64,000 bases of DNA from NCBI RefSeq assembly GCF_020782115.1, contig NZ_JAJGMW010000001.1, positions 248,001 through 312,000 on the forward strand. Direction: 5' to 3'. The notes under the pieces are model-generated. The model was given only the letters and a program-made list of their open reading frames with translations. It was not told the DNA's origin and searched no databases. The translations under genes were made by a program, and so were the position numbers. This document shows positions 1-64,000 of the stretch, one piece after another. Position 1 is the stretch's first letter, and each line of letters opens with the position of its first letter. Origin of the DNA: Leeuwenhoekiella parthenopeia (lineage in GTDB: Bacteria; Bacteroidota; Bacteroidia; Flavobacteriales; Flavobacteriaceae).

Positions 1-408
1 CTGAAGGTTTTCAATGAAAATATTACAATTGCGGATACCCTGATAAATAGCATAGTTATTACCAGGACCAGCACCCCAATTTGTACCGTCCCAAACGTTA
101 AATTCAGGAGTGCCTACGTTCTGATTTCCTTTTGCGATTTCAAAGTTTCCAAGATCAGGTAGAATTAATTCATTTTTCCACATTTCATCTCCGGCAAGCA
201 TCCCAATATTGAATCTAATGTCTCCTTCCTGTGGAAGGTAAGAATAGCAAGTAAACAAATACTTTTCAGCTTCGTTTCGTAAGGTAAAAGCATTGTCTAT
301 AGTAGCCACATTATCTGGCACTACATCCAAATGTGATTCACAGGACTGTAAGAATACTGCTGCGGCAAATGTGATTATTAAGTATGATTTAAATATTGAT
401 GATTTCAT
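1..408 (-). CDS. SusD-like glycan-binding lipoprotein (N-terminal part, cut by window edge)
   Basis: Only the first 136 codons are in the window; the rest lies beyond base 1. The start at 408 gives a lipoprotein signal (MKSSIFKSYL..., lipobox ending LQSC at residue 23) followed by ESHLDVVPDN, a typical opening of SusD/RagB family proteins. The next residues (T-L-R-N-E-A-E-K-Y-L-F-T-C-Y) match the first TPR-like helix of SusD. Members are outer-membrane lipoproteins that cap a SusC transporter and bind the glycan outside the cell. It follows the SusC-like gene on the same strand with a 31-bp gap, the usual SusC-SusD order. I am confident of the family, not of the ligand. Confidence 0.85.
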   Translation of the reverse strand, partial: MKSSIFKSYLIITFAAAVFLQSCESHLDVVPDNVATIDNAFTLRNEAEKYLFTCYSYLPQEGDIRFNIGMLAGDEMWKNELILPDLGNFEIAKGNQNVGTPEFNVWDGTNWGAGPGNNYAIYQGIRNCNIFIENLQ

Positions 409-439
409 AGAACGTTCTAAGTTTAAATACTATCTTTTT

Positions 440-3400
440 TTAAAGTCTCGCGGTTATACCTAGATTGTATACCGATTGTATGGGATAACCCAAGCCATTT
501 GCCCCCTGTTCGGGATCCCAAAGATCAAATGCGCTCCAAACTGCAAGATTTATCCCGCTAGCATAAATTCTAAAACTTTTTAAGCCAAATTTTTTGGTAA
601 ACTTTTCAGGGGCATTATAGCCTAACTCGACATTTTTGAGTCTTATAAAATCCCCACTACGCATCCACCAGGTAGAGGGCTGGTTATTATTTACTTCCTG
701 TTGTGTACTCAATCTGGGCCAGAAAGCATAAACATCTCTATTTTCTTCAGACCAATGACTATTTGCGATGGCTTTAAGCAAACCGCTTTCTGAACGGCCA
801 TTTATAAAAAACGGTTGAATGAGTGCAGGATTAATGAAGAATGAAGAACCTGCGGATCCCTGTACAAAAAAGCTGATATCAAAGGCTTTGTATCCAACCG
901 TTCCTCCAAAACCATAAATTAACTCGGGTGTTTGTGGTTTACCAATAGGCACACGATCTGAATTGGTTATTTGTCCGTCACCATTAACATCGCGGTATTT
1001 TATATCTCCTCCCCTTACATCTCCAAACTGTGTGGGGGAATTTGCTACCTCTTCATCATCAACAAATAGACGCTCTGCAATAAGACCGTAACCTTGAGAA
1101 ACATTATCTCCTTTACGTTGTAAAAAGGATAAATTATCCGGATAATCTATTTCTGCAAATTCTTTAATCTCACTAGTAGCAAAGGTAAAATTACCCCTTA
1201 GACTGGTCCACCAGTCGCTAGAAAATTGCTTATTGTATTCAATTGCGCCATCAATACCTCTACTTTGAACCTCTCCAAAATTTGTAGATGGAGTTACCTG
1301 AAGCCCAAGAGTAGGACTTACATCTGCTCGTTCCTGAAGAATATTGGTTCGGTTTTGAATAAAGGCATCAAAAATAAAGTCGACCGAATTGAAGAGTTCA
1401 AAATCTAATCCCAAGTTAATCTGCTCTGATCGCTCCCAGGTTATTCTACTGTTTGCATAACGGCTTATGGAAACTCCAGGTCTTGTAAAACCAAAATCTT
1501 CTCCAAATGTTGCTCCGTAGGTCGCATTGTTCAGATTAACATTTGACAGATAAAAAAAACGATCCTGAGTTCTGCCTATCTCATCATTACCTATAAAGCC
1601 GTAAGTAGCTCTCAACTTTAAATCTGTAACAATATTCTTATTTTTAAAGTTTTCAAAATAAGGCTCATTAGAAATACGATAGGCTACACCAAAAGAGGGG
1701 AAAAATCCGTAACGGTTTCCTTCTGAAAATTTTTCAGATCCATTATAACCAAAATTTAGTTCTGCAAGATAACGATCGTCATATCCATAGGTAAATCGTC
1801 CGGAAATACCGTGGTTTCGGGTGGGCAAAGAAGCCTGAACACTACCACTATTTCCGGTTTGATAGCTGCTTATTAAATTTAAAAGCAAACCTGAAACTGC
1901 GTGTTTTTCATTAAAGGTGCGATTATAATTTATAGCTGTTTCATTATAAATACGCGAGTCGAGGTTTTTACCTAATTCCTGGAAATCTAGAAACTCAGTA
2001 CCCGTGGTACCTATAGATGCCGCACTACCATCATTTATGACAGAAAGAACGATTTCTCCAGTTTCTGGGTTTCTTCTTGAAGAATAATAAAAGGGATTGT
2101 ATTGTCTTGCGGTACCGAAGTTAGAAAACCTTCTAATATAACCCATCGAGCGCGCGCTCAAACCTTCAGTAATAAAATCAAGCTTCTGCTTAATCTCAAA
2201 TTGAGCTTGAATAGTTGAATTTTTAAATTCCTGATACCCCCTTACCATTTCCGCATAGGGGTTCAATGCAAGAACTCCACTACCCGGTCTCGTTTCGGCA
2301 CCTCCAAAAAGCGGATGCGTAGTAAAGGGTCGTAATTCTGTAGGGTAGATATCCGGAAACAAAACCGGATTAGAATATAAGGCTAAATTAAAAATACGCT
2401 GCCCTCCATTTATAGGATTGCCCTGAGCGTCCTGTCCACCAACTGGACCTGTGTAATCATCAAACTGCCCATATACACGAATGGTAGCTTTAGTAGTTTT
2501 TGTCAGATCAATATCGATGTTACTTCGTATAGCGTAATTAAAAAGTTTAATATTATTGTTAAAATCATTTATCCCATTTACATTAAGCAAACCATTATCA
2601 ATATTTAAAGTACCCGCAATGTAATATCTGGCACGCTCGCTACCCCCACTGGCACTTAAATTATATGCCTGATTCCAAGTGTAATCTTTAATAAGATCAT
2701 CAATCCAATTATTATTAGGATACAGAAGTTGATTATCGCCTGCCGCTGTTCTATCTATTTTATTCTGAGAATAAGGTAACGGAGCTAGTGGATCTCTAGT
2801 TAATGTTGCTTCATTAGCCAACTCCATATACGTAATATTATCGGCAAGTTGAAAGTTATCTGTATTTGATGAAAAACGATTCTCTACTCTAAAATCAAAC
2901 TGAACCTTACCCACTTTACCACTCTTAGTAGCTACGAGAATTACGCCATTTGCACCACGTGCACCATATATGGAAGCAGCCGCGGCATCTTTCAAAACAG
3001 AAAATGAAGCAATATCGTCTGGTTGTAACCGAGCTAAGTCTGTAGTATTAGATTCTATACCGTCAATAAGTATAAGCGGGTTACGCTTACCCTGACCAAA
3101 AGACCCTAAACCTCTTATAAAAAAATCTGAGTTATCTGCGCCGGGCTCACCAGATCGTTGATAACCTATCAGACCGGCAACGCGACCAGCCAGCACATTA
3201 GTCAAATTGCTCGTCGGGGTTTGCAATTCGCCCACCGGTACCGTTGCAATAGAACTTACAAGGCTTTCTTTTTTCTGGGAGCCTCCAAAACCGACTATTA
3301 CCAACTCTTCTAAAGATTCTGTACTTGGTTCTAAAACTACATCGATTTCGGTTTCATCTCCAACTCGTATTTCTTGCGTGGTAAAACCCAAATAAGAAAA

Positions 3401-3658
3401 CACTAAGACTGCATCTGGACCTGAAACTGTAAGCTGATAATTCCCATCAAAATCAGTATCAACACCATTTTGAGTACCTTTTTCTAATACAGATACTCCT
3501 GGTATAGGCCCATTAGAATCAGAAGATCTTACTGTTCCCCTTACAACCTGTTGATCATAAGTATTGTTGTTCTTAAGAATATTTTTTGCGGATGCTTCTA
3601 AAGAAATGAATGCAAAAAAAGAAACTATCGTAATTAACTGAAGTATTTTTCTAATCAT
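440..3658 (-). CDS. SusC/RagA-type TonB-dependent outer-membrane receptor
   Basis: This 1072-residue protein has the full SusC layout: signal peptide (to about residue 24, ending LEASA), a carboxypeptidase-regulatory-like beta-sandwich (about 38-115, with GTVRSSD and VFSYLGF), a TonB plug (about 125-235, with NPLILIDGIE and SVLKDAAAASIYGARGANGVILV), then a 22-strand barrel ending in the aromatic/basic GITARL. SusC proteins import oligosaccharides across the outer membrane using TonB energy. It precedes the SusD-like gene at the window edge and diverges from an AraC-family regulator. It differs clearly in sequence from the two SusC genes at 38.6-46.7 kb, so it probably serves a separate glycan or fraction. 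A TAnnTTTG-type promoter lies about 110 bp upstream. Confidence 0.95.
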   Translation of the reverse strand: MIRKILQLITIVSFFAFISLEASAKNILKNNNTYDQQVVRGTVRSSDSNGPIPGVSVLEKGTQNGVDTDFDGNYQLTVSGPDAVLVFSYLGFTTQEIRVGDETEIDVVLEPSTESLEELVIVGFGGSQKKESLVSSIATVPVGELQTPTSNLTNVLAGRVAGLIGYQRSGEPGADNSDFFIRGLGSFGQGKRNPLILIDGIESNTTDLARLQPDDIASFSVLKDAAAASIYGARGANGVILVATKSGKVGKVQFDFRVENRFSSNTDNFQLADNITYMELANEATLTRDPLAPLPYSQNKIDRTAAGDNQLLYPNNNWIDDLIKDYTWNQAYNLSASGGSERARYYIAGTLNIDNGLLNVNGINDFNNNIKLFNYAIRSNIDIDLTKTTKATIRVYGQFDDYTGPVGGQDAQGNPINGGQRIFNLALYSNPVLFPDIYPTELRPFTTHPLFGGAETRPGSGVLALNPYAEMVRGYQEFKNSTIQAQFEIKQKLDFITEGLSARSMGYIRRFSNFGTARQYNPFYYSSRRNPETGEIVLSVINDGSAASIGTTGTEFLDFQELGKNLDSRIYNETAINYNRTFNEKHAVSGLLLNLISSYQTGNSGSVQASLPTRNHGISGRFTYGYDDRYLAELNFGYNGSEKFSEGNRYGFFPSFGVAYRISNEPYFENFKNKNIVTDLKLRATYGFIGNDEIGRTQDRFFYLSNVNLNNATYGATFGEDFGFTRPGVSISRYANSRITWERSEQINLGLDFELFNSVDFIFDAFIQNRTNILQERADVSPTLGLQVTPSTNFGEVQSRGIDGAIEYNKQFSSDWWTSLRGNFTFATSEIKEFAEIDYPDNLSFLQRKGDNVSQGYGLIAERLFVDDEEVANSPTQFGDVRGGDIKYRDVNGDGQITNSDRVPIGKPQTPELIYGFGGTVGYKAFDISFFVQGSAGSSFFINPALIQPFFINGRSESGLLKAIANSHWSEENRDVYAFWPRLSTQQEVNNNQPSTWWMRSGDFIRLKNVELGYNAPEKFTKKFGLKSFRIYASGINLAVWSAFDLWDPEQGANGLGYPIQSVYNLGITARL

Positions 3659-4163
3659 TAAATTGAGATTTGTGTTTAGACTTCACTTTTAAATTATGTT
3701 TTAAAAGCTACTACAAAATCAAGCTGAACTATACATTCAGTTTGACGATTTAGAATTCTAAAACTCAAAACTAATGTTAAACATTTTAACAAAAAATGGA
3801 TACTTCTCTTCTTATAATGGATAATTTTACGATTTTATCCCTAAGGCAGTCGGTTGGATTAAATAAATAGTTTCTAATATTAATAATTAACTGAAATCCA
3901 ATGCTATAAACATATATCCAATTAATATGTGTAAAATTTACAGTAAAATATGATTTACTACATCGTTTTTGTAAATTAGCTATCATATTAAAATATGGAT
4001 TATTCATCGAATAATTTATACGAAATAGTTTAACAGAATATATAAATTAGTAAACATTTTATCGACTGATTAAATTCATCATTTTGCGTTCTGCCACTGT
4101 GATTTATGTAAAATGTTTTGCTAATCATGATAAAAAAAAGTCTGTGCTAATTCCTCAATAACT
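3659..4163. other. 505-bp divergent intergenic region
   Basis: This very AT-rich stretch separates the divergent SusC and AraC-family genes. Apart from the candidate promoter at 3766-3793 I see no gene. A near-palindrome GTTAAACATTTTAAC overlaps that promoter at about 3776-3790. A small ORF at 3786-4007 on the minus strand has no recognisable domain and I do not count it. Confidence 0.6.
3766..3793 (-). promoter_or_regulatory. candidate Bacteroidota promoter for the SusC-like gene at 440-3658
   Basis: Read on the minus strand, TTTG (3790-3793) and TAGTTTTG (3766-3773) are separated by 16 bp. This matches the Bacteroidota consensus TTTG / TAnnTTTG, although the spacing is slightly shorter than the usual 17-23. 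It would start transcription near 3759 and give a leader of about 100 nt. Confidence 0.4.
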
Positions 4164-5069
4164 ATGAACCAGTTAAAGCATCAAAAAATAAGAGAAGGTT
4201 TTTTAGGGCAACGCATGATCACTATTCCTCCGAATATTAAAATGGAAATAGAAAAAAATGAATTGATTTCAGACTTTAATTTAACAGCCATAGGTTATTA
4301 TCCACAGGCTGTATATCACGACAGACGCCGAAAGTTTGGAAGCGCAGAATACATTTTACTCTATTGCACAGAAGGCAGAGGTCGGGTTGAAATTGAGAAT
4401 GAGGGTTATGATGTAAGCCCTAATACATTTATATTGGTTCCTCCACATATTGCACATCATTACAGCAGTTCAATTAATGAACCCTGGACCATTTACTGGG
4501 CACATTTTATAGGAAAAAAAGCTGAAGTCTTTTACAAAAAATTTCAGTTAAATAATAAACCTCAAATAAAAAATATACCCCGAAATGAAGATCGTTTAAA
4601 GGTATTTTTCAGAATTATGAGTCTTCTCGAAGTTGGTTTTGAAATTGAAAATGTTGAGCTGGCGAATATTGAATTATATCATCTTCTTGCTACAATGATC
4701 TATCAGGAGGATATTAATCCTGCTCAGGCTAAAGAAGATACAATTACTAAATCAATTGATTTTTTAAATAAAAATCTCAATAAGAACCTTAAAGTTGAGG
4801 AACTTGCAGCAGAACAAAACTTATCTGTTTCAAGATATTCTGAGTTGTTTAAAAAAAGAACAGGCTACTCTCCCATACATTATTTCAATAAATTGAAGAT
4901 TCAGAAATCATGTCAATACCTGTACTTTACAGATATGACCATGAAAGAAATTTGTATTAAAATAGGTTTTGATGACCCCTATTATTATTCTAGAGCTTTT
5001 AAAAAAATGATGGGAATGCCACCTTCAAAATACAGGTCAGATTTTAAGCAAAAAAAACTAGATAATTAA
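4164..5069 (+). CDS. AraC-family transcriptional regulator
   Basis: This 301-residue cytoplasmic protein lacks a signal peptide. Residues about 35-165 form an AraC-type cupin sensor (YILLYCTEGRG, FILVPPHIAHHY, WTIYWAHFIG), and residues about 200-295 form the paired helix-turn-helix domain (VEELAAEQNLSVSRYSELFK, then IGFDDPYYYSRAFKKMMGMPPSKYR). Such proteins bind a sugar or related ligand in the cupin and activate neighbouring catabolic genes. It diverges from the SusC-like gene at 3658 and converges on the GH43 gene at 5139, so the left locus is its likely target. The ATG at 4164 leads directly into the conserved domain. The ligand is unknown. Confidence 0.92.
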   Translation: MNQLKHQKIREGFLGQRMITIPPNIKMEIEKNELISDFNLTAIGYYPQAVYHDRRRKFGSAEYILLYCTEGRGRVEIENEGYDVSPNTFILVPPHIAHHYSSSINEPWTIYWAHFIGKKAEVFYKKFQLNNKPQIKNIPRNEDRLKVFFRIMSLLEVGFEIENVELANIELYHLLATMIYQEDINPAQAKEDTITKSIDFLNKNLNKNLKVEELAAEQNLSVSRYSELFKKRTGYSPIHYFNKLKIQKSCQYLYFTDMTMKEICIKIGFDDPYYYSRAFKKMMGMPPSKYRSDFKQKKLDN

Positions 5070-5107
5070 AATGCATATTACCTCCAAGTCGGGAGCAATA
5101 TGCATTT
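5069..5107. terminator. bidirectional hairpin between convergent genes
   Basis: AAATGCATATT (5069-5079) pairs perfectly with AATATGCATTT (5097-5107), and an inner CTCC/GGAG stem lies at 5082-5095. It sits between the convergent AraC-type and GH43 genes and overlaps the regulator's stop codon. The U-tract is weak, so termination is inferred from position and stem strength. Confidence 0.6.
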
Positions 5108-5138
5108 AAAGTCATTTTCAATATATCTCTTTTAAATT

Positions 5139-7712
5139 CTAATTCTTAATTATTTCTGCACTTAATGGTTCTAAGTTAGCGCTTCTGATTTGTGCAATAT
5201 AAACTCCTGGCTTTTGCTGACTAAGGTCAATTTCAAAAGCATTCTCGCCGGCGTTTAACTTTATTTTTGACTCATATATTATAGTCCCTAACATATCATA
5301 AATTGTCAAACTACCTTTATTTGCGATCACAGAATTTACACTTACGGTTGCGAGATCTGATGTAGGGTTTGGATAAATTGATAATTGCTCGATTTCAACT
5401 GGGTCTTCAGTTGTACAACTTCCTATTAATGCTCCGTTTTCAACTAATGCTGGTACTGCGCTTTTTGCTACACAAAGTGTTTTACCCTTATAACATAGTA
5501 AAATTTTAGTCATACCAGAACTTTGAGTACATCTTACGTCCTCAACAGTCACCTCACTACTTTCGCTTATAGTACAACCCGCTTCGTCAGTAACCAAAAC
5601 AGTATAAATAGTCGTTTCAGTTGGGCAAACTTCAATTGTCTTTGAAATTTCTCCAGTACTCCATAAATATGAATAATTACCTGAACCACCTGTGACTGAT
5701 TGAACCTCAAGTGTAACGCATTGGCTTTCATACCCAAATTGCAATTCAGCATTTTCAGTGACCCGTATTTGCAAAGCCTCGGGCTCATTTATTTTTATAT
5801 TTTCAGTAATGGTATACCCCGAGGCATCTGTAACTGCTACGGTATATTCACCAGCACTAAGATCTGTTGCCTGCTGCATTTTTTGCCCATTGCTCCACTC
5901 ATACGTGTAAGGAGCAAATCCATCCATTACTTCAATCGAAGCAGATCCTGTAGCATCACCGTTGCAAACAACATCTGAGACCTCTATCAATTTTGTTTTT
6001 AATTTTAGACCTATTTCAATGTTTTTTGTTTGAACATTAAATTTATCATCTAAATAATAAACCGTGTATTGACCCAAATCATCGGACTCTATATCACTTA
6101 TAAATGGAGCGCGACCTTCAAAATAATAGTCTTTTGGCCCGTGATAGCTCCAAGAGCCATAAAATTGAGTTTGACCCGTAGGCGTCTGAGCTTGCGGTCC
6201 TAAACGTACGGTATCACTTATGTCAACTCCTATTTTAGTCCCTACACTAAAGCTTCCACCATTAATGTTATAATATGAATTTATCCCGTTTTCCTCATAA
6301 TCCTCAGAATTCATCATCAGTCTAAACTCAGCTGCCGACGCGAAACGCGTTCCGAAAATATCGCTACGTCCCACGAGTTTCATATACTTCGCATTCTTAA
6401 CAGGAAAATACAACTCGCTCCAATAACTCATTCTTCCAGAAGCTACGGGTTTACCCCAGTTTTCACCATCCATACTTAAGTATAGTTGAAAATCACTAAT
6501 TAGGTTAGGACTTCGATCTTGTCTGGGTACACACATAAACCCGGAAACATCGTAATTGTTGCCTAAATCAATAATCATCTCGTGAGGATAGGAATCTATA
6601 CCGTTTGTATAATTAGTATTCCAAATGGTATTTACATTATTGTCAAAAACATTCGAGGAAGAAAAAGTTGTGTTATTCTGCTCGCTAGAAACTGTAATTA
6701 CCCGCCAGTCATTGTTGGGAACGTACACATTATCATCATATGCGCTCCAGGTTCCTTTTTCCATGTCAATTTTAAGTTCAGGTACATACTTCAAACTCAA
6801 ATTACCAAAACTAGCTTCAATAGGAAGAATTATATTTTTTGATTCACGAAGATCAGGATCTTTCCAGCGATCTCCCATATAAAAGTAAGAAGTTCCCTCG
6901 CTTCCGGTTACACTAAAAGCAGCTGTAGGCTGAGTATCATAAGTTATTCGATTACCAAAGTTCCGTAAAGAAGACCACTGCTTCATTATAGAAGTAGTGT
7001 ATGCATATTGTCCTTCATTGGGATCCCAGCCTGTTTTATATGAATTTAAAAGATAGTAGTAACCATCCTTTTTGAAAAGTACAGGAGCTTCTTTACTCGT
7101 TCCTGCGAATAAAATATTTACATCACCCGTTAGGTCCATATAATCAGGCGTTAATTTGTAGATATTTAGGCTTCGGTTGTCTTTATTATTTGAAATGTAG
7201 TATGCCGTGTTATCGGTATCAACAAATAATGTACTGTCATTAGAATCATAGCCCAGAGGTTCAATTATCTTTTCAAATGCATAGTTACCATCGACCGTGG
7301 GGGAGCTAAAAATTGCTATTGCGCCATATGTGAGACTTCTGTTTTTCCATCCAGACCAAATAATAAAGCGATCTGTTGCCTCATTATAGACTAAGTTTGG
7401 TCTAACTGTTATACGCTGTTGACTTGCTATTTCCGGATTTGTAGTAGCGTCAATAACCTTATTTAAAAATGTCCAATTCACTAAATCTGTAGAGGAGTAT
7501 AAATTGACCCCGATAGTGAAGAAATCATTTGAGTAATCCTGACCCAGCATATAATAGACCCCATCGTGCTGCAGAATACTTGCACCGTGGGCACTGATTC
7601 GATTCCCATCTGTATCAAACCAGGAAACTCCATTTCTTATAGATTCCTTTTGAGAAAAGCCTGAAACGCTAAAAGCAAAAGACAGAGCAATAAAAAGTAA
7701 TTTTTTAAACAT
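5139..7712 (-). CDS. secreted multidomain GH43 enzyme (exo-galactanase-like) with F5/8C, SprB-type repeats and T9SS tail
   Basis: 857 residues in this order: signal peptide ending SGFSQ (21); GH43-type beta-propeller (about 28-325); F5/8 type C carbohydrate-binding domain (about 335-470); an Ig-like segment; one clear SprB repeat (about 573-645, CNGDATGSASIEV) and a second similar module; and a C-terminal T9SS type A sorting domain (about 780-857, with LSIYPNPTSD). The catalytic domain opens with WFDTDGN...AHGASIL...YYMLGQDY. This resembles the GH43 group containing exo-beta-1,3-galactanases (subfamily 24/34-like), where the usual first Asp base is replaced; here AHGA stands where many GH43 proteins have DP. 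The product should be exported and attached to the cell surface. It belongs to the left locus by position. The galactanase assignment is inference from motif resemblance. Confidence 0.85.
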   Translation of the reverse strand: MFKKLLFIALSFAFSVSGFSQKESIRNGVSWFDTDGNRISAHGASILQHDGVYYMLGQDYSNDFFTIGVNLYSSTDLVNWTFLNKVIDATTNPEIASQQRITVRPNLVYNEATDRFIIWSGWKNRSLTYGAIAIFSSPTVDGNYAFEKIIEPLGYDSNDSTLFVDTDNTAYYISNNKDNRSLNIYKLTPDYMDLTGDVNILFAGTSKEAPVLFKKDGYYYLLNSYKTGWDPNEGQYAYTTSIMKQWSSLRNFGNRITYDTQPTAAFSVTGSEGTSYFYMGDRWKDPDLRESKNIILPIEASFGNLSLKYVPELKIDMEKGTWSAYDDNVYVPNNDWRVITVSSEQNNTTFSSSNVFDNNVNTIWNTNYTNGIDSYPHEMIIDLGNNYDVSGFMCVPRQDRSPNLISDFQLYLSMDGENWGKPVASGRMSYWSELYFPVKNAKYMKLVGRSDIFGTRFASAAEFRLMMNSEDYEENGINSYYNINGGSFSVGTKIGVDISDTVRLGPQAQTPTGQTQFYGSWSYHGPKDYYFEGRAPFISDIESDDLGQYTVYYLDDKFNVQTKNIEIGLKLKTKLIEVSDVVCNGDATGSASIEVMDGFAPYTYEWSNGQKMQQATDLSAGEYTVAVTDASGYTITENIKINEPEALQIRVTENAELQFGYESQCVTLEVQSVTGGSGNYSYLWSTGEISKTIEVCPTETTIYTVLVTDEAGCTISESSEVTVEDVRCTQSSGMTKILLCYKGKTLCVAKSAVPALVENGALIGSCTTEDPVEIEQLSIYPNPTSDLATVSVNSVIANKGSLTIYDMLGTIIYESKIKLNAGENAFEIDLSQQKPGVYIAQIRSANLEPLSAEIIKN

Positions 7713-8171
7713 ACGAGTGATTTTTTAAATACCCTTGAAATTAAATTCATCGTATTCCAAATAGCGGAAACTAAAAATCAATTTCAGTACGATATCGTTT
7801 GAGAAACTGTTGTGAAAAACTTAATCACGTAAATTTATCAGCTTAAAATCAGACTCTTGCTAGAGTAAACTACGGAAATACTGGAAAATTTTACATTTTA
7901 AACAATTAGCAATATCTATTAATTACTTCTTTAGCTTTTAGAAATTAAAAATTTGATAAATACTAAAAGATAGGGCTCTAATGACCTGTTTTGACAGGCT
8001 ACTATATCTGCAGAGATTTTATCAGTTATTCTGGATATAGCATATGTAGATACATAAATGTTATAGACTTCTCTTCAATATAGCTATTGCTCATACCCTT
8101 GACATAGGTAAAGCGACACAAAGATGTTATTATCCCGTATACCATAGTATCTCTTAAGAACCATGATAGGG
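7713..8171. other. intergenic region with no gene seen
   Basis: About 460 bp upstream of the GH43 gene at 7712. I find no ORF with family features, no RNA gene and no convincing promoter box. It ends where the decayed transposase fragment ends. Confidence 0.5.
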
Positions 8172-8449
8172 TTAAAACTCAAACTCTATCTCTGGGACAG
8201 CAAGTTGTGATTCTCCGAAAGAAGTTTTTAGTGTTTTTGGAGTATAACCATTGCGGGTATTTCCGGTCTTGGATTATTGGTTTTTATTGTTATCCAAATG
8301 CGCATCAAGCTTACCTTCAACTATTCCTGCCTCACCGCAGGCAGGTTCTCAGTACCGCGTTTCTACAGTTGCTTGAAAAAACCGTTGAGCTCATCGCCTG
8401 TCTTAAACTGTTTTACAAAATCAGAATTGATTAACTCCTCTTTCTTCAT
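8172..8449 (-). pseudogene. IS256-family (mutator-type) transposase, N-terminal remnant
   Basis: Reading the minus strand from the ATG at 8449 gives MKKEELINSDFVKQFK, then TGDELNGFFKQL, a TAG stop, and KRGTE. After the 20-bp palindrome at 8326-8345 the frame shifts and continues EGKLDAHLDNNKNQ, a TAA stop, then SKTGNTRNGYTPKTLKTSFG and ESQLAVP. This is the conserved N-terminus of IS256-family transposases (LEGELDAHL, NxRNGxxxKTxKTxxGE). The fragment then runs into EIEFEF and a stop, so the DDE catalytic domain is gone. Two in-frame stops, one insertion and truncation make it clearly dead. It lies beside the tyrosine recombinase gene and marks this segment as mobile-DNA debris. Confidence 0.88.
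8326..8345. repeat. 20-bp GC-rich palindromic insertion inside the IS256 remnant
   Basis: On the plus strand CCTGCCT (8326-8332) and AGGCAGG (8339-8345) are perfect inverted arms around CACCGC. Deleting exactly these 20 bp restores the transposase reading frame as GTE-K-IVEGKLDAHL, so the element was inserted into coding sequence. It is the only copy I see in this window. Confidence 0.8.
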
Positions 8450-8473
8450 AATGGTGTAAACTCTGAATTTAAA

Positions 8474-8505
8474 AAAAATAGCGGGGTTTTGCTCCCGCTA
8501 TTTTT
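8474..8505. terminator. intrinsic terminator downstream of the integrase gene
   Basis: AAAAATAGCGGG (8474-8485) pairs perfectly over 12 bp with CCCGCTATTTTT (8494-8505). The T/A-rich flanks let it work in both directions. It lies 59 bp past the integrase stop codon and just before the start of the transposase remnant. Confidence 0.85.
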
Positions 8506-8563
8506 AGTTACACACTTTATAAGATAGTGCTAAAATTACGAAGTTTATTGGTTAAGGTATTGT

Positions 8564-9808
8564 TTATTCACTATTTACAACCCTCTTCTCCTGAATCAAC
8601 TTATCCAATTTACCCATATCCTTACTAAGCTTATCTTCCATAACCCTTGCGTAAATCTGAGTTGTAGATAGCTTCGTGTGTCCTAAAACTTTAGAAACGG
8701 TTTCTATAGGTACACCATTTGACAGCATAACCACCGTAGCGAAGGTGTGCCGGGCAGAGTGAAAGGTAATTTTCTTTCGAACTCCAATAGCCAGCATGAT
8801 ATCCTTCAAATACTTATTCATTTTCTGATTAGAGATCACAGGAAAGACCGCATTTGAATCCTCTAAAATATTATGTCCTCTATATTTCTTTAGAATCGTA
8901 TTTGCGGAGTGCAACAAGGGTATTTTAACCGACTGCTGGGTTTTCTCCCGCTTAGTATAAATCCAATCTTTACCGTCCATTCCCTTGACCAGTTGATCTG
9001 TGGTGAGTTCCTTTAAATCGATATATGATAAACCGGAGTAGCAAGAAAACAAAAACAGGTCTTTCACCCGTTCGAGCGATGCACTTTTGAAAAAAGTCTC
9101 TTCCAGTTTTTGCAATTCGCGTTCCGTTAAAAACTGGCGGTCATTCTTCTCAAATTTAAAAGAATAACTGTGGAATGGATTTTTAACCAACCATTCCAGT
9201 TTAATAGCCAAGTTCAGAAGCTTTTTAAAGCGTTCTAAGTGCTTCATCGTTCCATTTGGCCCACAGGGCTTCTGCCCTTTTTTGGGTTTAACCTTACGCA
9301 GGAAATCTTCAAATTCAGTTATGAATTGATAATTGATTTGCTTTAAGTATATATTATCGGTCTTCTTTATTTCTTTTAAGAACCGGGAAAGGTATTCCGC
9401 TGTAGTATAATAGTTCTTAAGCGTACCCCATTTGAGCACCCCATGCATTTTGCTATTATGATATTCCAAGATATCTAAAAGCGTCATATGATCTTCATCA
9501 AAACCTAAATAATAAGCTTTGATTCGATCAGCTGTTATGAGTGAGTCTTTATCCAAAAGCTTTTTATGGGCATCCAGCAACTTGGAGTAAACCTGGTCTA
9601 AATAACTGTTTAAATTTCTTGCTTTTGCTGTGGTTCCCCGGACTCTTCCCTTGGAAGGGTCCCAATCATTCACTGAAGTTTTTCGTTTTAAGCTCATTTC
9701 TGAGCATTTTCCATCTACGGTTATCCGGGCGTAAATAGACAATTCCTGTTTGTTCCGGTTTAATTTTCTAGTGAAGAATAATACGGAAAAAGTAGTAAAA
9801 TCAGGCAT
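8564..9808 (-). CDS. tyrosine recombinase/integrase (Bacteroidota mobile-element type)
   Basis: This 414-residue site-specific recombinase has an N-terminal arm-type DNA-binding domain (about 1-90), a SAM-like core-binding domain (about 105-210), and a C-terminal catalytic domain. The catalytic signature is visible: HSARHTFAT (about residue 350), LGHTKLSTTQIYARV with the nucleophilic Tyr (about 385), and a Lys-containing beta-hairpin (REKTQQSVKIPL). In the first box, YSGLSYIDLKEL replaces the classical TGLRxxEL Arg; this variant is common among integrases of Bacteroidota mobile elements. Such enzymes integrate and excise genomic islands or conjugative elements. No stop codons or frameshifts are seen, so it may be active. 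It reads away from a tRNA 3'-end-like sequence at 10025-10040, the normal arrangement at an island end. Confidence 0.95.
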   Translation of the reverse strand: MPDFTTFSVLFFTRKLNRNKQELSIYARITVDGKCSEMSLKRKTSVNDWDPSKGRVRGTTAKARNLNSYLDQVYSKLLDAHKKLLDKDSLITADRIKAYYLGFDEDHMTLLDILEYHNSKMHGVLKWGTLKNYYTTAEYLSRFLKEIKKTDNIYLKQINYQFITEFEDFLRKVKPKKGQKPCGPNGTMKHLERFKKLLNLAIKLEWLVKNPFHSYSFKFEKNDRQFLTERELQKLEETFFKSASLERVKDLFLFSCYSGLSYIDLKELTTDQLVKGMDGKDWIYTKREKTQQSVKIPLLHSANTILKKYRGHNILEDSNAVFPVISNQKMNKYLKDIMLAIGVRKKITFHSARHTFATVVMLSNGVPIETVSKVLGHTKLSTTQIYARVMEDKLSKDMGKLDKLIQEKRVVNSE

Positions 9809-9968
9809 TTCGAGCGTCTTTTAATGAAACATTAGTTTTTCAAAGACGAGAGTCAAACCTTTCAAAATGTCCTTCTAAGATAGTGAATCGAGCTTAAAAA
9901 TGTATTCACCGAATCATTCACTAAACTGCTTGATATCAAACCCTATCAATTGAAAGGGTATAAAATAA

Positions 9969-10002
9969 AAAAGCCTGTAAATCAATAGATTTACAGGCTT
10001 TT
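9969..10002. terminator. strong intrinsic terminator hairpin
   Basis: AAAAGCCTGTAAAT (9969-9982) pairs perfectly over 14 bp with ATTTACAGGCTTTT (9989-10002), leaving a 6-nt loop. On the minus strand it is followed by a run of Ts. It lies just after the tRNA-like 3' end, where a tRNA terminator would be, and could also end transcripts from the gene at 10198. Confidence 0.85.
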
Positions 10003-10024
10003 AGTTTCCACTTGTATGTGGTTC

Positions 10025-10040
10025 GTCGGGGTGGCAGGAT
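10025..10040 (-). other. tRNA 3'-end remnant, candidate attachment site
   Basis: The minus strand reads ATCCTGCCACCCCGAC. This is the form of the T-arm 3' half, acceptor strand and discriminator base of a tRNA such as flavobacterial tRNA-Pro. The expected upstream GGTTCGA and the remaining tRNA body are absent, so it is not a tRNA gene. Such 3'-end copies are left at att sites when tyrosine recombinases integrate into tRNA genes, and the integrase gene lies next to it in the expected orientation. Confidence 0.6.
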
Positions 10041-10197
10041 GATTTAAAAACCCTCCAACTCCTTTAATTATATGGTCTCACGAGTTATTCTACTTTCTGA
10101 ACTCACGATTAACTCACAAGTTTTGTAAGTTTATCTTTCTAAATCAATTTAAGAAAACTTACTGACTTTTCACTAAAATTTAAAATTATTCCCTTTA

Positions 10198-11331
10198 CTA
10201 AGGCATTGGAGGATTTCCACAATTATAATTTTTGTATTTATTTGTAGTATTACAAATTGATATGAACGAAATGGCCTGGCCTGATTTTGAATCTAAACTT
10301 GAATTAAAATAATCTGCTACATTAATATTTACATTTTTCCAAGTACCCTGTAGAGTGATATTATCATCACAATTTACAATAAAACCCTTGCTGTTATTAT
10401 TACTTGGCCTGAAATAAAGCCCGTCAATATTTATTGTCTTAGTTGCTGTTTGAGAATTATTATTTCTATTTAAACATTGTATTAGCGAAGCTCCATTTCT
10501 ACCGACATCACCAGTTATTAACAAATTTTCTATGGTTAAAGTATTATTACCACTAGTTGGCCCATTGTATCCATATTGAATTGGCATAGCATTTTGGACC
10601 AGATTAATTTCACAATTTCTTACAATTGTAGGAGCATCGCTATAATCACAAATTATATCATCACCTGTTTCAAAATAACAATTCTCAACTAAATCTGCAT
10701 TATGAACACCATCGCTATGATTTCCAAACCCCCCGCGGTCATCAATAAATCGAGAATTTTTAAGGGTCAACCTTGCTCCGGTAGCATAGTTAGCTCTACT
10801 GTGCCAACCTTTGGGATTTATACTGGTTAAATTGTCAATTATAAGATTGGTTCCATTACCACTGCTCAAAAATGCTGAGAATTCTCCGGCAGATACAGGT
10901 ATCAATCCACCAGTGCCCGAATATGCTTGTAGGTTAGTCCCAAAAACTTTCGATGAGAATTTATTCTCTCCTTGGATAATTACATTAGTTCCTGTCGCCA
11001 CATCGAATTGACCTTCAACACGAGTTTGCTTTTTAATAATTATTTTACTTACTGATGGAGGTACAAACCATCTAGTCTCCTGCCCCTGAGACCTATTTGG
11101 AAAATTAATTTTTCCACTAGATGTAAATGTGAGAATTCCGGTATTTGAATCAAAATTAGCGTTTCCTGTATAATTATTAATAAGTTGGTTGGGGCTCTGG
11201 GGAGTTAGAATGAGATTTGAAACCAAACTGTCATCAGAGGTTTCTTTTGAATATAAAGCAGTATCATCCTTATCACAGCTATAGAGAACAAGTAAGCAAA
11301 AAACAAGTGTGATTGATTTAAAATAATCCAT
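10198..11331 (-). CDS. beta-helix lipoprotein, GH28-like candidate polysaccharide-degrading enzyme
   Basis: I chose the ATG at 11331, which gives a 377-residue lipoprotein (MDYFKSITL..., lipobox LYSC). An ATG-less longer reading to 11373 would start inside the proposed promoter box. The body is a right-handed parallel beta-helix with repeated short strands. It carries GNHSDGV and CYFETGDDIICDYS about 15 residues apart, then NAMPIQYGYNG. Paired SDG and GDD Asp motifs are the layout of GH28-clan glycosidases, so hydrolase activity is plausible; a lyase cannot be excluded. It is a clear paralogue of the protein at 50614-51669 (shared GNHSDG, CYFETGDD, NAxPIQ). It is transcribed alone and lies at the left end of the right locus. 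Confidence 0.7.
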   Translation of the reverse strand: MDYFKSITLVFCLLVLYSCDKDDTALYSKETSDDSLVSNLILTPQSPNQLINNYTGNANFDSNTGILTFTSSGKINFPNRSQGQETRWFVPPSVSKIIIKKQTRVEGQFDVATGTNVIIQGENKFSSKVFGTNLQAYSGTGGLIPVSAGEFSAFLSSGNGTNLIIDNLTSINPKGWHSRANYATGARLTLKNSRFIDDRGGFGNHSDGVHNADLVENCYFETGDDIICDYSDAPTIVRNCEINLVQNAMPIQYGYNGPTSGNNTLTIENLLITGDVGRNGASLIQCLNRNNNSQTATKTINIDGLYFRPSNNNSKGFIVNCDDNITLQGTWKNVNINVADYFNSSLDSKSGQAISFISICNTTNKYKNYNCGNPPMP

Positions 11332-11370
11332 AATCAAATATTTTGAGGTTAATATTATATTGAACAGGAT

Positions 11371-11430
11371 CAAAATAAAATAGATTAAATCGAGTTTGTT
11401 TGCTCATCTTACCTAGACCCTTGTTGATTT
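11371..11430 (-). promoter_or_regulatory. candidate operator-promoter of the beta-helix gene at 10198-11331
   Basis: Plus-strand half-sites CTCATCT (11403-11409) and TTGATTT (11424-11430) are 21 bp apart. A -7-like box (CAAAATAA, 11371-11378; minus strand TTATTTTG, one mismatch to TAnnTTTG) lies 24 bp further on. The same 60-bp layout occurs at 19892, 46700 and 51709. This is the weakest of the four. Confidence 0.4.
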
Positions 11431-11597
11431 GATTAAAATCAATAGAGGAATAATATGTTTAGACATATACAAAACAGCTAGTAATAAGCTTAATAGTATA
11501 TATGAAAATAGTAAGTCTTATTATTAGTTAAACCAATTGAGGTAATTATAGCAGCCGCTTTCTAGTTAAAAGTTCCAGATAATTTAAAATCCGATAT

Positions 11598-12578
11598 TTA
11601 ATGTTTTAGAGTAAGGAAGTTTCCACTATCTTCCAAATCGAAGATTCTGGTGCGCTCTAAATTATTACCATTTGGCTGATGAAGAACCAATTTTAAATCT
11701 CCTTGGAAGGTCTTGAAAATCATTCCATGACCTCCGTTTTCATCAAAGATAAGTGGTTCTATCTGCTTCCAGGGTCCCTTTATGGAACCGGAAATAGAGG
11801 CAGCCTGTCCTAAAGCATAACCATTTTTACCAAAACTTGACCAAATCATCAGAAGCGTATTCTTTTTTGTCTTGTAAATAAAGCACCCGTCAGTAACATA
11901 ACCTCCTATTGTTTGATCAGATTTACGCATAAATCGTTCAACCCAATTCGCATCTGTCGCTTTAAATAAGGTTTTAGGATTTCCTTTCGCAGAAGATAGG
12001 TCGTCTTTAAGTCGAACAAGTTCTACGGTTCCTGTTCCAATTTGGGCCCACTCATGGCAGAAAATCATATATGGAACATCATGCTCAACCCAAAATGTCC
12101 CATCAAGACTCATCCAATCTTTAGGTGTTGCACTTCTCTTTCCAAAAGATCTAAAAGGCCCGAATGGGCTTTTAGATTTTAATATTTGGGTCCATCGTCT
12201 TGGCTGCTTTTCCCCTTGTTTGGTATTATCTATTTTTTCATGAGAAGTAAGAGTCACAAACATATAATATTGACCTCGATAAAAATGAACTTCCGGAGCC
12301 CAAATCTGTAAATCTTCACGAGGGTAATCTTCGGCTGAAAATACTGTCTTAGGACCTTCCCAACTCGTTAGGTTTTTGCTAGTATAAACTTCAACTCCTT
12401 TTATACTATCATTATTAGATAAGCGGTTTCCGGTCTGTACGTAAAGATAGTAGGTACTTGAATTAGTATCCGGTAAAATAAATGGATCTCTAACCCGAAT
12501 ATTATTTAAGTTCTGTTGACTAAAACCAAACAAACTCATAAAAAAAAAGGCAAATAAGTTTAAAATCCTAAGTGACAT
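11598..12578 (-). CDS. GH43-type glycosidase, secreted
   Basis: This 326-residue single-domain enzyme has a signal peptide (MSLRILNLFAFFFMSLFGFSQ). It shows the GH43 five-bladed propeller pattern: VRDPFIL with the base Asp (about 29), IWAPEVHFYRGQYYMF (about 92), SLDGTFWVEHDVPYMI with the pKa-modulating Asp, and the likely acid Glu in FCHEWAQ. Family members are alpha-L-arabinofuranosidases, beta-xylosidases or galactanases; specificity cannot be read here. Its start codon lies inside the 3' end of the hybrid regulator gene (11-bp overlap), so the two are translationally coupled. It is the last gene of the sulfatase-GH27-regulator operon. Confidence 0.85.
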   Translation of the reverse strand: MSLRILNLFAFFFMSLFGFSQQNLNNIRVRDPFILPDTNSSTYYLYVQTGNRLSNNDSIKGVEVYTSKNLTSWEGPKTVFSAEDYPREDLQIWAPEVHFYRGQYYMFVTLTSHEKIDNTKQGEKQPRRWTQILKSKSPFGPFRSFGKRSATPKDWMSLDGTFWVEHDVPYMIFCHEWAQIGTGTVELVRLKDDLSSAKGNPKTLFKATDANWVERFMRKSDQTIGGYVTDGCFIYKTKKNTLLMIWSSFGKNGYALGQAASISGSIKGPWKQIEPLIFDENGGHGMIFKTFQGDLKLVLHQPNGNNLERTRIFDLEDSGNFLTLKH

Positions 12579-15500
12579 CGTGCCCCTTTTTAGTGCTTAC
12601 ATCATTCACAAATTGTGAGGGAGTTTTACCATATTCTTTTTTGAATATTTTAGTGAAATAGGATTGACTTTGGATACCTACTCTATACATAGCTTCAGCA
12701 ACTGTCACCTCCTCTGTAAGTAAAATTTCCGCTGCCTTTTTAACACGTATCTCTCGAATGAGCTCAACGGCTGTTTTATTGGTTGTAGCTTTAATTTTGT
12801 TGTAAATATTTGTTCTACTCATATTCAGTAATTCTGATAGGGAAGAAACATCAAAATTATTATCCTCTAAATTTTCAATTATAGTTTGGGTTAACTCTTG
12901 GACGAATTCATTTTCCTTTGATTTTTCAGTCATTGAATACGACTCTACAAACGTATCTTTAACAATACTTTCCTTTAGACTCAAACGGTTTGATAGAATA
13001 TTTTGAACATTAATTTTAAGCACATCAATACTAAAAGGTTTTGATATATATAGATCAGCCTTAGCTTGTGCTGCTTCTAGCTGTTTTTCAATAGATAGGT
13101 TTGAGGTGAGTAAGATAAAAGGTATATTCTCATATTTCTTAGTTGTTTTTACCCATTTACAAAGTTCAATTCCGTCGGTTACTGGCATAACTATATCACT
13201 TATCACAACATTAATAATATTGTTTTCTATAATTTGTATAGCTTGCTTACCATTTTCAGCCTCAAAAACTGTAAAATCATCCTGAAGATTTTCCTTAATA
13301 AAGAACCTAAGCTCTTTATTATCTTCCACAACAAGTAAAGAACCTTTTCCATAAGAATTCCCAATATTGTGGATGAAATTTGGGGTGTCGTAAATAGGAC
13401 TTAGCGATGATTTGGATAATTGTACCTGTGGCTCTTGTAATTCTTCAGCTTCTAAATGTTTAATGAAAGGAATACCAATATAAAAACAAGTTCCTACTTG
13501 CTCCGAGCTTTTTACAATTAGCTCCCCGTTTTGTAACATTACTAGACTTTTAACAAGCGAAAGACCAACTCCTGAACCTTGAGATTCTAATGAATCTATC
13601 TTGTCATTATGAAAAAAGCGGTCAAAAATATGATTCATTTCCTTTTCTGATATTCCCTTTCCAGTGTCATAAATTTTTAACCAAATCAACTCTGAATTTA
13701 AGTTGTTATACGATAAACGTGTAGCATTTTTAAGGTTTTTTTCTTGATCCAGATTTTTTAGAATGTGAATTCCCACTTCTCCCCCATCATCCGTAAACTT
13801 AAAAGCATTGCCTAGTATATTGTACGCTATTTTTTCAACTACTGTCCGGTCAAACCAAAAGTTCTCCAGGTTAATAGTTTCTTTAAATATCAACTTGATA
13901 TTTCGCAAAGCGGCAAACTCTTCAAAGCTTTCATAGACATCCTTAAGTACCTTATTGAGATTTTCTTTTTTGAATTGTAACTTGTACGCTTTAGTCTCTA
14001 TCTTCTGAAAATCCATTAATTCATTTATGAGACGTAGCATCCGCTTAGTATTTTTGAGCATATGACTATAATATCTGTCTCTTTTACGATTTCCTACATT
14101 GCCTTTCAGTAATTCTTCAAGCGGATTTATAATTAATGTTAGTGGTGTTCTAAATTCGTGAGAAATATTTGTAAAAAACTGAAGACGCATTTTATGGATT
14201 TTATCTTCCTGTTTTTTCTCCAAAATAGAAATGTCGTAAGCTCTTTTAAGCAAAATCCATCTTGAAGCTAGATATAGCATTAAAATACCAATTAAGACAT
14301 AAAATACCTTCGCATACACTGAAAGCCAAAATGGTGGAGTAATGACCAATGATAAGTTTTTAGTCTTATTAGACCAGTAATTATCTGTGTTTGTAGCGTT
14401 TACTTTAAAACTATATTTTCCATAAGGAAGGTTTGCATAAGTTGCCTGTGGTGCGCTATTATTTATATATATCCAATCTTCGTCATATCCTTCAAGCTTA
14501 TAACGAAATGTAGTATTCTTTGCATTGGCATAATTCAAACTACTGAAGTAAAAAGTAAAATTATTTTGGTCGCTTTGAAGTTTTAATTCATTGATATTGT
14601 TAATCTGTTGATCTAAAATATTGGTATCGTCTCCCGGTCTTATCAAATCATTATTTACAGCAATACCCGATAATACAATTGAAGCTTGAGTTGTATCTGT
14701 TTTTATTTCATTTGGAAGAAAATACGTGAGTCCGTGTGTTCCTCCAAAGTAAAGTTTTCCGCTTGCCCCGTGATGACTGGCTCCAATTTTAAAACTATTA
14801 CCTTGTAGACCATCCTCAACAGTAAATGCAGATATATTTTTTGTTTTAATATCGTAACGCGTAATACCTCGACCTCCAACCCATAATACTTTATTATCAT
14901 CTAAGATCAAGGATTCAACATCCTGACTAATTAAATTTGACTTATTGTTAATTCTCAAAGCTTTGTAACCTAAATCATTTTTTTGATTTAGGATGAGCTT
15001 ATTAAGTCCCCCTCCTATCGTGCCGACATATAAAATACTATCGTTGAGCCGCTCTACTGGCCAAACATAATTAGATGATAGTGATGTACTATCTCCATTA
15101 GTTCCCTTGTAATGTATTATGGAATCAATTTCACCATTAAAATCTAAATAGATGTGATTCAATCCTTCTACTGTTGAGACCAATATTTCACGTCTTAGGG
15201 AATCGGTTTTAATTTCAGTAATTTCATTAGAAGTTAATCCAAAAGGTTCTCCTAATTGAGTCTTATAAATTTTATCGATATGTAAATTTTCGTCAGTTAG
15301 GGTAATTTTGTTTAGACCATTAAACCAAGATCCTGCCCAAATAGCTCCAAATTTATCCTCGGCAATTGAAAAAATTGTATTGTCAGATAATCGATGATGC
15401 TCAATTGGTGAAAGTGCATTTAAATGACGTGTTCTTCCTGATCGCGTATCTATAATACTTATTCCTTTTGTAGTACCCACCCATAATCTTTTTTTAGAAT

Positions 15501-16815
15501 CATATAATAATGACCGTATACTATTACTTATAATTGAATTCGGATCATTTTTACTATGCTGAAAAGATTTAAAACTATTTTTATCAAAATCATAATATAC
15601 TAACCCATCTCGTTCAGAACCCAACCAAATATTACCTTTTTCGTCCTCTGTAACAGCCCTGATGTAATTTGGAGCATAATTATTTTCTCTAGAAAATGGA
15701 ATATTGGTTAATAAATTAAATCGCTTTTGATTAAGATTGATGAGATTGACCCCAGAACCAAAGAAAGTTATCCAAATATTGCCAGTGCCATCAGCGTAAA
15801 AGCTATTTATACGCTTTCCCGAAAGGCGGCTGCTCTCATTACCACGATCATCGGAATAAAAATTATAAGTTATTTTATTATTTTGTTTACTGACCAGTTC
15901 AATCAATCCATAATCAGTACCTATCCATACCTTCCCATTCTTAGAACTATAAATAGCACTAATATGAAAATTTTCATCTGAGTCAAGATCAAAGGCTCTA
16001 CGCACTTCACGGTCAAAACCATCAATGGGATTGACTCTTATTTTACCATCGTCTAAGCTATAAAGATCAGCTTTTAATAGTGTGTTAGTTCCACCTAACC
16101 ACATTTCAGTTTTTGAGTTGGTAAAAACAGTAGTAAAATCCTGAAAGATTTTTCCATCTAGATTTTGAACCTCAATTGGTTTGATCCTTATTTGTCTTCC
16201 CTGATCTTCAGTTTCAATTTTGAAAAGACCTCTTGGAGTAGTTAACCAAATATTACCTAGAAAGTCCTGTGATAGACTGTTTACGATACCGAGAAAATCT
16301 GGCACATTGATTTTCTTTTCGTTTAATACAATTCGATTTTGACTAAAATTAAATTTAAAAGCATAAACTTTTTTATCGATGATGACATAAACTAAATCCT
16401 TGACAATAAGAATATTTCCTACTTTAGTTCTTGTTATATCTTCTTCATTTATCAAATTCCAGCTAATATTTTCAAACTGCTCAGTACGCGTATTGAATGC
16501 AGCCAGACCTCCTTGAGTAGCGAGAATCAAATGTTCATTAATACGTGCTAAGTCGCTAATTCGATTAATATAAGCCTTAGATAAAGTATTTACGTTATTA
16601 GTGAAAAGACGCAAATTGTATCCGTCATACTTATTAAGACCTCCGTAAGTGCCTATCCATATAAAACCGTTTTCATCCTTAATTACAGAAGTTGCATCAG
16701 TATGTGCCAAACCTTCGTTCACTCCAATTTTCTTGAATTTAAATAGGTAATCCTGCCCCTGAACGGAATTAAGAAATAACCAAAAAACAGATAGAACAAT
16801 GAGCTTTCTAGGCAT
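12568..16815 (-). CDS. hybrid two-component system sensor/regulator (HTCS)
   Basis: 1415 residues carry an entire signalling pathway. After a signal peptide come two seven-bladed propellers built of Reg_prop repeats (about 25-740; GFIWIGTYGGLNKYDGYN, GKVWIGTDYGLIEL), a Y_Y_Y domain (about 755-830), and one membrane helix (about 838-862). Then follow a HisKA domain (NISHEFRTPLTL, His about 886), a HATPase (NAFKFTDDGG, DTGKGIS, GSGVGLSLV), a receiver domain (VVISDIVMP, Asp about 1208; SKPF) and a C-terminal AraC helix-turn-helix (about 1310-1405). HTCS proteins sense oligosaccharides in the periplasm and activate their PUL. It sits 19 bp after the GH27 gene and overlaps the next GH43 gene. It is the best candidate regulator for the right locus. 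Confidence 0.97.
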   Translation of the reverse strand: MPRKLIVLSVFWLFLNSVQGQDYLFKFKKIGVNEGLAHTDATSVIKDENGFIWIGTYGGLNKYDGYNLRLFTNNVNTLSKAYINRISDLARINEHLILATQGGLAAFNTRTEQFENISWNLINEEDITRTKVGNILIVKDLVYVIIDKKVYAFKFNFSQNRIVLNEKKINVPDFLGIVNSLSQDFLGNIWLTTPRGLFKIETEDQGRQIRIKPIEVQNLDGKIFQDFTTVFTNSKTEMWLGGTNTLLKADLYSLDDGKIRVNPIDGFDREVRRAFDLDSDENFHISAIYSSKNGKVWIGTDYGLIELVSKQNNKITYNFYSDDRGNESSRLSGKRINSFYADGTGNIWITFFGSGVNLINLNQKRFNLLTNIPFSRENNYAPNYIRAVTEDEKGNIWLGSERDGLVYYDFDKNSFKSFQHSKNDPNSIISNSIRSLLYDSKKRLWVGTTKGISIIDTRSGRTRHLNALSPIEHHRLSDNTIFSIAEDKFGAIWAGSWFNGLNKITLTDENLHIDKIYKTQLGEPFGLTSNEITEIKTDSLRREILVSTVEGLNHIYLDFNGEIDSIIHYKGTNGDSTSLSSNYVWPVERLNDSILYVGTIGGGLNKLILNQKNDLGYKALRINNKSNLISQDVESLILDDNKVLWVGGRGITRYDIKTKNISAFTVEDGLQGNSFKIGASHHGASGKLYFGGTHGLTYFLPNEIKTDTTQASIVLSGIAVNNDLIRPGDDTNILDQQINNINELKLQSDQNNFTFYFSSLNYANAKNTTFRYKLEGYDEDWIYINNSAPQATYANLPYGKYSFKVNATNTDNYWSNKTKNLSLVITPPFWLSVYAKVFYVLIGILMLYLASRWILLKRAYDISILEKKQEDKIHKMRLQFFTNISHEFRTPLTLIINPLEELLKGNVGNRKRDRYYSHMLKNTKRMLRLINELMDFQKIETKAYKLQFKKENLNKVLKDVYESFEEFAALRNIKLIFKETINLENFWFDRTVVEKIAYNILGNAFKFTDDGGEVGIHILKNLDQEKNLKNATRLSYNNLNSELIWLKIYDTGKGISEKEMNHIFDRFFHNDKIDSLESQGSGVGLSLVKSLVMLQNGELIVKSSEQVGTCFYIGIPFIKHLEAEELQEPQVQLSKSSLSPIYDTPNFIHNIGNSYGKGSLLVVEDNKELRFFIKENLQDDFTVFEAENGKQAIQIIENNIINVVISDIVMPVTDGIELCKWVKTTKKYENIPFILLTSNLSIEKQLEAAQAKADLYISKPFSIDVLKINVQNILSNRLSLKESIVKDTFVESYSMTEKSKENEFVQELTQTIIENLEDNNFDVSSLSELLNMSRTNIYNKIKATTNKTAVELIREIRVKKAAEILLTEEVTVAEAMYRVGIQSQSYFTKIFKKEYGKTPSQFVNDVSTKKGHDVT

Positions 16816-16834
16816 GAAAAATAAATATGTGTAA

Positions 16835-18283
16835 TTACAATTTAGTTAATCTAAATATTTTTCCACCGTGAGGAGCAATTTTAGCACTTAATACTTGATT
16901 TACATTTTCTAAATATTTCCCTTCCCATAAGTCTTTTACTTTAAAAGTACCTCTAAGAGATTCATCTTCGAGATTAAAAGAAATAGTTTCAGGTTGATCC
17001 GCCAGATTGAATAGAGCTATAAATCTATCTCCATTAGCTGGGTCAGTTGCAATCCAAATTGCTTCGTTATTATGTTTGATTACTTGACGATTGTCTACAC
17101 TATGCTGATTTACATAAATGACATCTCTGTTCTTAAGAAATTTCATTGTGCTTTCGGGAGTTGAAAGCAGATCACCTCCCATCATAAGAGGTGACTTTGC
17201 TATACTCCATAAAGTCATCAAAGTATAATGTTCCGGTTCTGTAAAATTAGACATGCGCTCTTTACCGTGGGGTCTATCATTTAGTGATAATTTACCAATA
17301 GGTAACATATCACCATCTGGCCAATGACCCGGGCCTATAAATGGGGACCAAGCATTTAGTAAATCAAAATTGTGCTCTAAAGATTCCCAATTGTCCCAAA
17401 AATCTGCTGAAATTCGCCACATATTTGCATTTTCAATAAGGTGAGGCGCTCTTGAAACGGGTGCTTCGCCGCAAGAAAGGCTTAAAATCATTGGTCTTCC
17501 AGACTTCTCTATTGCTTTATGAATCATTTCAATCTCCTCATCGTGATAAGGAGGGAACATAGTATCATCTGCTTTTATGAAATCAACTCCCCACTCAGCA
17601 TAAAGTTTAAAAAGTGAGTCATAATATTCCTGAGCCCCTTCTTTAGAACCGTCTACACCATACATATGATTGCACCAGTTACAAGTATCAAAAGGTTCTG
17701 CTATATCCTTAGCAGTCATATTTGTACCCATTATGGGAGTAGCCTGAAAAGCGGCAACGCGATGAATCCCACGCATAATATGAATTCCAAATTTCAATCC
17801 TTTATTGTGAACATAATCAGCTATAGGTTTGAATCCTTTGCCCCCTGCAGCAGAAGGAAAGCGCTCAACAGCAGGAATCAACCTTCCAAACTCATCCATA
17901 TTAGTGTATTCCGGATATAATGGGCTACCATCATCATTATAACGAATATTAGGGTGACCTTTTCGCCTTGGTGTATCCCAGTTTCCGGGATTTGGGTGCC
18001 ACCAGATATAGTCAATAACAGCATACTCCCATCCATACTCTTTAAGGTTTTCAGCCATATAATCAACGGTAGCCTTAAATTCTTCTTCGTTTATCCGACA
18101 ATCGTATGCATCAAAGCTATTCCAACCCATAGGAGGCGTCGCTGCCAATTCAAATTCAGTATCTACAGATATATTTTTTTCTACAGATTTACTCGTATTT
18201 GCCGTCTGTGACGAAATTTCTGAATCTACACAAGATGTAAGTACGCCTAAGCAAAGAATTATTATAAATTTAATTTTATTCAT
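16835..18283 (-). CDS. GH27-like alpha-galactosidase family lipoprotein
   Basis: 482 residues with a lipobox (LTSC, Cys18), then a GH27 (beta/alpha)8 barrel. Landmarks are TPPMGWNSFDAYDC (about 50), YAVIDYIWW, GLKFGIHIMRG, GVDFIKADDTM with the expected nucleophile Asp (about 237), and WRISADFWDNW with the expected acid/base Asp (about 293). A short beta-sandwich follows. GH27 enzymes are mostly alpha-galactosidases, with some beta-L-arabinopyranosidases and alpha-N-acetylgalactosaminidases. This protein and the one at 26596-27978 are close paralogues with different anchoring: this one is a lipoprotein, the other a cleaved signal-peptide protein. It lies between the sulfatase (18-bp gap) and the HTCS gene (19-bp gap) in one operon. 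Confidence 0.9.
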   Translation of the reverse strand: MNKIKFIIILCLGVLTSCVDSEISSQTANTSKSVEKNISVDTEFELAATPPMGWNSFDAYDCRINEEEFKATVDYMAENLKEYGWEYAVIDYIWWHPNPGNWDTPRRKGHPNIRYNDDGSPLYPEYTNMDEFGRLIPAVERFPSAAGGKGFKPIADYVHNKGLKFGIHIMRGIHRVAAFQATPIMGTNMTAKDIAEPFDTCNWCNHMYGVDGSKEGAQEYYDSLFKLYAEWGVDFIKADDTMFPPYHDEEIEMIHKAIEKSGRPMILSLSCGEAPVSRAPHLIENANMWRISADFWDNWESLEHNFDLLNAWSPFIGPGHWPDGDMLPIGKLSLNDRPHGKERMSNFTEPEHYTLMTLWSIAKSPLMMGGDLLSTPESTMKFLKNRDVIYVNQHSVDNRQVIKHNNEAIWIATDPANGDRFIALFNLADQPETISFNLEDESLRGTFKVKDLWEGKYLENVNQVLSAKIAPHGGKIFRLTKL

Positions 18284-18301
18284 TTTATGATAGATAAGTT
18301 A

Positions 18302-19792
18302 TTATTCAAATCGGGTTTCTGCGTCTTGTTCTTGAGAAAACAATGAGAGTAATCTGTGTTCCTGATGAGCTACATTCATTAGTGAATCAAGTTCACTTAC
18401 TTTATCAGGAAAATCGGCTTTAATGTTCTTTGATTCTGTTGGATCTGATACAATGTCATAGAGTTCTGAAACTACAGGAGTATCAGGATCTCTCACATTA
18501 AGCTTTACCAACTTATAATCCCCGACTCGTATAGCCTGGCGACCTCCGAGTTCATAAAATTCCCAATATAAATATTCGTGCTTTTGCTGATTTTTAGTAT
18601 CTCCTAATAATAAAGGAGCAAATGAAATTCCGTCAATGTTAACTGGTTCAGGAATCCCAGTTAAATCTGCAAAAGTTGGGAGAAAATCCCAAGTAGCTAC
18701 CGGCATATTAGTAGTTGACCCGGCTTTTATTTTTTGTGGCCATTTAACAATTAATGGCACTCTTATTCCTCCTTCATATAAATCTCTTTTAGCTCCGCGG
18801 TATATACTATTGCTATCGAAAAAATCTACACTGTGCCCCCCTTCATTATGCGGTCCATTATCACTTGCAAAAACTACGATCGTATTATTTGATAATCCAA
18901 GCTCTTTAAGCTTTGCTTCCACTTCTCCAACTTTTTGATCAATAAGATGTATCATCTGAGCGAAACCCTTCTCAGGTTCTGGCCAATCTTTGTCCTTATA
19001 AGAACCATAATTAGGCACTTCCATACCGTTTCCGGTGTAATAGCCTGCTTCATTATTAGCATGAGGCATATTAATAGCATAATAGAGAAAAAATGGATTT
19101 TTCTGATTTTTATCAATAAATGAAAGGGCATCTTCTTGAAATTTATCGAGTACATAGGTTTCTTTGATTTTTGCCACTCCGGTGCCTTCTTTCATATCAT
19201 CAGGATATGGATAACTCTCATCGAGTTCATTTCCTTTTAGCATCTCCTTCTTACCATTACGATAAAGAAATTCAGGATAAAAGTTATGAGCGTGCCACAT
19301 ATTGACATATCCATAACTATGATCAAAACCATTTCTAGATGGGTCGTCTGGTTCGGGATGATTTCCTATACCCCATTTACCTATAATACCGCTGGTGTAT
19401 CCCTTTTCTTTTAATAGTTCAGCAATCGTGGTTTCTTGATTTTCTAAAAGCTGACCCTCTGGACTATTACCTCGCACAGAAGTATGGCCTGTATGTTTAC
19501 CTGTCATTAAAGCTGCACGCGAAGGAGCACATACTGTAGATCCCGCATAATGTTGTGTAAATAACATGCCTTCTTCAGCAAGCTTGTCAATGTTCGGAGT
19601 TTTTAACTCTTTCTGTCCATAAGAGCTTAAATCTCCAAAACCAAGATCATCTACATAAATTAAAACAATGTTTGGAGGTAACTCGTTTACCTCTTCTTTA
19701 GGATTCTCATTAGAATTTGAATTATTCTTACAAGCTAAATTGCTTAATAAAAACATCATTAATACAATTCTTAATTTGGGTATAGTTCTCAT
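18302..19792 (-). CDS. sulfatase (S1 family, CAPSR type), lipoprotein
   Basis: 496 residues. The lipobox is NLAC (Cys21). NIVLIYVDDLGFGDLSSYG (about 41) supplies the metal-binding Asp pair. VCAPSRAALMTGKHTGH carries the formylglycine motif C-x-P-S-R (Cys88 is the residue oxidised by a maturase). FASDNGPHNEGG provides further metal ligands, and GAKRDLYEGGIRVPLIVKWP the conserved late motif. The overall pattern (HTGHTSVRGN, GGIRVP) fits arylsulfatase A-like S1_16 enzymes. It would remove sulfate esters from oligosaccharides in the periplasm or at the outer membrane. It is first in an operon with GH27, HTCS and GH43 genes, preceded by a candidate HTCS operator. The maturase is not encoded in this window. 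Confidence 0.93.
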   Translation of the reverse strand: MRTIPKLRIVLMMFLLSNLACKNNSNSNENPKEEVNELPPNIVLIYVDDLGFGDLSSYGQKELKTPNIDKLAEEGMLFTQHYAGSTVCAPSRAALMTGKHTGHTSVRGNSPEGQLLENQETTIAELLKEKGYTSGIIGKWGIGNHPEPDDPSRNGFDHSYGYVNMWHAHNFYPEFLYRNGKKEMLKGNELDESYPYPDDMKEGTGVAKIKETYVLDKFQEDALSFIDKNQKNPFFLYYAINMPHANNEAGYYTGNGMEVPNYGSYKDKDWPEPEKGFAQMIHLIDQKVGEVEAKLKELGLSNNTIVVFASDNGPHNEGGHSVDFFDSNSIYRGAKRDLYEGGIRVPLIVKWPQKIKAGSTTNMPVATWDFLPTFADLTGIPEPVNIDGISFAPLLLGDTKNQQKHEYLYWEFYELGGRQAIRVGDYKLVKLNVRDPDTPVVSELYDIVSDPTESKNIKADFPDKVSELDSLMNVAHQEHRLLSLFSQEQDAETRFE

Positions 19793-19891
19793 TTTTAGAT
19801 TAGAAATTATTTTTTAATTATCAACCTCCTGTTCAATTGGACAAGAATAACTTAGAATATCTCAAATGTTTAAACATTTAATATTTGAAAT

Positions 19892-19951
19892 CAAACTTAT
19901 GTAGAGATATCGATTGCGATAAACTCATTTGCACACACATTTTGCTCATTT
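19892..19951 (-). promoter_or_regulatory. candidate operator-promoter of the sulfatase-GH27-HTCS-GH43 operon
   Basis: Two exact plus-strand CTCATTT half-sites (19924-19930 and 19945-19951) are 21 bp apart. A -7-type box CAAACTTA (19892-19899; minus strand TAAGTTTG, full match to TAnnTTTG) lies 24 bp from the nearer one. The leader would be about 93 nt and includes the palindrome AAATGTTTAAACATTT (19864-19879). No -33 TTTG is present, as expected for an activator-dependent promoter. Confidence 0.55.
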
Positions 19952-19993
19952 GTGCATACAAATGGATTTTTTTAAATAAAAAGACAATTAGAT

Positions 19994-21376
19994 TTATTGG
20001 CTGATTGTAATATGCTTTGTAAACCGAGGATCAATTATGAAGTGTTTTTTTAAATCGGTTAGCTGCCTACCAGCGATTTCAATATTTTCAAATTGCATGT
20101 TGAAAACAGGATGTTGAGCATCGTGCCCGGCTATCAGATTTTTAATTACCGGTGTTCCATAGTACTTGAAATTTTTAAATTCAAAGTTTGATAGCGAACC
20201 TGATTTAGGATTCCACCTACCCCAGCGATTAGGACGCGTTACTAAATGGAAAATCCGCCATTTACTATTGTCAATTACAATATTTTCAAATTTAATATTG
20301 CTTATGTTAGCTTCCCCACCATGAACTGCACAAACAACAGCTAGATTTTCATTATCCCAATGATGCTCCACTCTTATAATTTCAATATCTCGTACTTCAA
20401 TTCCTCCAAAATCACTGCTTCCATTCCAGCTAATCATAAACGGAGCGCCATTTTCTAATTGCCAAATCACACAATTCTTCACAAGTGTGTTGCTCTGATA
20501 AAGCTTTACGGCATCATCATTAACTTTAAAAAAACAATTCTCAACCACAGTGTGTTCTCCAGCAGAAATTCCATCGGTACTAAACCACCAGCCCATCATT
20601 TTAACGTTATCAAAAAAATGATTTTTACCCCTTAACGCTATCATATATCGCGGAGAGTGTATCATAGTAATGCCACTTACCTTGATATTTTCTGCATTTT
20701 GCATACTGATCATGTGCTGATGAGTTCGAGGCTGATAGACCTCTCCAGATAATATCCCGCGACCTTTGATTGTTATATCTTTTGCATTTTCTGCAAAGAA
20801 CTGACCTATTACATAAGCTCCTCCAGCCAAATAAACAGTTTGATTACTCTTAATCTCAAAACGATCCCCTATTTCGTGTAATCCAGGTTTAAAATAAACA
20901 ACATCAGGATCTGCAGGATCAGGAATATCCTTCTCAAGCGGGTTTGCAAAAAGAAGCAAAGGATAGTCTATAACGGTCCCCCTCTCAAATTCAATGGAAT
21001 AATGCCCTGGTTTGTCTATAGTAAAACTTATCAAATTGCTATTTTCTTTCTTAACCTGAATGTTTGCGCTGCGGGGTAGAACCTGGACAAAATCAACTGT
21101 ATCTTGTAAACGTTCTACTTGTACTGTTACAGACCCAGAAAATGAGAAGTTAGACCACGCTGTATTTTGCGAATTATTGGTATTATGTTGCGCTTTCATA
21201 CAATAAGTAAAATCATTTATTTTATCCCCGTTCTGCAGAAGACTTACCTTGTAATGTTTTGAAGGATGGATGTAGGGGTTATTATCTATTATATTCTCTG
21301 TTGGAGTATAAGTTATTATCTGTGCTTGCAGCTGCATTAAACAACCTAATAAAATTAAATTCAATATTTTTTTCAT
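19994..21376 (-). CDS. GH28/GH49-like beta-helix glycosidase, secreted
   Basis: 460 residues: a signal peptide (to LQAQ), an N-terminal beta-sandwich (about 20-165), then a right-handed beta-helix (about 170-450). The order and motifs (VVYFKPGLHEIG, VYLAGGAYVIGQF, IKGRGILSGE) match the GH49 dextranase/GH28 polygalacturonase clan. WWFSTDGISAGEH and CFFKVNDDAVKLYQS carry the paired catalytic-type Asp residues. It shares this architecture with the N-terminal half of the 1348-residue protein at 51995-56041. It is translationally coupled to the upstream GH43-like gene (4-bp ATGA overlap). Endo- or exo-hydrolysis of a galactan or related chain is plausible; the substrate is not readable. Confidence 0.75.
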   Translation of the reverse strand: MKKILNLILLGCLMQLQAQIITYTPTENIIDNNPYIHPSKHYKVSLLQNGDKINDFTYCMKAQHNTNNSQNTAWSNFSFSGSVTVQVERLQDTVDFVQVLPRSANIQVKKENSNLISFTIDKPGHYSIEFERGTVIDYPLLLFANPLEKDIPDPADPDVVYFKPGLHEIGDRFEIKSNQTVYLAGGAYVIGQFFAENAKDITIKGRGILSGEVYQPRTHQHMISMQNAENIKVSGITMIHSPRYMIALRGKNHFFDNVKMMGWWFSTDGISAGEHTVVENCFFKVNDDAVKLYQSNTLVKNCVIWQLENGAPFMISWNGSSDFGGIEVRDIEIIRVEHHWDNENLAVVCAVHGGEANISNIKFENIVIDNSKWRIFHLVTRPNRWGRWNPKSGSLSNFEFKNFKYYGTPVIKNLIAGHDAQHPVFNMQFENIEIAGRQLTDLKKHFIIDPRFTKHITISQ

Positions 21377-22407
21377 GGAATGATAATCATTTGGTTAATC
21401 GCTTTAGGATTAAGCGGCTCAATTTTATGCTCTTCAACAATTACCGGTTCAATGCATAAATAGGGCTCACTATATTTTTCAGAACTATGATATGCTATAA
21501 AGAAACCCCCACTAATTCCTTCGAATAAGGTGTTACTGAAAATTACCTGGGTAGGAGGCGCGTAACCATTTGCTTCGGGATACCTATTTTTAACTTTAAG
21601 ATCAGCTTCAGATTCAAGCCACTCATAAATAGGGTTTGATTGTTCCCAAACCCAAGGACCCATTGGGTGATTTGCAGTTAAATGATTAACTAAAACTCTA
21701 TATCCTCCAAAAAATTGAGAAACCAATAAATGATACGTTTCACCTACCTTTGTAATATTTGGGGCATCTAAATATTTATAATTTTCCTTTAGATTAATTG
21801 GTCCCAAAATCTCCTTCGGGTCTTCTACTAGGGCAGCGGTCTCAAGATTTATGGGAGCCATATAAATTCTACCATCCATATCGTAGTAGAGAAATGTTTG
21901 ATTATCAGGATCAGTTACTAGTCCGGCGTGGTTAGTTTCGACCAATGGCTTACTAGTATTTAAAACCCTATATGGTCCTTTAAGCTTATCTGCTACGGCA
22001 ATCCCGAAACCCAATTTTCCATAGGGATTTATACTGTCATTTCGTCCATTAAAAGTTAAGTAATACCGATTTCTGATCCGGTGGATCTCTGGAGCACTGA
22101 TTACATGCTTATACCAACTGGACGAGTCAAGCCTTTCCAAATCAAGCAAAATTGAAGAAACTGTCCATTCTTGAAAATTATTAGACTCATATAAACGCAA
22201 AGCTTTATTATTAAATCTGTAAGGATCTTTATAGGACGTTCCCAACAAAAAATAGGTGCTATCTTCAACCATTATATAGAAATCTTTCATTCCATATTTA
22301 GGAAGACCTTCGCGAATAGGGTTGTGCCATGAAAGTACGTTTTTCTCCTGAGCGAAGTTTGGGATACTTGCTAACAAATAACAGAGGATAAAAATTCTCG
22401 AGTACAT
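21373..22407 (-). CDS. GH43-like five-bladed propeller enzyme, secreted
   Basis: 344 residues with a signal peptide (to IPNFAQ). The propeller resembles GH43/GH117: IREGLPKYGMKDFYIMVEDSTYFLLGTSY (first Asp region), VISAPEIHRIRNRYYLTFNG, HAGLVTDPDNQTFLYYDMDG, and LDAPNITKVGETYHLLVSQFFGG. In the last motif most GH43 proteins have Glu as acid (xEGP or xEAP); here an Asp is present, so it may be a diverged or altered-mechanism enzyme. It is the first gene of a two-gene unit with the beta-helix enzyme and diverges from the sulfatase at 22603. Confidence 0.75.
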   Translation of the reverse strand: MYSRIFILCYLLASIPNFAQEKNVLSWHNPIREGLPKYGMKDFYIMVEDSTYFLLGTSYKDPYRFNNKALRLYESNNFQEWTVSSILLDLERLDSSSWYKHVISAPEIHRIRNRYYLTFNGRNDSINPYGKLGFGIAVADKLKGPYRVLNTSKPLVETNHAGLVTDPDNQTFLYYDMDGRIYMAPINLETAALVEDPKEILGPINLKENYKYLDAPNITKVGETYHLLVSQFFGGYRVLVNHLTANHPMGPWVWEQSNPIYEWLESEADLKVKNRYPEANGYAPPTQVIFSNTLFEGISGGFFIAYHSSEKYSEPYLCIEPVIVEEHKIEPLNPKAINQMIIIP

Positions 22408-22473
22408 ACTATTTTTAAATAAAATTAGTTCAAATAGAAAATCACTCTACCTTCCATTTAAGTCCAATTTTTG

Positions 22474-22520
22474 TCCAAATGATTTAAACACCTCAAATAA
22501 TTACTTTTTAATCATTTGGA
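22474..22520. promoter_or_regulatory. inverted repeat in the divergent promoter region
   Basis: TCCAAATGATT (22474-22484) and AATCATTTGGA (22510-22520) are perfect 11-bp inverted arms with a 25-nt spacer. They lie midway in the 195-bp region between the divergent GH43-like and sulfatase genes. The position suggests a shared operator. The core AAATGA/TCATTT resembles the half-sites proposed at the other four promoters, but in inverted order. Confidence 0.4.
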
Positions 22521-22602
22521 TCACGTAAGACAAGATTTTGAATAAATAGACAACTAAGGACAATGCTTAAAAACTAATTTTCGGTTCTATTAGTAGCTCC
22601 TT

Positions 22603-24105
22603 ATGATTTTGAACAAAACTTTATTTTTTCTTTTAGGCCTTTGCTTATTAATGGGCAATAAGCCTGAAATACCTTCAATGGAAATCAGTATTAATCCCCC
22701 AAATATTTTGTGGATTTATGTTGAGGATCTAAATCCGGTTTTAAGTTGTTATGGTGCAAACAACAACCCCACACCTGCTATAGATTTTCTTGCTGAAAAC
22801 GGTGTGCTTTTTGAAAACGCGTATACACCGGCGCCAGTATGTTCTGCAGCAAGATCAGCTATTATAACTTCAACCATGCCTACTACATTTGGTACACATA
22901 ACCATCATTCTTCCCGCACTGTTGAAGATGCCATTTTCTTACCAAAAAATTTTTTAACTATTCCTGAGATTTTTAAAACTGCCGGGTATTATACTTTTAA
23001 TCACGGGAAGGATGACTACAATTTTATATACAATCGAAAAGCTTTATATAATGATTCCGTGGCTTTGGATTATTGGTATACCTTTTCGGGTAAAGGCAAC
23101 TGGATAGACTCTCTTAGCCAGGAACGTCCATTTTTTGGCCAAGTACAACTGACTGGTGGTAAATGGGGAATTACTCAACTCTATCCTAAATTAAAAGGTC
23201 AGATAAATCCAATAAATCGTGATGATATAGAAATTCCTCCTTACTATCCAGATATTCCAGAAGTACGTGAAGATATTGCACGTCATTATGATGCTGCAAG
23301 AATGACAGACCTTGAGGTGGCTAATATCATTCAAAAATTGAAAGACAAAAATCTGCTAAATAACACCTACATCTTCTTTTTTACCGATCATGGTTACAAG
23401 GGGATACGGCATAAACAATTTGTATATGACGGAGGCATTCAAATACCTCTTATTGTCAGCTATTTTGGTAAAGAAGATAAACTCCAAAAGAATAAGCGAC
23501 GTAAGGATCTCGTAAGCGGTATTGATATAGGCACAACCTCTTTAGCTCTCGCCGGGCTTGAAATCCCGAAATCTATGGAAGGGTTCGACTTTTTTGCAAA
23601 TGATTACCAGCGCGACTTTATTATCGCTACCCGGGATCGATGTGATTTCAGCATTGATCGCATTAGAGCTGTACGCACTAAAGAGTTTAAATACATTAAA
23701 AATTATATGCCCGAGCGGTCCTATACACAGCCTTCTTATCGAGATCAACGAACAGAATTTAAATCAATAAAAGCGGCTTATGATGCGGGCAACCTCAATG
23801 AGGTACAGGCAAAATACTGGAAGCCCACAAAACCCAAAGAAGAGTTGTTTGACCTTATAAACGATCCCTACGAGATAAATAATTTAGCCGAAAACGCGGC
23901 CTACAAAAACCAACTGAATACTATGCGTAATCATCTACAAAAATGGCAGGATACCTATGGTGATAAAGGCACAGAACCACAAAACCCCTATTCTTTATTA
24001 GATATGTATAAGCGCTGGGGCGAGCGTTGCGTTAACCCTGAATTTGATACAATTAAAACTATGCGAATCCCAAATACTCCGAGAAGAGATTTGACAAAAG
24101 GATAA
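22603..24105 (+). CDS. sulfatase (S1 family, CSAAR type)
   Basis: 500 residues with a hydrophobic signal segment (about 5-18). ILWIYVEDLNPVLSCYG (about 35) is the metal-binding N-terminal motif. APVCSAARSAI carries the formylglycine site as C-S-A-A-R (Cys80) rather than the commoner C-x-P-S-R; Ala-containing sites are known in some S1 subfamilies (S1_8-like). FFFTDHGYKGIRHKQFVYDGGIQIPLIV holds the later metal and substrate motifs. It should desulfate a sugar unit that becomes available to the downstream GH43 and GH27 enzymes. It heads a plus-strand operon: 47 bp to the DUF4380-like gene, then GH43 and GH27. Confidence 0.9.
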   Translation: MILNKTLFFLLGLCLLMGNKPEIPSMEISINPPNILWIYVEDLNPVLSCYGANNNPTPAIDFLAENGVLFENAYTPAPVCSAARSAIITSTMPTTFGTHNHHSSRTVEDAIFLPKNFLTIPEIFKTAGYYTFNHGKDDYNFIYNRKALYNDSVALDYWYTFSGKGNWIDSLSQERPFFGQVQLTGGKWGITQLYPKLKGQINPINRDDIEIPPYYPDIPEVREDIARHYDAARMTDLEVANIIQKLKDKNLLNNTYIFFFTDHGYKGIRHKQFVYDGGIQIPLIVSYFGKEDKLQKNKRRKDLVSGIDIGTTSLALAGLEIPKSMEGFDFFANDYQRDFIIATRDRCDFSIDRIRAVRTKEFKYIKNYMPERSYTQPSYRDQRTEFKSIKAAYDAGNLNEVQAKYWKPTKPKEELFDLINDPYEINNLAENAAYKNQLNTMRNHLQKWQDTYGDKGTEPQNPYSLLDMYKRWGERCVNPEFDTIKTMRIPNTPRRDLTKG

Positions 24106-24152
24106 TTTATAAAAATAATGTCTGGATATCTAAAGACTTAAACATTTAATAA

Positions 24153-25124
24153 TTGAATTATACTCTGTTAGTGATCATATTTTCTGTTTTTTGCCTATCG
24201 GCGAAAGCACAACGTGCGCAATACATTTCAGCGTATGAATATGAAGGATGTATCTTACTTGAAAACAAGAATACACGTGTCATTCTCAACCCAAATTTGG
24301 GTGGTAGTGTTCTAGAATATTCATTGCACGGGAAAAATATACTTTTCGAAAATCCTAAACACGATGGGAGAATCTGGAAAGGTGGTGAGGAACGTTTTGA
24401 AGTTCCGGGAGGTAGGATGGATGTTGGTCCAGAAAAAACAACGCCTTTTAGAGCGAGTTTCTTTAATAAATGGCAAGCAAAGATTACGGGGAAGCTTTCC
24501 GCTACTATGACTAGCCCTATAGATACGGTTCTTGGGCTAAAGCTAATTAGGGAATTCATATTAGACTCAGAATCATCAAGATTAACATGCACGCAAACGA
24601 TTGAAAATACAGGTAATATACCCCAAGCCTATGCTCATTGGAGCCGTACCCTGGCAAAAGGAGGAGGAATATGTCTCATTCCTATTGCACAAAACAAACG
24701 CCTCCCGCAGGGTTATGCTCTTTATCGTGACCAACAAACAATCGATTTTAATCCAGTACCGGAAAAGAATATTCGTAAAAGAAATGGAATTCTTGAAATC
24801 CTTGGCCCTACTAGTGTACCAAAATTTGCCATAGAAAGTGATGCGGGTTGGATTGCCTACATACATCAAAACGATTTACTTTTCATAAAAACCTTTCCGG
24901 TATATCCCGATAAGTTGTATGGGGATATGCTTTCAAACCAGGTTTCGATATGGTATTATAAAAATGAAAAATGCGAGATAGAACCACTTGGTCCTCTGGA
25001 GGTTATAAAGCCCGGTCAACGTATTTCTTTTACAGAGACCTGGGATCTTCTGGCTTATGAGTTTCCGAAAAATAAATTAACTCCACTCAATCAAATCAAT
25101 GGTTTAATAAATTATTTAAAGTAA
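24153..25124 (+). CDS. secreted DUF4380-like protein (aldose-epimerase-like fold suspected)
   Basis: 323 residues beginning at TTG 24153. A stop codon lies immediately upstream in frame (24150-24152), so TTG is the first usable start; it gives a good signal peptide (NYTLLVIIFSVFCLSAKAQ). The body is beta-rich: LENKNTRVILNPNLGGSVLEYSLHG, then PGGRMDVGPE, AYAHWSRTLAKGGG, and IEPLGPLEVIKPGQ. These resemble DUF4380 proteins, which have a galactose-mutarotase-like supersandwich, but I cannot name catalytic residues with certainty. It sits between the sulfatase (47 bp) and GH43 (5 bp), so it is probably co-translated with the GH43 and may act on the released sugar or bind it. Confidence 0.65.
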   Translation: MNYTLLVIIFSVFCLSAKAQRAQYISAYEYEGCILLENKNTRVILNPNLGGSVLEYSLHGKNILFENPKHDGRIWKGGEERFEVPGGRMDVGPEKTTPFRASFFNKWQAKITGKLSATMTSPIDTVLGLKLIREFILDSESSRLTCTQTIENTGNIPQAYAHWSRTLAKGGGICLIPIAQNKRLPQGYALYRDQQTIDFNPVPEKNIRKRNGILEILGPTSVPKFAIESDAGWIAYIHQNDLLFIKTFPVYPDKLYGDMLSNQVSIWYYKNEKCEIEPLGPLEVIKPGQRISFTETWDLLAYEFPKNKLTPLNQINGLINYLK

Positions 25125-25129
25125 ATAGC

Positions 25130-26572
25130 ATGAACACTATTAGATTTAATTTTCTATTACTTTTTCTGTTTTCTCTTTCAGGTCTGGCCCAAAAGAAAAA
25201 CAGCAACACCACACCCTACCCTTATAACAACCCGGTTATTCAACATATGTATACGGCAGATGCCGCTCCGCATGTGATGCCAGATGGTAAGGTATGGATG
25301 GTCACTAGTGTGGATCACGAGAATGGTGGTGGTTACTCTACAATGCATAAATACCATACCTTTTCTTCCCCCGATATGGTAAACTGGACAGACCATGGTG
25401 AAGTTCTAAATATATACGACGTTATTGGGGCAAATGAAGAACCAGAAGGTGAGGATTGGGCTCTGTGGGCTCCAGATATGATTTATTACAACAATAAATA
25501 CTACCTCTACTTCCCGGTAAGAATTGTTTTGGGGGAAGATGGTGGTGAAGGTAACCGTGAAGTCATTAGTTATACCGCGGTGGCAGTAAGCGATGCACCG
25601 GATAAGCATTTTAAAATCATTAGCAAAAAGATTGAAGGAACACGAGGTATTGATCCTGCAGTATTTATTGATGACGATGGAGAGCGCTATTTGTATTACG
25701 GACAACATTTCGGAGCAAAATTGAAAGAAAATATGATAGAGCTTGATGGTGAGCCTGTAAAAATGGAAGTTGATGATAACCGCTTTATGGAAGCCATCTG
25801 GATGAACAAAAAAGCTGGGAAATACTGGATTTCTTATCATTCTCACTACGGTAAACCGGTAAATCCCGAAAATCCAGATGATATCAATCGTGACAAGTCA
25901 AGACTGGATTATGGAATTAGTGACAGCCCTTTAGGACCATTTGAGTACAAAGGACCACTGAATTTTGAACTAGGTGTAAATGTCCAAAATGGACCTAAAC
26001 TTCCCAATTATGAATATGTGCCTTGGAGGCTATATCAAAGTAACCATGGTGGAATTGTAGAATTTCACGGTACGGAATATTTATTTTATCATACTTCAGC
26101 TCTTTCATCGTGGAGACAGGATAGTTTTAAAGGACCCGGTACGTGGACACAACGTTCCGTTTGTATTGATAAAATAGAATATAGCGATGGAGAAACTATT
26201 AGACCGGTACAGCAAACTCTCAAAGGAGTGGATGAAGTAGTGGTAGATCAGCCTTACGAAATAGTCTTACCCATTGCAAAGATTAAAAAGAAAAGCAATA
26301 CTCTTACCTTTAAAAATGTTGATTTGGGAACAGGCTACTACTACGCCTCTCTGGAAGCTGACAATTTTCCAAAAGGTTCCAAAATTTCTATATATAAAGA
26401 TTCAGCCTCAGGTCCATTGTTGGGGACTTTGGTAAGTACGGGAACTAAAATTACTGAAACCTTTCTTCGCGATGCTAATGGATTTCAGAATATTATCCTG
26501 GTATTTGATGAATCTGCATCTCAGGCATCATTAAACAGCTTCAGATTTTTTGCTGGCGCACCTATTCATTAA
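25130..26572 (+). CDS. GH43-type glycosidase with C-terminal CBM6-like domain, secreted
   Basis: 480 residues: signal peptide (to LSGLAQ), GH43 propeller (about 28-355), then a beta-sandwich resembling CBM6 (about 370-478, with LGTGYYYASLEA and LNSFRFF). The GH43 signature is visible: YTADAAPHVMPDGKVWM (first Asp), ALWAPDMIYYNNKYYLYF, RGIDPAVFIDDDGERYLYYG (second Asp), and RFMEAIWMNKKAGKYWISYHS with the candidate acid Glu. Members with this layout include alpha-L-arabinofuranosidases and beta-xylosidases. It is the third gene of the plus-strand operon, 23 bp before GH27. Confidence 0.87.
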   Translation: MNTIRFNFLLLFLFSLSGLAQKKNSNTTPYPYNNPVIQHMYTADAAPHVMPDGKVWMVTSVDHENGGGYSTMHKYHTFSSPDMVNWTDHGEVLNIYDVIGANEEPEGEDWALWAPDMIYYNNKYYLYFPVRIVLGEDGGEGNREVISYTAVAVSDAPDKHFKIISKKIEGTRGIDPAVFIDDDGERYLYYGQHFGAKLKENMIELDGEPVKMEVDDNRFMEAIWMNKKAGKYWISYHSHYGKPVNPENPDDINRDKSRLDYGISDSPLGPFEYKGPLNFELGVNVQNGPKLPNYEYVPWRLYQSNHGGIVEFHGTEYLFYHTSALSSWRQDSFKGPGTWTQRSVCIDKIEYSDGETIRPVQQTLKGVDEVVVDQPYEIVLPIAKIKKKSNTLTFKNVDLGTGYYYASLEADNFPKGSKISIYKDSASGPLLGTLVSTGTKITETFLRDANGFQNIILVFDESASQASLNSFRFFAGAPIH

Positions 26573-26595
26573 TTTTTTAAAATACAATTAGACTT

Positions 26596-27978
26596 ATGAC
26601 ATTACAAAAAAAAATATGCGTTCTACTCCTTTTGGCAGTTTTAGGTGTTAATGCCCAGAATAACAACCTCCTAAAGGCTCCTACTCCACCCCTAGGCTGG
26701 AATAGCTACAACAGTTATGGTGCTGCAGTTACAGAAGAGGAGATTAAGGCTAATGCTGATTATATGGCAGAAAACATGAAAGATCTGGGTTGGGAATATG
26801 TGGTAGTAGATTATTGTTGGTTTTATCCTCATCCACCGGGAAGTATTCAGGCTAATCCTCCGCAGTTTCGCCTCCCTGAAGACGGAGCTCCGGTACCCTG
26901 GATACCGATGGATGAATACAGCAGATTATTACCTGATCCCAGAAAATTTCCTTCATCGGAGAACGGAAAAGGATTTAAACCCCTTGCCGATTATGTACAC
27001 AGTAAAGGTCTGAAATTTGGAATACACGTAATGCGTGGAATCCCCAGACAAGCGCAATGGGCAAAAAGCTCTATTAAAGATGCTCCCGAAGTTAATGCAG
27101 CTCAGCTTGCTGATACCACATCAGTATCCCCGTGGCTGAATACAATGTATGGTGTAGACATGACTAAAAAAGGTGCTCAAGAATATTACAATTCACTGGT
27201 TGAACTTTATGAATCTTGGGGAGTGGATTATATTAAAATAGATGATATAGATCTTAATGATAACTACCCCTATCGCAAAGAGGAAGTTGAAGCAATGCGT
27301 AAGGCCCTGGACCATCATAAAAGTGATATAGTTTTAAGTTTGTCCCTAAATATGAAGTTTGAAAATAGGGAACACGTAAAGGAAAATGCGGAATTATGGA
27401 GAATTTCTAAAGACTTTTGGGATGAATGGGATAGTCTTAAAGAACAGTTTGAACTAATCGACAAATGGAATTCTATCTCCGGACCAGACAGCTGGCCTGA
27501 TGCCGATATGCTTCAAATTGGAAAAATATCAAAACGTGGGCCTAAGGGTCCTGAGCGATTCAGCAACTTTACAGAAGATGAGATGTTGACTCACATTAGT
27601 CTCTGGAGCATTTCTAAATCTCCACTTATGATGGGGGGTAACATGCCTGAAAATACTCCCTTTGTCAAAAAACTTCTCACAACACCGGAAGTCATCCGTA
27701 TGAATCAGTATGGAACTGAACAAAAACAATTATGGCGTAAAGAGAATAAAGCGGCCTGGATGAGTACAGATCCGGATAGTGGAGAAAAATATATTGCACT
27801 TTTTAATTTAAGCGATAGCCCATCTACGATACGCGTAGATGCTAAAGAGTTAGGGTTCTCAAAAATTACCGATGCTCAGGATATCTGGAAAGACAAAAAA
27901 TATAAAACGAGCAGCAAACTCGTCTCAGGCTTGGTAAATCCTCATGGTGTTTTACTTTTAAAAGTAGAAGGAAAATAA
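26596..27978 (+). CDS. GH27-like alpha-galactosidase family enzyme, secreted
   Basis: 460 residues with a cleavable signal peptide (to GVNAQ). The GH27 barrel is complete: PPLGWNSYNSYG (about 32), WEYVVVDYCWFYP, GLKFGIHVMRGIPRQAQWA, GVDYIKIDDID with nucleophile Asp216, and WRISKDFWDEWD with acid/base Asp273. A C-terminal beta-sandwich follows. It is a paralogue of the lipoprotein at 16835-18283, so the pathway has two GH27 activities, perhaps for different sulfation states or linkages. It closes the plus-strand operon, and a strong hairpin follows 80 bp downstream. Confidence 0.9.
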   Translation: MTLQKKICVLLLLAVLGVNAQNNNLLKAPTPPLGWNSYNSYGAAVTEEEIKANADYMAENMKDLGWEYVVVDYCWFYPHPPGSIQANPPQFRLPEDGAPVPWIPMDEYSRLLPDPRKFPSSENGKGFKPLADYVHSKGLKFGIHVMRGIPRQAQWAKSSIKDAPEVNAAQLADTTSVSPWLNTMYGVDMTKKGAQEYYNSLVELYESWGVDYIKIDDIDLNDNYPYRKEEVEAMRKALDHHKSDIVLSLSLNMKFENREHVKENAELWRISKDFWDEWDSLKEQFELIDKWNSISGPDSWPDADMLQIGKISKRGPKGPERFSNFTEDEMLTHISLWSISKSPLMMGGNMPENTPFVKKLLTTPEVIRMNQYGTEQKQLWRKENKAAWMSTDPDSGEKYIALFNLSDSPSTIRVDAKELGFSKITDAQDIWKDKKYKTSSKLVSGLVNPHGVLLLKVEGK

Positions 27979-28057
27979 ACTAACTTGGGGTATTAAACCC
28001 TTTGACGATACCAATAAAACGGAGAAGTTCATTAGCTTGCTTAAGCATTAAATGACT

Positions 28058-28095
28058 AAAACACCTAAAAGTTTTTCTCTTAGGTGTTTTTTTTT
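28058..28095. terminator. intrinsic terminator between convergent GH27 and DUF1080 genes
   Basis: AAAACACCTAA (28058-28068) pairs with TTAGGTGTTTT (28080-28090), an 11-bp perfect stem, followed by nine Ts on the plus strand. The complementary A-run on the other side lets it also serve the minus-strand operon ending at 28104. Confidence 0.88.
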
Positions 28096-28103
28096 GTAGG
28101 CAC

Positions 28104-28925
28104 TTAATTACCCGTCTTATCGTTCGCTTTCAGCTTCAAATTCCTGTAAAAGATCTCTGCACCTTCTGCCTGAAGCAAAATACGCCCCTTCGACAAGGGG
28201 TTCCAAGAACCTATACTTTCATCGTAGAACATGATATTCAGTGCTGCATTGACTGCTTTTCCGTTGAGATAATAGTAAGCATTATTACCCCGCACGACAA
28301 TTTTTAAAATATTCCAACCTGAAGGATTTTCCCAATCGTAAGACCGGTGAAAACGGTCAAAACGCCTTTGAATAGTGCCTCGGGTAAGGGTATCGCCATT
28401 TACATCATAATTTCGTATAACTGGACTTACCGTTGAAGTCACCTGTGTACCTATTGCCCAAATATCACCAGTATCGCCTTCCTGAATCTGACATTCCACA
28501 CCACTGGGCCAGATCACGTCAGAGCCAAAAACGTGGTACAGCACCCCAGCATCCCTCACAAATTCATCCCGTGGTTTAAACTTTTTTTTACCCCATTTAT
28601 ATTCTAGTGTTAAGACATAGTCTCTATAAATGGAATCTGTTATAAGTCCTGCAAAAGTTTGCTCACTCCCGTTTTCCTGATCGGGATAGACGTGTATCAC
28701 ACCATTCTCAATTGCAAAAATACTTTCTGGTGCTGCTGTAAAACTACTATCCCGGGCAGAAAAATGCCAGCCGTCGAGATTTTTACCGTTGAAAAGGTAC
28801 TCCGGGTTAATAACAGTACCTTCCGACTCTTTTGTTTTTTGATCTGTTGAAACAGCAACCGAGTTTTTATTGCTTTCAGTGCAGCCTAAAAGCCCCAATA
28901 CAAATACAAAGAGTACTACTTTCAT
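28104..28925 (-). CDS. DUF1080 (3-keto-disaccharide hydrolase-type) lipoprotein
   Basis: 273 residues with lipobox LLGC (Cys15). The body matches DUF1080 (PF06439), a concanavalin-like jelly roll: LFNGKNLDGWHFSARD near the start, LTLEYKWGKKKFKPRDEFVRDAGVLYHVFG in the core, VECQIQEGDTGDIWAIGTQV, and GRILLQAEGAEIFYRNLKL at the end. Some family members hydrolyse 3-keto sugars; in PULs many are uncharacterised and may bind or cut glycans. It follows the GH43 gene at 28943 by 17 bp. A second copy with the same motifs is at 32852-33718. Confidence 0.82.
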   Translation of the reverse strand: MKVVLFVFVLGLLGCTESNKNSVAVSTDQKTKESEGTVINPEYLFNGKNLDGWHFSARDSSFTAAPESIFAIENGVIHVYPDQENGSEQTFAGLITDSIYRDYVLTLEYKWGKKKFKPRDEFVRDAGVLYHVFGSDVIWPSGVECQIQEGDTGDIWAIGTQVTSTVSPVIRNYDVNGDTLTRGTIQRRFDRFHRSYDWENPSGWNILKIVVRGNNAYYYLNGKAVNAALNIMFYDESIGSWNPLSKGRILLQAEGAEIFYRNLKLKANDKTGN

Positions 28926-28942
28926 GGATCACTTTTCTTAAG

Positions 28943-30580
28943 TTATTTTAGTGTCCGATATTCAAACCAGTCAAACATCGCTTCATTTTTAGACGACCTG
29001 CCATTGCTACTGGCATACATGCCAACATAGGCGCCAGTGAAACCTCCGGCAACATTTGAGGTGATGACACCAGCATCTTGATCACCGCCCAACTGTTCCA
29101 AATGTTCTTGGCTTTCGCCGAAATAAAACCGTAGTCTCATCCCATCATTCACCATACTAAGGATCACTTCATCTTCTATATATTTCGCAGAGGCAATAGT
29201 CTCCGTACTTAGTGTTTTCCTGTCTTCATTGTAAACTTTTATCAAGCTTACGGAATCCTTTCCTTTGAGCAACTGATAATTGTAGTTGGTGTTTTGCAAC
29301 ACTATTATCCCTGCCTTTTCATAATTTTTACGGGTTATAAAATTAAGTTTTAGGGTTGCTTCGCTCCTTAAATATTGCAGCCGTCGGGCAATAAGGGAAG
29401 GGTTGTTCTTTTCGGTAACCACTTCCGGGCGGAGTTTTATACTAAGTTTTCCATTTTTTAGGCCATACCACTGGGTTTGCGGTGTTAGCAGAAAATTCCA
29501 GCCGAGATCAAGAGTATCTCCTTCAAAGTCAAAACGCGTTATTTTCTTGAATGGCGTCCAGGCCAAATCAGGGCGTTTGTCCGTCATTAGGACCTGGCCT
29601 TTGCCGGGATTAAAAATAGGCGTGCTGCCCTGCCACTCCACAGGAGTAAGAAAAGTTTCCCGCCCCAGATAATACTTACCTTCCTCAGGCCTACAGCCAA
29701 GAACTACTGCCCACCAATCACCATTTTGGGTTTCTACCAGATCAGCGTGCCCCAGGGTGGTAATCGCGGCATCATCCCCCAGATGGCGGTGTGTTAAGAC
29801 GGGATTTACCTGAGTGGGTTCGTAAGGTCCCAACAACTTTTGCGAAGTAAATGTGGTCACAGCGTGATTACTCCAAGTACCACCTTCCGAAATCATTAAT
29901 ACATAGGTTTGTCCTTTTTTGTAGAGGTGTGGACCTTCGGCAAACTTGGCATTAGTTGCATGGCCTGAAGTAAGTACAATGGGTTCTGTTAGTATTTTTC
30001 CCGTTTTCAGGTCAATCTCACTGATGTAGATTTTATCCTGTGAGGGCCACTCCCTACCACCTTCGAGCTCGTGGGTTGAGCCGATGTAATAGCTTTTCCC
30101 GTCATCATCCCAAAAAATAGTAGGGTCAATACCATAAGACCTGTCTACCCAGATGGGGTCGCTCCAAGGACCGGTAGGATCTTTGGCCGTAACATAAAAA
30201 TTATCCCCACAATCGCAAGCGTTGATGCACTGTTTACAAGTAACCGCTACATAGAACAAACCTTCGTGAAACCTTATGGTGGGAGCCCATACCCCACCCC
30301 CGTTGCCCGGGGTTTTCATATTGAGCTGTTCAGGCCTGCTGAGTACATTGCCTATCTGTTTCCAGTTTACAAGATCCTTACTGTGAAAAATGGGAATCCC
30401 TGGAAACCAGTTAAATGAAGAGTTTACCAAATAGTAATCGTCCCCCACACGGGTTATCGATGGGTCCGGATGAAAACCGGGAATAATAGGGTTCTGAAAG
30501 TTTTCAGGTATATGAGATTGAGAATATAGTCCCCCCAAAATAAACAACGAAACCATAAGAATTAAAATTCTCTTTTTCAT
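28943..30580 (-). CDS. GH43 glycosidase (subfamily 12-like, beta-xylosidase/arabinofuranosidase type), secreted
   Basis: I place the start at 30580 (MKKRILILMVSLF...), because it opens the signal peptide; the longer reading to 30640 adds a basic tail unlike a signal. This gives 545 residues. The propeller shows NPIIPGFHPDPSITRVGDDYYLVNSSFNWFPG style motifs: HPDPSI (base Asp), VWAPTIRF, GIDPTIFWDDDG (second Asp) and FAEGPHLYKKG (acid Glu). A C-terminal beta-sandwich (about 350-545, DUF1349/GH43_C2 type) follows. It closely resembles the enzyme at 47922-49529. Likely activity is exo-removal of xylose or arabinose side groups; the exact sugar is unknown. Confidence 0.9.
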   Translation of the reverse strand: MKKRILILMVSLFILGGLYSQSHIPENFQNPIIPGFHPDPSITRVGDDYYLVNSSFNWFPGIPIFHSKDLVNWKQIGNVLSRPEQLNMKTPGNGGGVWAPTIRFHEGLFYVAVTCKQCINACDCGDNFYVTAKDPTGPWSDPIWVDRSYGIDPTIFWDDDGKSYYIGSTHELEGGREWPSQDKIYISEIDLKTGKILTEPIVLTSGHATNAKFAEGPHLYKKGQTYVLMISEGGTWSNHAVTTFTSQKLLGPYEPTQVNPVLTHRHLGDDAAITTLGHADLVETQNGDWWAVVLGCRPEEGKYYLGRETFLTPVEWQGSTPIFNPGKGQVLMTDKRPDLAWTPFKKITRFDFEGDTLDLGWNFLLTPQTQWYGLKNGKLSIKLRPEVVTEKNNPSLIARRLQYLRSEATLKLNFITRKNYEKAGIIVLQNTNYNYQLLKGKDSVSLIKVYNEDRKTLSTETIASAKYIEDEVILSMVNDGMRLRFYFGESQEHLEQLGGDQDAGVITSNVAGGFTGAYVGMYASSNGRSSKNEAMFDWFEYRTLK

Positions 30581-30784
30581 GTGTATCCTATTCTTCTTTA
30601 GTTTTGCCAGGTGACTTTTGAAAACTCTAAGCCTCCTCATAGCACTTAATTTCCAGTTATGCGCTCAACACACCGAGTCAATGATTTAACAGCATTAGAC
30701 AAATTACCCGATACATAAATATAAGTGAAACTTATAGCAACATATTGGGACAAGCTTTTGAAAAACGTCATTTACCTGGTAAGA

Positions 30785-32593
30785 TTAATTTTCTTTTTTT
30801 GGAAGATAAGTCGTTAGATTAGCCTCTTTTACTCTATTCTTGTCCAGTTTTTCAACTTTACGATCGTAAGTATATAAGCCATTCATTTCATTTTCCACAT
30901 CAGTCCATTGAGTATAAACCGAAGCACTTAGTCCTTCTTTTTGAAAATCATCGGTTATCATTCTGATAAACTTGAGGTATTCCTCTGTGGCTGCTTCTTT
31001 AGTATCATAATTATTATGCACCCAAGGCCCATCAAGATCCCAGACGTGGCCATCCACATTATAGCCAATCGCGCCATACTCACCATTTACCACTGCTCGT
31101 TTATTTGAGGCAAAGGGCACTGAAGGCGGACGGTAACTGTGATTATCTTTTATATGCCCCACCTCATAATCAATATCAGGTTTTCCTGCATCAATTCCGC
31201 TATTGCCTATTACTAAACGTGAGGGATCCATTTTAATAACATTATTGGTAATTCGTTCTACATCATATAATCCCCAGTGTTCATTAAAAACAACCCAAGT
31301 AATTATTGAAGGATGTGAAGCAAAACCCTGAACCATACTGCTGAGTTCAGCTTCAAATTGAATTTTTTCATATTCTGTGCGCTCACCAAACGTGCTGGGC
31401 ATATCTTGCCAAACTAACAATCCTTCCCTGTCGCAGTGATAATACCATCGCTGTGGTTCTATTTTAATATGCTTGCGCACCATATTAAAGCCCCAATCCT
31501 TAATATTTTTTACATCCCAGACGAGCGCTTCGTCTGTAGGAGCCGTATAGATTCCATCAGGCCAATAGCCTTGATCTAAAGGCCCCATTTGAAACAAAAA
31601 CTTGTCGTTGAGAAAAATCTTTTTGAGGTTGCCTACCTTTTCAATAGAAATCTTTCGCATCCCGGTATAACTTTTTACCTCGTCATAAGTGGTTGTGCTA
31701 TCTTGTAATGTGACCACAACATCATATAAAAAGGGGTCGTTTGGTGACCAGAGTTTAGGATTGCTTACAGGTATGCGGAAGGGAATATTTGCACTTCCTC
31801 TTCCCTCTCCAACCACAAAGGAACCATCCATCACCTTTACAAATATTTTTGATTGCGCTTTAGCGGAAGCATTTACCAAAACCTCAACCTCTGAATCATC
31901 AACAAACGGAAGGATTTTTAAATAATCAATATGTTGTGCAGGCACCGGTTCTAGCCACACCGTTTGCCAAATTCCGGAAGATGCAGAGTAAGCAAAACGC
32001 TGCGGATTATTAAAACGGTCTTCATTTTGTTTACCATAAGCAATGCCCTTTGTATTTGTGGGATCATTAACCCATATTGTAAGGCTGTTTGTTCCTACTT
32101 TGAGATACTGGGTAATGTTAAATGAATAAGGATCATAGCCACCCTTGTGTCCCCCTACAAATTTATCATTGACAAACACCCGGGCTTCAAAATCAACTGC
32201 ACCAAAATTGAGATTTATCTCGTATCCATCCCAATCCCTAGGGATGTTAAAATCACGTTTATACCAAGCAGTTTTAGATTCTAGTTGTCGCTGAATACCG
32301 CTCAAATAGGATTCCCAAGGAAACGGAACCGTAATTTCTTCATTCAAACTTACAGGAAGTGCATCCCCAGGTTTAGCTTCACCAAATTGCCATTGACCAT
32401 TTAGATTTTTCCAGCGCTCACGTACCATCGTGGGTCGTGGATACTCCGGAAGGGGATTGTATTTGTCCAAATCTGCGGCCCAGGGTGTAACCAAGGGTTT
32501 TTCAGCTTTTAAGTGAGTACTTTGTACGTTCTTTTGTTGAGCAAAGCCAGAAATGAAAATAAAAATTGAAATATAAAGAATACTCGCCTTCAT
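30785..32593 (-). CDS. GH2 beta-galactosidase/beta-glucuronidase-like enzyme, secreted
   Basis: 602 residues with a signal peptide (to SGFAQ). Domain order is that of GH2: sugar-binding jelly roll (about 50-215, ITVPFPWESYLSG), Ig-like domain (about 220-310), then the TIM barrel (about 315-602). WVVFNEHWG holds the acid/base Glu (about 437), and VVNGEYGA the nucleophile Glu (about 504). GLLVWQDMPSTFG is also typical. The protein lacks the extra C-terminal domains of LacZ. Beta-galactosidase, beta-glucuronidase or alpha-L-arabinopyranosidase-type activity is possible. It stands as a single gene with 191-258 bp gaps on either side. Confidence 0.9.
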   Translation of the reverse strand: MKASILYISIFIFISGFAQQKNVQSTHLKAEKPLVTPWAADLDKYNPLPEYPRPTMVRERWKNLNGQWQFGEAKPGDALPVSLNEEITVPFPWESYLSGIQRQLESKTAWYKRDFNIPRDWDGYEINLNFGAVDFEARVFVNDKFVGGHKGGYDPYSFNITQYLKVGTNSLTIWVNDPTNTKGIAYGKQNEDRFNNPQRFAYSASSGIWQTVWLEPVPAQHIDYLKILPFVDDSEVEVLVNASAKAQSKIFVKVMDGSFVVGEGRGSANIPFRIPVSNPKLWSPNDPFLYDVVVTLQDSTTTYDEVKSYTGMRKISIEKVGNLKKIFLNDKFLFQMGPLDQGYWPDGIYTAPTDEALVWDVKNIKDWGFNMVRKHIKIEPQRWYYHCDREGLLVWQDMPSTFGERTEYEKIQFEAELSSMVQGFASHPSIITWVVFNEHWGLYDVERITNNVIKMDPSRLVIGNSGIDAGKPDIDYEVGHIKDNHSYRPPSVPFASNKRAVVNGEYGAIGYNVDGHVWDLDGPWVHNNYDTKEAATEEYLKFIRMITDDFQKEGLSASVYTQWTDVENEMNGLYTYDRKVEKLDKNRVKEANLTTYLPKKEN

Positions 32594-32851
32594 AAATGTT
32601 TGTTTTAATGGAAATTTCTCTTTGCGATAAATTCTGAAAGTTTTAGATCAAGAAATACAATCTATTAGTTGTGTTTCTGATAGTTCCCTTCAGCCACAGC
32701 TAGTGAAAACATAAATCAAGTTATGGATGGCTTGAAAGCAGATTTACAGACACTATAACAACTTCCTTATAAAATTCTGAGCATTGAGCCTTATGCGCGG
32801 GTAAAAACACAAATATGCCAATTAAAAATTATGCAAATTTCAATCTAAAGT

Positions 32852-33718
32852 TCAATGTTGCCCCTCCTTTAGGAAATCTTCTATTGGTATAAATTTTTTG
32901 AATTCTTTAATTTTAATGTTTCGATAGTAAATCTCCGCTGTTTCTGCTTGCAATCCTATTTCACCTTCACTCAAATCCATATTGGTGAGCACATTAACGA
33001 CTTGACCATTAAGTTTAAAAATTGCATACTCATCTGCCATTACAATAAGTTCGCATTGATTCCATTTTCCATTAAGGGCGTTAAAATCAATTCCTGACCG
33101 AGCCCGGTGCTCGCCCCCACGGCGTTTTTGAACCCTTCCTCCTTCAGCTAGTGGTAAATAGGTATTCTCATCTGATGCTACCCAGTCAAAACCTGCCCCT
33201 GAATTCCATATATCGCCAGTATGATTGAGTTTTTGAGTGTGATCATACCGCACCTGATATTCTATTCCCTTAGGCCAAATCTTAACGTCATAAACGTGAA
33301 AGTACAGACCGGCATCATATTGAAACTGGTCAAAATTGTTGAATCGTTTCTCCCCCCATTTATATTCAAACCTAAAGATATACCTGCTGTATTTTTTGGG
33401 TGTGAAGAACATACAATGAGTGCCGCTTCGGTTTTCCTTATAACCATATTCGTCTGGGAAATCTTTAAAAACATGCAGTTCTCCATTTTCACCGGCAGTA
33501 AAGACACGTTCTGCAAGACCTTCTTCATTATCCCTGCATAAAAGGTTCCAGTTGCTCATATCTATACCGTTGTATAAAGACAGGAAACCTTCTTCAGAAT
33601 TAATGACAGTTTCTGGACTTTTCTCAATAATAGCATCCCCTCTGAAAAATCTTTCGCTACAAGCAAAGACAGTTGAAAACACCGTTAAACTAATGAGCAA
33701 ACTTTTTAAAGTAATCAT
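32852..33718 (-). CDS. DUF1080 lipoprotein (second copy)
   Basis: 288 residues, lipobox VFAC (Cys20). DUF1080 landmarks: SLYNGIDMSNWNLL, FRFEYKWGEKRFNNFDQFQYDAGLYFHVY, GIEYQVRYDHTQKLNHTGDIW and GEIGLQAETAEIYYRNIKI. These align with the protein at 28104-28925 (shared EYKWG.KRF, AEIxYRNxKI) but overall they are well diverged. It is 6 bp downstream of the DUF5060 glycosidase-like gene, so the two probably act together. Jelly-roll proteins of this class may bind or cleave glycans; no function is proven by the sequence. Confidence 0.82.
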   Translation of the reverse strand: MITLKSLLISLTVFSTVFACSERFFRGDAIIEKSPETVINSEEGFLSLYNGIDMSNWNLLCRDNEEGLAERVFTAGENGELHVFKDFPDEYGYKENRSGTHCMFFTPKKYSRYIFRFEYKWGEKRFNNFDQFQYDAGLYFHVYDVKIWPKGIEYQVRYDHTQKLNHTGDIWNSGAGFDWVASDENTYLPLAEGGRVQKRRGGEHRARSGIDFNALNGKWNQCELIVMADEYAIFKLNGQVVNVLTNMDLSEGEIGLQAETAEIYYRNIKIKEFKKFIPIEDFLKEGQH

Positions 33719-33724
33719 AGACTA

Positions 33725-35665
33725 TTATTTTTTAGTAATTACAACAGTCCAATCTTTTTGCTTCTTGTCAGGCGAAGTACCAAGTTTATGCATTCCCCCC
33801 CCTATTAGTTCAGTAATTTCTGTTTTCAATAACTTACCCCCAGTTTTTGGATTAAACCATTTCACATCAAATTTACCATTAATGCCGTTGAGATCCAGAC
33901 TGGCTGTTTCCAAACTATTTATGTAGATAACATAAATTTCACCAGGCTTTGCAAAGCAATAAACTGTATTTTCATTATTGGAGTTGTTCACCAATTCATT
34001 GTGGTTTTCCATTTCCCAGTACGGAACACTGTTTTTAAAAAAATTCATTGCAATCACTGCCTGATCCCAAAACAAATCGCGGGAGCGGTGATCTTGTGCA
34101 GTTATGTCAGAATGGGAGTGCTTGTAACCATAATACCACTCTGTACCCCAGCCACCTGCCATAAAAGTGCCCCATAAGCCGTTACGCCTGGCGTCATAGT
34201 GGTCTTTGTCCTCCTCATCGGGCAATAAAGAATGCTGTGCATCGCCTGGTTCATCTACGGCAACAGCCCATGGTTTGCCCGATTCAGCAGATGCTTTGAG
34301 CCAATGCAGGACTTCGCCATGCACCATGCTAAAATCAGCCTTGTGGGTTTGTATCGATGGACCGGTAAGTTTACAGTCTGGTCCTAAAAGATCTTCAAAC
34401 GAATTCCCATTGTGTATGACTATGGGGTGGTGATAGGGATCGTGATCGAAAAAATACTGCGCCATACTTTTACGCTGCATTGTAAACTGCGGTGGTGTCT
34501 TATGATTCTTGACCCAGTCACCATTCTCTTCACCTAGATTCCAGTTCAATGCTAAGTGGTGACCAAATCGCGCAATTAATTCCCGGTAGTACAGCTTAGA
34601 ATAAGCCCCTACCCCCCCATTATCAAGAAGGCCTTGATTTTCCATTTCCAAGGTTTTAAAATGTAGGAACATGCCTAACTTATCAGCGTGTTCAAATAGG
34701 ATTTCCCACTGATCCAATTTAGAAACATCCATGCGGTCATAGGTATCATAATCTATATAAGGAAATACATTTTGATCATCTCCTTTGATATTATTTGTGA
34801 GGAAAGAAAAAACATTCAGCCCCTTTTTTGCTAAATAATTAATAACCCCAATAATTGCTTTCCCTTTACCGTTTTGCCAGCTTGGATCACCTTCACCCCA
34901 ATCTTTTAAATGTGGTTCCCAAGTCTTTACCAGTTCATCCTTGTGCCCATCATTGTGAAAAGTTCCATCAAAATCAACATATGCCAGGAAATTTTCAGGA
35001 GCGTCCGGTCCTACTTTTAGAAAATATTCTCCTGTTTCGGCAAACTGATAATAACGCTTACCAACATAATTTAACCGTCCTTTACTACGAAAGTCTCTTC
35101 CTGTTTTATCACTGGTGGCAATAGTAATTGACCCAGAGTTACCATCCATATATCCTCCGCTCTCACCGGGATCCTCACGGTCACTAACTGCTACCCAATT
35201 ACCTTTTCTAAAGTCTACCTTGTACTGCCACTCTCCTATTTGATCTGGTGCAAAATGTACTTTCCACTTATCTCCAGCTGTTGCAGAAGTTTCGCTTGCC
35301 ATTCCATCTGCAGCAAAATAGCCAGGAATCTTATAAACCGCACCACTAGAGATGTGTTTAAAAGTAACATCTAAACGATAGTTCATAAATGGATTTGGCT
35401 GTGCAGTTTCTGATGATTCTGGGCCATCAAATGTTAACGTGATTTTATGCCATTTCTTTAGTTCTCCTGTTACTTCTACAGAACCTTGAAGCCAACTTTG
35501 CATTTGATCTGATTTGTTAGCTATTCCATAGAAATTGCATTTGTCATCCTTTATCGTATTCAGGCGTTCAGAATCAGAATAAGAACCATTATCAGAATTT
35601 AGAGCTAAGGAGCAAGGAATCTTTATTAGTCCCAAAACAACATATAATAAAATAATGATTTTCAT
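33725..35665 (-). CDS. DUF5060 candidate glycoside hydrolase (TIM-barrel), secreted
   Basis: The start at 35665 gives a clean signal peptide (MKIIILLYVVLGLIKIPCSLA); the longer reading to 35686 adds seven residues. The 646-residue protein has an N-terminal DUF5060 beta-sandwich (about 55-160), a (beta/alpha)8-like middle (about 170-530), and a small C-terminal beta domain like PF12904 (about 560-646, IYVIYINSLETASLDL). NWNLGEENGDW (Glu about 378) and AVDEPGDAQHS (Glu about 471) look like the acid/base and nucleophile of a clan GH-A enzyme such as GH140. Activity is therefore likely but unassigned. It is 6 bp upstream of a DUF1080 gene and follows the SusCD/DUF1735 operon. Confidence 0.75.
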   Translation of the reverse strand: MKIIILLYVVLGLIKIPCSLALNSDNGSYSDSERLNTIKDDKCNFYGIANKSDQMQSWLQGSVEVTGELKKWHKITLTFDGPESSETAQPNPFMNYRLDVTFKHISSGAVYKIPGYFAADGMASETSATAGDKWKVHFAPDQIGEWQYKVDFRKGNWVAVSDREDPGESGGYMDGNSGSITIATSDKTGRDFRSKGRLNYVGKRYYQFAETGEYFLKVGPDAPENFLAYVDFDGTFHNDGHKDELVKTWEPHLKDWGEGDPSWQNGKGKAIIGVINYLAKKGLNVFSFLTNNIKGDDQNVFPYIDYDTYDRMDVSKLDQWEILFEHADKLGMFLHFKTLEMENQGLLDNGGVGAYSKLYYRELIARFGHHLALNWNLGEENGDWVKNHKTPPQFTMQRKSMAQYFFDHDPYHHPIVIHNGNSFEDLLGPDCKLTGPSIQTHKADFSMVHGEVLHWLKASAESGKPWAVAVDEPGDAQHSLLPDEEDKDHYDARRNGLWGTFMAGGWGTEWYYGYKHSHSDITAQDHRSRDLFWDQAVIAMNFFKNSVPYWEMENHNELVNNSNNENTVYCFAKPGEIYVIYINSLETASLDLNGINGKFDVKWFNPKTGGKLLKTEITELIGGGMHKLGTSPDKKQKDWTVVITKK

Positions 35666-35816
35666 TTTAGAAAAATAATAGCACACAGAATGTTAGTAAA
35701 ATGAATATTAATATCGCTGTAGCAATTTTGTATTCGCCGTACAATTTTTTAAAAAAAATTATCAAATTAGATCGTTGAAGATTATAGATCATGAATTGGA
35801 TACTATTCTTACCGTG

Positions 35817-36884
35817 CTAGTCTTCGCTTAGTATAATATTGAATTCTTCAAATCGGAGATCGTCATTTCTAAAGACTAAGGTGTCATTTACACGGTGGTT
35901 TGCTCCATTCGTATCAGTATATGTATATTCTAAAAACATTGTTTTTCTAGACTCTTCACCCCAAATTTCAGCTCCCTGATCATCACGTGTTAAAAAGGTG
36001 CCTGAACCTTCAATGTTCAAATCTGAATCCTCCCGGCCCGTAATGCTTATTGAGTTACCATTTATCACTAAATTCAGTCCATACTCGCCAGCTCCCGTAT
36101 TATTTCCTATTCTATTTGTTGCTACGGAAGTTAGACTGGTTGTGAAAACCTCAGTCAGAATGTTTCTAACCAAATCTTCAGTATTATAAATAACAGTATC
36201 AGTTGGTGAGCCCGTTGCGTCTAAAGTAACATCTGCACCTTTTTGTAAATAAACTCCGTGATATTTATTGATGTACTTTACAGCAAACAAAGTGAAATTT
36301 CGGGGCTCTTGATTTACTTGATAATCATCTGAAGATCTTGGATCTGGGTCTGTAACTTCATCTAAAGGCATACCATCCAAAACATCGTAATCTCCTGGTT
36401 CAATTTTTAAGGGAATTACGTAATTGGCGGAAAGTGCTAAAGGATCATTAAAGAATTCATCTGTGAGACTTACCCTCAAAAGCCCACTAAAACTACCACT
36501 TGGAATGGTAACTTCACTATTTGAAGCCAAAGTGTAATAAGATGATGGCATTAATTGTACCGGTCTCTCGTCGTCTGCAAAAAATGCGTCATTTACCAAT
36601 TCAGGAGCTAATGCTATGTTGATGACCCGATTACGTTCATTAGAACGCAGTCCTCCAATTGCCACGCCAATATTAAATGATCTTTCAAGGTCAATAGAAT
36701 TATCAATTCTACTATCTTCCTGAAGAGAGATGGTTCTAATTGGATACTTTATTGGGAAATACACATTTTGTATTTCAAAGTCATCAAAATCCTGTTCTTG
36801 ATTTTCGCAACCTAATGTTATACAGGCTAATAATAGCAGTGAGCATAACCGAATTGAAAACAATTTTAGAGTTAAATTTTTCAT
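35817..36884 (-). CDS. DUF1735-type surface glycan-binding lipoprotein
   Basis: 355 residues with a lipoprotein signal (LACITLGC, Cys27). The N-terminal half resembles DUF1735 (BT_3987-like), with NVYFPIKYPIRTI and RSFNIGVAIGGLRSNERNRVINIAL. The C-terminal half (about 200-355, YHGVYLQKGADV) is a lipocalin-like beta-barrel of the DUF4361 kind. Such proteins occupy the SusE position: surface lipoproteins that bind the polysaccharide next to SusC/SusD. It is separated by a single base from the SusD gene at 36886 and is last in that operon. It probably raises affinity or selectivity for the substrate. Confidence 0.85.
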   Translation of the reverse strand: MKNLTLKLFSIRLCSLLLLACITLGCENQEQDFDDFEIQNVYFPIKYPIRTISLQEDSRIDNSIDLERSFNIGVAIGGLRSNERNRVINIALAPELVNDAFFADDERPVQLMPSSYYTLASNSEVTIPSGSFSGLLRVSLTDEFFNDPLALSANYVIPLKIEPGDYDVLDGMPLDEVTDPDPRSSDDYQVNQEPRNFTLFAVKYINKYHGVYLQKGADVTLDATGSPTDTVIYNTEDLVRNILTEVFTTSLTSVATNRIGNNTGAGEYGLNLVINGNSISITGREDSDLNIEGSGTFLTRDDQGAEIWGEESRKTMFLEYTYTDTNGANHRVNDTLVFRNDDLRFEEFNIILSED

Positions 36885-36885
36885 T

Positions 36886-38595
36886 TTAGTATCCTTGATT
36901 TTGAATTATTGAATATTTCTGTGTTTCTGCTAGTGGGATTGGTCCATAAATTTGAAATGGCATATAATCTCTTACGCTTGCCTCAAAAACTTCAAAGCTT
37001 GTGGCATCTGGAGAAATACGTAATCCTCTAACATTTTCATCTATTAAATCCGTTTTAGACCATCGTCTTATATCCCAAAAGCGATTGCCTTCAAATGACA
37101 ATTCTATCCGTCTTTCGTTGTGTATAAGAGTTCGCATCGCTGCTGTATTTGTAATCGAATCAACATAATCTGTACTCGTGATACCTCCTCTTAAACGGAT
37201 AGCGTTGATAACTTGACGCGGAGTAATGCCATTTATTTCAAAATCTGGCCCTCCTGCTTCATTTGCAGCTTCTGCAAAGTTCAATAACAATTCCGTAAAC
37301 CTGGCATAGGTATAAAAATGCGAAGCCCCTTGTGGTTGCCCATTACCGGGTAGATTTACATCCTCATTCATAAATTTTCTTAAATAGTATCCCGTTATTG
37401 TTGAATTTTGATTAAATGCTAAAGCATCAACGTTGGGATTACTAGCTCCGTCAGCATTTAGTCGAGTATTAATGATTTTCCCATCAAAATTTAAACCGTC
37501 ATAAATGACATATTTGGCAAGTCTCGGGTCGCGATTAGCGTATGGATTATTGGGATTATAACTGGAAGACATATTAATAGGTTCTCCATTTCGCATAGGA
37601 AAGGTGTCTACAAAATTTTGACTAGGATTTGTGGATCCGTTTCCAAATAAAGATGGAGGGTAATTAGCTCCTTCCATACCTCTTTGATTTGTAGCATTTG
37701 TAGAAGCCCAAATAACCTCATTAGAATTATTTCTTAAATAGAAGTCAACATCTTGTGGTGATAAATTCAATCCGCCATAATCCTCAATCGCCTCAGCTGC
37801 GTACTGAGCTGCTTCATCCCAGGTTGTTGCATTAGAATTTGAATAAGCCGGGCTTGCAGCATACAGAGCCAATTTAGAACGGATTAATTTTACTGCTAAT
37901 CCGTTAATTCTATTTTCATTGCGCGCACCATAAACCCGGTCAACATCAATAACTCCTGAGTCTGTCCATTTATCAGGTAATCCTCCTTCTTCTAATGCAG
38001 CATTACAATCAGCAAGAATGTAATTATAACATTCAACAAAAGTAGATCTTGGGATTTCCAGATTGTCTTGAGGATCAAGTACCCCATCCACAATAGGAAA
38101 GCCAAGAAGTTCGCCATTAGTACCAATACCAGCATGTGCCTGTAGTAATTGAAAATTCCAATAAGCTCTTAACCCCCTTGCTTCAGCTACAATGCGATTA
38201 CTAAAATTGGAGTTCATAGTAGGGTCTGGAAACCATTGTACCCGATCTTCATTCTCTAAAAAGGTATTTAAATACAGATTTACTTCGTAAACCTGATTCC
38301 ATATCGCAATTGGATTTAAGGCTGAATTCCATCCGCCCTGATTCATTGCATTTAAATTAGAACCCACATTATTAGTTGCTGCATCATCACTTACAACATC
38401 AATATTAAAGTTATAGGACGTTGGCAATCTATCATAGGCCACAAGCAGCCAACCCTCTGCAATTTCAGGAGTTGCAACAACTTCATCTTCTACTAGTCGG
38501 TTATCCGGATTTTCTGCCAAAAACTCATCACAACCAATTAGGAAAATTCCTAAAAAGCAAAGAAGTCCGGCAGAGAGTATATTTATTTTCATCAT
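36886..38595 (-). CDS. SusD/RagB-family glycan-binding lipoprotein (pair 2)
   Basis: 569 residues with lipobox LIGC (Cys22) followed by DEFLAENPDNRL. SusD features are the N-terminal TPR-like helices (AEGWLLVAYDRL, RGLRAYWNFQLLQAHAG) and the C-terminal RRIELSFEGNRFWDIRRWSKTDL signature shared by the family. It lies 8 bp after its SusC partner (38604) and 1 bp before the DUF1735 gene, so they form one transport and capture complex. It differs from the second SusD at 41710, which argues that the two pairs bind different parts of the polymer. Confidence 0.95.
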   Translation of the reverse strand: MMKINILSAGLLCFLGIFLIGCDEFLAENPDNRLVEDEVVATPEIAEGWLLVAYDRLPTSYNFNIDVVSDDAATNNVGSNLNAMNQGGWNSALNPIAIWNQVYEVNLYLNTFLENEDRVQWFPDPTMNSNFSNRIVAEARGLRAYWNFQLLQAHAGIGTNGELLGFPIVDGVLDPQDNLEIPRSTFVECYNYILADCNAALEEGGLPDKWTDSGVIDVDRVYGARNENRINGLAVKLIRSKLALYAASPAYSNSNATTWDEAAQYAAEAIEDYGGLNLSPQDVDFYLRNNSNEVIWASTNATNQRGMEGANYPPSLFGNGSTNPSQNFVDTFPMRNGEPINMSSSYNPNNPYANRDPRLAKYVIYDGLNFDGKIINTRLNADGASNPNVDALAFNQNSTITGYYLRKFMNEDVNLPGNGQPQGASHFYTYARFTELLLNFAEAANEAGGPDFEINGITPRQVINAIRLRGGITSTDYVDSITNTAAMRTLIHNERRIELSFEGNRFWDIRRWSKTDLIDENVRGLRISPDATSFEVFEASVRDYMPFQIYGPIPLAETQKYSIIQNQGY

Positions 38596-38603
38596 ATGTA
38601 ACT

Positions 38604-41600
38604 TTAAAATGTTGTATTAAGACCTAAAGCGAAACCAGATGTCTGTGGTGAAGATCCAACCCCAAAATTGAGGTTTGTAAATTCTTTATTCTTGTTGAAG
38701 GAAACGACATCAATACCTCTAAGGTAGATTTTCAAATCCTTAATCCCGCTTGTTTCGTTTGTTCTAAAATTATATCCTAACTGTATGGCAGGTATGTTGA
38801 AAAAATTATTTTCATACAGCCAAAAGCTTGAATTCCTATTATTATTACTGTTGTTCCCGGATGATAATCTGGGAATAGTGGCATTTACATCAGTATTACC
38901 CGGTCCATAGGCATCTAATGCATACACCGAATATTTATCCTGCCCGGAAAACCGGAAGTAACTCCCGTTTCTAAATTGATCCTGCCCAAATTGTCCTACG
39001 CCTAAAACATAAAACTGCCAATTCTTGTAGTTTAAATTTAAGCTCACACCATACTGCATATCGGGACGATTACTACCAATTATTCTTTGATCATCTACAT
39101 CTATTACCCCATCACCATTGAGGTCAATATATTTGATATCTCCTGGCTGTACACTACCAAATGTAGGTTGTGGAAGCTCACTTCTCAAAGTACCATCTGG
39201 GTTGAAGTCATCAGGACCCAACAGTCCATCTGCAACGTAACTAAATATAGAACCTGAGGGTTGACCAGTAGCTACACGATACTGTGAATCGTCACTATAG
39301 ATAGGCTCTTCAAATTTTTCGACAACTGATTTATTGTAAATACCCGTAAATCCAATTTCCATTTTAAAATCTTCTCCGATATCATTTTTTATATTAAGCT
39401 GATACTCCAGACCTTTATCGACAAAAGAATTATTATTAGCTGTTATTATATAACCTGTTAGAGCCGGTGTGGAACTATTCAATTGAGTTACTAGATCATA
39501 AGATCTGCTTCGGAAATAGCTAGCTCTAAGCGTAACGGTGTTATTAAACAATTCGGCATCAAAACCAAAATTCACATCAAACCGCTTTTGAAAATCAATA
39601 GGACTTCCCACCTGATCATAAAGAAGGATCTGATTTCGGGTTGCATTGAAACCAGTCGTATTATTGTAATTAAAAAATCCTGCTCTACTAAATGAGGTCT
39701 GGTATAAGAAGTTTCCATCAAAACTATCATTCAATGTAAGTCCTGCTGTGCCCCTTAATTTTAAATAATTAAAAATATCTGACTTCTCAAACCAATCCTC
39801 GTTACTAATTAACCAACCTAATCCTCCCGTAGGCGAAAAACCATAGCGATTACCTGGAGCAAGCTTCTGCGATCCTATATAAGCACCACTAAATTCAACA
39901 ATATATTTTTCTGCGAGCATGTAATTAGCACGCAAACCAAACGTGAGTCTTTTTAAATCCTGTGTTGTCCCAGGTAGTGTTTGCTGTGTGCGGTAAGCTA
40001 AAGCAGTAATATCAATAGCGTGATCAGCAAAACTTCTTTCGTAATTTAATGTACCATAAAAACCCAATTGTCTATTAAATGCAGCTTCACTACTACTTAC
40101 ATTACGTTGATTAATAGGTTGATCGACTCCAATAATTGAAACCGCCAAACTGTCTTGTCCTGCTTGATTTTCCAAAAATTGAGGTTGATAAACAGCATAC
40201 TGGCTACTTTGATTTTCTACAGAACGATTAAAAAAATCAAAGGTCAATTTACCACTCGCTGTTAAACCTTTTGTGATGAAACTTAGATCCCAATCCAAAC
40301 CGGTATTAAATTGCAAATAGCGATCATTAATATTTTTAATCCCACGATTGGTCAAGTCTCCTATTAAGTTCCTTTGAAAATTTGCGTTACCCCCAAGAAG
40401 AAACTGTCCATCAATTAGCGAAGCATTTGAGAGATTGTCAATATTATCAACCCTATCAATGGGGATTAATAAAGGATAATCATTTGGTCTGGTGTTTTGA
40501 AGGATGGTCCAAAAATCACTCTGAATAACACCTTCATTATTAACATCAAAAACATCCGGAGTTTTGAAATAATCCAAAACAACAATAGCATCTAAATTAG
40601 CTTTTAATCTATCAGATAGTTTGTAATCTGTATTGGCTCTAAGGTTCAATCGGGTTGATTGATCTCCTTTGCCATAAGCAATCCAACCCTCACTTTGGTT
40701 CGCACCCAAATTAAGAAAGTATTGTACCTTCTCATTTCCGCCAGAAGCCTCAAGGTTGACGTCAAAACTATTAATAAGCCTGCTTACAAACCGATTTCCG
40801 TATAAGTCATTGTCTGGATAACGCACAGGATCTACACCAGAACGTGTAGCGTCAATCATATCCTGACTATAAGTAGTTGATGCTCCATCATTTATTCTTG
40901 CCTGATTAAAGGCTGTCATATAATCAGCTGCTCCCAAGTAATCTGGTAAAGCTCTTGGTACAATAAACTGATTATCGTACCGTACACGAATTTTATTTTG
41001 AAATGCCTCACCTCTTCTTGTAGTAATCAAAATAACCCCTTGATCTGCCGCAGCCCCATAAAGAACTTTCGATACAGGATCTTTTAAAACAGTGATTTTT
41101 TCAACCTCGGTAAGATTAATAAATTCAATGGGACGAGGTATCCCATCTACTACATAGATTGCAGAACCTATACCTAGAATATTATTACCGTTACGTACAC
41201 CTCCTACTTTACCATTAATGGCACTGCCCACTCCGATACGTTGGTCTTGCTCAAGATGATCTTGCTGTACGTCAACCTCTACTACTGAGCCTACTAATTT
41301 TCCTTCCGGTAAACTTCCAAAGGGTAATTGAATACGATCTTCTGACCCCAAGCGAGACTCATTATTTACCAAAACAATGTTAATATTCTGAAGACTGTCA
41401 GCCTGTAATTCAACATATTGTGTAGCGAAGGCTTCTTTATCGATTCTTATCATTTCGGGTTCTACCATCTTGAATTGGAATTTTCCATTTGCATCTGTAT
41501 AGGTTCTCTTTCCATTTAAAGACGATATACGTACGTTCTCAATAGGTTCTCCAATTTGATTTTTTACGGTACCTGAAATGGTGCTACCCTCAGCCCTATT

Positions 41601-41672
41601 TTGAGCATTCATACTGAATGACAGGCAGAACGTAAATAAGACAAATAGTATATTTTTAAACACTTTGTTCAT
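38604..41672 (-). CDS. SusC-type TonB-dependent receptor (pair 2, divergent)
   Basis: 1022 residues: signal peptide (to SMNAQ), carboxypeptidase-regulatory-like domain (about 30-110), plug (about 130-220, with SAIYVVDGIPRPIEF and TVLKDPVSKVLYGAAADQGVILITT), then the barrel. The N-terminal domain lacks the usual VISYVGF core and instead has MIRIDKEAFATQYVEL, and the plug departs from the standard SIYGxRGANG to VLYGAAADQG. It is therefore a distinct SusC subtype from the neighbour at 43485. It is paired with SusD (8 bp) and DUF1735, and follows pair 3 by 37 bp, so one transcript likely carries both pairs. Confidence 0.93.
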   Translation of the reverse strand: MNKVFKNILFVLFTFCLSFSMNAQNRAEGSTISGTVKNQIGEPIENVRISSLNGKRTYTDANGKFQFKMVEPEMIRIDKEAFATQYVELQADSLQNINIVLVNNESRLGSEDRIQLPFGSLPEGKLVGSVVEVDVQQDHLEQDQRIGVGSAINGKVGGVRNGNNILGIGSAIYVVDGIPRPIEFINLTEVEKITVLKDPVSKVLYGAAADQGVILITTRRGEAFQNKIRVRYDNQFIVPRALPDYLGAADYMTAFNQARINDGASTTYSQDMIDATRSGVDPVRYPDNDLYGNRFVSRLINSFDVNLEASGGNEKVQYFLNLGANQSEGWIAYGKGDQSTRLNLRANTDYKLSDRLKANLDAIVVLDYFKTPDVFDVNNEGVIQSDFWTILQNTRPNDYPLLIPIDRVDNIDNLSNASLIDGQFLLGGNANFQRNLIGDLTNRGIKNINDRYLQFNTGLDWDLSFITKGLTASGKLTFDFFNRSVENQSSQYAVYQPQFLENQAGQDSLAVSIIGVDQPINQRNVSSSEAAFNRQLGFYGTLNYERSFADHAIDITALAYRTQQTLPGTTQDLKRLTFGLRANYMLAEKYIVEFSGAYIGSQKLAPGNRYGFSPTGGLGWLISNEDWFEKSDIFNYLKLRGTAGLTLNDSFDGNFLYQTSFSRAGFFNYNNTTGFNATRNQILLYDQVGSPIDFQKRFDVNFGFDAELFNNTVTLRASYFRSRSYDLVTQLNSSTPALTGYIITANNNSFVDKGLEYQLNIKNDIGEDFKMEIGFTGIYNKSVVEKFEEPIYSDDSQYRVATGQPSGSIFSYVADGLLGPDDFNPDGTLRSELPQPTFGSVQPGDIKYIDLNGDGVIDVDDQRIIGSNRPDMQYGVSLNLNYKNWQFYVLGVGQFGQDQFRNGSYFRFSGQDKYSVYALDAYGPGNTDVNATIPRLSSGNNSNNNRNSSFWLYENNFFNIPAIQLGYNFRTNETSGIKDLKIYLRGIDVVSFNKNKEFTNLNFGVGSSPQTSGFALGLNTTF

Positions 41673-41709
41673 TTCTTTGAATTATGAGTTAGTTAATAAG
41701 GATTCCGAT

Positions 41710-43461
41710 CTACCAGCCTGGATTCTGAGGAAAACTTTCAAAAAGAAAGACTTGATTATCGGGAAACGGCATCCAGTAATTTCGCTCTTCAAAAATGAAA
41801 ATCCTTAAAGACTCTCGATTGAAGAATGTATAATCTTTATCAAAAACCATTTTAAATAATTCTGGATAAGGACGTTCTTTCCATCTTCTGATATCATACC
41901 AACGATGCCCCTCAAAACACAACTCAACATCCCTTTCATTTCTTAATTGTTCTCTGAAATCACCGTCGTATGCTTCCGGACTAGCAGTAGTATTAGGCAT
42001 ACCTGCTCGGTTACGAACTGCATTCACCGCATCTACAGCTGACATAGTGTAATTTGATGCCGTTGCATTTGCATCACCGGTTGCTTCATAAATGCCCTCA
42101 GCATAAATGAGATAAATTTCCGCTAATCTTAAATGAGGTGTAGTATATCGAAATCCATTCCATTCCCTGTCAAAACGATTCGCTCCTCGAATCCAGAATT
42201 TATGTACGATATAGGGTGAAAGTGTATTTCCCCCATTTCCTTCTGCAATAGTTCTTCCTCCTTCATACATCTGAAGTCGCGTACGTTCAGCCAAACCTGC
42301 TAAGTCTCCATCAACGTATATTGCCTCTCTAAATCTGGGATCACGATCATTCCAACGTCTTGCATTATTATCGTCGTATCCACCCTGAGACATTGGCCCT
42401 GGTATATATTTTGTTCCATCTGCCATTTCAAACTCATCCACAAAATTTTGCGTTACAGCTTCACATTGAGGATTTCCCCCAAAAACACCCGACTCAGGAA
42501 GATATAAACGACCCAAAAAAGTTAAGATTTGTCCTGATCCCACATCAGTATTGACTTTACGAAAAATAACCTCATCGGTAACAGGAAGTGTTCCGTCATT
42601 TTTAGCAAACATATCCTGGTAGTTTTCAAAAGGCGTTAGGCTATATACGCCTTGATTCGCTAATTTTAATACTTCAGCAGCTGCTTCAGCAGCACGTAGC
42701 ATATACTCCTTATCGAATGTCGCTGTATTTCTTGAAAATTCGTTCATTAATGGACTTCCGGCATACAGTAATGCTTTGGCCTTAAATCCTAATGCAGCTC
42801 CTTTTGTTGCACGACCATCGTTATTTACCGGCCATCGTAACGGAAGTAATTCTGCTGCACGGTCAAAATCTTCTACCGTTTTTTCCGTCATTGCTTGATA
42901 GTCAAACTTTCCGTTGTACTCGTAATAACGAGGTATGTCTAAGGTCTGATCCCCTTCAAAAACAAAATCTATATAAGGTATAGAACCAAATGCCCTACCC
43001 AATTCCCAATGGAAAAACGCTCTGAAAAAATAAGCCTGTCCTAAAATTAGGTTTCGTTCCTGTTCTGTAGCATCAGTTAACAAATCAATGTTTGCAATCG
43101 CAAGATTTGCGATACGAATTCCTTCCCAACTGTAGGCATAGATACCCTTATCACCCGCGAAAGGAAAGAAATTAGATCGTCCATAAATGAGTCCACGATA
43201 ATTCCCATTTGCTGCTTCAACAGAGGTATTAAAACCTCGTGAACCCAAAGTCTCTCCTGTTAAATTGTGCCCAACAACAATCGAGTGATTGTTGTAATCA
43301 ACAATGCTTTGATAAAGAGGATCAATAAAACCCTGGAAGCTTTGATAACTACCAAAAACATCATTTTGGTCAATGGCTATATCGTTTGGAATCTCTAAAT
43401 AATCCTCGCAGCCCACCATTAACAGACTACTTGCTATTAAAATTAAAATATACTTCTTCAT
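41710..43461 (-). CDS. SusD/RagB-family glycan-binding lipoprotein (pair 3)
   Basis: 583 residues with lipobox LMVGC (Cys18), then EDYLEIPND. Family landmarks: YFFRAFFHWELGRAFGSIPYID (central helix pair), and the C-terminal RDVELCFEGHRWYDIRRWKERPY. SusD proteins sit on the cell surface and hand the glycan to SusC. It is 23 bp downstream of its SusC partner at 43485 and 37 bp upstream of the second SusC gene. Confidence 0.95.
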   Translation of the reverse strand: MKKYILILIASSLLMVGCEDYLEIPNDIAIDQNDVFGSYQSFQGFIDPLYQSIVDYNNHSIVVGHNLTGETLGSRGFNTSVEAANGNYRGLIYGRSNFFPFAGDKGIYAYSWEGIRIANLAIANIDLLTDATEQERNLILGQAYFFRAFFHWELGRAFGSIPYIDFVFEGDQTLDIPRYYEYNGKFDYQAMTEKTVEDFDRAAELLPLRWPVNNDGRATKGAALGFKAKALLYAGSPLMNEFSRNTATFDKEYMLRAAEAAAEVLKLANQGVYSLTPFENYQDMFAKNDGTLPVTDEVIFRKVNTDVGSGQILTFLGRLYLPESGVFGGNPQCEAVTQNFVDEFEMADGTKYIPGPMSQGGYDDNNARRWNDRDPRFREAIYVDGDLAGLAERTRLQMYEGGRTIAEGNGGNTLSPYIVHKFWIRGANRFDREWNGFRYTTPHLRLAEIYLIYAEGIYEATGDANATASNYTMSAVDAVNAVRNRAGMPNTTASPEAYDGDFREQLRNERDVELCFEGHRWYDIRRWKERPYPELFKMVFDKDYTFFNRESLRIFIFEERNYWMPFPDNQVFLFESFPQNPGW

Positions 43462-43484
43462 ATGTCTTCTTAGCTTTTCGTTAA

Positions 43485-46400
43485 TTAAAAATTTGCAGTC
43501 ATACCAAAGTTTATCTGTCTGGTAACGGGATAATTCCTGTAATTAAAATCTTGACCTTCCAGATCCACGGGAAAATCACTCCATAAAATAAGATTGCTTC
43601 CGTTTACAAATAGTCTAAAGTTTTTAAGACCAAATTTTTCAATGAAAGTTTTAGGTAGAGAATAGGCGATCTCGGCTGATTTCAATCGTAAAAAAGAGGC
43701 ATCTCTGGCGTAGAATGAAGCACTGCCTGATTCAGCACCATCATTCCCTACATTAAGCATTCTATAAGTAGGATTTGTATTTCCGTACTCGGGCTGCCAG
43801 GTATTTTCTAATTGTAGATCATAAATTACTGGTGCCCCAAAATTAAATTCACTCAATTGATTTACGGTTTGGGTCACATTAAACTGACCATAAAAATTTA
43901 AGTTGAAGCTGATGCCTTTATAGTCTCCACCCATGTTGAGACCATAAGTATTTTGAGGCCGCGTAGGATAGCCGTTAGGAATATTATCGTTGGCATCGAT
44001 ATAACCATCTGCGTTATAGTCAATAATTCGATATTCTCCAGGAAGGTTATTTTGATTATTATTGAAACCTATAACACCGGTATACATTTCGTCCCAAGTG
44101 TTGATTATTCCGGATGCGACTTGCCCTCTATTTTGGCCAATCTGAAAACCAACATCTTTACGATAGTCTGGCAAAAGCGGAGCGTTCTCTGCAAAAACAT
44201 ATTCATCGACAGCTCGCGCAAAATTGGCAGATATAAAATAGCCAAAGTCTCCTATATTATCTTTCCAGTTTAAGACAAGTTCGTATCCTCTTAACTTGGT
44301 TTCCTGAACGTTTGCTGGTGGTGGGGTGGCTCCGAATATATCTGAAGTAATCCGATTTGTACGTAAAATATCTTCCCTTCTCTCGTTGAAAAATTCCCCT
44401 GTTAAACCAAGTTTACTCTCAAAAAAGGCTAAATCTATACCGAAGTTTTGTTGAAAAGCCGTTTCCCATCTTAATTCCGGGTTACCAATAAAAGATTGAA
44501 TATAATAATCCGGTCCAAATACCACCTGTCCATTTGCATTTCCAAAAGGAGAACTTGAATTATTACCGGTAAGTCTCTCATAAACATCCAGATATGCAAA
44601 AGGAGCCAGACCTGGCGCGTTATCATTACCTATCAGACCGCCACTATACCTAAATTTAAGTAATGAAAACACCGGCTTTAATGGCTCAAAAAAGCGCTCA
44701 TTACTTACTGTCCAGCCCAGACCAACTGACGGAAAAAGTTGAAATTTATATCCCGGTCCAAAACGCTCGCTACCGTTGTAACCAGATGTCAACTCTATAT
44801 TATACCTTCTGTCATAAGCGTATGTAAGACGAGCTGCATATTCTTCCCGCTTTCTTTGAATACCTCTAAAATCCGCTGTTCTGTAGCTTCTGTTGGCTTG
44901 TCTCTGAAAATTGAATAATGCCGTAATTGTATGTTTGTTTCCAAAAGTCCTATCGTAATTCAATTGCAATCGATATAGTAATTGAGATAATTGCTGATTG
45001 GCGGTATTCTGATCAACAAGCTCATCCAAATAGTTGAGTGGTGCATCAGAAAAGTCAAATCCTGATGTGTTTGTAGTTGGTTCAAAAAAAGTAGTGTATT
45101 GTTCAATAGGTCCGGGATTTTCCAAAGTATAGTAAAGGGGGTCTACTAACTTTAATAAAACTCCGTCATCCTGAACACCTCTACCTCGTGTTGCATAAGC
45201 ATTATCATAAGCTATTTTTCCTTGAAAAGATAGACCCTCGGTAATAAAATCTAATTTTTGATTCAAGGTGATATCGGAATTAACCTCTGCTCTATTCTGA
45301 ACATCAATTCCTGAAAAGTTTAGTTGAGCAAATGCATTCTCACCTAAGCGGTCAAAGTCATTAGAGAAACCATATATACCATCTTCATAACGTAAAACTG
45401 GTGTTGTACTGGGTTTGGAATAAACACCATACCAAAAACCAAATATTGGTGCTCCTGACTTTTGCTGTTCCCCATAAAAACCATTTAGATTCACAGAAAG
45501 TTTTGTAGAAGAACTAAGGTTAAAATCTAAATTGGTTCTAAAATTATAGCGCTCATATTTAAAATCGGGATCGTATCCCTGTCCAACATCGCGAGTGTTT
45601 AAAATATCCCCATCATTTGTATAACCTATAGAGCCATAATATTTTACAAAGTCTGTTCCTCCTGAAACACCCAAATTCACCTTATAAGATCTTCCGGTAT
45701 CATTAGTGAGAACATCTTGCCAATCTATATTAGGATAGGCATAAGGAAATTCTCCTGTCCTATAAAATTCAAGTTCTCTTTGAGGAACGTAAAAGTTCCA
45801 ATTGTTTGGTGAACGAGTTAATTCATTTATAATACCATAATTTTTAGCTTGTAGACTAGTATATGAATCCAGAACATTTGGAAGTCTTGAAATCGATTTA
45901 ACAGCATAATTGGCATCTACTCTAAATTGAGCTTCCCCTGTTTTTCCTCTTTTTGTAGTTATTAAAATTACCCCATTTGCACCACGAACACCATAAACAG
46001 CTGTCGCAGAAGCATCTTTGAGTACTGATATAGTAGCAACATCTAGGGGATCCACATCCTGTATATTTCGCTCTACACCATCAACAAGAACAAGCGGAGA
46101 AGCGTCATTTGGAGTTGACCTTCCTCTAATTAAGATTTGAGAAGCAGACTCCTCACCTCCAAAAGGGCCTCCTGGTAATCCTGTACTGGTTAAAACAGTT
46201 ACACCCGGCAATTGTCCACTTAAAGCATCTGTCAAATTTGTTTGTACACCACGTTGTACTAAATTTTCTCCATCTAATTGACCAATAGCTCCTACGACAC
46301 TTTCTCGTTTTTGTGTTCCATATCCCACAACAACTATTTCATCTAGGGCGGCTACATCAGGTTTAAGATTCACTACTAGATTTTGAGACTGACTTATTTC

Positions 46401-46673
46401 AAACGATTGAGTAGCAAAGCCAACATAACTTATTACTAGCGTTTTTGTTCCTTCAAAGGTGATATTAAATTTACCATCGAAATCTGTTACTACTCCATTT
46501 TCCGTTCCTTGCACTAAAACGGAAACACCGGGAAGTGGTACACCGGCATCATCATACACGGTACCTGTTACTGTGTTTTGTGCTTGCGCAAAGGCAAATG
46601 TTGAAAACAGGATCAAGACCACTACTGCTCGCCGTAGATAGCTTGATGAAGAATTATGTACTTGTTTAAACAT
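43485..46673 (-). CDS. SusC-type TonB-dependent receptor (pair 3)
   Basis: I start it at 46673 (MFKQVHNSSSSYLRR...), giving 1062 residues. The longer reading from 46706 would begin inside the predicted -7 promoter box and adds no signal-peptide feature. Layout is standard: signal segment ending FAFAQAQ, regulatory-like domain (GTVYDDAGVPLPGVSVLVQG, LVISYVGFATQ), plug (SPLVLVDGVERN, SVLKDASATAVYGVRGANGV), and barrel to the C-terminal FGMTANF. It imports oligosaccharides released outside the cell. It heads the operon SusC-SusD-SusC-SusD-DUF1735 and is preceded by a candidate HTCS operator. Confidence 0.95.
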   Translation of the reverse strand: MFKQVHNSSSSYLRRAVVVLILFSTFAFAQAQNTVTGTVYDDAGVPLPGVSVLVQGTENGVVTDFDGKFNITFEGTKTLVISYVGFATQSFEISQSQNLVVNLKPDVAALDEIVVVGYGTQKRESVVGAIGQLDGENLVQRGVQTNLTDALSGQLPGVTVLTSTGLPGGPFGGEESASQILIRGRSTPNDASPLVLVDGVERNIQDVDPLDVATISVLKDASATAVYGVRGANGVILITTKRGKTGEAQFRVDANYAVKSISRLPNVLDSYTSLQAKNYGIINELTRSPNNWNFYVPQRELEFYRTGEFPYAYPNIDWQDVLTNDTGRSYKVNLGVSGGTDFVKYYGSIGYTNDGDILNTRDVGQGYDPDFKYERYNFRTNLDFNLSSSTKLSVNLNGFYGEQQKSGAPIFGFWYGVYSKPSTTPVLRYEDGIYGFSNDFDRLGENAFAQLNFSGIDVQNRAEVNSDITLNQKLDFITEGLSFQGKIAYDNAYATRGRGVQDDGVLLKLVDPLYYTLENPGPIEQYTTFFEPTTNTSGFDFSDAPLNYLDELVDQNTANQQLSQLLYRLQLNYDRTFGNKHTITALFNFQRQANRSYRTADFRGIQRKREEYAARLTYAYDRRYNIELTSGYNGSERFGPGYKFQLFPSVGLGWTVSNERFFEPLKPVFSLLKFRYSGGLIGNDNAPGLAPFAYLDVYERLTGNNSSSPFGNANGQVVFGPDYYIQSFIGNPELRWETAFQQNFGIDLAFFESKLGLTGEFFNERREDILRTNRITSDIFGATPPPANVQETKLRGYELVLNWKDNIGDFGYFISANFARAVDEYVFAENAPLLPDYRKDVGFQIGQNRGQVASGIINTWDEMYTGVIGFNNNQNNLPGEYRIIDYNADGYIDANDNIPNGYPTRPQNTYGLNMGGDYKGISFNLNFYGQFNVTQTVNQLSEFNFGAPVIYDLQLENTWQPEYGNTNPTYRMLNVGNDGAESGSASFYARDASFLRLKSAEIAYSLPKTFIEKFGLKNFRLFVNGSNLILWSDFPVDLEGQDFNYRNYPVTRQINFGMTANF

Positions 46674-46699
46674 TAGTTGATTGTTTTTAATTTGTTCAC

Positions 46700-46760
46700 C
46701 AAACATAGCTTGTTAACATAATATTAGACTTACTCAATTGTTTCTTTGTTTTGTTCATTT
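46700..46760 (-). promoter_or_regulatory. candidate operator-promoter of the double SusCD operon
   Basis: Plus-strand half-sites CTCAATT (46733-46739) and TTCATTT (46754-46760) are 21 bp apart. The -7-type box CAAACATA (46700-46707; minus strand TATGTTTG, full match) lies 25 bp from the nearer one. Leader length to the ATG at 46673 would be about 20 nt. The same layout is found at three other promoters of the right locus. Confidence 0.55.
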
Positions 46761-46887
46761 GTTTAAACCCGAAAAAAAAATAAAACAGACACTCGTTAAC
46801 TATTTAAATTAGAGACTGTTAGTCAATATTAAGATCAAGCTTATTTGCTTAACAAGGAATTGGTAAAATGAGCTAATAAAAATTGAA

Positions 46888-47919
46888 TTATTTGAAATTA
46901 CCATTAGCTGCAGAATTACTTCTTGCTAAAAGTACATTGTGAATTTCTAGAGAATTGTTTCTAAGGTTTAACTCCATTTGTTTCTCTAGAACAGGATTGT
47001 TTGATCCATTTGATTTGAACTGATTGAGATGAACTCCGTATTTACCTAATAAAACCCAATAAGTTGCTGCGTCAGAATGATCAACCTTATCATTTACATA
47101 TTTTCCATTTAAAAAAATTTGTCCTAGATGGCTTGAGTTAAACTGACTATAATACTCTATTCCAGATGGAGCTCCACTAACAAGACCATGTTGACCAATT
47201 GCGCCAAGCTCATAGTATTGAATGTTGCCCTTTAATGCTAAATTTTTCATATAAGTACAAGCCGCACGATCTTCATTACAATTAGCAACTGCTTCTGGAT
47301 TTTCAAGTGTTCCCTGATGTAATGCACTATTAGTCCAATGAGCAATAAATCGAACACGTTTTAAAAGTTCTTCCTGTCCAGTCTGAAAAATATGTTTGAC
47401 GAAAATTGCAGGCTCAGTAGTACTTCCCCAGATCAAAACATTTAGCGTATCCTTACTTTTTTTGACTTCTTTAAAAAGCGCTTTTATTGAATTGTATTTA
47501 GAAAGACTTCTATAGTTTGCAGTGGGATCGTAATGTTCAGCATTAGCCATAATCGATGACTGTATAAACGGGACTTCTTTCTGGTACCCGGAGTAAGTTG
47601 AACTTAATCCTTTAAGATCCTTACCATATGCCTCTCCAAAATAGGATTGAGCCCATTTGGCTTGATTGGGTGTATTTTTATGTTCAGATCTATGCGTGCT
47701 TCCAACAACTATTCCTTTAGTGTTGAATAAATTGGACATTAATAAATAACCGGCGAGAGCAGAAATGTCATCCGGATCATTGAGAGTGCCCATATGATTA
47801 GTGCCCTTCAAAGTTTTATCTGTCATATCTGTAAATATCCAGACATTTATCTTTTCGGTTTGAGCAATTGAGTTTGTTAAAAAGAAAAGGGTTAATAAAT
47901 AAGCTACTGAAATTTTCAT
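46888..47919 (-). CDS. nucleoside-hydrolase-like secreted protein (DUF1593-type)
   Basis: 343 residues with a signal peptide (to TNSIAQ). KINVWIFTDMTDKTLKG and GTLNDPDDISALAGYLLMSN recall the Asp-rich N-terminal motif of inosine-uridine nucleoside hydrolases, and VLIWGSTTEPAIFVKHIF matches the Sde182/DUF1593 group found in polysaccharide-degrading bacteria. In nucleoside hydrolases these Asp residues bind calcium and ribose. Here a role in hydrolysing a sugar linkage is only an inference. It is 2 bp from the GH43 gene and the last gene of that four-gene operon. Confidence 0.75.
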   Translation of the reverse strand: MKISVAYLLTLFFLTNSIAQTEKINVWIFTDMTDKTLKGTNHMGTLNDPDDISALAGYLLMSNLFNTKGIVVGSTHRSEHKNTPNQAKWAQSYFGEAYGKDLKGLSSTYSGYQKEVPFIQSSIMANAEHYDPTANYRSLSKYNSIKALFKEVKKSKDTLNVLIWGSTTEPAIFVKHIFQTGQEELLKRVRFIAHWTNSALHQGTLENPEAVANCNEDRAACTYMKNLALKGNIQYYELGAIGQHGLVSGAPSGIEYYSQFNSSHLGQIFLNGKYVNDKVDHSDAATYWVLLGKYGVHLNQFKSNGSNNPVLEKQMELNLRNNSLEIHNVLLARSNSAANGNFK

Positions 47920-47921
47920 AC

Positions 47922-49529
47922 CTAATTCTTTATATATTCAAACCAATCAAAGCTTGCTACGTTTCGGCTTTCATTTCCTCTGGAAGTTGCATACATACCG
48001 ATATATGGACCATTGAAGCCGCCAGCATTTTCATCAGAAATAACTTCTAAATCAAAAATATTCCCAACTTCTATTAAATCAGTTTCTTTACTGCCATAGA
48101 ATAGTTTCAGTTCGCGGCCATTGACTTGTACTTGTAGTATACATTTTTTAGCTTTAAAAGGAATTTGAAGCTCTTCAATTACGCTTCCATTATCAGTAAT
48201 TTTCACCACGATGTTCGCTTTTGTTTTTAAAAACTTTATATGATTGGTGCTGTTACGATAAATTACTAGTCCGGCTGCCTCTGACTCCTTTTTTGCCATA
48301 AAATCAAATGATGTTGCTGCTTTAAATTTATAATCTTCGATTCTTCGTGCAATAAAAGAAGGATTGACGAGACTATCTATTACCTCGGGGCGTAATTGAA
48401 TTTTCAGTTTTCCCTCTTTAATTTCATACCATTTTGTATTCGGCGTTCGCAAAAAATTAAACTGAAGAGGTAATTTCCCTTTATCAAATAGAATTCGATC
48501 AGAGTCAGAATTAAAAGGGTGCCAGGATAAATCTGGACGCTTTTGACTTTGTAATAATCTGCCTTCCCCAGGATTAAATACCGGTGTTTGACCTTCAAAG
48601 TTTACAGGCACCAAAAAGGTCTCCCTGGCCAAAAGAGTTATGCTGTCTTTTAGTCTTTTTCCCAAAGCTACAGCCCACCAATCACCTTTCTGGGTTTGTA
48701 CCAGGTCTGCGTGACCTACTGAATGAATAGGATAATTTTGTCCTAAATTCCGATGCGTCAAGACAGGGTTTGCATGATCAGGGACATAAGGTCCCCATAG
48801 GCTATCGCTGTGGTGCACCGTGACGGCGTGGTGAAAGCCAGTGCCCCCTTCTGCAACCATAAGCGTGTACTTCCCATTGATTTTATAAAGATGGGGGCCC
48901 TCGGTCCAACGAGCATTTGCGGCATGACCATGGGTAAGCTGCTTTGGCTCACCTTTCATTTCACCAGTTTTAAGGTTTATTTCTTGCATCCAAGCTCCAT
49001 TTTTATCGGGCCAGTCATTTAGACCACTTATATTTGCGTGACCTACATAGTATGATCTGCCGTCATCGTCCCAAAAAAGTGATGGATCAATGCCGCGGGT
49101 ACCTGTCCAGATCGGATTTGACCACGGCCCCGCAGGATTTTTTGCAGTGATATAAAAATTACCGTCACACTGTACACATGTAGTAATTAAATAAAAAAGC
49201 CCCTCGTGATAGCGAATTGTAACGGCATAGATACCTCGACTATCTTTCAGTCCTTTTGGCAGTGGGACCTGGTCAGGTCGTGTTATCCCGTATCCTATCA
49301 ATTCCCAGTTTACCAAGTCCAAACTGTGGTATATTGGTATTCCAGGAAACCATTCAAAACTGGAATTCACCAAATAATAATCTTCTCCTACACGTATAAC
49401 GGATGGATCTGGATGAAAACCTGACAAAATTGGGTTATTGAAATTTGGAGGCTCTGAACGAATTTGAGCTAGTACCGTAAAGTGCAGGCTAAATATTATA
49501 TATGTAAGGGTAACAAATATTTTTTTCAT
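47922..49529 (-). CDS. GH43 glycosidase (subfamily 12-like), secreted
   Basis: 535 residues with a signal peptide (to FTVLAQ). Motifs: NPILSGFHPDPSVIRVGEDYY (base Asp), RGIDPSLFWDDDGRSYYVG (second Asp), RWTEGPHLYKINGKYTLMVAEGG (acid Glu), and a C-terminal beta-sandwich (about 340-535) ending VASFDWFEYIKN. It is a close paralogue of the enzyme at 28943-30580 (shared WFPGIPI, GHADLVQTQ/ETQ.GDWWAV, ASFDWFEY). Two such copies in one locus suggest action on chemically different side chains. Its start overlaps the stop of the propeller gene at 49526 by 4 bp (ATGA). Confidence 0.9.
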   Translation of the reverse strand: MKKIFVTLTYIIFSLHFTVLAQIRSEPPNFNNPILSGFHPDPSVIRVGEDYYLVNSSFEWFPGIPIYHSLDLVNWELIGYGITRPDQVPLPKGLKDSRGIYAVTIRYHEGLFYLITTCVQCDGNFYITAKNPAGPWSNPIWTGTRGIDPSLFWDDDGRSYYVGHANISGLNDWPDKNGAWMQEINLKTGEMKGEPKQLTHGHAANARWTEGPHLYKINGKYTLMVAEGGTGFHHAVTVHHSDSLWGPYVPDHANPVLTHRNLGQNYPIHSVGHADLVQTQKGDWWAVALGKRLKDSITLLARETFLVPVNFEGQTPVFNPGEGRLLQSQKRPDLSWHPFNSDSDRILFDKGKLPLQFNFLRTPNTKWYEIKEGKLKIQLRPEVIDSLVNPSFIARRIEDYKFKAATSFDFMAKKESEAAGLVIYRNSTNHIKFLKTKANIVVKITDNGSVIEELQIPFKAKKCILQVQVNGRELKLFYGSKETDLIEVGNIFDLEVISDENAGGFNGPYIGMYATSRGNESRNVASFDWFEYIKN

Positions 49530-50605
49530 TGTTTTTGTTTTTTTTCTTGTTCTAGACGTTGCTGTTCTTCAAAATCCCAAATTAAAACCCCGTGCCCTAC
49601 GCCTGTTGTCTCGCCCACACTTGAATATTGAAATGCCATATATCGACCATCATCACTCACTACAGGATTTGTAGCTTTATATTCTAAAGAATCATTAAAA
49701 AAAGTGATACGTTTCATTGTACCCGATCCATCAAGCTTAAGCTCATATAGATCAAGATAATCCCAAGTTGTGCGGTCTTCCCGCTTTGGATGATGACGTG
49801 TACTCTCTACCAATATCGATTTTCCATCTGGAAAAATACCTTCGGGCTCATCATAACAGTCTGGTCGTTGAGAATAATTAGTAAGCTTTTTAGAAATAAG
49901 GTCTATCCCCATTACTTCGGCTTCATATTCAATAGCTGGGAAGTGTGCATTAAATATAAGTTCATTTGTACCAGGTCTAAAATTTTGTGTTTCAAGGCGC
50001 CATCCTTTTAGAGCTCCTGGAAGCATTGAAGGAGTTAAAACTGTATCAATTTCCACTAATTGTGGCTTGCCGTCCAGATAGCTAATCTTACCCGTATAGA
50101 TTTCGTCAATAGTCCAGGCAATGCTCATTTCAGTCCTTGATACCGCAGGACCCTCTTTACAATTTACACCCAATGGATGAGGGGGTTCAATTGAGTTGCG
50201 TTTAAGTACCCAGAGTTCTGCATTTTCGGGCTTTCGACTTTTCCATGGATTTTCAGAATCAAAACTTTTTGCGCCTGATAATAAAATGTCGCCGTTAGAC
50301 AGATAAAGTGCCCTTACATAGCCTTCGTGAAAGTAATGATGGGTTAGTGGGATAAGTTTTCCTGTTGCAATTTCAACTTCGTAAACATCTCCAAAGGTTT
50401 TCTCTAAAAACAGGATATGCTTACCGTCTTGAGACCAGTCAGCGCGTTGACTAAATGTAGTGAGTTGTTTTACATACGGGGGTAACACCATAACTTTATC
50501 TCCTCCCTGAGGATAATAATTATTATATGCCAAAAAGTTTAAGCAATACACGAAAAACAACCATTCTAAAGAGGTGTTTCGAAAAAGTCTATGTAAAAAC
50601 CCCAT
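49526..50605 (-). CDS. TolB/PD40-like beta-propeller protein of unknown function
   Basis: 359 residues. A hydrophobic N-terminal segment (about 13-28, LEWLFFVYCLNFLAY) could be a signal anchor. The rest consists of WD40-like PD40 repeats: RADWSQDGKHILFLEKTFG, FRPGTNELIFNAHFPA, GIFPDGKSILVESTRHHPKRED, and VVSDDGRYMAFQYSSVGE. Proteins of this fold bind glycans or proteins, and some are lyases in PULs, but I see no catalytic signature. It is translationally coupled to the GH43 gene (4-bp overlap) and 8 bp downstream of the beta-helix lipoprotein, so it should act in the same step. Confidence 0.7.
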   Translation of the reverse strand: MGFLHRLFRNTSLEWLFFVYCLNFLAYNNYYPQGGDKVMVLPPYVKQLTTFSQRADWSQDGKHILFLEKTFGDVYEVEIATGKLIPLTHHYFHEGYVRALYLSNGDILLSGAKSFDSENPWKSRKPENAELWVLKRNSIEPPHPLGVNCKEGPAVSRTEMSIAWTIDEIYTGKISYLDGKPQLVEIDTVLTPSMLPGALKGWRLETQNFRPGTNELIFNAHFPAIEYEAEVMGIDLISKKLTNYSQRPDCYDEPEGIFPDGKSILVESTRHHPKREDRTTWDYLDLYELKLDGSGTMKRITFFNDSLEYKATNPVVSDDGRYMAFQYSSVGETTGVGHGVLIWDFEEQQRLEQEKKQKQ

Positions 50606-50613
50606 TTTTTACA

Positions 50614-51669
50614 TTAAAAGTTTTTACCGATAAGGTTGCCCTCCTTATCAAAAATTTCAAGGGCATCGTTACCTAATAAATGATTAGTATAGCGTTGAAT
50701 CTGAATGATTTCTACATTTTTCAGCGTACCCTTGAGAGTTTTCTCATAAACACCGTCATTTCCGTCATCCCAAAGGTTTACCATCGAAGCATTGGGGTTA
50801 TCAATTACCATCCCGTCAATATTGACAGTTACAGTATATTCGCCGCTCCTGCCTGCAATTATCGGGTTACTTCCCTGAGGGTTGCCGCGTCCGCTATTTC
50901 CAATAATTTTTATATTTCGGAAAGTGCCGACTGCGCCATCCGGATAATCTCCCCAACCCAATTGAATTGGTACTGCATTCTTAACCATATTAATGGTTGT
51001 ATTTGTTACAAGTATGTCGTTATAAACCTTAATAACGTCATCGCCAGTTTCAAAGTAACAGTCATCAACAGTGCTACCATCACCACCAGCAATACCGTCA
51101 CTATGATTACCACTTCCACCTCTGGTATCAATAAAATCGCAAGATTTTAAATGAACCGGAGCATAAAGACCTCTTACGTGAAATGACCTGGGGTTCAATG
51201 ATGTCAAATTTTTCAATACCAATTCACCCTCATGTGTCTCAAAGGAACTAATTACATATGCTATTACATCATGCTTTTGTGGCCAACTTTGAATTTCAGT
51301 ACCATATACGACTGAAGTTTTACGATTCTTACCTTCTATTAGACAAGGTGCATAAGTGTGAAAGGCTCCATTTACAGTTGTATTAGCTTCGATAACAATA
51401 TGTTTTACACTTTTTGGCACATTCCAAATAAAAGATTTAACACCCTGATTTTCAAAATTAATGGAACCTGAAGTCAAAAAAGTTACCTGCCCCTTATCCT
51501 TGTCCCATTGCACCCGGCCCGAATAATTGCTTTCTAATTCTAATTGTTCCTGTGTTTGTTTGAGATTACTATTCAAAGCGGTTTGACCATCCGTAGTAGA
51601 TTTACAAGCCAATAGGCAGCACAAAAACAGTAAGTAGCAAAAAATTGACGCTTTTTTAAAAATTGACAT
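50614..51669 (-). CDS. beta-helix lipoprotein, GH28-like (paralogue of 10198-11331)
   Basis: 351 residues with lipobox LLAC (Cys22). A right-handed beta-helix is indicated by short repeated strands, for example GELVLKNLTSLNPRSFHVRG and VDDCYFETGDDVIKVYNDI. The motif set GSGNHSDGI, CYFETGDD and KNAVPIQLGW is shared with the protein at 10198-11331, and the first two supply paired Asp residues like those of GH28-clan enzymes. It is first in the operon beta-helix, propeller, GH43, nucleoside-hydrolase-like, with a candidate HTCS operator upstream. Endo-acting degradation is a plausible role; no experiment-level support is visible. Confidence 0.72.
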   Translation of the reverse strand: MSIFKKASIFCYLLFLCCLLACKSTTDGQTALNSNLKQTQEQLELESNYSGRVQWDKDKGQVTFLTSGSINFENQGVKSFIWNVPKSVKHIVIEANTTVNGAFHTYAPCLIEGKNRKTSVVYGTEIQSWPQKHDVIAYVISSFETHEGELVLKNLTSLNPRSFHVRGLYAPVHLKSCDFIDTRGGSGNHSDGIAGGDGSTVDDCYFETGDDVIKVYNDILVTNTTINMVKNAVPIQLGWGDYPDGAVGTFRNIKIIGNSGRGNPQGSNPIIAGRSGEYTVTVNIDGMVIDNPNASMVNLWDDGNDGVYEKTLKGTLKNVEIIQIQRYTNHLLGNDALEIFDKEGNLIGKNF

Positions 51670-51708
51670 TCTAATATAAGTTAATGTTGAAATCTTAAAT
51701 TTATAGAT

Positions 51709-51768
51709 CTAAATTATTTGAGTATTCTAAGATATTGTTTCTCCTTTCCACAATTCTTTTGCTCATTT
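51709..51768 (-). promoter_or_regulatory. candidate operator-promoter of the beta-helix/GH43 operon at 46888-51669
   Basis: Plus-strand half-sites CTCCTTT (51741-51747) and CTCATTT (51762-51768) are 21 bp apart. A -7-like box CTAAATTA (51709-51716; minus strand TAATTTAG, one mismatch to TAnnTTTG) lies 24 bp from the nearer one. The leader to the ATG at 51669 would be about 33 nt. Confidence 0.5.
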
Positions 51769-51890
51769 AATCCGTATGGCTTCGATTATGTTTAGATAAG
51801 AATCTACACCAACAAATAATTTCTGCTGTAATTAGATTCGCTCTACTGAAGATTGAAATCAATTTGACACTTAAACAATTTTTTAAAAAA

Positions 51891-51924
51891 TATAGGCCAG
51901 ACTCAAAATGACGCCTGGCCTATA
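51891..51924 (-). terminator. intrinsic terminator after the multidomain beta-helix gene
   Basis: TATAGGCCAG (51891-51900) and CTGGCCTATA (51915-51924) form a perfect 10-bp stem with a 14-nt loop. On the minus strand it is followed by a T-run (TTTTTT at 51885-51890). It lies 71 bp past the stop codon at 51995 and separates that gene from the next operon. Confidence 0.85.
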
Positions 51925-51994
51925 AAGAAGCAAAACACACTTAAAAATTCTTAAGAATACTTTTATTTGATTTTACTTTATTAAGCTCTGAATA

Positions 51995-54900
51995 TCATTC
52001 TTTGATTAATTTAAAAGTCTTTTGATTGCCAGCTTTATTATATACTGTCAGAAGATATATTCCTTTCGAGAAACCGGAAATCTGTAATTGTAGTGACATG
52101 GTATCAGCAGTCAGTTTCTTATAAAACACTTGTTTACCACTCATATCGCTTATGATCAAATACTCTGGAGATTCGTCTTTAGAAAAACTAACATTCAAAA
52201 GATCTTTAAAAGGATTTGGATAAAGACTTACTGTTGTAAAAGAATTATTGTTTGTCGCCTCTTTACTCAGTGTAATTTTTTCATTACTTGCGGCTTTTGT
52301 TTCACAACTAACTGCTGTTGTTGCCTCAAAAATTCCATTCCCAATAAGTTTACCATCTGAAAATAGCTCCAAACGATACTCATATGTAGTGTTAGGCTCT
52401 AAAGGTACATCGGCAAATCTATAACGGCCATATCTCCCAAAAACTTGACCATCAGCAGGAGTAAGTACAACATTGATAAGCTGTTGATTTCGATAGACTA
52501 AAACTTCGTCAAAATCACTGGCGATCGTTAAAGTGGGGATTATTCTAGGGCCCAAAGCACCACAACTATCATTATAATCATTTAGAAAAACAATGGTTCT
52601 ATTTAACGAAGGTTCACTACCAAAGATTTGATTCCCTTTATAGTAAACAGTAATTCGATCATTTAAAATAAAATCAGTAGAAGGTGAAAACGACCAGTCG
52701 TTACTTTCGTCAAATTTAGAATAATCAAGTCCATTAAATCGAGTTTGTATTTCACCTGTAGATGAAAACGGAGCAAGTTTGCCAGAAGCATCAGCAAATT
52801 TCAGCGACAAATAATGCGTAGTTTCAGGAGTTGAAAGTTCTTGCAGATCTATTATTTGACCTTGAATATTTGAAGTACCCAATTTTGCATAGTCTGTATA
52901 GAAATTAAATTTATCATTCTCCTCTGAAGAAAACCAATATCTTACTTCTAATTCTTTCAAATCAAGAGCAGTATTACCTTCATTGATGATATCAAAAGAA
53001 GGTTTAATCTGACCGTCATCTATTCTATTTCCCTTAGTAACTTTATGATTAACACTAATTTGAAGGTTAGGTTCTTCGCTTTTTGGTTCCATTCCCCATA
53101 TGAGCTCTCCATTTTTATAAATACTTATAGACTCAGACGACTTAAAAGCAGGAGCGGAAGCCTGATAACTAAAGTCATTTGTTTCATCAAAATTTGTCCA
53201 ATTTTTTTTGTGAATTCTTGATTGAATAATTCCTGTTCCTTCACCTGCAGATAAGGATTCCAAGTCATCGCTAAATTCTACCTGAAGATAATGTGTTGCC
53301 CCGATTCTTGGGTTGCTCACTTGCTGTATTGATGTTTTAATGTTGCTTTTATCTAAAGCTGCATAATCAATAACTGAATTTAAATCATCATAATTTTCAG
53401 TTTTAAACCAATACCTAAAACTGTAGTCCGAAAGTTGTTCTGTTGTACCTCCAATATTTTTCAGCTCAAAATGAGGCTCTATTTGATTATTCATAGGCTT
53501 CGCATCTGAATTCTTATAATAAATAGCTAAAGACCTTGGAGTTATACTCACCTCTGAAGAAAAGCCTAAACTTTGCGTCTCGTTAAATGCTTCTAATTTA
53601 TATGTATAGGATTTGGCAGGATCAGCATTAGAATCTATATATATGGAAGTCGCATCAATTTCATCAATAATTGTAAATTCCTCAGCATCATCAGCTTTAC
53701 GCAAAACGTTTATTTTGGTAATTGATTCATTTAAATTTATCCAATTAAGATTAACCTGATTAATTCCTGAACGATTAGCCTGAAGGTCAAATATCGGAGC
53801 TTTAATTAAAAATGGTACCGTCACATTATCGATTCCAAAAAGGCCCCCTATATTTCCGCTCTGTACACTGCCATATGTATTTGCGAAAGCTATTATTATA
53901 TATTCGTAATCTGAAAGTAGAATATCGTAATCATACTTTGACCAACCTGAACTTGTTCCTAAGGCAAGATTTGAACTTAACTCCGTGGCATCAGATCCTT
54001 TATATTCACAGGCAAAATTATCTCCAAAAGCGCCCGAACCACCGGTAAGAACAAGGCGACCGTCAATACCATTAGCTTCATTGTCATTAATACCGTAAAC
54101 TCTGTAGCTTAAACGATTTCCGTCAAGTTTCCAGAAATAATCGAAAGACATAGATAGCAATCCATTTAACTCCAAATCGCTATTATTATAGACGTAAGCA
54201 ACACCCCTGGCAAAGGCAACATCACTTGATCTTCCAAGATAGGCATCAGGATTTCCTCCCTCGTTATAAATGTTGTAATCTGTATTTCCAGTTGCCTGAA
54301 CACCAAACCAGTTACCTTCGCCAGCCTGTAAATCGTTCAGGTTATTTTGATTCAGACTATATTCGGCACCAGAACTATTTGTAACAGGTAAAATTGAAAC
54401 TTCATCAAATGTTTCTACCCTTGTAAGAGCAATAGGTTTACCCTGACCGGGATCAAAAACAATGTCTTTTGTAGTTGTCTCCTCAATATCAAAGAATATG
54501 TTGGCATTGTCCTCATTGAGTTTAACGCCACCAATTTCGACATTTGTCAAAGTAACATTCTTTACCAAAAAACTTGAACTGCCATCTGATGTTGCATCCT
54601 GGCGCCCAATAATACGGCCTTTATTAAACTGATTTTCAACTTGAATATTATCAAGTAGTAGATCTCCCAAATATCCAAGCTGAACTTCTAAAACCTTTGG
54701 TCCGGAGGGTATAGCATTAGTTTCTGATCTGGGCTTTAAATTTGTAATTCCAGGAATACTTCCTTCAATTCGTATATTTCTAAGGGTGGTCAAAGTACTA
54801 CCAGTTCCATAATCTCTAGGAGAAAAATCGAGTGCTACCTGTGAAGCTATCAAACCGTTATTATTTCCTAAACCAGTCCATTCCGGATTAATGACATCTA

Positions 54901-56041
54901 TATTTTCCATAAGCGAGGCCCCGGTTCTCAAATTACTCCATCCATAGGTCATAATCGCTCCATTATGTCCCGCCCATAGTACACAGTCGTGAACATAAAT
55001 ATTCCAATTATAAAAATGATCATCAACGGCTCTAACAAAAGTTTCTGAAATTTCAGATCCGCTGCTCACCCGAATCCCATCATTGTTGGCGTGCCAACCA
55101 TTAAATTTTACGTTTTTAATTGTAACGTTATCATTACCTACTATTCCGTGATGTGGAGAATCTAAAACTGTAATTCCTTCAATGGACGCATTATTCCCAA
55201 CTCTTAAAATTTCAGGATGAAAAGGACCTTCAAAAAGGGGACTTGCGCGCCATTCGTATTGTCGTCCGGATAGGATACCACGACCAAAAATCTTCTGATT
55301 ATTTGCTCCTTCAGGATTTCTATCAATTAATCCCTCTACAAAAGCACCTCCTTCAAAATAAACACTTTGACCATCTTGAAGATAAAGTACTCCATCATCA
55401 GATATGACATCTCCGCCAGTGTAATTTCTCAAATTATGATAACCTTTTGGAAAGTAGATCAGACCAGCTTCCTTAAGAGTCTCAGAAGGAACAGAATTTG
55501 AGTATATAACTGCATCTGCTGAACTAGATTCAGGTATTTCATTTTGACCTGGATTTATAAAAATACAGAGCATGTGCTTTATCCAACCGTAAGTTGGAGT
55601 TTGATTATCTAAACCATTAAAGTTCACGGAAATATATTTAGATGACTCATTAATATCAAATGAGACCTCATTTCCGCTATCAATACTAGGTTGTAGATTA
55701 TAAGATTTAGGCACCAACTCAATCGATTGAGAATTATCACCGAAAAGCTTTACCACCCTAAACGTAAGACTCTCTCCATTTTCAGGATTGTAATCAATAT
55801 TTACAAATGAGAATGTCCTCCCCTCAAGTTCATTTGCACGAAAATCTCCCTGAAATCTGGAGTGTGACATTAGCACTTCCAGTTTTACCTCTTCGCTCGA
55901 ACCGCTTTTGACATAAACCTCGTATTTATCAGAAATGAGAGCCTGGCCTTGTTCTTTAGGCCATTGGTAAGTAGTAATTTGTCCTAGAGCTGAAAAGCTC
56001 ATAAGTAATACAAAAATGAAAATTTGGTAATTTTTTAGCAT
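51995..56041 (-). CDS. large secreted GH28/GH49-like beta-helix enzyme with two CBM3-like domains and T9SS tail
   Basis: 1348 residues: signal peptide (to FSALGQ); beta-sandwich (about 22-170); right-handed beta-helix (about 175-540) with NNDGIRVSSG and VRAVDDHFYNW as paired Asp motifs; a jelly-roll module (about 560-750); an Fn3-like domain (about 755-835); two consecutive CBM3-like domains (about 838-984 and 985-1140; NNQIEPHFELKNIGG and DGQIKPSFDIINEGN, each with RYWF and a Y-x-K/L-x-x-S-N-I segment); a further beta domain; and a T9SS type A sorting domain (about 1270-1348, VSLYPNPF). CBM3 domains often bind crystalline polysaccharide such as cellulose. The enzyme probably works at the cell surface or in the medium as the endo-acting initiator. 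It is monocistronic. Confidence 0.85.
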   Translation of the reverse strand: MLKNYQIFIFVLLMSFSALGQITTYQWPKEQGQALISDKYEVYVKSGSSEEVKLEVLMSHSRFQGDFRANELEGRTFSFVNIDYNPENGESLTFRVVKLFGDNSQSIELVPKSYNLQPSIDSGNEVSFDINESSKYISVNFNGLDNQTPTYGWIKHMLCIFINPGQNEIPESSSADAVIYSNSVPSETLKEAGLIYFPKGYHNLRNYTGGDVISDDGVLYLQDGQSVYFEGGAFVEGLIDRNPEGANNQKIFGRGILSGRQYEWRASPLFEGPFHPEILRVGNNASIEGITVLDSPHHGIVGNDNVTIKNVKFNGWHANNDGIRVSSGSEISETFVRAVDDHFYNWNIYVHDCVLWAGHNGAIMTYGWSNLRTGASLMENIDVINPEWTGLGNNNGLIASQVALDFSPRDYGTGSTLTTLRNIRIEGSIPGITNLKPRSETNAIPSGPKVLEVQLGYLGDLLLDNIQVENQFNKGRIIGRQDATSDGSSSFLVKNVTLTNVEIGGVKLNEDNANIFFDIEETTTKDIVFDPGQGKPIALTRVETFDEVSILPVTNSSGAEYSLNQNNLNDLQAGEGNWFGVQATGNTDYNIYNEGGNPDAYLGRSSDVAFARGVAYVYNNSDLELNGLLSMSFDYFWKLDGNRLSYRVYGINDNEANGIDGRLVLTGGSGAFGDNFACEYKGSDATELSSNLALGTSSGWSKYDYDILLSDYEYIIIAFANTYGSVQSGNIGGLFGIDNVTVPFLIKAPIFDLQANRSGINQVNLNWINLNESITKINVLRKADDAEEFTIIDEIDATSIYIDSNADPAKSYTYKLEAFNETQSLGFSSEVSITPRSLAIYYKNSDAKPMNNQIEPHFELKNIGGTTEQLSDYSFRYWFKTENYDDLNSVIDYAALDKSNIKTSIQQVSNPRIGATHYLQVEFSDDLESLSAGEGTGIIQSRIHKKNWTNFDETNDFSYQASAPAFKSSESISIYKNGELIWGMEPKSEEPNLQISVNHKVTKGNRIDDGQIKPSFDIINEGNTALDLKELEVRYWFSSEENDKFNFYTDYAKLGTSNIQGQIIDLQELSTPETTHYLSLKFADASGKLAPFSSTGEIQTRFNGLDYSKFDESNDWSFSPSTDFILNDRITVYYKGNQIFGSEPSLNRTIVFLNDYNDSCGALGPRIIPTLTIASDFDEVLVYRNQQLINVVLTPADGQVFGRYGRYRFADVPLEPNTTYEYRLELFSDGKLIGNGIFEATTAVSCETKAASNEKITLSKEATNNNSFTTVSLYPNPFKDLLNVSFSKDESPEYLIISDMSGKQVFYKKLTADTMSLQLQISGFSKGIYLLTVYNKAGNQKTFKLIKE

Positions 56042-56170
56042 AACACAAGAGATTAAAAATGAACTAAATCTTATTTAATTTATATATTAAAGTTCAAAGT
56101 TCAGAATCGCATATATCCTTTAGAGGATAATATCTCACATTAAGGAAACTCAGAACAAAGACCGAATTAA

Positions 56171-56222
56171 CTCATTTCTAAAAGACTTCTTTAGCTCTCA
56201 TTTTCAATTTCATAACTCATTT
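56171..56222 (-). promoter_or_regulatory. cluster of three CTCATTT motifs upstream of the large beta-helix gene
   Basis: Exact plus-strand copies lie at 56171-56177, 56197-56203 and 56216-56222, in the 198-bp gap upstream of the gene starting at 56041. The spacings (26 and 19 bp) differ from the 21 bp at the other promoters, and I see no -7 box in register. This is therefore only a possible fifth site for the same regulator. Confidence 0.3.
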
Positions 56223-56239
56223 GAACAATTACCCTATTG

Positions 56240-57673
56240 TTATGAATTATTTTTTCTTGTCAGTTCGCTTAATTTATTTCTCAAATCGGTTCGAACGTTT
56301 TTGTAAACAGGATTGTTAATTTCATTGTGCCATTCTAACGGATCTACCTCGTGATCATACAATTCTTCTGATCCATCCTCATATTTTATGTATCTGTATT
56401 TTTCAGTTCTTATCGTATTTCGCCCTTCACCCATCTGGGTGAGACTGGCTCGATCCCACTTAAGTTCAGGATTTATTAAAAGCGGCACAAAGCTATTTCC
56501 TTCATTTTTTTGATTTTCGGGTAAACCTGTAAGTTCTAAAAGTGTAGGATAAAGATCCAAAAGATTTATTGGGCGATTGCTTCGACTTTCAGGTTTAATC
56601 ATTCCTGGTACTTTAAAAATGAAGGGAACTCTGCAAGCCTCTTCCCAAAGTGTAAATTTTTTATAACGTAACTTTTCTCCTAGATGCCAGCCGTGATCAC
56701 CCCAGAGGACGACTATGGTATTGTCTGCATATTTGCTTTTGGCCAAAGCATCAAGAATAACACCCACACAATAATCTGCATAATTTATACTTGCCAGATA
56801 AGCTTGTACGGCCTCTTTCTGTTTACTGTATTTTTCAATTGCCGTATATTCTTTAGTAGGACTAAAGTTTTCTCTGGTGTCATCGAGATCACTTTCGAGA
56901 ACTTCAGGAAGTATCATATTCTCAACAGGAAATTTATCATAAAACTCCTTAGGTACTTTCCATTCCAGATGCGGTCTGAAAATACCAACAGCCATAAAAA
57001 ATGGTTTGTCAAAACCTTCTTGGAGCTGTTCTGCGGCCCACTGGGCGTTGAGGTAATCTGGGGTTTCCTCCGTTTTTCCAGTGGTGGGTGCCCAATCCAT
57101 ATTATCGCTCATTTCCCCCCGTGGAATTCCATTGTCCAATAAACCTTTTTTGCTTTGCGTAGCACCATAATTCCCAGAAACTGGTGACCACTCATCCCAT
57201 GTATGTTTGCCTGTTGCAGGTGTATGATATATTTTTCCTCGAGAAAGTGTATGATATCCGTATTTGGATAGATACTGGGGCAACATAAGACTATTGTTAA
57301 TTAATGGAACATCAAATACTTTATCTCCATTTTGAAAAATTCCCGTTGTAGAAGGTTTGTAACCAGACATAATAGCCGCTCGCGAGGGATTACAAACTGA
57401 AGCTGCGCAATACGCAAGGTCAAATACCATCGACTCCTTAGCCAGCTTATCCATGTTTGGAGTTAATGTCTGTGGATGTCCACCCATAAAACCAGTCCAA
57501 TCATTAAGATCATCAACTGCAATCATCAAAATGTTATACTTTAAGTTTTTAGAATTTTGACTTTCTGTTTTAAGAGCTGAGGTACTGAAATCCTGTTTTG
57601 AGGAATTACTTTTACAGGCAACCATAAGTATACATAAAGTTGAGTATATAAGCCAGTTAATAATATGTTTCAT
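56240..57673 (-). CDS. sulfatase (S1_7-like, CNPSR), lipoprotein
   Basis: 477 residues with lipobox MVAC (Cys20). NILMIAVDDLNDWTGFMGGH (about 47) is the iduronate-2-sulfatase-like metal motif. ASVCNPSRAAIMSG contains the formylglycine site (Cys94). VVLWGDHGWHLGEKLRYKKFTLWEEACRVPFIFKVPG matches the late motifs of S1_7 enzymes. The C-terminal EELYDHEVDPLEWHNEINNP is also typical. It would remove sulfate from the polymer or oligomers. It lies between the large beta-helix gene (198 bp) and a GH43 lipoprotein gene (107 bp). It shares its subfamily with the sulfatase at 61762, so the substrate probably carries sulfate at more than one position. Confidence 0.93.
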   Translation of the reverse strand: MKHIINWLIYSTLCILMVACKSNSSKQDFSTSALKTESQNSKNLKYNILMIAVDDLNDWTGFMGGHPQTLTPNMDKLAKESMVFDLAYCAASVCNPSRAAIMSGYKPSTTGIFQNGDKVFDVPLINNSLMLPQYLSKYGYHTLSRGKIYHTPATGKHTWDEWSPVSGNYGATQSKKGLLDNGIPRGEMSDNMDWAPTTGKTEETPDYLNAQWAAEQLQEGFDKPFFMAVGIFRPHLEWKVPKEFYDKFPVENMILPEVLESDLDDTRENFSPTKEYTAIEKYSKQKEAVQAYLASINYADYCVGVILDALAKSKYADNTIVVLWGDHGWHLGEKLRYKKFTLWEEACRVPFIFKVPGMIKPESRSNRPINLLDLYPTLLELTGLPENQKNEGNSFVPLLINPELKWDRASLTQMGEGRNTIRTEKYRYIKYEDGSEELYDHEVDPLEWHNEINNPVYKNVRTDLRNKLSELTRKNNS

Positions 57674-57716
57674 AATAGGGGCTTTACAGTTTGAGTAGAA
57701 TATTTCGAAGTATTTT

Positions 57717-57766
57717 GTTCAATAACTATTCTCTCTTAGAATTAAAAAAGAGTATAGTAGTTGAAC
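57717..57766. terminator. imperfect hairpin downstream of the GH43 lipoprotein gene
   Basis: Arms at 57717-57733 and 57750-57766 match at 14 of 17 positions. It lies just beyond the stop codon at 57781 and before the start of the sulfatase gene at 57673. There is no clear T-run, so it may be an mRNA-stabilising or attenuating hairpin instead of a terminator. Confidence 0.35.
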
Positions 57767-57780
57767 TGAGTCTTATTTTC

Positions 57781-58944
57781 TTAATTTATTTTGACTTTTT
57801 GAAGAGTATAAGTCGGTCCGTCTACTTTAATCTCTCCATCTTTACTTATTGTGATAGGATCAATAACCAAAAAAGGGTTTTCACCAGGTTTGATACCATG
57901 ACAAGATAACCAACGTCTACCATCAGGCCCGATAAAAATCTCATTGTGCCCTACCTGATTGAACGGGTTATCGGGATTGCCAGTATAAGTCATCCCATTG
58001 TTTTCACAGGCCTCTTTACTTTGAGCACCATATATTGGATTGGAACTTGATTTGACCCAAGGTCCGGTTATTTTCCTTGCTTTTGCAATCCCTATCTCGT
58101 AACCACGCGTCCAGCTCGAATAAAACAAATAATAGGTATCTCCTTCTTTTATCACATAGGCACCTTCTATTCCGATGGAATCCCAATCATAGTATTTCTC
58201 CACCTTGTCTATAGGCCTGCCATTGTAGCCGGGAGTTTTTTCGATATTTCCTTCCCCATCGTATTTGTAATCAACTTTTCCTGGAAGAATTGCCGTAACA
58301 GGATCTGTAATAAGTTTGCCCTTTTGCAGATCTACCTGTGCAAACTGGATTCCCTTTTCGCGCCCTTGGTTCCAAAAGGCCCAAACACTGCCATTTTCTT
58401 CCTGAAAAAAAGTAAGGTCATTTCCGCGAGTTAATGGTTCAGATTCTGTAACTACAGTATATGGCCCCTCTATATTTTCAGATACAGCATATCCATTATG
58501 TTGCCCTACATATCCTGCCTGATCATTGTTGCAGTTAAAAAGTGCATAATATTTATTGTTGATTTTTTGAATCTCTGGCGCCCAAAAACGTCTGTGGTAC
58601 CACTTTGTTGAGTCCCCTGCTTCTACAATATATTTGACAAGCTGCCAATCGGTAAGGTTTTTTGACCTGTACAGAACTACCCCTTTATTAAAGTTGCCGT
58701 TTTCTTCTTCGCGAGGCCAGTGCGGGTAAGATGTACCTGTCAAATACCAATTATCTCCATCCCGGAGTACCTGACAATCACGTAAGCCCATAGAATCAAT
58801 ACCTGATCTAATAGGATTCTGGTATGTAAAGTAAGAAGCCTCTGCAGCGACATTTTTTGGTTCTCCGCTGTTCTTATCAAACTTGCACGAGATAAATATT
58901 ACTACAAAAAATAAAAAAGTTAGTATCTTAAAATTTCGATTCAT
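57781..58944 (-). CDS. GH43-type glycosidase, lipoprotein
   Basis: 387 residues with lipobox IFISC (Cys20). Propeller motifs: NPIRSGIDSMGLRDCQVLRDGDNWYLTGTSYP (first Asp), RRFWAPEIQKINNKYYALFN, GNDLTFFQEENGSVWAFW (second Asp), and IEGAYVIKEGDTYYLFYSSW (acid Glu). This order resembles GH43 and GH117-type exo-enzymes. As an outer-membrane lipoprotein it would trim oligosaccharides near the sulfatases. It is 6 bp downstream of the sulfatase at 58951, so the two are co-translated; desulfation and exo-cleavage may be linked steps. Confidence 0.85.
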   Translation of the reverse strand: MNRNFKILTFLFFVVIFISCKFDKNSGEPKNVAAEASYFTYQNPIRSGIDSMGLRDCQVLRDGDNWYLTGTSYPHWPREEENGNFNKGVVLYRSKNLTDWQLVKYIVEAGDSTKWYHRRFWAPEIQKINNKYYALFNCNNDQAGYVGQHNGYAVSENIEGPYTVVTESEPLTRGNDLTFFQEENGSVWAFWNQGREKGIQFAQVDLQKGKLITDPVTAILPGKVDYKYDGEGNIEKTPGYNGRPIDKVEKYYDWDSIGIEGAYVIKEGDTYYLFYSSWTRGYEIGIAKARKITGPWVKSSSNPIYGAQSKEACENNGMTYTGNPDNPFNQVGHNEIFIGPDGRRWLSCHGIKPGENPFLVIDPITISKDGEIKVDGPTYTLQKVKIN

Positions 58945-58950
58945 AATATA

Positions 58951-60537
58951 TCAATTGGTTTTATTACGTTCCCAAGGCATTAATTTCATATTATTGGGAC
59001 GGTAGCGTTTTATAATCTGATCAGTTTCTTCGGCTAAATGCTGTTTCTTTTTAAAATTCTGTGGGGTGTCTCCTGGATTCCAATACCATTGACTGGGTTG
59101 ATGAATGGTATCTAGTATTTCCTTAAAGTCTGCTGCTATCTTAGGATAAATATTGGCCAGATTAACTTGTGCCCTTTGATCTTCTTCTAACAAAAATAAC
59201 TGAACGGGCTGTTCAGGATGATCACGGTAAGCATAAAAACCACCCTTTCGGGCCGCCTGCTGATTTTGTTTATAGAAATACATTAAACGATCTTTTGGGA
59301 TACTATTTCTATCGCCTTCAAGTAAGGGTAATAAGCTAAAGCCATCAACGTCTAAATTTCCCTGATAACCCGATACATCTTTAAATGTGGGAAATAAGTC
59401 AAGTAACCAAACGGGTTCACTTATTATTTCGGCATAGTCCTGCTGCGGCATATGTATGCTAAAAGGTACGCGCATACCTCCCTCAAGTGCACTGAATTTG
59501 CCACCGTGAAAAGGCCCTTTATTATTTAAAAATTCATCATCAGGCCAAATTGACTCTCCATTTTCACTGCGATAGGAATTGTGCATAGCATATCCATTGT
59601 CTGAAGCAAAAATGATCATCGTATTATCATAAAGACCTTCTGCCTTTAACTTTTTAATAAGTTTTCCTACTGATATATCCAGTCGCTGCACCATCGCTCC
59701 CCAACTTTTCGAGAGTAAAGACATGTCGTCCCGATTTTTTAATTGCCGTAAATCATCAACTATTACAGGCCCGTGAGGTAAATTTGTTGTAAAAAACAGG
59801 AAAAAAGGGTTGTCTTTTTCCCGTTCTATAAATTCCGAAACCTTAGTGTCGATCAGGTCAGGGGTGTAAGCAGCCGTCTTCATATCCATTAGCGCCAGTT
59901 CTCCATTTTCTTTGTAAAACTGAACGTTTTTTAAAGATTCCGGATTACGCTCTAATTCATAAAGCAACTGCATGTTGAGTGATTCATTTTGAGGAAATTC
60001 TATTTCCTTATTATTTTCATATAAGTTCAAGGGAAAATAAGAATGTGCTTCGTAGTGCGTTAAATATCCATAATGATAATTAAATCCCTGATTGAGGGGG
60101 TTCCCAGCTGTATCCTTATAACCAAGACCCCATTTCCCGATCACACCAGTCGTATAACCTGCTTCCTGAAGCATTTTTCCGAAAGTATATGTATTGTCTG
60201 GCAGAGGTTCAAAACCCCGCGCACTACTGTTAAGCCTAATTGGTGCATGCCCTACATGTAATCCTGTAAGCATGGTTGCTCTTGATGGTGCACACTCAGG
60301 TGCACCTGTATAAGCTTGGGTAAAGCGTGTTGAATTACTCAGTAATTCGTCAAGATTAGGTGTTTTATAATTCCTTTGTCCATAGGCACTAATATCTTTA
60401 TAACTTAAATCATCTGAAAAGATGAAAACGATATTAGGTTTATTATTACCCAAAGGCTTAGCGACTTGATTGGATTGCTGGTTGGTATCACAGCCCATTA
60501 GTAATAACAGGAAACTTGATAGAGATACAAACTTCAT
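58951..60537 (-). CDS. sulfatase (S1_16-like, CAPSR), lipoprotein
   Basis: I start at 60537 (MKFVSLSSFLLLLMGC...), which gives a proper lipoprotein signal (Cys16); longer readings to 60573 or 60603 add residues with no signal character. This gives 528 residues. NIVFIFSDDLSYKDISAYG is the metal motif, APECAPSRATMLTGLHVGHAPIR the formylglycine motif (Cys82), and FASDNGYAMHNSYRSENGE a further ligand motif; GGMRVPFSIHMP follows. It resembles the sulfatase at 18302-19792 in the tract around the active site (TGxHxGH.xIR/VR.N), suggesting the same subfamily with different detail. It lies between two GH43 genes. Confidence 0.92.
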   Translation of the reverse strand: MKFVSLSSFLLLLMGCDTNQQSNQVAKPLGNNKPNIVFIFSDDLSYKDISAYGQRNYKTPNLDELLSNSTRFTQAYTGAPECAPSRATMLTGLHVGHAPIRLNSSARGFEPLPDNTYTFGKMLQEAGYTTGVIGKWGLGYKDTAGNPLNQGFNYHYGYLTHYEAHSYFPLNLYENNKEIEFPQNESLNMQLLYELERNPESLKNVQFYKENGELALMDMKTAAYTPDLIDTKVSEFIEREKDNPFFLFFTTNLPHGPVIVDDLRQLKNRDDMSLLSKSWGAMVQRLDISVGKLIKKLKAEGLYDNTMIIFASDNGYAMHNSYRSENGESIWPDDEFLNNKGPFHGGKFSALEGGMRVPFSIHMPQQDYAEIISEPVWLLDLFPTFKDVSGYQGNLDVDGFSLLPLLEGDRNSIPKDRLMYFYKQNQQAARKGGFYAYRDHPEQPVQLFLLEEDQRAQVNLANIYPKIAADFKEILDTIHQPSQWYWNPGDTPQNFKKKQHLAEETDQIIKRYRPNNMKLMPWERNKTN

Positions 60538-60646
60538 TGAAGTTAATCGGAAAACTTTATTTAATAAATCCATTTTAAATTTTAAAAAAATTGATGTCAT
60601 CAACTACATTAGTTAATGGAGTATTCTATGCCCAACCTATCAACCT

Positions 60647-61765
60647 CTATTCAAATTGAAAATTCTGGACCTCTTCATTACCAGGGTTCTGATATGCGGG
60701 ATCTAAGGCTTTGATTTTAACCGCATCATTTTCAATCTTAATCTCCATAGGTACCAGGGTTAATCCCTGCTTATTTATGGTAAAGGCGGTATTGCTCATA
60801 TCCTTATTTTCAACTTCATGGGGTTTTAAGGTAGGCTCATTGGCATTGTAAAAGGCCGTGCACCACCAGTTGCCGTTTTTGTCTTTAAATGGGGTTCCAT
60901 GCCCTAAGAATCGTCCAGCAAATTGTCGCTTACCATATGGGCCATTCACTTTATCTGAAACGGCATAGTAGAGATTATAGGTTCCCTTACGCATTTCATC
61001 GGTGCTCCAGGCAGTTCCAAAAAGAATATATTTATTTTGAACTTTGATAATATATGCCCCCTCGTGGCCCATCTTTCGGTCTGATGGCCCTATGTTGATT
61101 TCCTCCCCATCAAAACCACTAAAGTCTTTTTTCAAGCGCTGTATTGCTGCCATTTTGTAAACCAGATATGGTTGATCATCATCCATAAAAATACTAGGAT
61201 CGTGTCGATGACCAAGTTCAGCCCCAAATGGTTCAATATAGGGTGGAGCTAATTCATCGCTTTCAGTAATCATTAGATTAGCCATTCCCATATTACTGGT
61301 ATTTACAATTATCCATTTCCCATTAATAAAATGAATTTCTGGTGCCCATATCATAGCTTGCCGATCATTGTCCATTGCTTTTTTAAGAAGGGCTTTTCCA
61401 AATTCTGAATCATTTGCTCTCCAACGTACACCCAATTTTTCCCAATTAGTTAAATCCTGGCTACGCCAAAACTCTATTGAAGCTATACTATCAGGAAAAG
61501 ATTCAGTCATTCTGGTTGCAGAAAGATAGTAGTTACCGTCTGGGCATAAAGCGATGAATGGATCACGCATCCAGGTATCTTTCATAAGATGTATAGCACG
61601 GTCATGCTTATTGATCATTTGAATCAGGCTGTCTGAAGGGGACTGCCTGATACTATTTTCTTTTGATTTTAACCCTTCTCTATAGTTACTGTCTTGACCG
61701 TTTTTACAAGCTATTACAGCGGTACAAAAAACTGATACAAATAAGATTTTTAGGATGTTTTTCAT
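60647..61765 (-). CDS. GH43-type glycosidase, lipoprotein
   Basis: 372 residues with lipobox VIAC (Cys20). GH43 motifs are well kept: WMRDPFIALCPDGNYYLSATRM (base Asp), AMIWAPEIHFINGKWIIVNTS, GHRHDPSIFMDDDQPYLVYKM (second Asp), and GHEGAYIIKVQNKYILFGTAWS (acid Glu). It is translationally coupled to the sulfatase at 61762 (4-bp ATGA overlap), and the downstream sulfatase gene follows after 109 bp. The sequence differs from the GH43_12-like pair, so this is another specificity group. The natural sugar is not evident. Confidence 0.87.
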   Translation of the reverse strand: MKNILKILFVSVFCTAVIACKNGQDSNYREGLKSKENSIRQSPSDSLIQMINKHDRAIHLMKDTWMRDPFIALCPDGNYYLSATRMTESFPDSIASIEFWRSQDLTNWEKLGVRWRANDSEFGKALLKKAMDNDRQAMIWAPEIHFINGKWIIVNTSNMGMANLMITESDELAPPYIEPFGAELGHRHDPSIFMDDDQPYLVYKMAAIQRLKKDFSGFDGEEINIGPSDRKMGHEGAYIIKVQNKYILFGTAWSTDEMRKGTYNLYYAVSDKVNGPYGKRQFAGRFLGHGTPFKDKNGNWWCTAFYNANEPTLKPHEVENKDMSNTAFTINKQGLTLVPMEIKIENDAVKIKALDPAYQNPGNEEVQNFQFE

Positions 61766-63249
61766 ATCTGAACTAGGTATTTGGTATTTTTTGGGTTTGA
61801 TTTATATTCTGATTCCCGGGTATTTATCATTCTATTGTTCTCCTCTGTTCTTCCCCCAAGCGAGCGAGCGAATTCTTTTGGGATTTCCTTTTTAAGCCTC
61901 ATAATGATTTTTTGATTATTTGGGTCATTTGTAACATTGTCCCACTCAAATGGATCAACCCGATGGTCATAGAGCTCGCTGCTACCATCTGGATATTGAA
62001 TGTAACGATAGTGCCCGTCACCAACAGAAACAAAACCCTCTCCGTATGTCATTATACTGGGACTGCTCTTTAGTTTGGGGTTTTCAATATATTTTAAAAG
62101 ACTTTCGCCATCAATTTTATGTTCTGGCTTCCTTAGCCTGCAATAGTCTATTAAGGTAGGGTATATGTCCATCAGACTTACCGTTTGGTCAAGTTCCATG
62201 CTTTTACCATTAGGTAGGCGTATCAATAGTGGGGAATATGCTGAAAGTTCCCACAATGTCCCTTTTTGCCATTTTTCTTTTTCGCCCATATGGTAACCAT
62301 TGTCTGACGCGACGATTACGATGGTATTTTTAGAATAAGCAGAAGCATCAAGCGCATCGATCACTCGTCCTACAGACCAGTCTGCAAACGATGTCGTTGC
62401 GAGATAACCTCGTATCATCTGTTTAAAAGTTTCGTGTCGCCTTTCCAAGCTTTCGCCAAAAAGATCAAGCGAATCTACCAAGGCGCGTCCTATTAGTGGG
62501 ATATCTTCCAGATCACCTTCTTTATAACTTACCGGCAAATGAACATCAGAAGCATCGTAAAGATCAAAAAATCGCTTAGGTGCAGTATAGGGTGTGTGCT
62601 GGCGCCAGAAACCCAAGTAACAGAAAAATGCCGAGTCATGGGCTTGTTGAAGAAACTCAATTGCCGCATCACTGTTATTTACATCAGGAAAGTCAGAATC
62701 GGGTCCTTCCCAAGCTTTAACAGATTGAAATTGGCTCTTGCCTCCGACCCAAAATCCCTCTTCAGCAAAAGGTCCAAAACCACCTTTATAAATAGGACGG
62801 TTGTCAAACATGGCTTCTTCCCTACCGTCTTGCAATTTAGAATGAAAGATCTTGCCACGGCCGAAAGTTTCATATCCATTTCGTTTGAAACATTCTGGCA
62901 TGGACTCTACTTTTGCCAAGATATCAGAACGTCTCCAAGGGTCTGAACCGTTGTAATATACCCCTGTTTTGTGAGGTGCCACACCGCTGAAGAAAGCTGC
63001 TCGAGAAGGCACGCATACCGGAGATGCACAGACCGCATTTGTGAAATTGACAGACTGATCCCTTAATTTATCCAGATATGGAGTCCTAACCTCTTTATAG
63101 AGATCCTTTGGCCCCCAACCATTCATATCATCTACATTAATAAAAAGGACATTGGGATGCTGCCAGCTTTCTTGTTCTGCCACATTTTTTTTACAGCCAG
63201 CCATAATCAAGATCAATAAAAGGCTTAAATTTTTTAAATGAGTCTTCAT
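61762..63249 (-). CDS. sulfatase (S1_7-like, CVPSR), lipoprotein
   Basis: 495 residues with lipobox MAGC (Cys19). NVLFINVDDMNGWGPKDL (about 33) and SPVCVPSRAAFFSGVAPH with the formylglycine Cys79 define an S1 sulfatase. IVIVASDNGYHMGEKEKWQKGTLWELSAYSPLLIRLP and SSELYDHRVDPFEWDNVTNDP match the S1_7 group seen in the protein at 56240. It is in a tight operon: 11 bp after the sulfatase at the window edge and overlapping the GH43 gene by 4 bp. It would remove a specific sulfate ester before or after exo-cleavage. Confidence 0.93.
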   Translation of the reverse strand: MKTHLKNLSLLLILIMAGCKKNVAEQESWQHPNVLFINVDDMNGWGPKDLYKEVRTPYLDKLRDQSVNFTNAVCASPVCVPSRAAFFSGVAPHKTGVYYNGSDPWRRSDILAKVESMPECFKRNGYETFGRGKIFHSKLQDGREEAMFDNRPIYKGGFGPFAEEGFWVGGKSQFQSVKAWEGPDSDFPDVNNSDAAIEFLQQAHDSAFFCYLGFWRQHTPYTAPKRFFDLYDASDVHLPVSYKEGDLEDIPLIGRALVDSLDLFGESLERRHETFKQMIRGYLATTSFADWSVGRVIDALDASAYSKNTIVIVASDNGYHMGEKEKWQKGTLWELSAYSPLLIRLPNGKSMELDQTVSLMDIYPTLIDYCRLRKPEHKIDGESLLKYIENPKLKSSPSIMTYGEGFVSVGDGHYRYIQYPDGSSELYDHRVDPFEWDNVTNDPNNQKIIMRLKKEIPKEFARSLGGRTEENNRMINTRESEYKSNPKNTKYLVQI

Positions 63250-63260
63250 GTTCTAACTGT

Positions 63261-64000
63261 TTAGTTCTTGCCAGACAAACTCCCCATATTTATACTATCG
63301 GGAACTTTTTTTAAATTATTGCCCCTCCCATCAAGAAAATACGACTCGATGTCTGAGATCAGTATCCAAGGTGGAGCTGGCTTTTTGCCGGCAAGAAAAT
63401 CGTCGTACAATCCGCGCCATTTTGATAAATCATATTGTTCATAAAGATGCCCGTAACCTTCGATCCTCAGATCACCCTCTTCACTTAATTTTTTCATCAT
63501 AAATGATTTCAGGTTTTGCATTTGCGAAGAAAATTCTTCATTTAATGCCAGATTATTAATGCAATAAGGATCGCTAGTAATGTCGTATAATTCTTCTAAA
63601 GGTCTCTTGCCAAAATTTGTCATCCAGTAATTTTTGTCATTTCCCTTTCGTCTTAAATTAAGTAAAAGACTCTTTGTAGGGCTGCTGTCGACATTAAGAT
63701 AGCCGGTCTCCGGGTTTCCTGATGGCCAGCGATTGGGTTCAAAATTTTTTATATAAAGCATATTATCTTTATAAATACCACGTATGGGGTAACCCCAATC
63801 GTTGGGTCTTCCGGTATCGTGACGTTCTTTACCAACCAGTACAAAGTCACGAGAGGCTTGCACCTCCTCTGGTATTTCGGCAGTGAGCAAGGGCAAGAAA
63901 CTCTTACCCGGCGAGGGATGCAAACCAGACTCTTTAAATGGGAGCTCTACCGCATCAAAGATGGTTGGTGTGAGATCAATAAAGCTGACATAATTCTTTA
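63261..64000 (-). CDS. sulfatase, C-terminal part (5' end beyond the window)
   Basis: The reading frame is open to the right edge; upstream of LHPSPGKSF it reads NYVSFIDLTPTIFDAVELPF, typical of the region where S1 sulfatases have their fourth metal/substrate loop. RHDTGRPNDWGYPIRGIYKDNMLYIKNF, ELYDITSDPYCINNLA and a C-terminal extension of about 60 residues follow. The formylglycine site lies outside the window, so its subfamily cannot be told; the layout (SLVD/SFIDLTPT, ELYDxxxDP) supports a sulfatase. It precedes the S1_7-like gene by 11 bp. A TTG inside the frame at 63921-63923 is not the real start. Confidence 0.85.
   Translation of the reverse strand, partial: KNYVSFIDLTPTIFDAVELPFKESGLHPSPGKSFLPLLTAEIPEEVQASRDFVLVGKERHDTGRPNDWGYPIRGIYKDNMLYIKNFEPNRWPSGNPETGYLNVDSSPTKSLLLNLRRKGNDKNYWMTNFGKRPLEELYDITSDPYCINNLALNEEFSSQMQNLKSFMMKKLSEEGDLRIEGYGHLYEQYDLSKWRGLYDDFLAGKKPAPPWILISDIESYFLDGRGNNLKKVPDSINMGSLSGKN

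Follow-up and report, generated by a model that had tools for sequence, protein, structure and literature searches.

We found in Leeuwenhoekiella parthenopeia a sulfatase-rich polysaccharide utilisation locus (PUL) of about 32 genes that probably serves the degradation of a sulfated pyranosic beta-L-arabinan, most likely a Cladophora-type xylogalactoarabinan, as judged from its predicted proteins. The locus extends from position 10198 to about 64900 of the window (the whole stretch of DNA analysed, 64,000 nucleotides long), its right end lying 898 bases past window position 64000.

ORF calling and a Pfam search of 36 window proteins identified, within 10198-64000, six S1 sulfatases, seven GH43, two GH27, one GH2 and four GH49/GH28-like beta-helices, in addition to a DUF5060 enzyme, two DUF1080 proteins, a tandem SusCD set, a DUF5627 lipoprotein and one hybrid two-component regulator (HTCS). 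The enzyme counts given by an earlier sequence-only reading are borne out by the ORFs and Pfam and, for three of the beta-helices, by fold or homology. Two adjacent susC-susD pairs (36886-46706) amid GH genes identify the locus as a PUL. The earlier reading had also described it as lacking the enzymes that mark ulvan, agar, carrageenan and fucoidan systems, and Pfam agrees: polysaccharide lyases, GH16, GH29/95, GH82, GH88/105, GH107, GH117 and GH127/129 are unmatched both in the 36 proteins and in the five genes after the locus. Those five encode a C39-peptidase ABC exporter, an HlyD-type protein, an S9 peptidase, a TPR-HTH_18 regulator and an aminotransferase; the classical lyase or carrageenase that might have lain beyond 64000 is absent from them by Pfam. 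The border, regulatory and uptake genes are as follows, percentages here and below giving identities in compared loci unless stated otherwise.

8564..9808, minus strand: tyrosine recombinase (PF00589, PF13102), left border
12568..16815, minus strand: HTCS (Reg_prop, Y_Y_Y, HisKA, response regulator, HTH_18); 28-34% in five loci
35817..36884, minus strand: DUF5627 lipoprotein (PF08522, PF18620); 42-44%, immediately after SusD1 in three loci
36886..38595, minus strand: SusD1 (PF07980); 45-52% in three loci
38604..41672, minus strand: SusC1, called solely on a carboxypeptidase-regulatory domain and BLAST (25% to SusC2); 37-41% in three loci, order kept
41710..43461, minus strand: SusD2 (PF07980); 40-47% in three loci
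43485..46706, minus strand: SusC2 (PF07715, PF00593); 43-45% in three loci

The tyrosine recombinase (integrase) is probably outside the PUL; near the equivalent site, one congener (G001) has a 189 aa ORF that shares 50% identity with this recombinase.

Draconibacterium and other, distantly related Bacteroidota share much of the locus. Using reciprocal best matches with at least 40% identity and at least 60% coverage, we recovered 18, 20 and 20 of the 33 focal genes (the integrase being counted with the 32) in loci from three other genomes, compared to 0 of 68 non-focal genes of the same contig in each. These three loci were picked for holding GH27 relatives, so that the control identifies what is shared as the focal set but does not make the loci a random draw. 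The co-occurrence of the locus genes is not due to chance. Gene order is kept in two blocks only, and GH27b-S1a-S1c-GH27a are contiguous in three genomes. We detected no arabinopyranosidase-type GH27 in 12 congeners, two of which have a different SusCD set at the equivalent site.

The substrate assignment draws on the GH27 pair:

16835..18283, minus strand: GH27a, predicted beta-L-arabinopyranosidase (Melibiase_2; Tyr at the specificity position); 62-66% in five loci, 48% in G544
26596..27978, plus strand: GH27b, predicted beta-L-arabinopyranosidase (Melibiase_2; Tyr at the specificity position); 59-62% in four loci

Both proteins have the Melibiase domains (PF16499/PF17801) and conserved Asps, invariant in our alignment (A2), that define GH27. 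The best PDB match of GH27b is the beta-L-arabinopyranosidase Abp (4nx0, 4.8e-116), while the best alpha-galactosidase reaches only 6.9e-35. GH27b also matches 3cc1 (3.1e-111), deposited as a putative alpha-N-acetylgalactosaminidase, which we take to be Bh1870. This Bacillus protein has been grouped with Abp (PMC4598101). The Tyr of GH27a and GH27b corresponds to Ile67 in Abp, suggested to clash with galactopyranosides (PMC4598101), and to an Asp in alpha-galactosidases. GH27 group VI, comprising Geobacillus Abp and Chitinophaga CpArap27 (PMC4598101), contains the closest solved relatives of GH27b and likewise has no Asp at the C6 position, but here Tyr replaces the Ile and sulfatases stand alongside. 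We consequently assign the pair neither to the alpha-galactosidases, the Asp being missing, nor to group VI, and treat it as a sister variant. In the phylogenetic tree the GH27a orthogroup (n=6) and the GH27b orthogroup (n=5) have supports of 0.979 and 0.999, but the clade uniting all aromatic-type GH27s has only 0.60. No Tyr-type GH27 of known activity was met in this analysis. Within GH27 both enzymes, whose activity is predicted, lie towards the beta-L-arabinopyranosidases, which speaks for a backbone of pyranosic arabinan. The earlier proposal of a branched sulfated galactan or arabinogalactan is therefore probably wrong. A sulfated galactan with GH27 acting as alpha-galactosidase would suit the family name, the GH2 and the alpha-D-Galp of Chaetomorpha polymer side chains (PMC9962809), but the GH27 residue and clade data speak against it, GH16, GH82, GH110 and GH127/129 have no Pfam match among the 36 proteins, and we consider it very unlikely.

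A sulfatase gene is present in four of five loci with Tyr-type GH27 compared to three of 75 other GH27 loci (Fisher p 1.1e-4, the loci not being independent). Tyr-type proteins on a 6 kb contig (L051) and a 20 kb stretch (G544) have no sulfatase in view, and Phe-type relatives in Mucilaginibacter have none either. The sulfatases of the locus are:

18302..19792, minus strand: S1a, S1_20-like by PDB matches, predicted exo 3-O-sulfatase on a galacto-configured sugar; 54-55% in four loci, 53% partial in L046
22603..24105, plus strand: S1b (PF00884, CSAAR); sole relative among compared loci a 29% match in G871
56240..57673, minus strand: S1c, related to 6hhm (7.2e-47) and iduronate-2-sulfatase (9.5e-41); 51-60% in four loci
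58951..60603, minus strand: S1d (PF00884); 44-46% in three loci
61762..63249, minus strand: S1e (PF00884); 45% in UBA5342, 52% partial in G871
63261..64000, then 898 bases past the window (C1:311261-312898), minus strand: S1f, cut by the window edge, 545 aa in full form and matching PF00884; 45-50% in three loci

All six have an FGly motif (CAPSR, CSAAR, CNPSR, CAPSR, CVPSR and CAPSR from S1a to S1f). S1a best matches 7ana (1.8e-87), then 7an1 (5.7e-83), whose chain is shared with 7oqd and 9thu-9thw. It is identical to that chain at His 178, Glu 335 and Arg 354, which we take to be the O4 and O2 readers of BT1636, numbered 177, 334 and 353 there and so one off the chain count. Closest to a characterised S1_20 and with the presumed His for axial O4 kept, S1a would belong to S1_20. 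Its closest solved relatives are BT1636, with which it shares the presumed O4- and O2-reading His, Glu and Arg, and BT1622. These belong to a mucin setting, whereas S1a is found in an algal-type PUL and has only about a third of residues in common with them. The 7an1 chain is BT1636 (PMC13383068), an exo-sulfatase of S1_20 for 3-O-sulfo-galactose that reads the axial O4 by a His and O2 by a Glu and an Arg (PMC10154612). As the ring configuration of beta-L-Arap is that of alpha-D-Gal (PMC7550628), a 3-sulfated L-Arap end would be a natural target of S1a.

The GH27 affinity and the S1_20-like S1a together suggest a fit to the polymer of Cladophora-type green algae, a 4-linked beta-L-arabinopyranan that carries 3-sulfate, and a green-algal substrate, as surmised earlier, is the best fit. 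The Cladophora polymer has 3-sulfate as main and 2,3-disulfate as minor form, with beta-D-Xylp at C2 (PMC5694217). This xylose is matched by the xylosidase-type GH43s among the remaining enzymes and by a GH120 domain that the UBA5342 locus holds.

11598..12578, minus strand: GH43a (PF04616); 41% reciprocal best matches in UBA5342 and G871
21373..22407, minus strand: GH43b (PF04616); 36% in L050
24153..25124, plus strand: DUF4380 protein, mutarotase-like (PF14315); NF052227 at 9.2e-15, far under that model's cut-off
25130..26572, plus strand: GH43c, xylosidase/arabinofuranosidase-like (PF04616; best PDB Xsa43E, 4e-32); 64% in UBA5342 and G871
28104..28925, minus strand: DUF1080a (PF06439); 54-57% in two loci
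28943..30640, minus strand: GH43-C2a, beta-xylosidase / alpha-L-arabinofuranosidase type (PF04616, PF17851; BoGH43B, 5.5e-106); 50-54% in two loci
30785..32593, minus strand: GH2 (PF02837, PF00703, PF02836); 57% in L050
32852..33718, minus strand: DUF1080b (PF06439); 51% in two loci
33725..35686, minus strand: DUF5060 enzyme (PF16586, PF12904), no match in PDB comparison; 39-46% in two loci
46888..47919, minus strand: Sde182 nucleoside-hydrolase-like protein (PF07632); 51-58% in three loci
47922..49529, minus strand: GH43-C2b, beta-xylosidase type (PF04616, PF17851); 60-63% in three loci
49526..50605, minus strand: PD40 beta-propeller protein (PF07676); 68-69% in two loci
57781..58944, minus strand: GH43d (PF04616); 62-70% in four loci
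60647..61765, minus strand: GH43e (PF04616); 49-53% in four loci

PDB comparison covered four of the seven GH43s (GH43c, GH43-C2a, GH43d and GH43e); none had as best match 3vsf, presumably a GH43_24-type galactanase, which appeared once at 7.2e-4. This bears on a sulfated type II, AGP-like arabinogalactan, from which the GH27s would merely trim side-chain terminal beta-L-Arap like ordinary arabinopyranosidases. CpArap27 is implicated in arabinogalactan use (PMC4598101), and Bacteroides plebeius uses a sulfated Codium AGP with PULs of sulfatases, GH2, GH27 and GH43 (PMC8406133). That target is nevertheless unlikely: the galactanase type is not seen among the four GH43s compared, GH16, GH30 and GH105 have no Pfam match in the locus, a sulfatase accompanies so few non-Tyr GH27 genes, and the grouping of two conserved GH27 paralogues with two sulfatases seems directed at a backbone rather than at side chains.

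Cutting of the arabinopyranan backbone may be the role of the beta-helix proteins:

10198..11373, minus strand: beta-helix A, GH49/28-like by homology to beta-helix B (38%, paralogue)
19994..21376, minus strand: GH49-like beta-helix, candidate beta-L-arabinopyranan hydrolase (PF00295, PF17433, the GH49 N domain); 44% in L050, 29-30% in three others
50614..51669, minus strand: beta-helix B, GH49/28-like by fold search of a structure model; 48-54% in three loci
51995..56041, minus strand: GH49/28-like beta-helix, candidate secreted endo enzyme (two CBM3, PF00942 x2; T9SS sorting domain PF18962); relatives at 26-30% identity, aligned across roughly 0.4 of the protein

Only the protein at 19994 has a GH28/49 Pfam match, which is missing in those at 51995, 50614 and 10198. 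Its GH49N domain (22.2 bits, cut-off 21.3) and Asp triad on a beta-helix place it in GH49, and it matches the GH49 dextranase 6nzs at 5.5e-22. It was rejected as GH28 despite PF00295 above cut-off: GH28 enzymes have a Gly-His-Gly motif after the Asp pair, where this protein has Glu-Asn-Gly-Ala. The protein at 51995 is placed by 29% identity to it over 284 aa, and beta-helix B (model pLDDT 79.5) by a Foldseek match to isopullulanase 3wwg (3.2e-6). The triads are Asp 268, 287 and 288 in 19994 (spacing 19), Asp 191, 210 and 211 in beta-helix B, Asp 321, 340 and 341 in 51995, and Asp 221 with Asp-Asp 238-239 in beta-helix A (spacing 17). GH49 dextranase and isopullulanase share the beta-helix and, for 6nzs, the triad spacing, but the match is distant and the locus has no alpha-glucan enzyme. 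Since a 4-linked beta-L-arabinopyranan is a polygalacturonan minus C6, a GH28/GH49-kind enzyme would be its natural cutter, and these proteins are candidate endo-arabinopyranan hydrolases.

CBM3 is known only from the 51995 protein of the window, not from its partly aligned relatives, and suits the crystalline cellulose of Cladophorales walls and not the mannan or xylan of Bryopsidales (PMC7550628). A Codium-type 3-linked beta-L-arabinopyranan with sulfate at C2/C4 has the identical sugar and anomer (PMC7550628), and GH27 would be equally suited to it. We regard it as quite unlikely because the S1_20-like S1a would take sulfate from O3, the position through which the Codium polymer is linked, because mannan, the wall material of Codium (PMC7550628), is ill-suited to CBM3, and because a largely linear polymer would hardly need seven GH43s.

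From the gene content, the GH27 placement and Tyr, the S1a relationship, the cross-genome conservation and the presence of an L-arabinose isomerase (AraA) in the genome, all observed, we infer substrate, activities, cut sites, cell location and step order for degradation of the Cladophora-type polymer. The substrate would be 4-linked beta-L-arabinopyranose, 3-O-sulfated and in part 2,3-disulfated, with stubs of beta-D-xylose and galactose. The secreted GH49-like beta-helix with cellulose-binding modules (51995-56041) and its related beta-helices would cut the backbone, and the tandem SusC2/D2-SusC1/D1 would take up sulfated oligomers. S1c and other sulfatases may remove further sulfate (perhaps 2-O), GH43 enzymes would strip xylose and other stubs, S1a would take the 3-sulfate off the non-reducing end, and GH27a and GH27b would release L-arabinose, one unit per step, for metabolism through AraA. 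This scheme gives no role to the GH2, GH43b, DUF5060 or DUF1080 proteins.

Marine and freshwater green algae such as Cladophora and Chaetomorpha contain sulfated pyranosic arabinans in their walls (PMC7550628, PMC5694217), and these polymers have been studied as anticoagulants (PMC9962809). Among the matches listed from the open-access literature searched, we found no enzyme system or bacterial route described for them and no endo-beta-L-arabinopyranan hydrolase activity named, in keeping with the earlier suggestion of an undescribed system. It is conceivable, if somewhat short of probable, that the locus represents the first enzyme system to be recognised for sulfated pyranosic arabinans and that its GH49-like beta-helices are endo-beta-L-arabinopyranan hydrolases. 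If true, this would provide enzymes for sequencing and tailoring such arabinans as well as a function for Tyr-type GH27 and GH49-like beta-helices. A named isolate, Draconibacterium sediminis JN14CK-3, carries the conserved gene set, making the question directly testable.

North Sea flavobacterial PULs have been predicted for sulfated xylan, sulfated alpha-galactose glycans and arabinan (PMC6298971); GH27 occurs 0 times in the main text of that study, and a similar locus may sit among the alpha-galactose or arabinan PULs of its supplement. PUL13 and PUL5 of Bacteroides plebeius are likewise Bacteroidota PULs with sulfatases, GH2, GH27 and GH43; their inducer is a sulfated arabinogalactan protein of a green alga (PMC8406133). 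As far as the available text of that paper goes, GH49-like proteins are unmentioned for the two; PUL13 has two sulfatase genes, PUL5 has GH43_24, GH145 and GH105, and the substrate backbone is a beta-1,3-galactan.

We propose that the genes at 10198-64898 of the window (C1:248001-312000; C1 is the contig) form a PUL for a sulfated pyranosic beta-L-arabinan. ORF calling, Pfam and BLAST place 32 genes there in a genome of 4.42 Mb, and every item in the gene inventory of the sequence-only reading proved correct. The locus and its flanks contain the following:

10198-64898, enzymes: six S1 sulfatases, seven GH43, two GH27, one GH2, one DUF5060 enzyme, two DUF1080 proteins
10198-64898, beta-helix proteins: four, of the GH49/GH28 type
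10198-64898, uptake and regulation: a tandem SusCD set with a DUF5627 lipoprotein, and one HTCS
10198-64898, helpers: three, namely DUF4380, a PD40 propeller and a Sde182-like protein
Next five genes past the locus: a C39-ABC exporter, a HlyD-type protein, an S9 peptidase, a TPR-HTH_18 regulator and an aminotransferase
C1:175816-238822, left of the window: ten sulfatases, with GH2 (two by Pfam), a GH35, a BNR_4 protein and CE2/SASA-type esterases

The last sulfatase (S1f) extends 898 bases beyond the window end. A lyase or carrageenase was also looked for just past the window, and the five genes that follow include neither. Pfam identifies an integrase gene at the left edge of the locus; the G+C profile gave no sharp border. 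A tRNA-borne island was rejected, with zero tRNA in the window and seven flank stretches. NCBIfam gave a useful name to none of ten proteins, all matches being far below cut-off. The region at C1:175816-238822 (L001-L005) is a second sulfatase-rich region; the BNR_4 family of one of its proteins covers ulvan-lyase and GH145-type propellers. A separate SusCD set (window 440-3658 and 5139-7712 region, SusD at C1:246477-248408) lies outside the locus, as does, in the same region, a large GH43 that has a T9SS tail and both F5/F8 and SprB domains.

Against the PDB, the GH27 enzyme at 26596 (GH27b) matches Abp, the beta-L-arabinopyranosidase of Geobacillus, at 4.8e-116, while the best alpha-galactosidase reaches 6.9e-35; between them ranks 3cc1 (3.1e-111), deposited as a putative alpha-N-acetylgalactosaminidase. 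The accessible text of PMC4598101 gives a specificity position that is Asp in alpha-galactosidases and Ile67 in Abp. Both GH27b and its 45 % identical partner at 16835 (GH27a) carry Tyr there. An alignment covering 115 GH27 sequences, some of which had been fetched twice, has 82 with Ile at this position, 11 with Tyr, 8 with Asp, 6 with Phe, 3 with Leu and 5 with another residue. A tree of 114 GH27 proteins resolves two orthogroups, GH27a with six members (support 0.979) and GH27b with five (support 0.999), both nested in an aromatic clade of 18 proteins whose own support is weak (0.60). Identity as alpha-galactosidases is rejected on the specificity residue and the clade; judged from their sequences, GH27a and GH27b are distinct from ordinary alpha-galactosidases.

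Of the 80 loci listed, five are Tyr-type and four of these have a sulfatase gene, as do 3 of the other 75 (Fisher p 1.1e-4); relatedness among the loci and their differing lengths make this figure descriptive. One of the three others, L115, shares the contig of UBA5342, a Bacteroidales MAG. Tyr-type GH27 also occurs on a 6 kb contig (L051) and in a 20 kb stretch of G544 with no sulfatase in view. Three Mucilaginibacter loci (L047-L049) have Phe at the position and no sulfatase nearby; their GH27 possibly acts on an unsulfated form of the same substrate class. Because of these exceptions, aromatic GH27 was rejected as a strict marker of sulfation.

The PDB comparison of sulfatases covered S1a (18302) and S1c (56240). 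The best matches of S1c are 6hhm at 7.2e-47, which we take to be an S1_7 ulvan enzyme, and iduronate-2-sulfatase at 9.5e-41. Those of S1a are 7ana, presumably BT1622, at 1.8e-87, and a chain shared by 7an1, 7oqd and 9thu-9thw at 5.7e-83. The shared chain is BT1636, because the accessible part of PMC13383068, in a comparison of 9THU-9THW with 7OQD, identifies the former as BT1636. BT1636 is described as an S1_20 exo-sulfatase on 3-O-sulfo-galactose in which a His reads the axial O4 and a Glu and an Arg read O2, the latter two being absent from BT1622 (PMC10154612, in part). In the printed BT1636 chain the residues at 178, 335 and 354 are His, Glu and Arg, and S1a carries the same three there. 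We take the reading residues to be His177, Glu334 and Arg353, so that the printed chain counts one ahead of this numbering.

The beta-helix proteins are candidates for cleavage of the arabinan backbone. The one at 19994 matches GH49 dextranase (5.5e-22) with the Asps of TDG and DD aligned, its Pfam matches to GH49N and GH28 both being barely above cut-off. A structure model of beta-helix B (50614; pLDDT 79.5) finds GH49 isopullulanase as its best PDB fold match (3.2e-6), followed by other GH49 and then GH28 xylogalacturonan hydrolase, with modest TM-scores of 0.43-0.56. Three of the four proteins share an Asp spacing of 19; in beta-helix A (10198) it is 17. The CBM3-bearing protein at 51995 has a T9SS sorting domain (Pfam), which makes it probably extracellular; it is weakly conserved, with relatives 26-30 % identical over about 0.4 of its length, none of them showing CBM3.

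Much of the locus recurs in distant bacteria. Reciprocal best matches (at least 40 % identity and 60 % coverage) to the 33 focal genes, integrase included, number 18 in Draconibacterium sediminis (Marinilabiliales), 20 in UBA5342 and 20 in G871. For comparison, other C1 genes gave 0/68 in each. The order SusC2-SusD2-SusC1-SusD1-DUF5627 is kept. GH27b-S1a-S1c-GH27a are contiguous in Draconibacterium, G870 and G871; in the window GH27a adjoins S1a, with GH27b and S1c placed elsewhere. Smaller shares are found in L050 (5/33), G870 (4/33), L046 (2/33) and G544 (1/33). L050, 21 kb of an uncultured Bacteroides MAG, holds GH27a, GH43d, GH43e, GH2 and GH49-like genes, and this partial locus hints at transfer. 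L046 (G433) is titled Chitinophaga pinensis, a name that may be wrong, since the genome surfaced in the family search around Draconibacterium.

GH27b was searched in 60 relatives, including 12 congeners: five congeners gave only weak partial matches (at most 46 bits), the two of them that were read having Asp at the specificity position, and seven gave none. The wider samples are draws, and absence holds for the genomes searched alone. Matches occur in 17 of 397 genomes of the family (E<=1e-60, own included; the 16 others Ile 14, Ala 2) and 14 of 395 of the order (E<=1e-150, own included; all 13 others Ile). The phylum sample gave 23 matches in 395 genomes, and the 20 loci read have Tyr in our genome and G544, Phe in 8 and Ile in 10. 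The Draconibacterium family has matches in 50 of 140 genomes, above 750 bits in four (G431, G871, G870, G433). Chromosome shared with the congener G009 resumes at C1:313407, 1407 bases beyond the window end. The equivalent stretches of three congeners are in L202-L207: on the opposite side, G009 and G002 carry another SusC/SusD/HTCS set, identified by BLAST alone, and in G001 an ORF near the equivalent site shares 50 % identity with the window integrase. With a different set in two congeners, the site next to the C39-ABC exporter cluster resembles a PUL exchange site. The locus was probably acquired by transfer.

Among the matches listed in the open-access literature searched, the accessible parts of PMC11036162, PMC8406133, PMC7550628, PMC4598101, PMC10154612, PMC13383068, PMC6298971, PMC10233909, PMC12313589, PMC5694217 and PMC9962809 name no enzymatic system acting on sulfated pyranosic arabinans. 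The polymer itself is described: Cladophora xylogalactoarabinan has a backbone of 4-linked beta-L-arabinopyranose, sulfated mainly at C3, less often at C2 and C3 together, and bearing beta-D-xylose or galactose on C2 (PMC5694217, in part). According to the accessible text of PMC7550628, the same backbone is reported in Caulerpa racemosa and Ulva clathrata, beta-L-Arap has the configuration of alpha-D-Gal, and Cladophorales have highly crystalline cellulose where Bryopsidales have mannan or xylan. The CBM3 of 51995 fits the former over the latter, though CBM3 was seen in none of the relatives of this protein. The 3-linked backbone of Codium would not leave O3 free for S1a. The locus has xylosidase-type GH43s (PDB matches), the UBA5342 locus a GH120 domain, and the genome encodes an L-arabinose isomerase. 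Given the backbone, sulfation and galactose-like configuration of the Cladophora polymer, a putative 3-O-sulfatase of galacto type, arabinopyranosidases and xylosidase-type GH43s would fit it stepwise, and a Cladophora-type sulfated arabinan is the predicted substrate.
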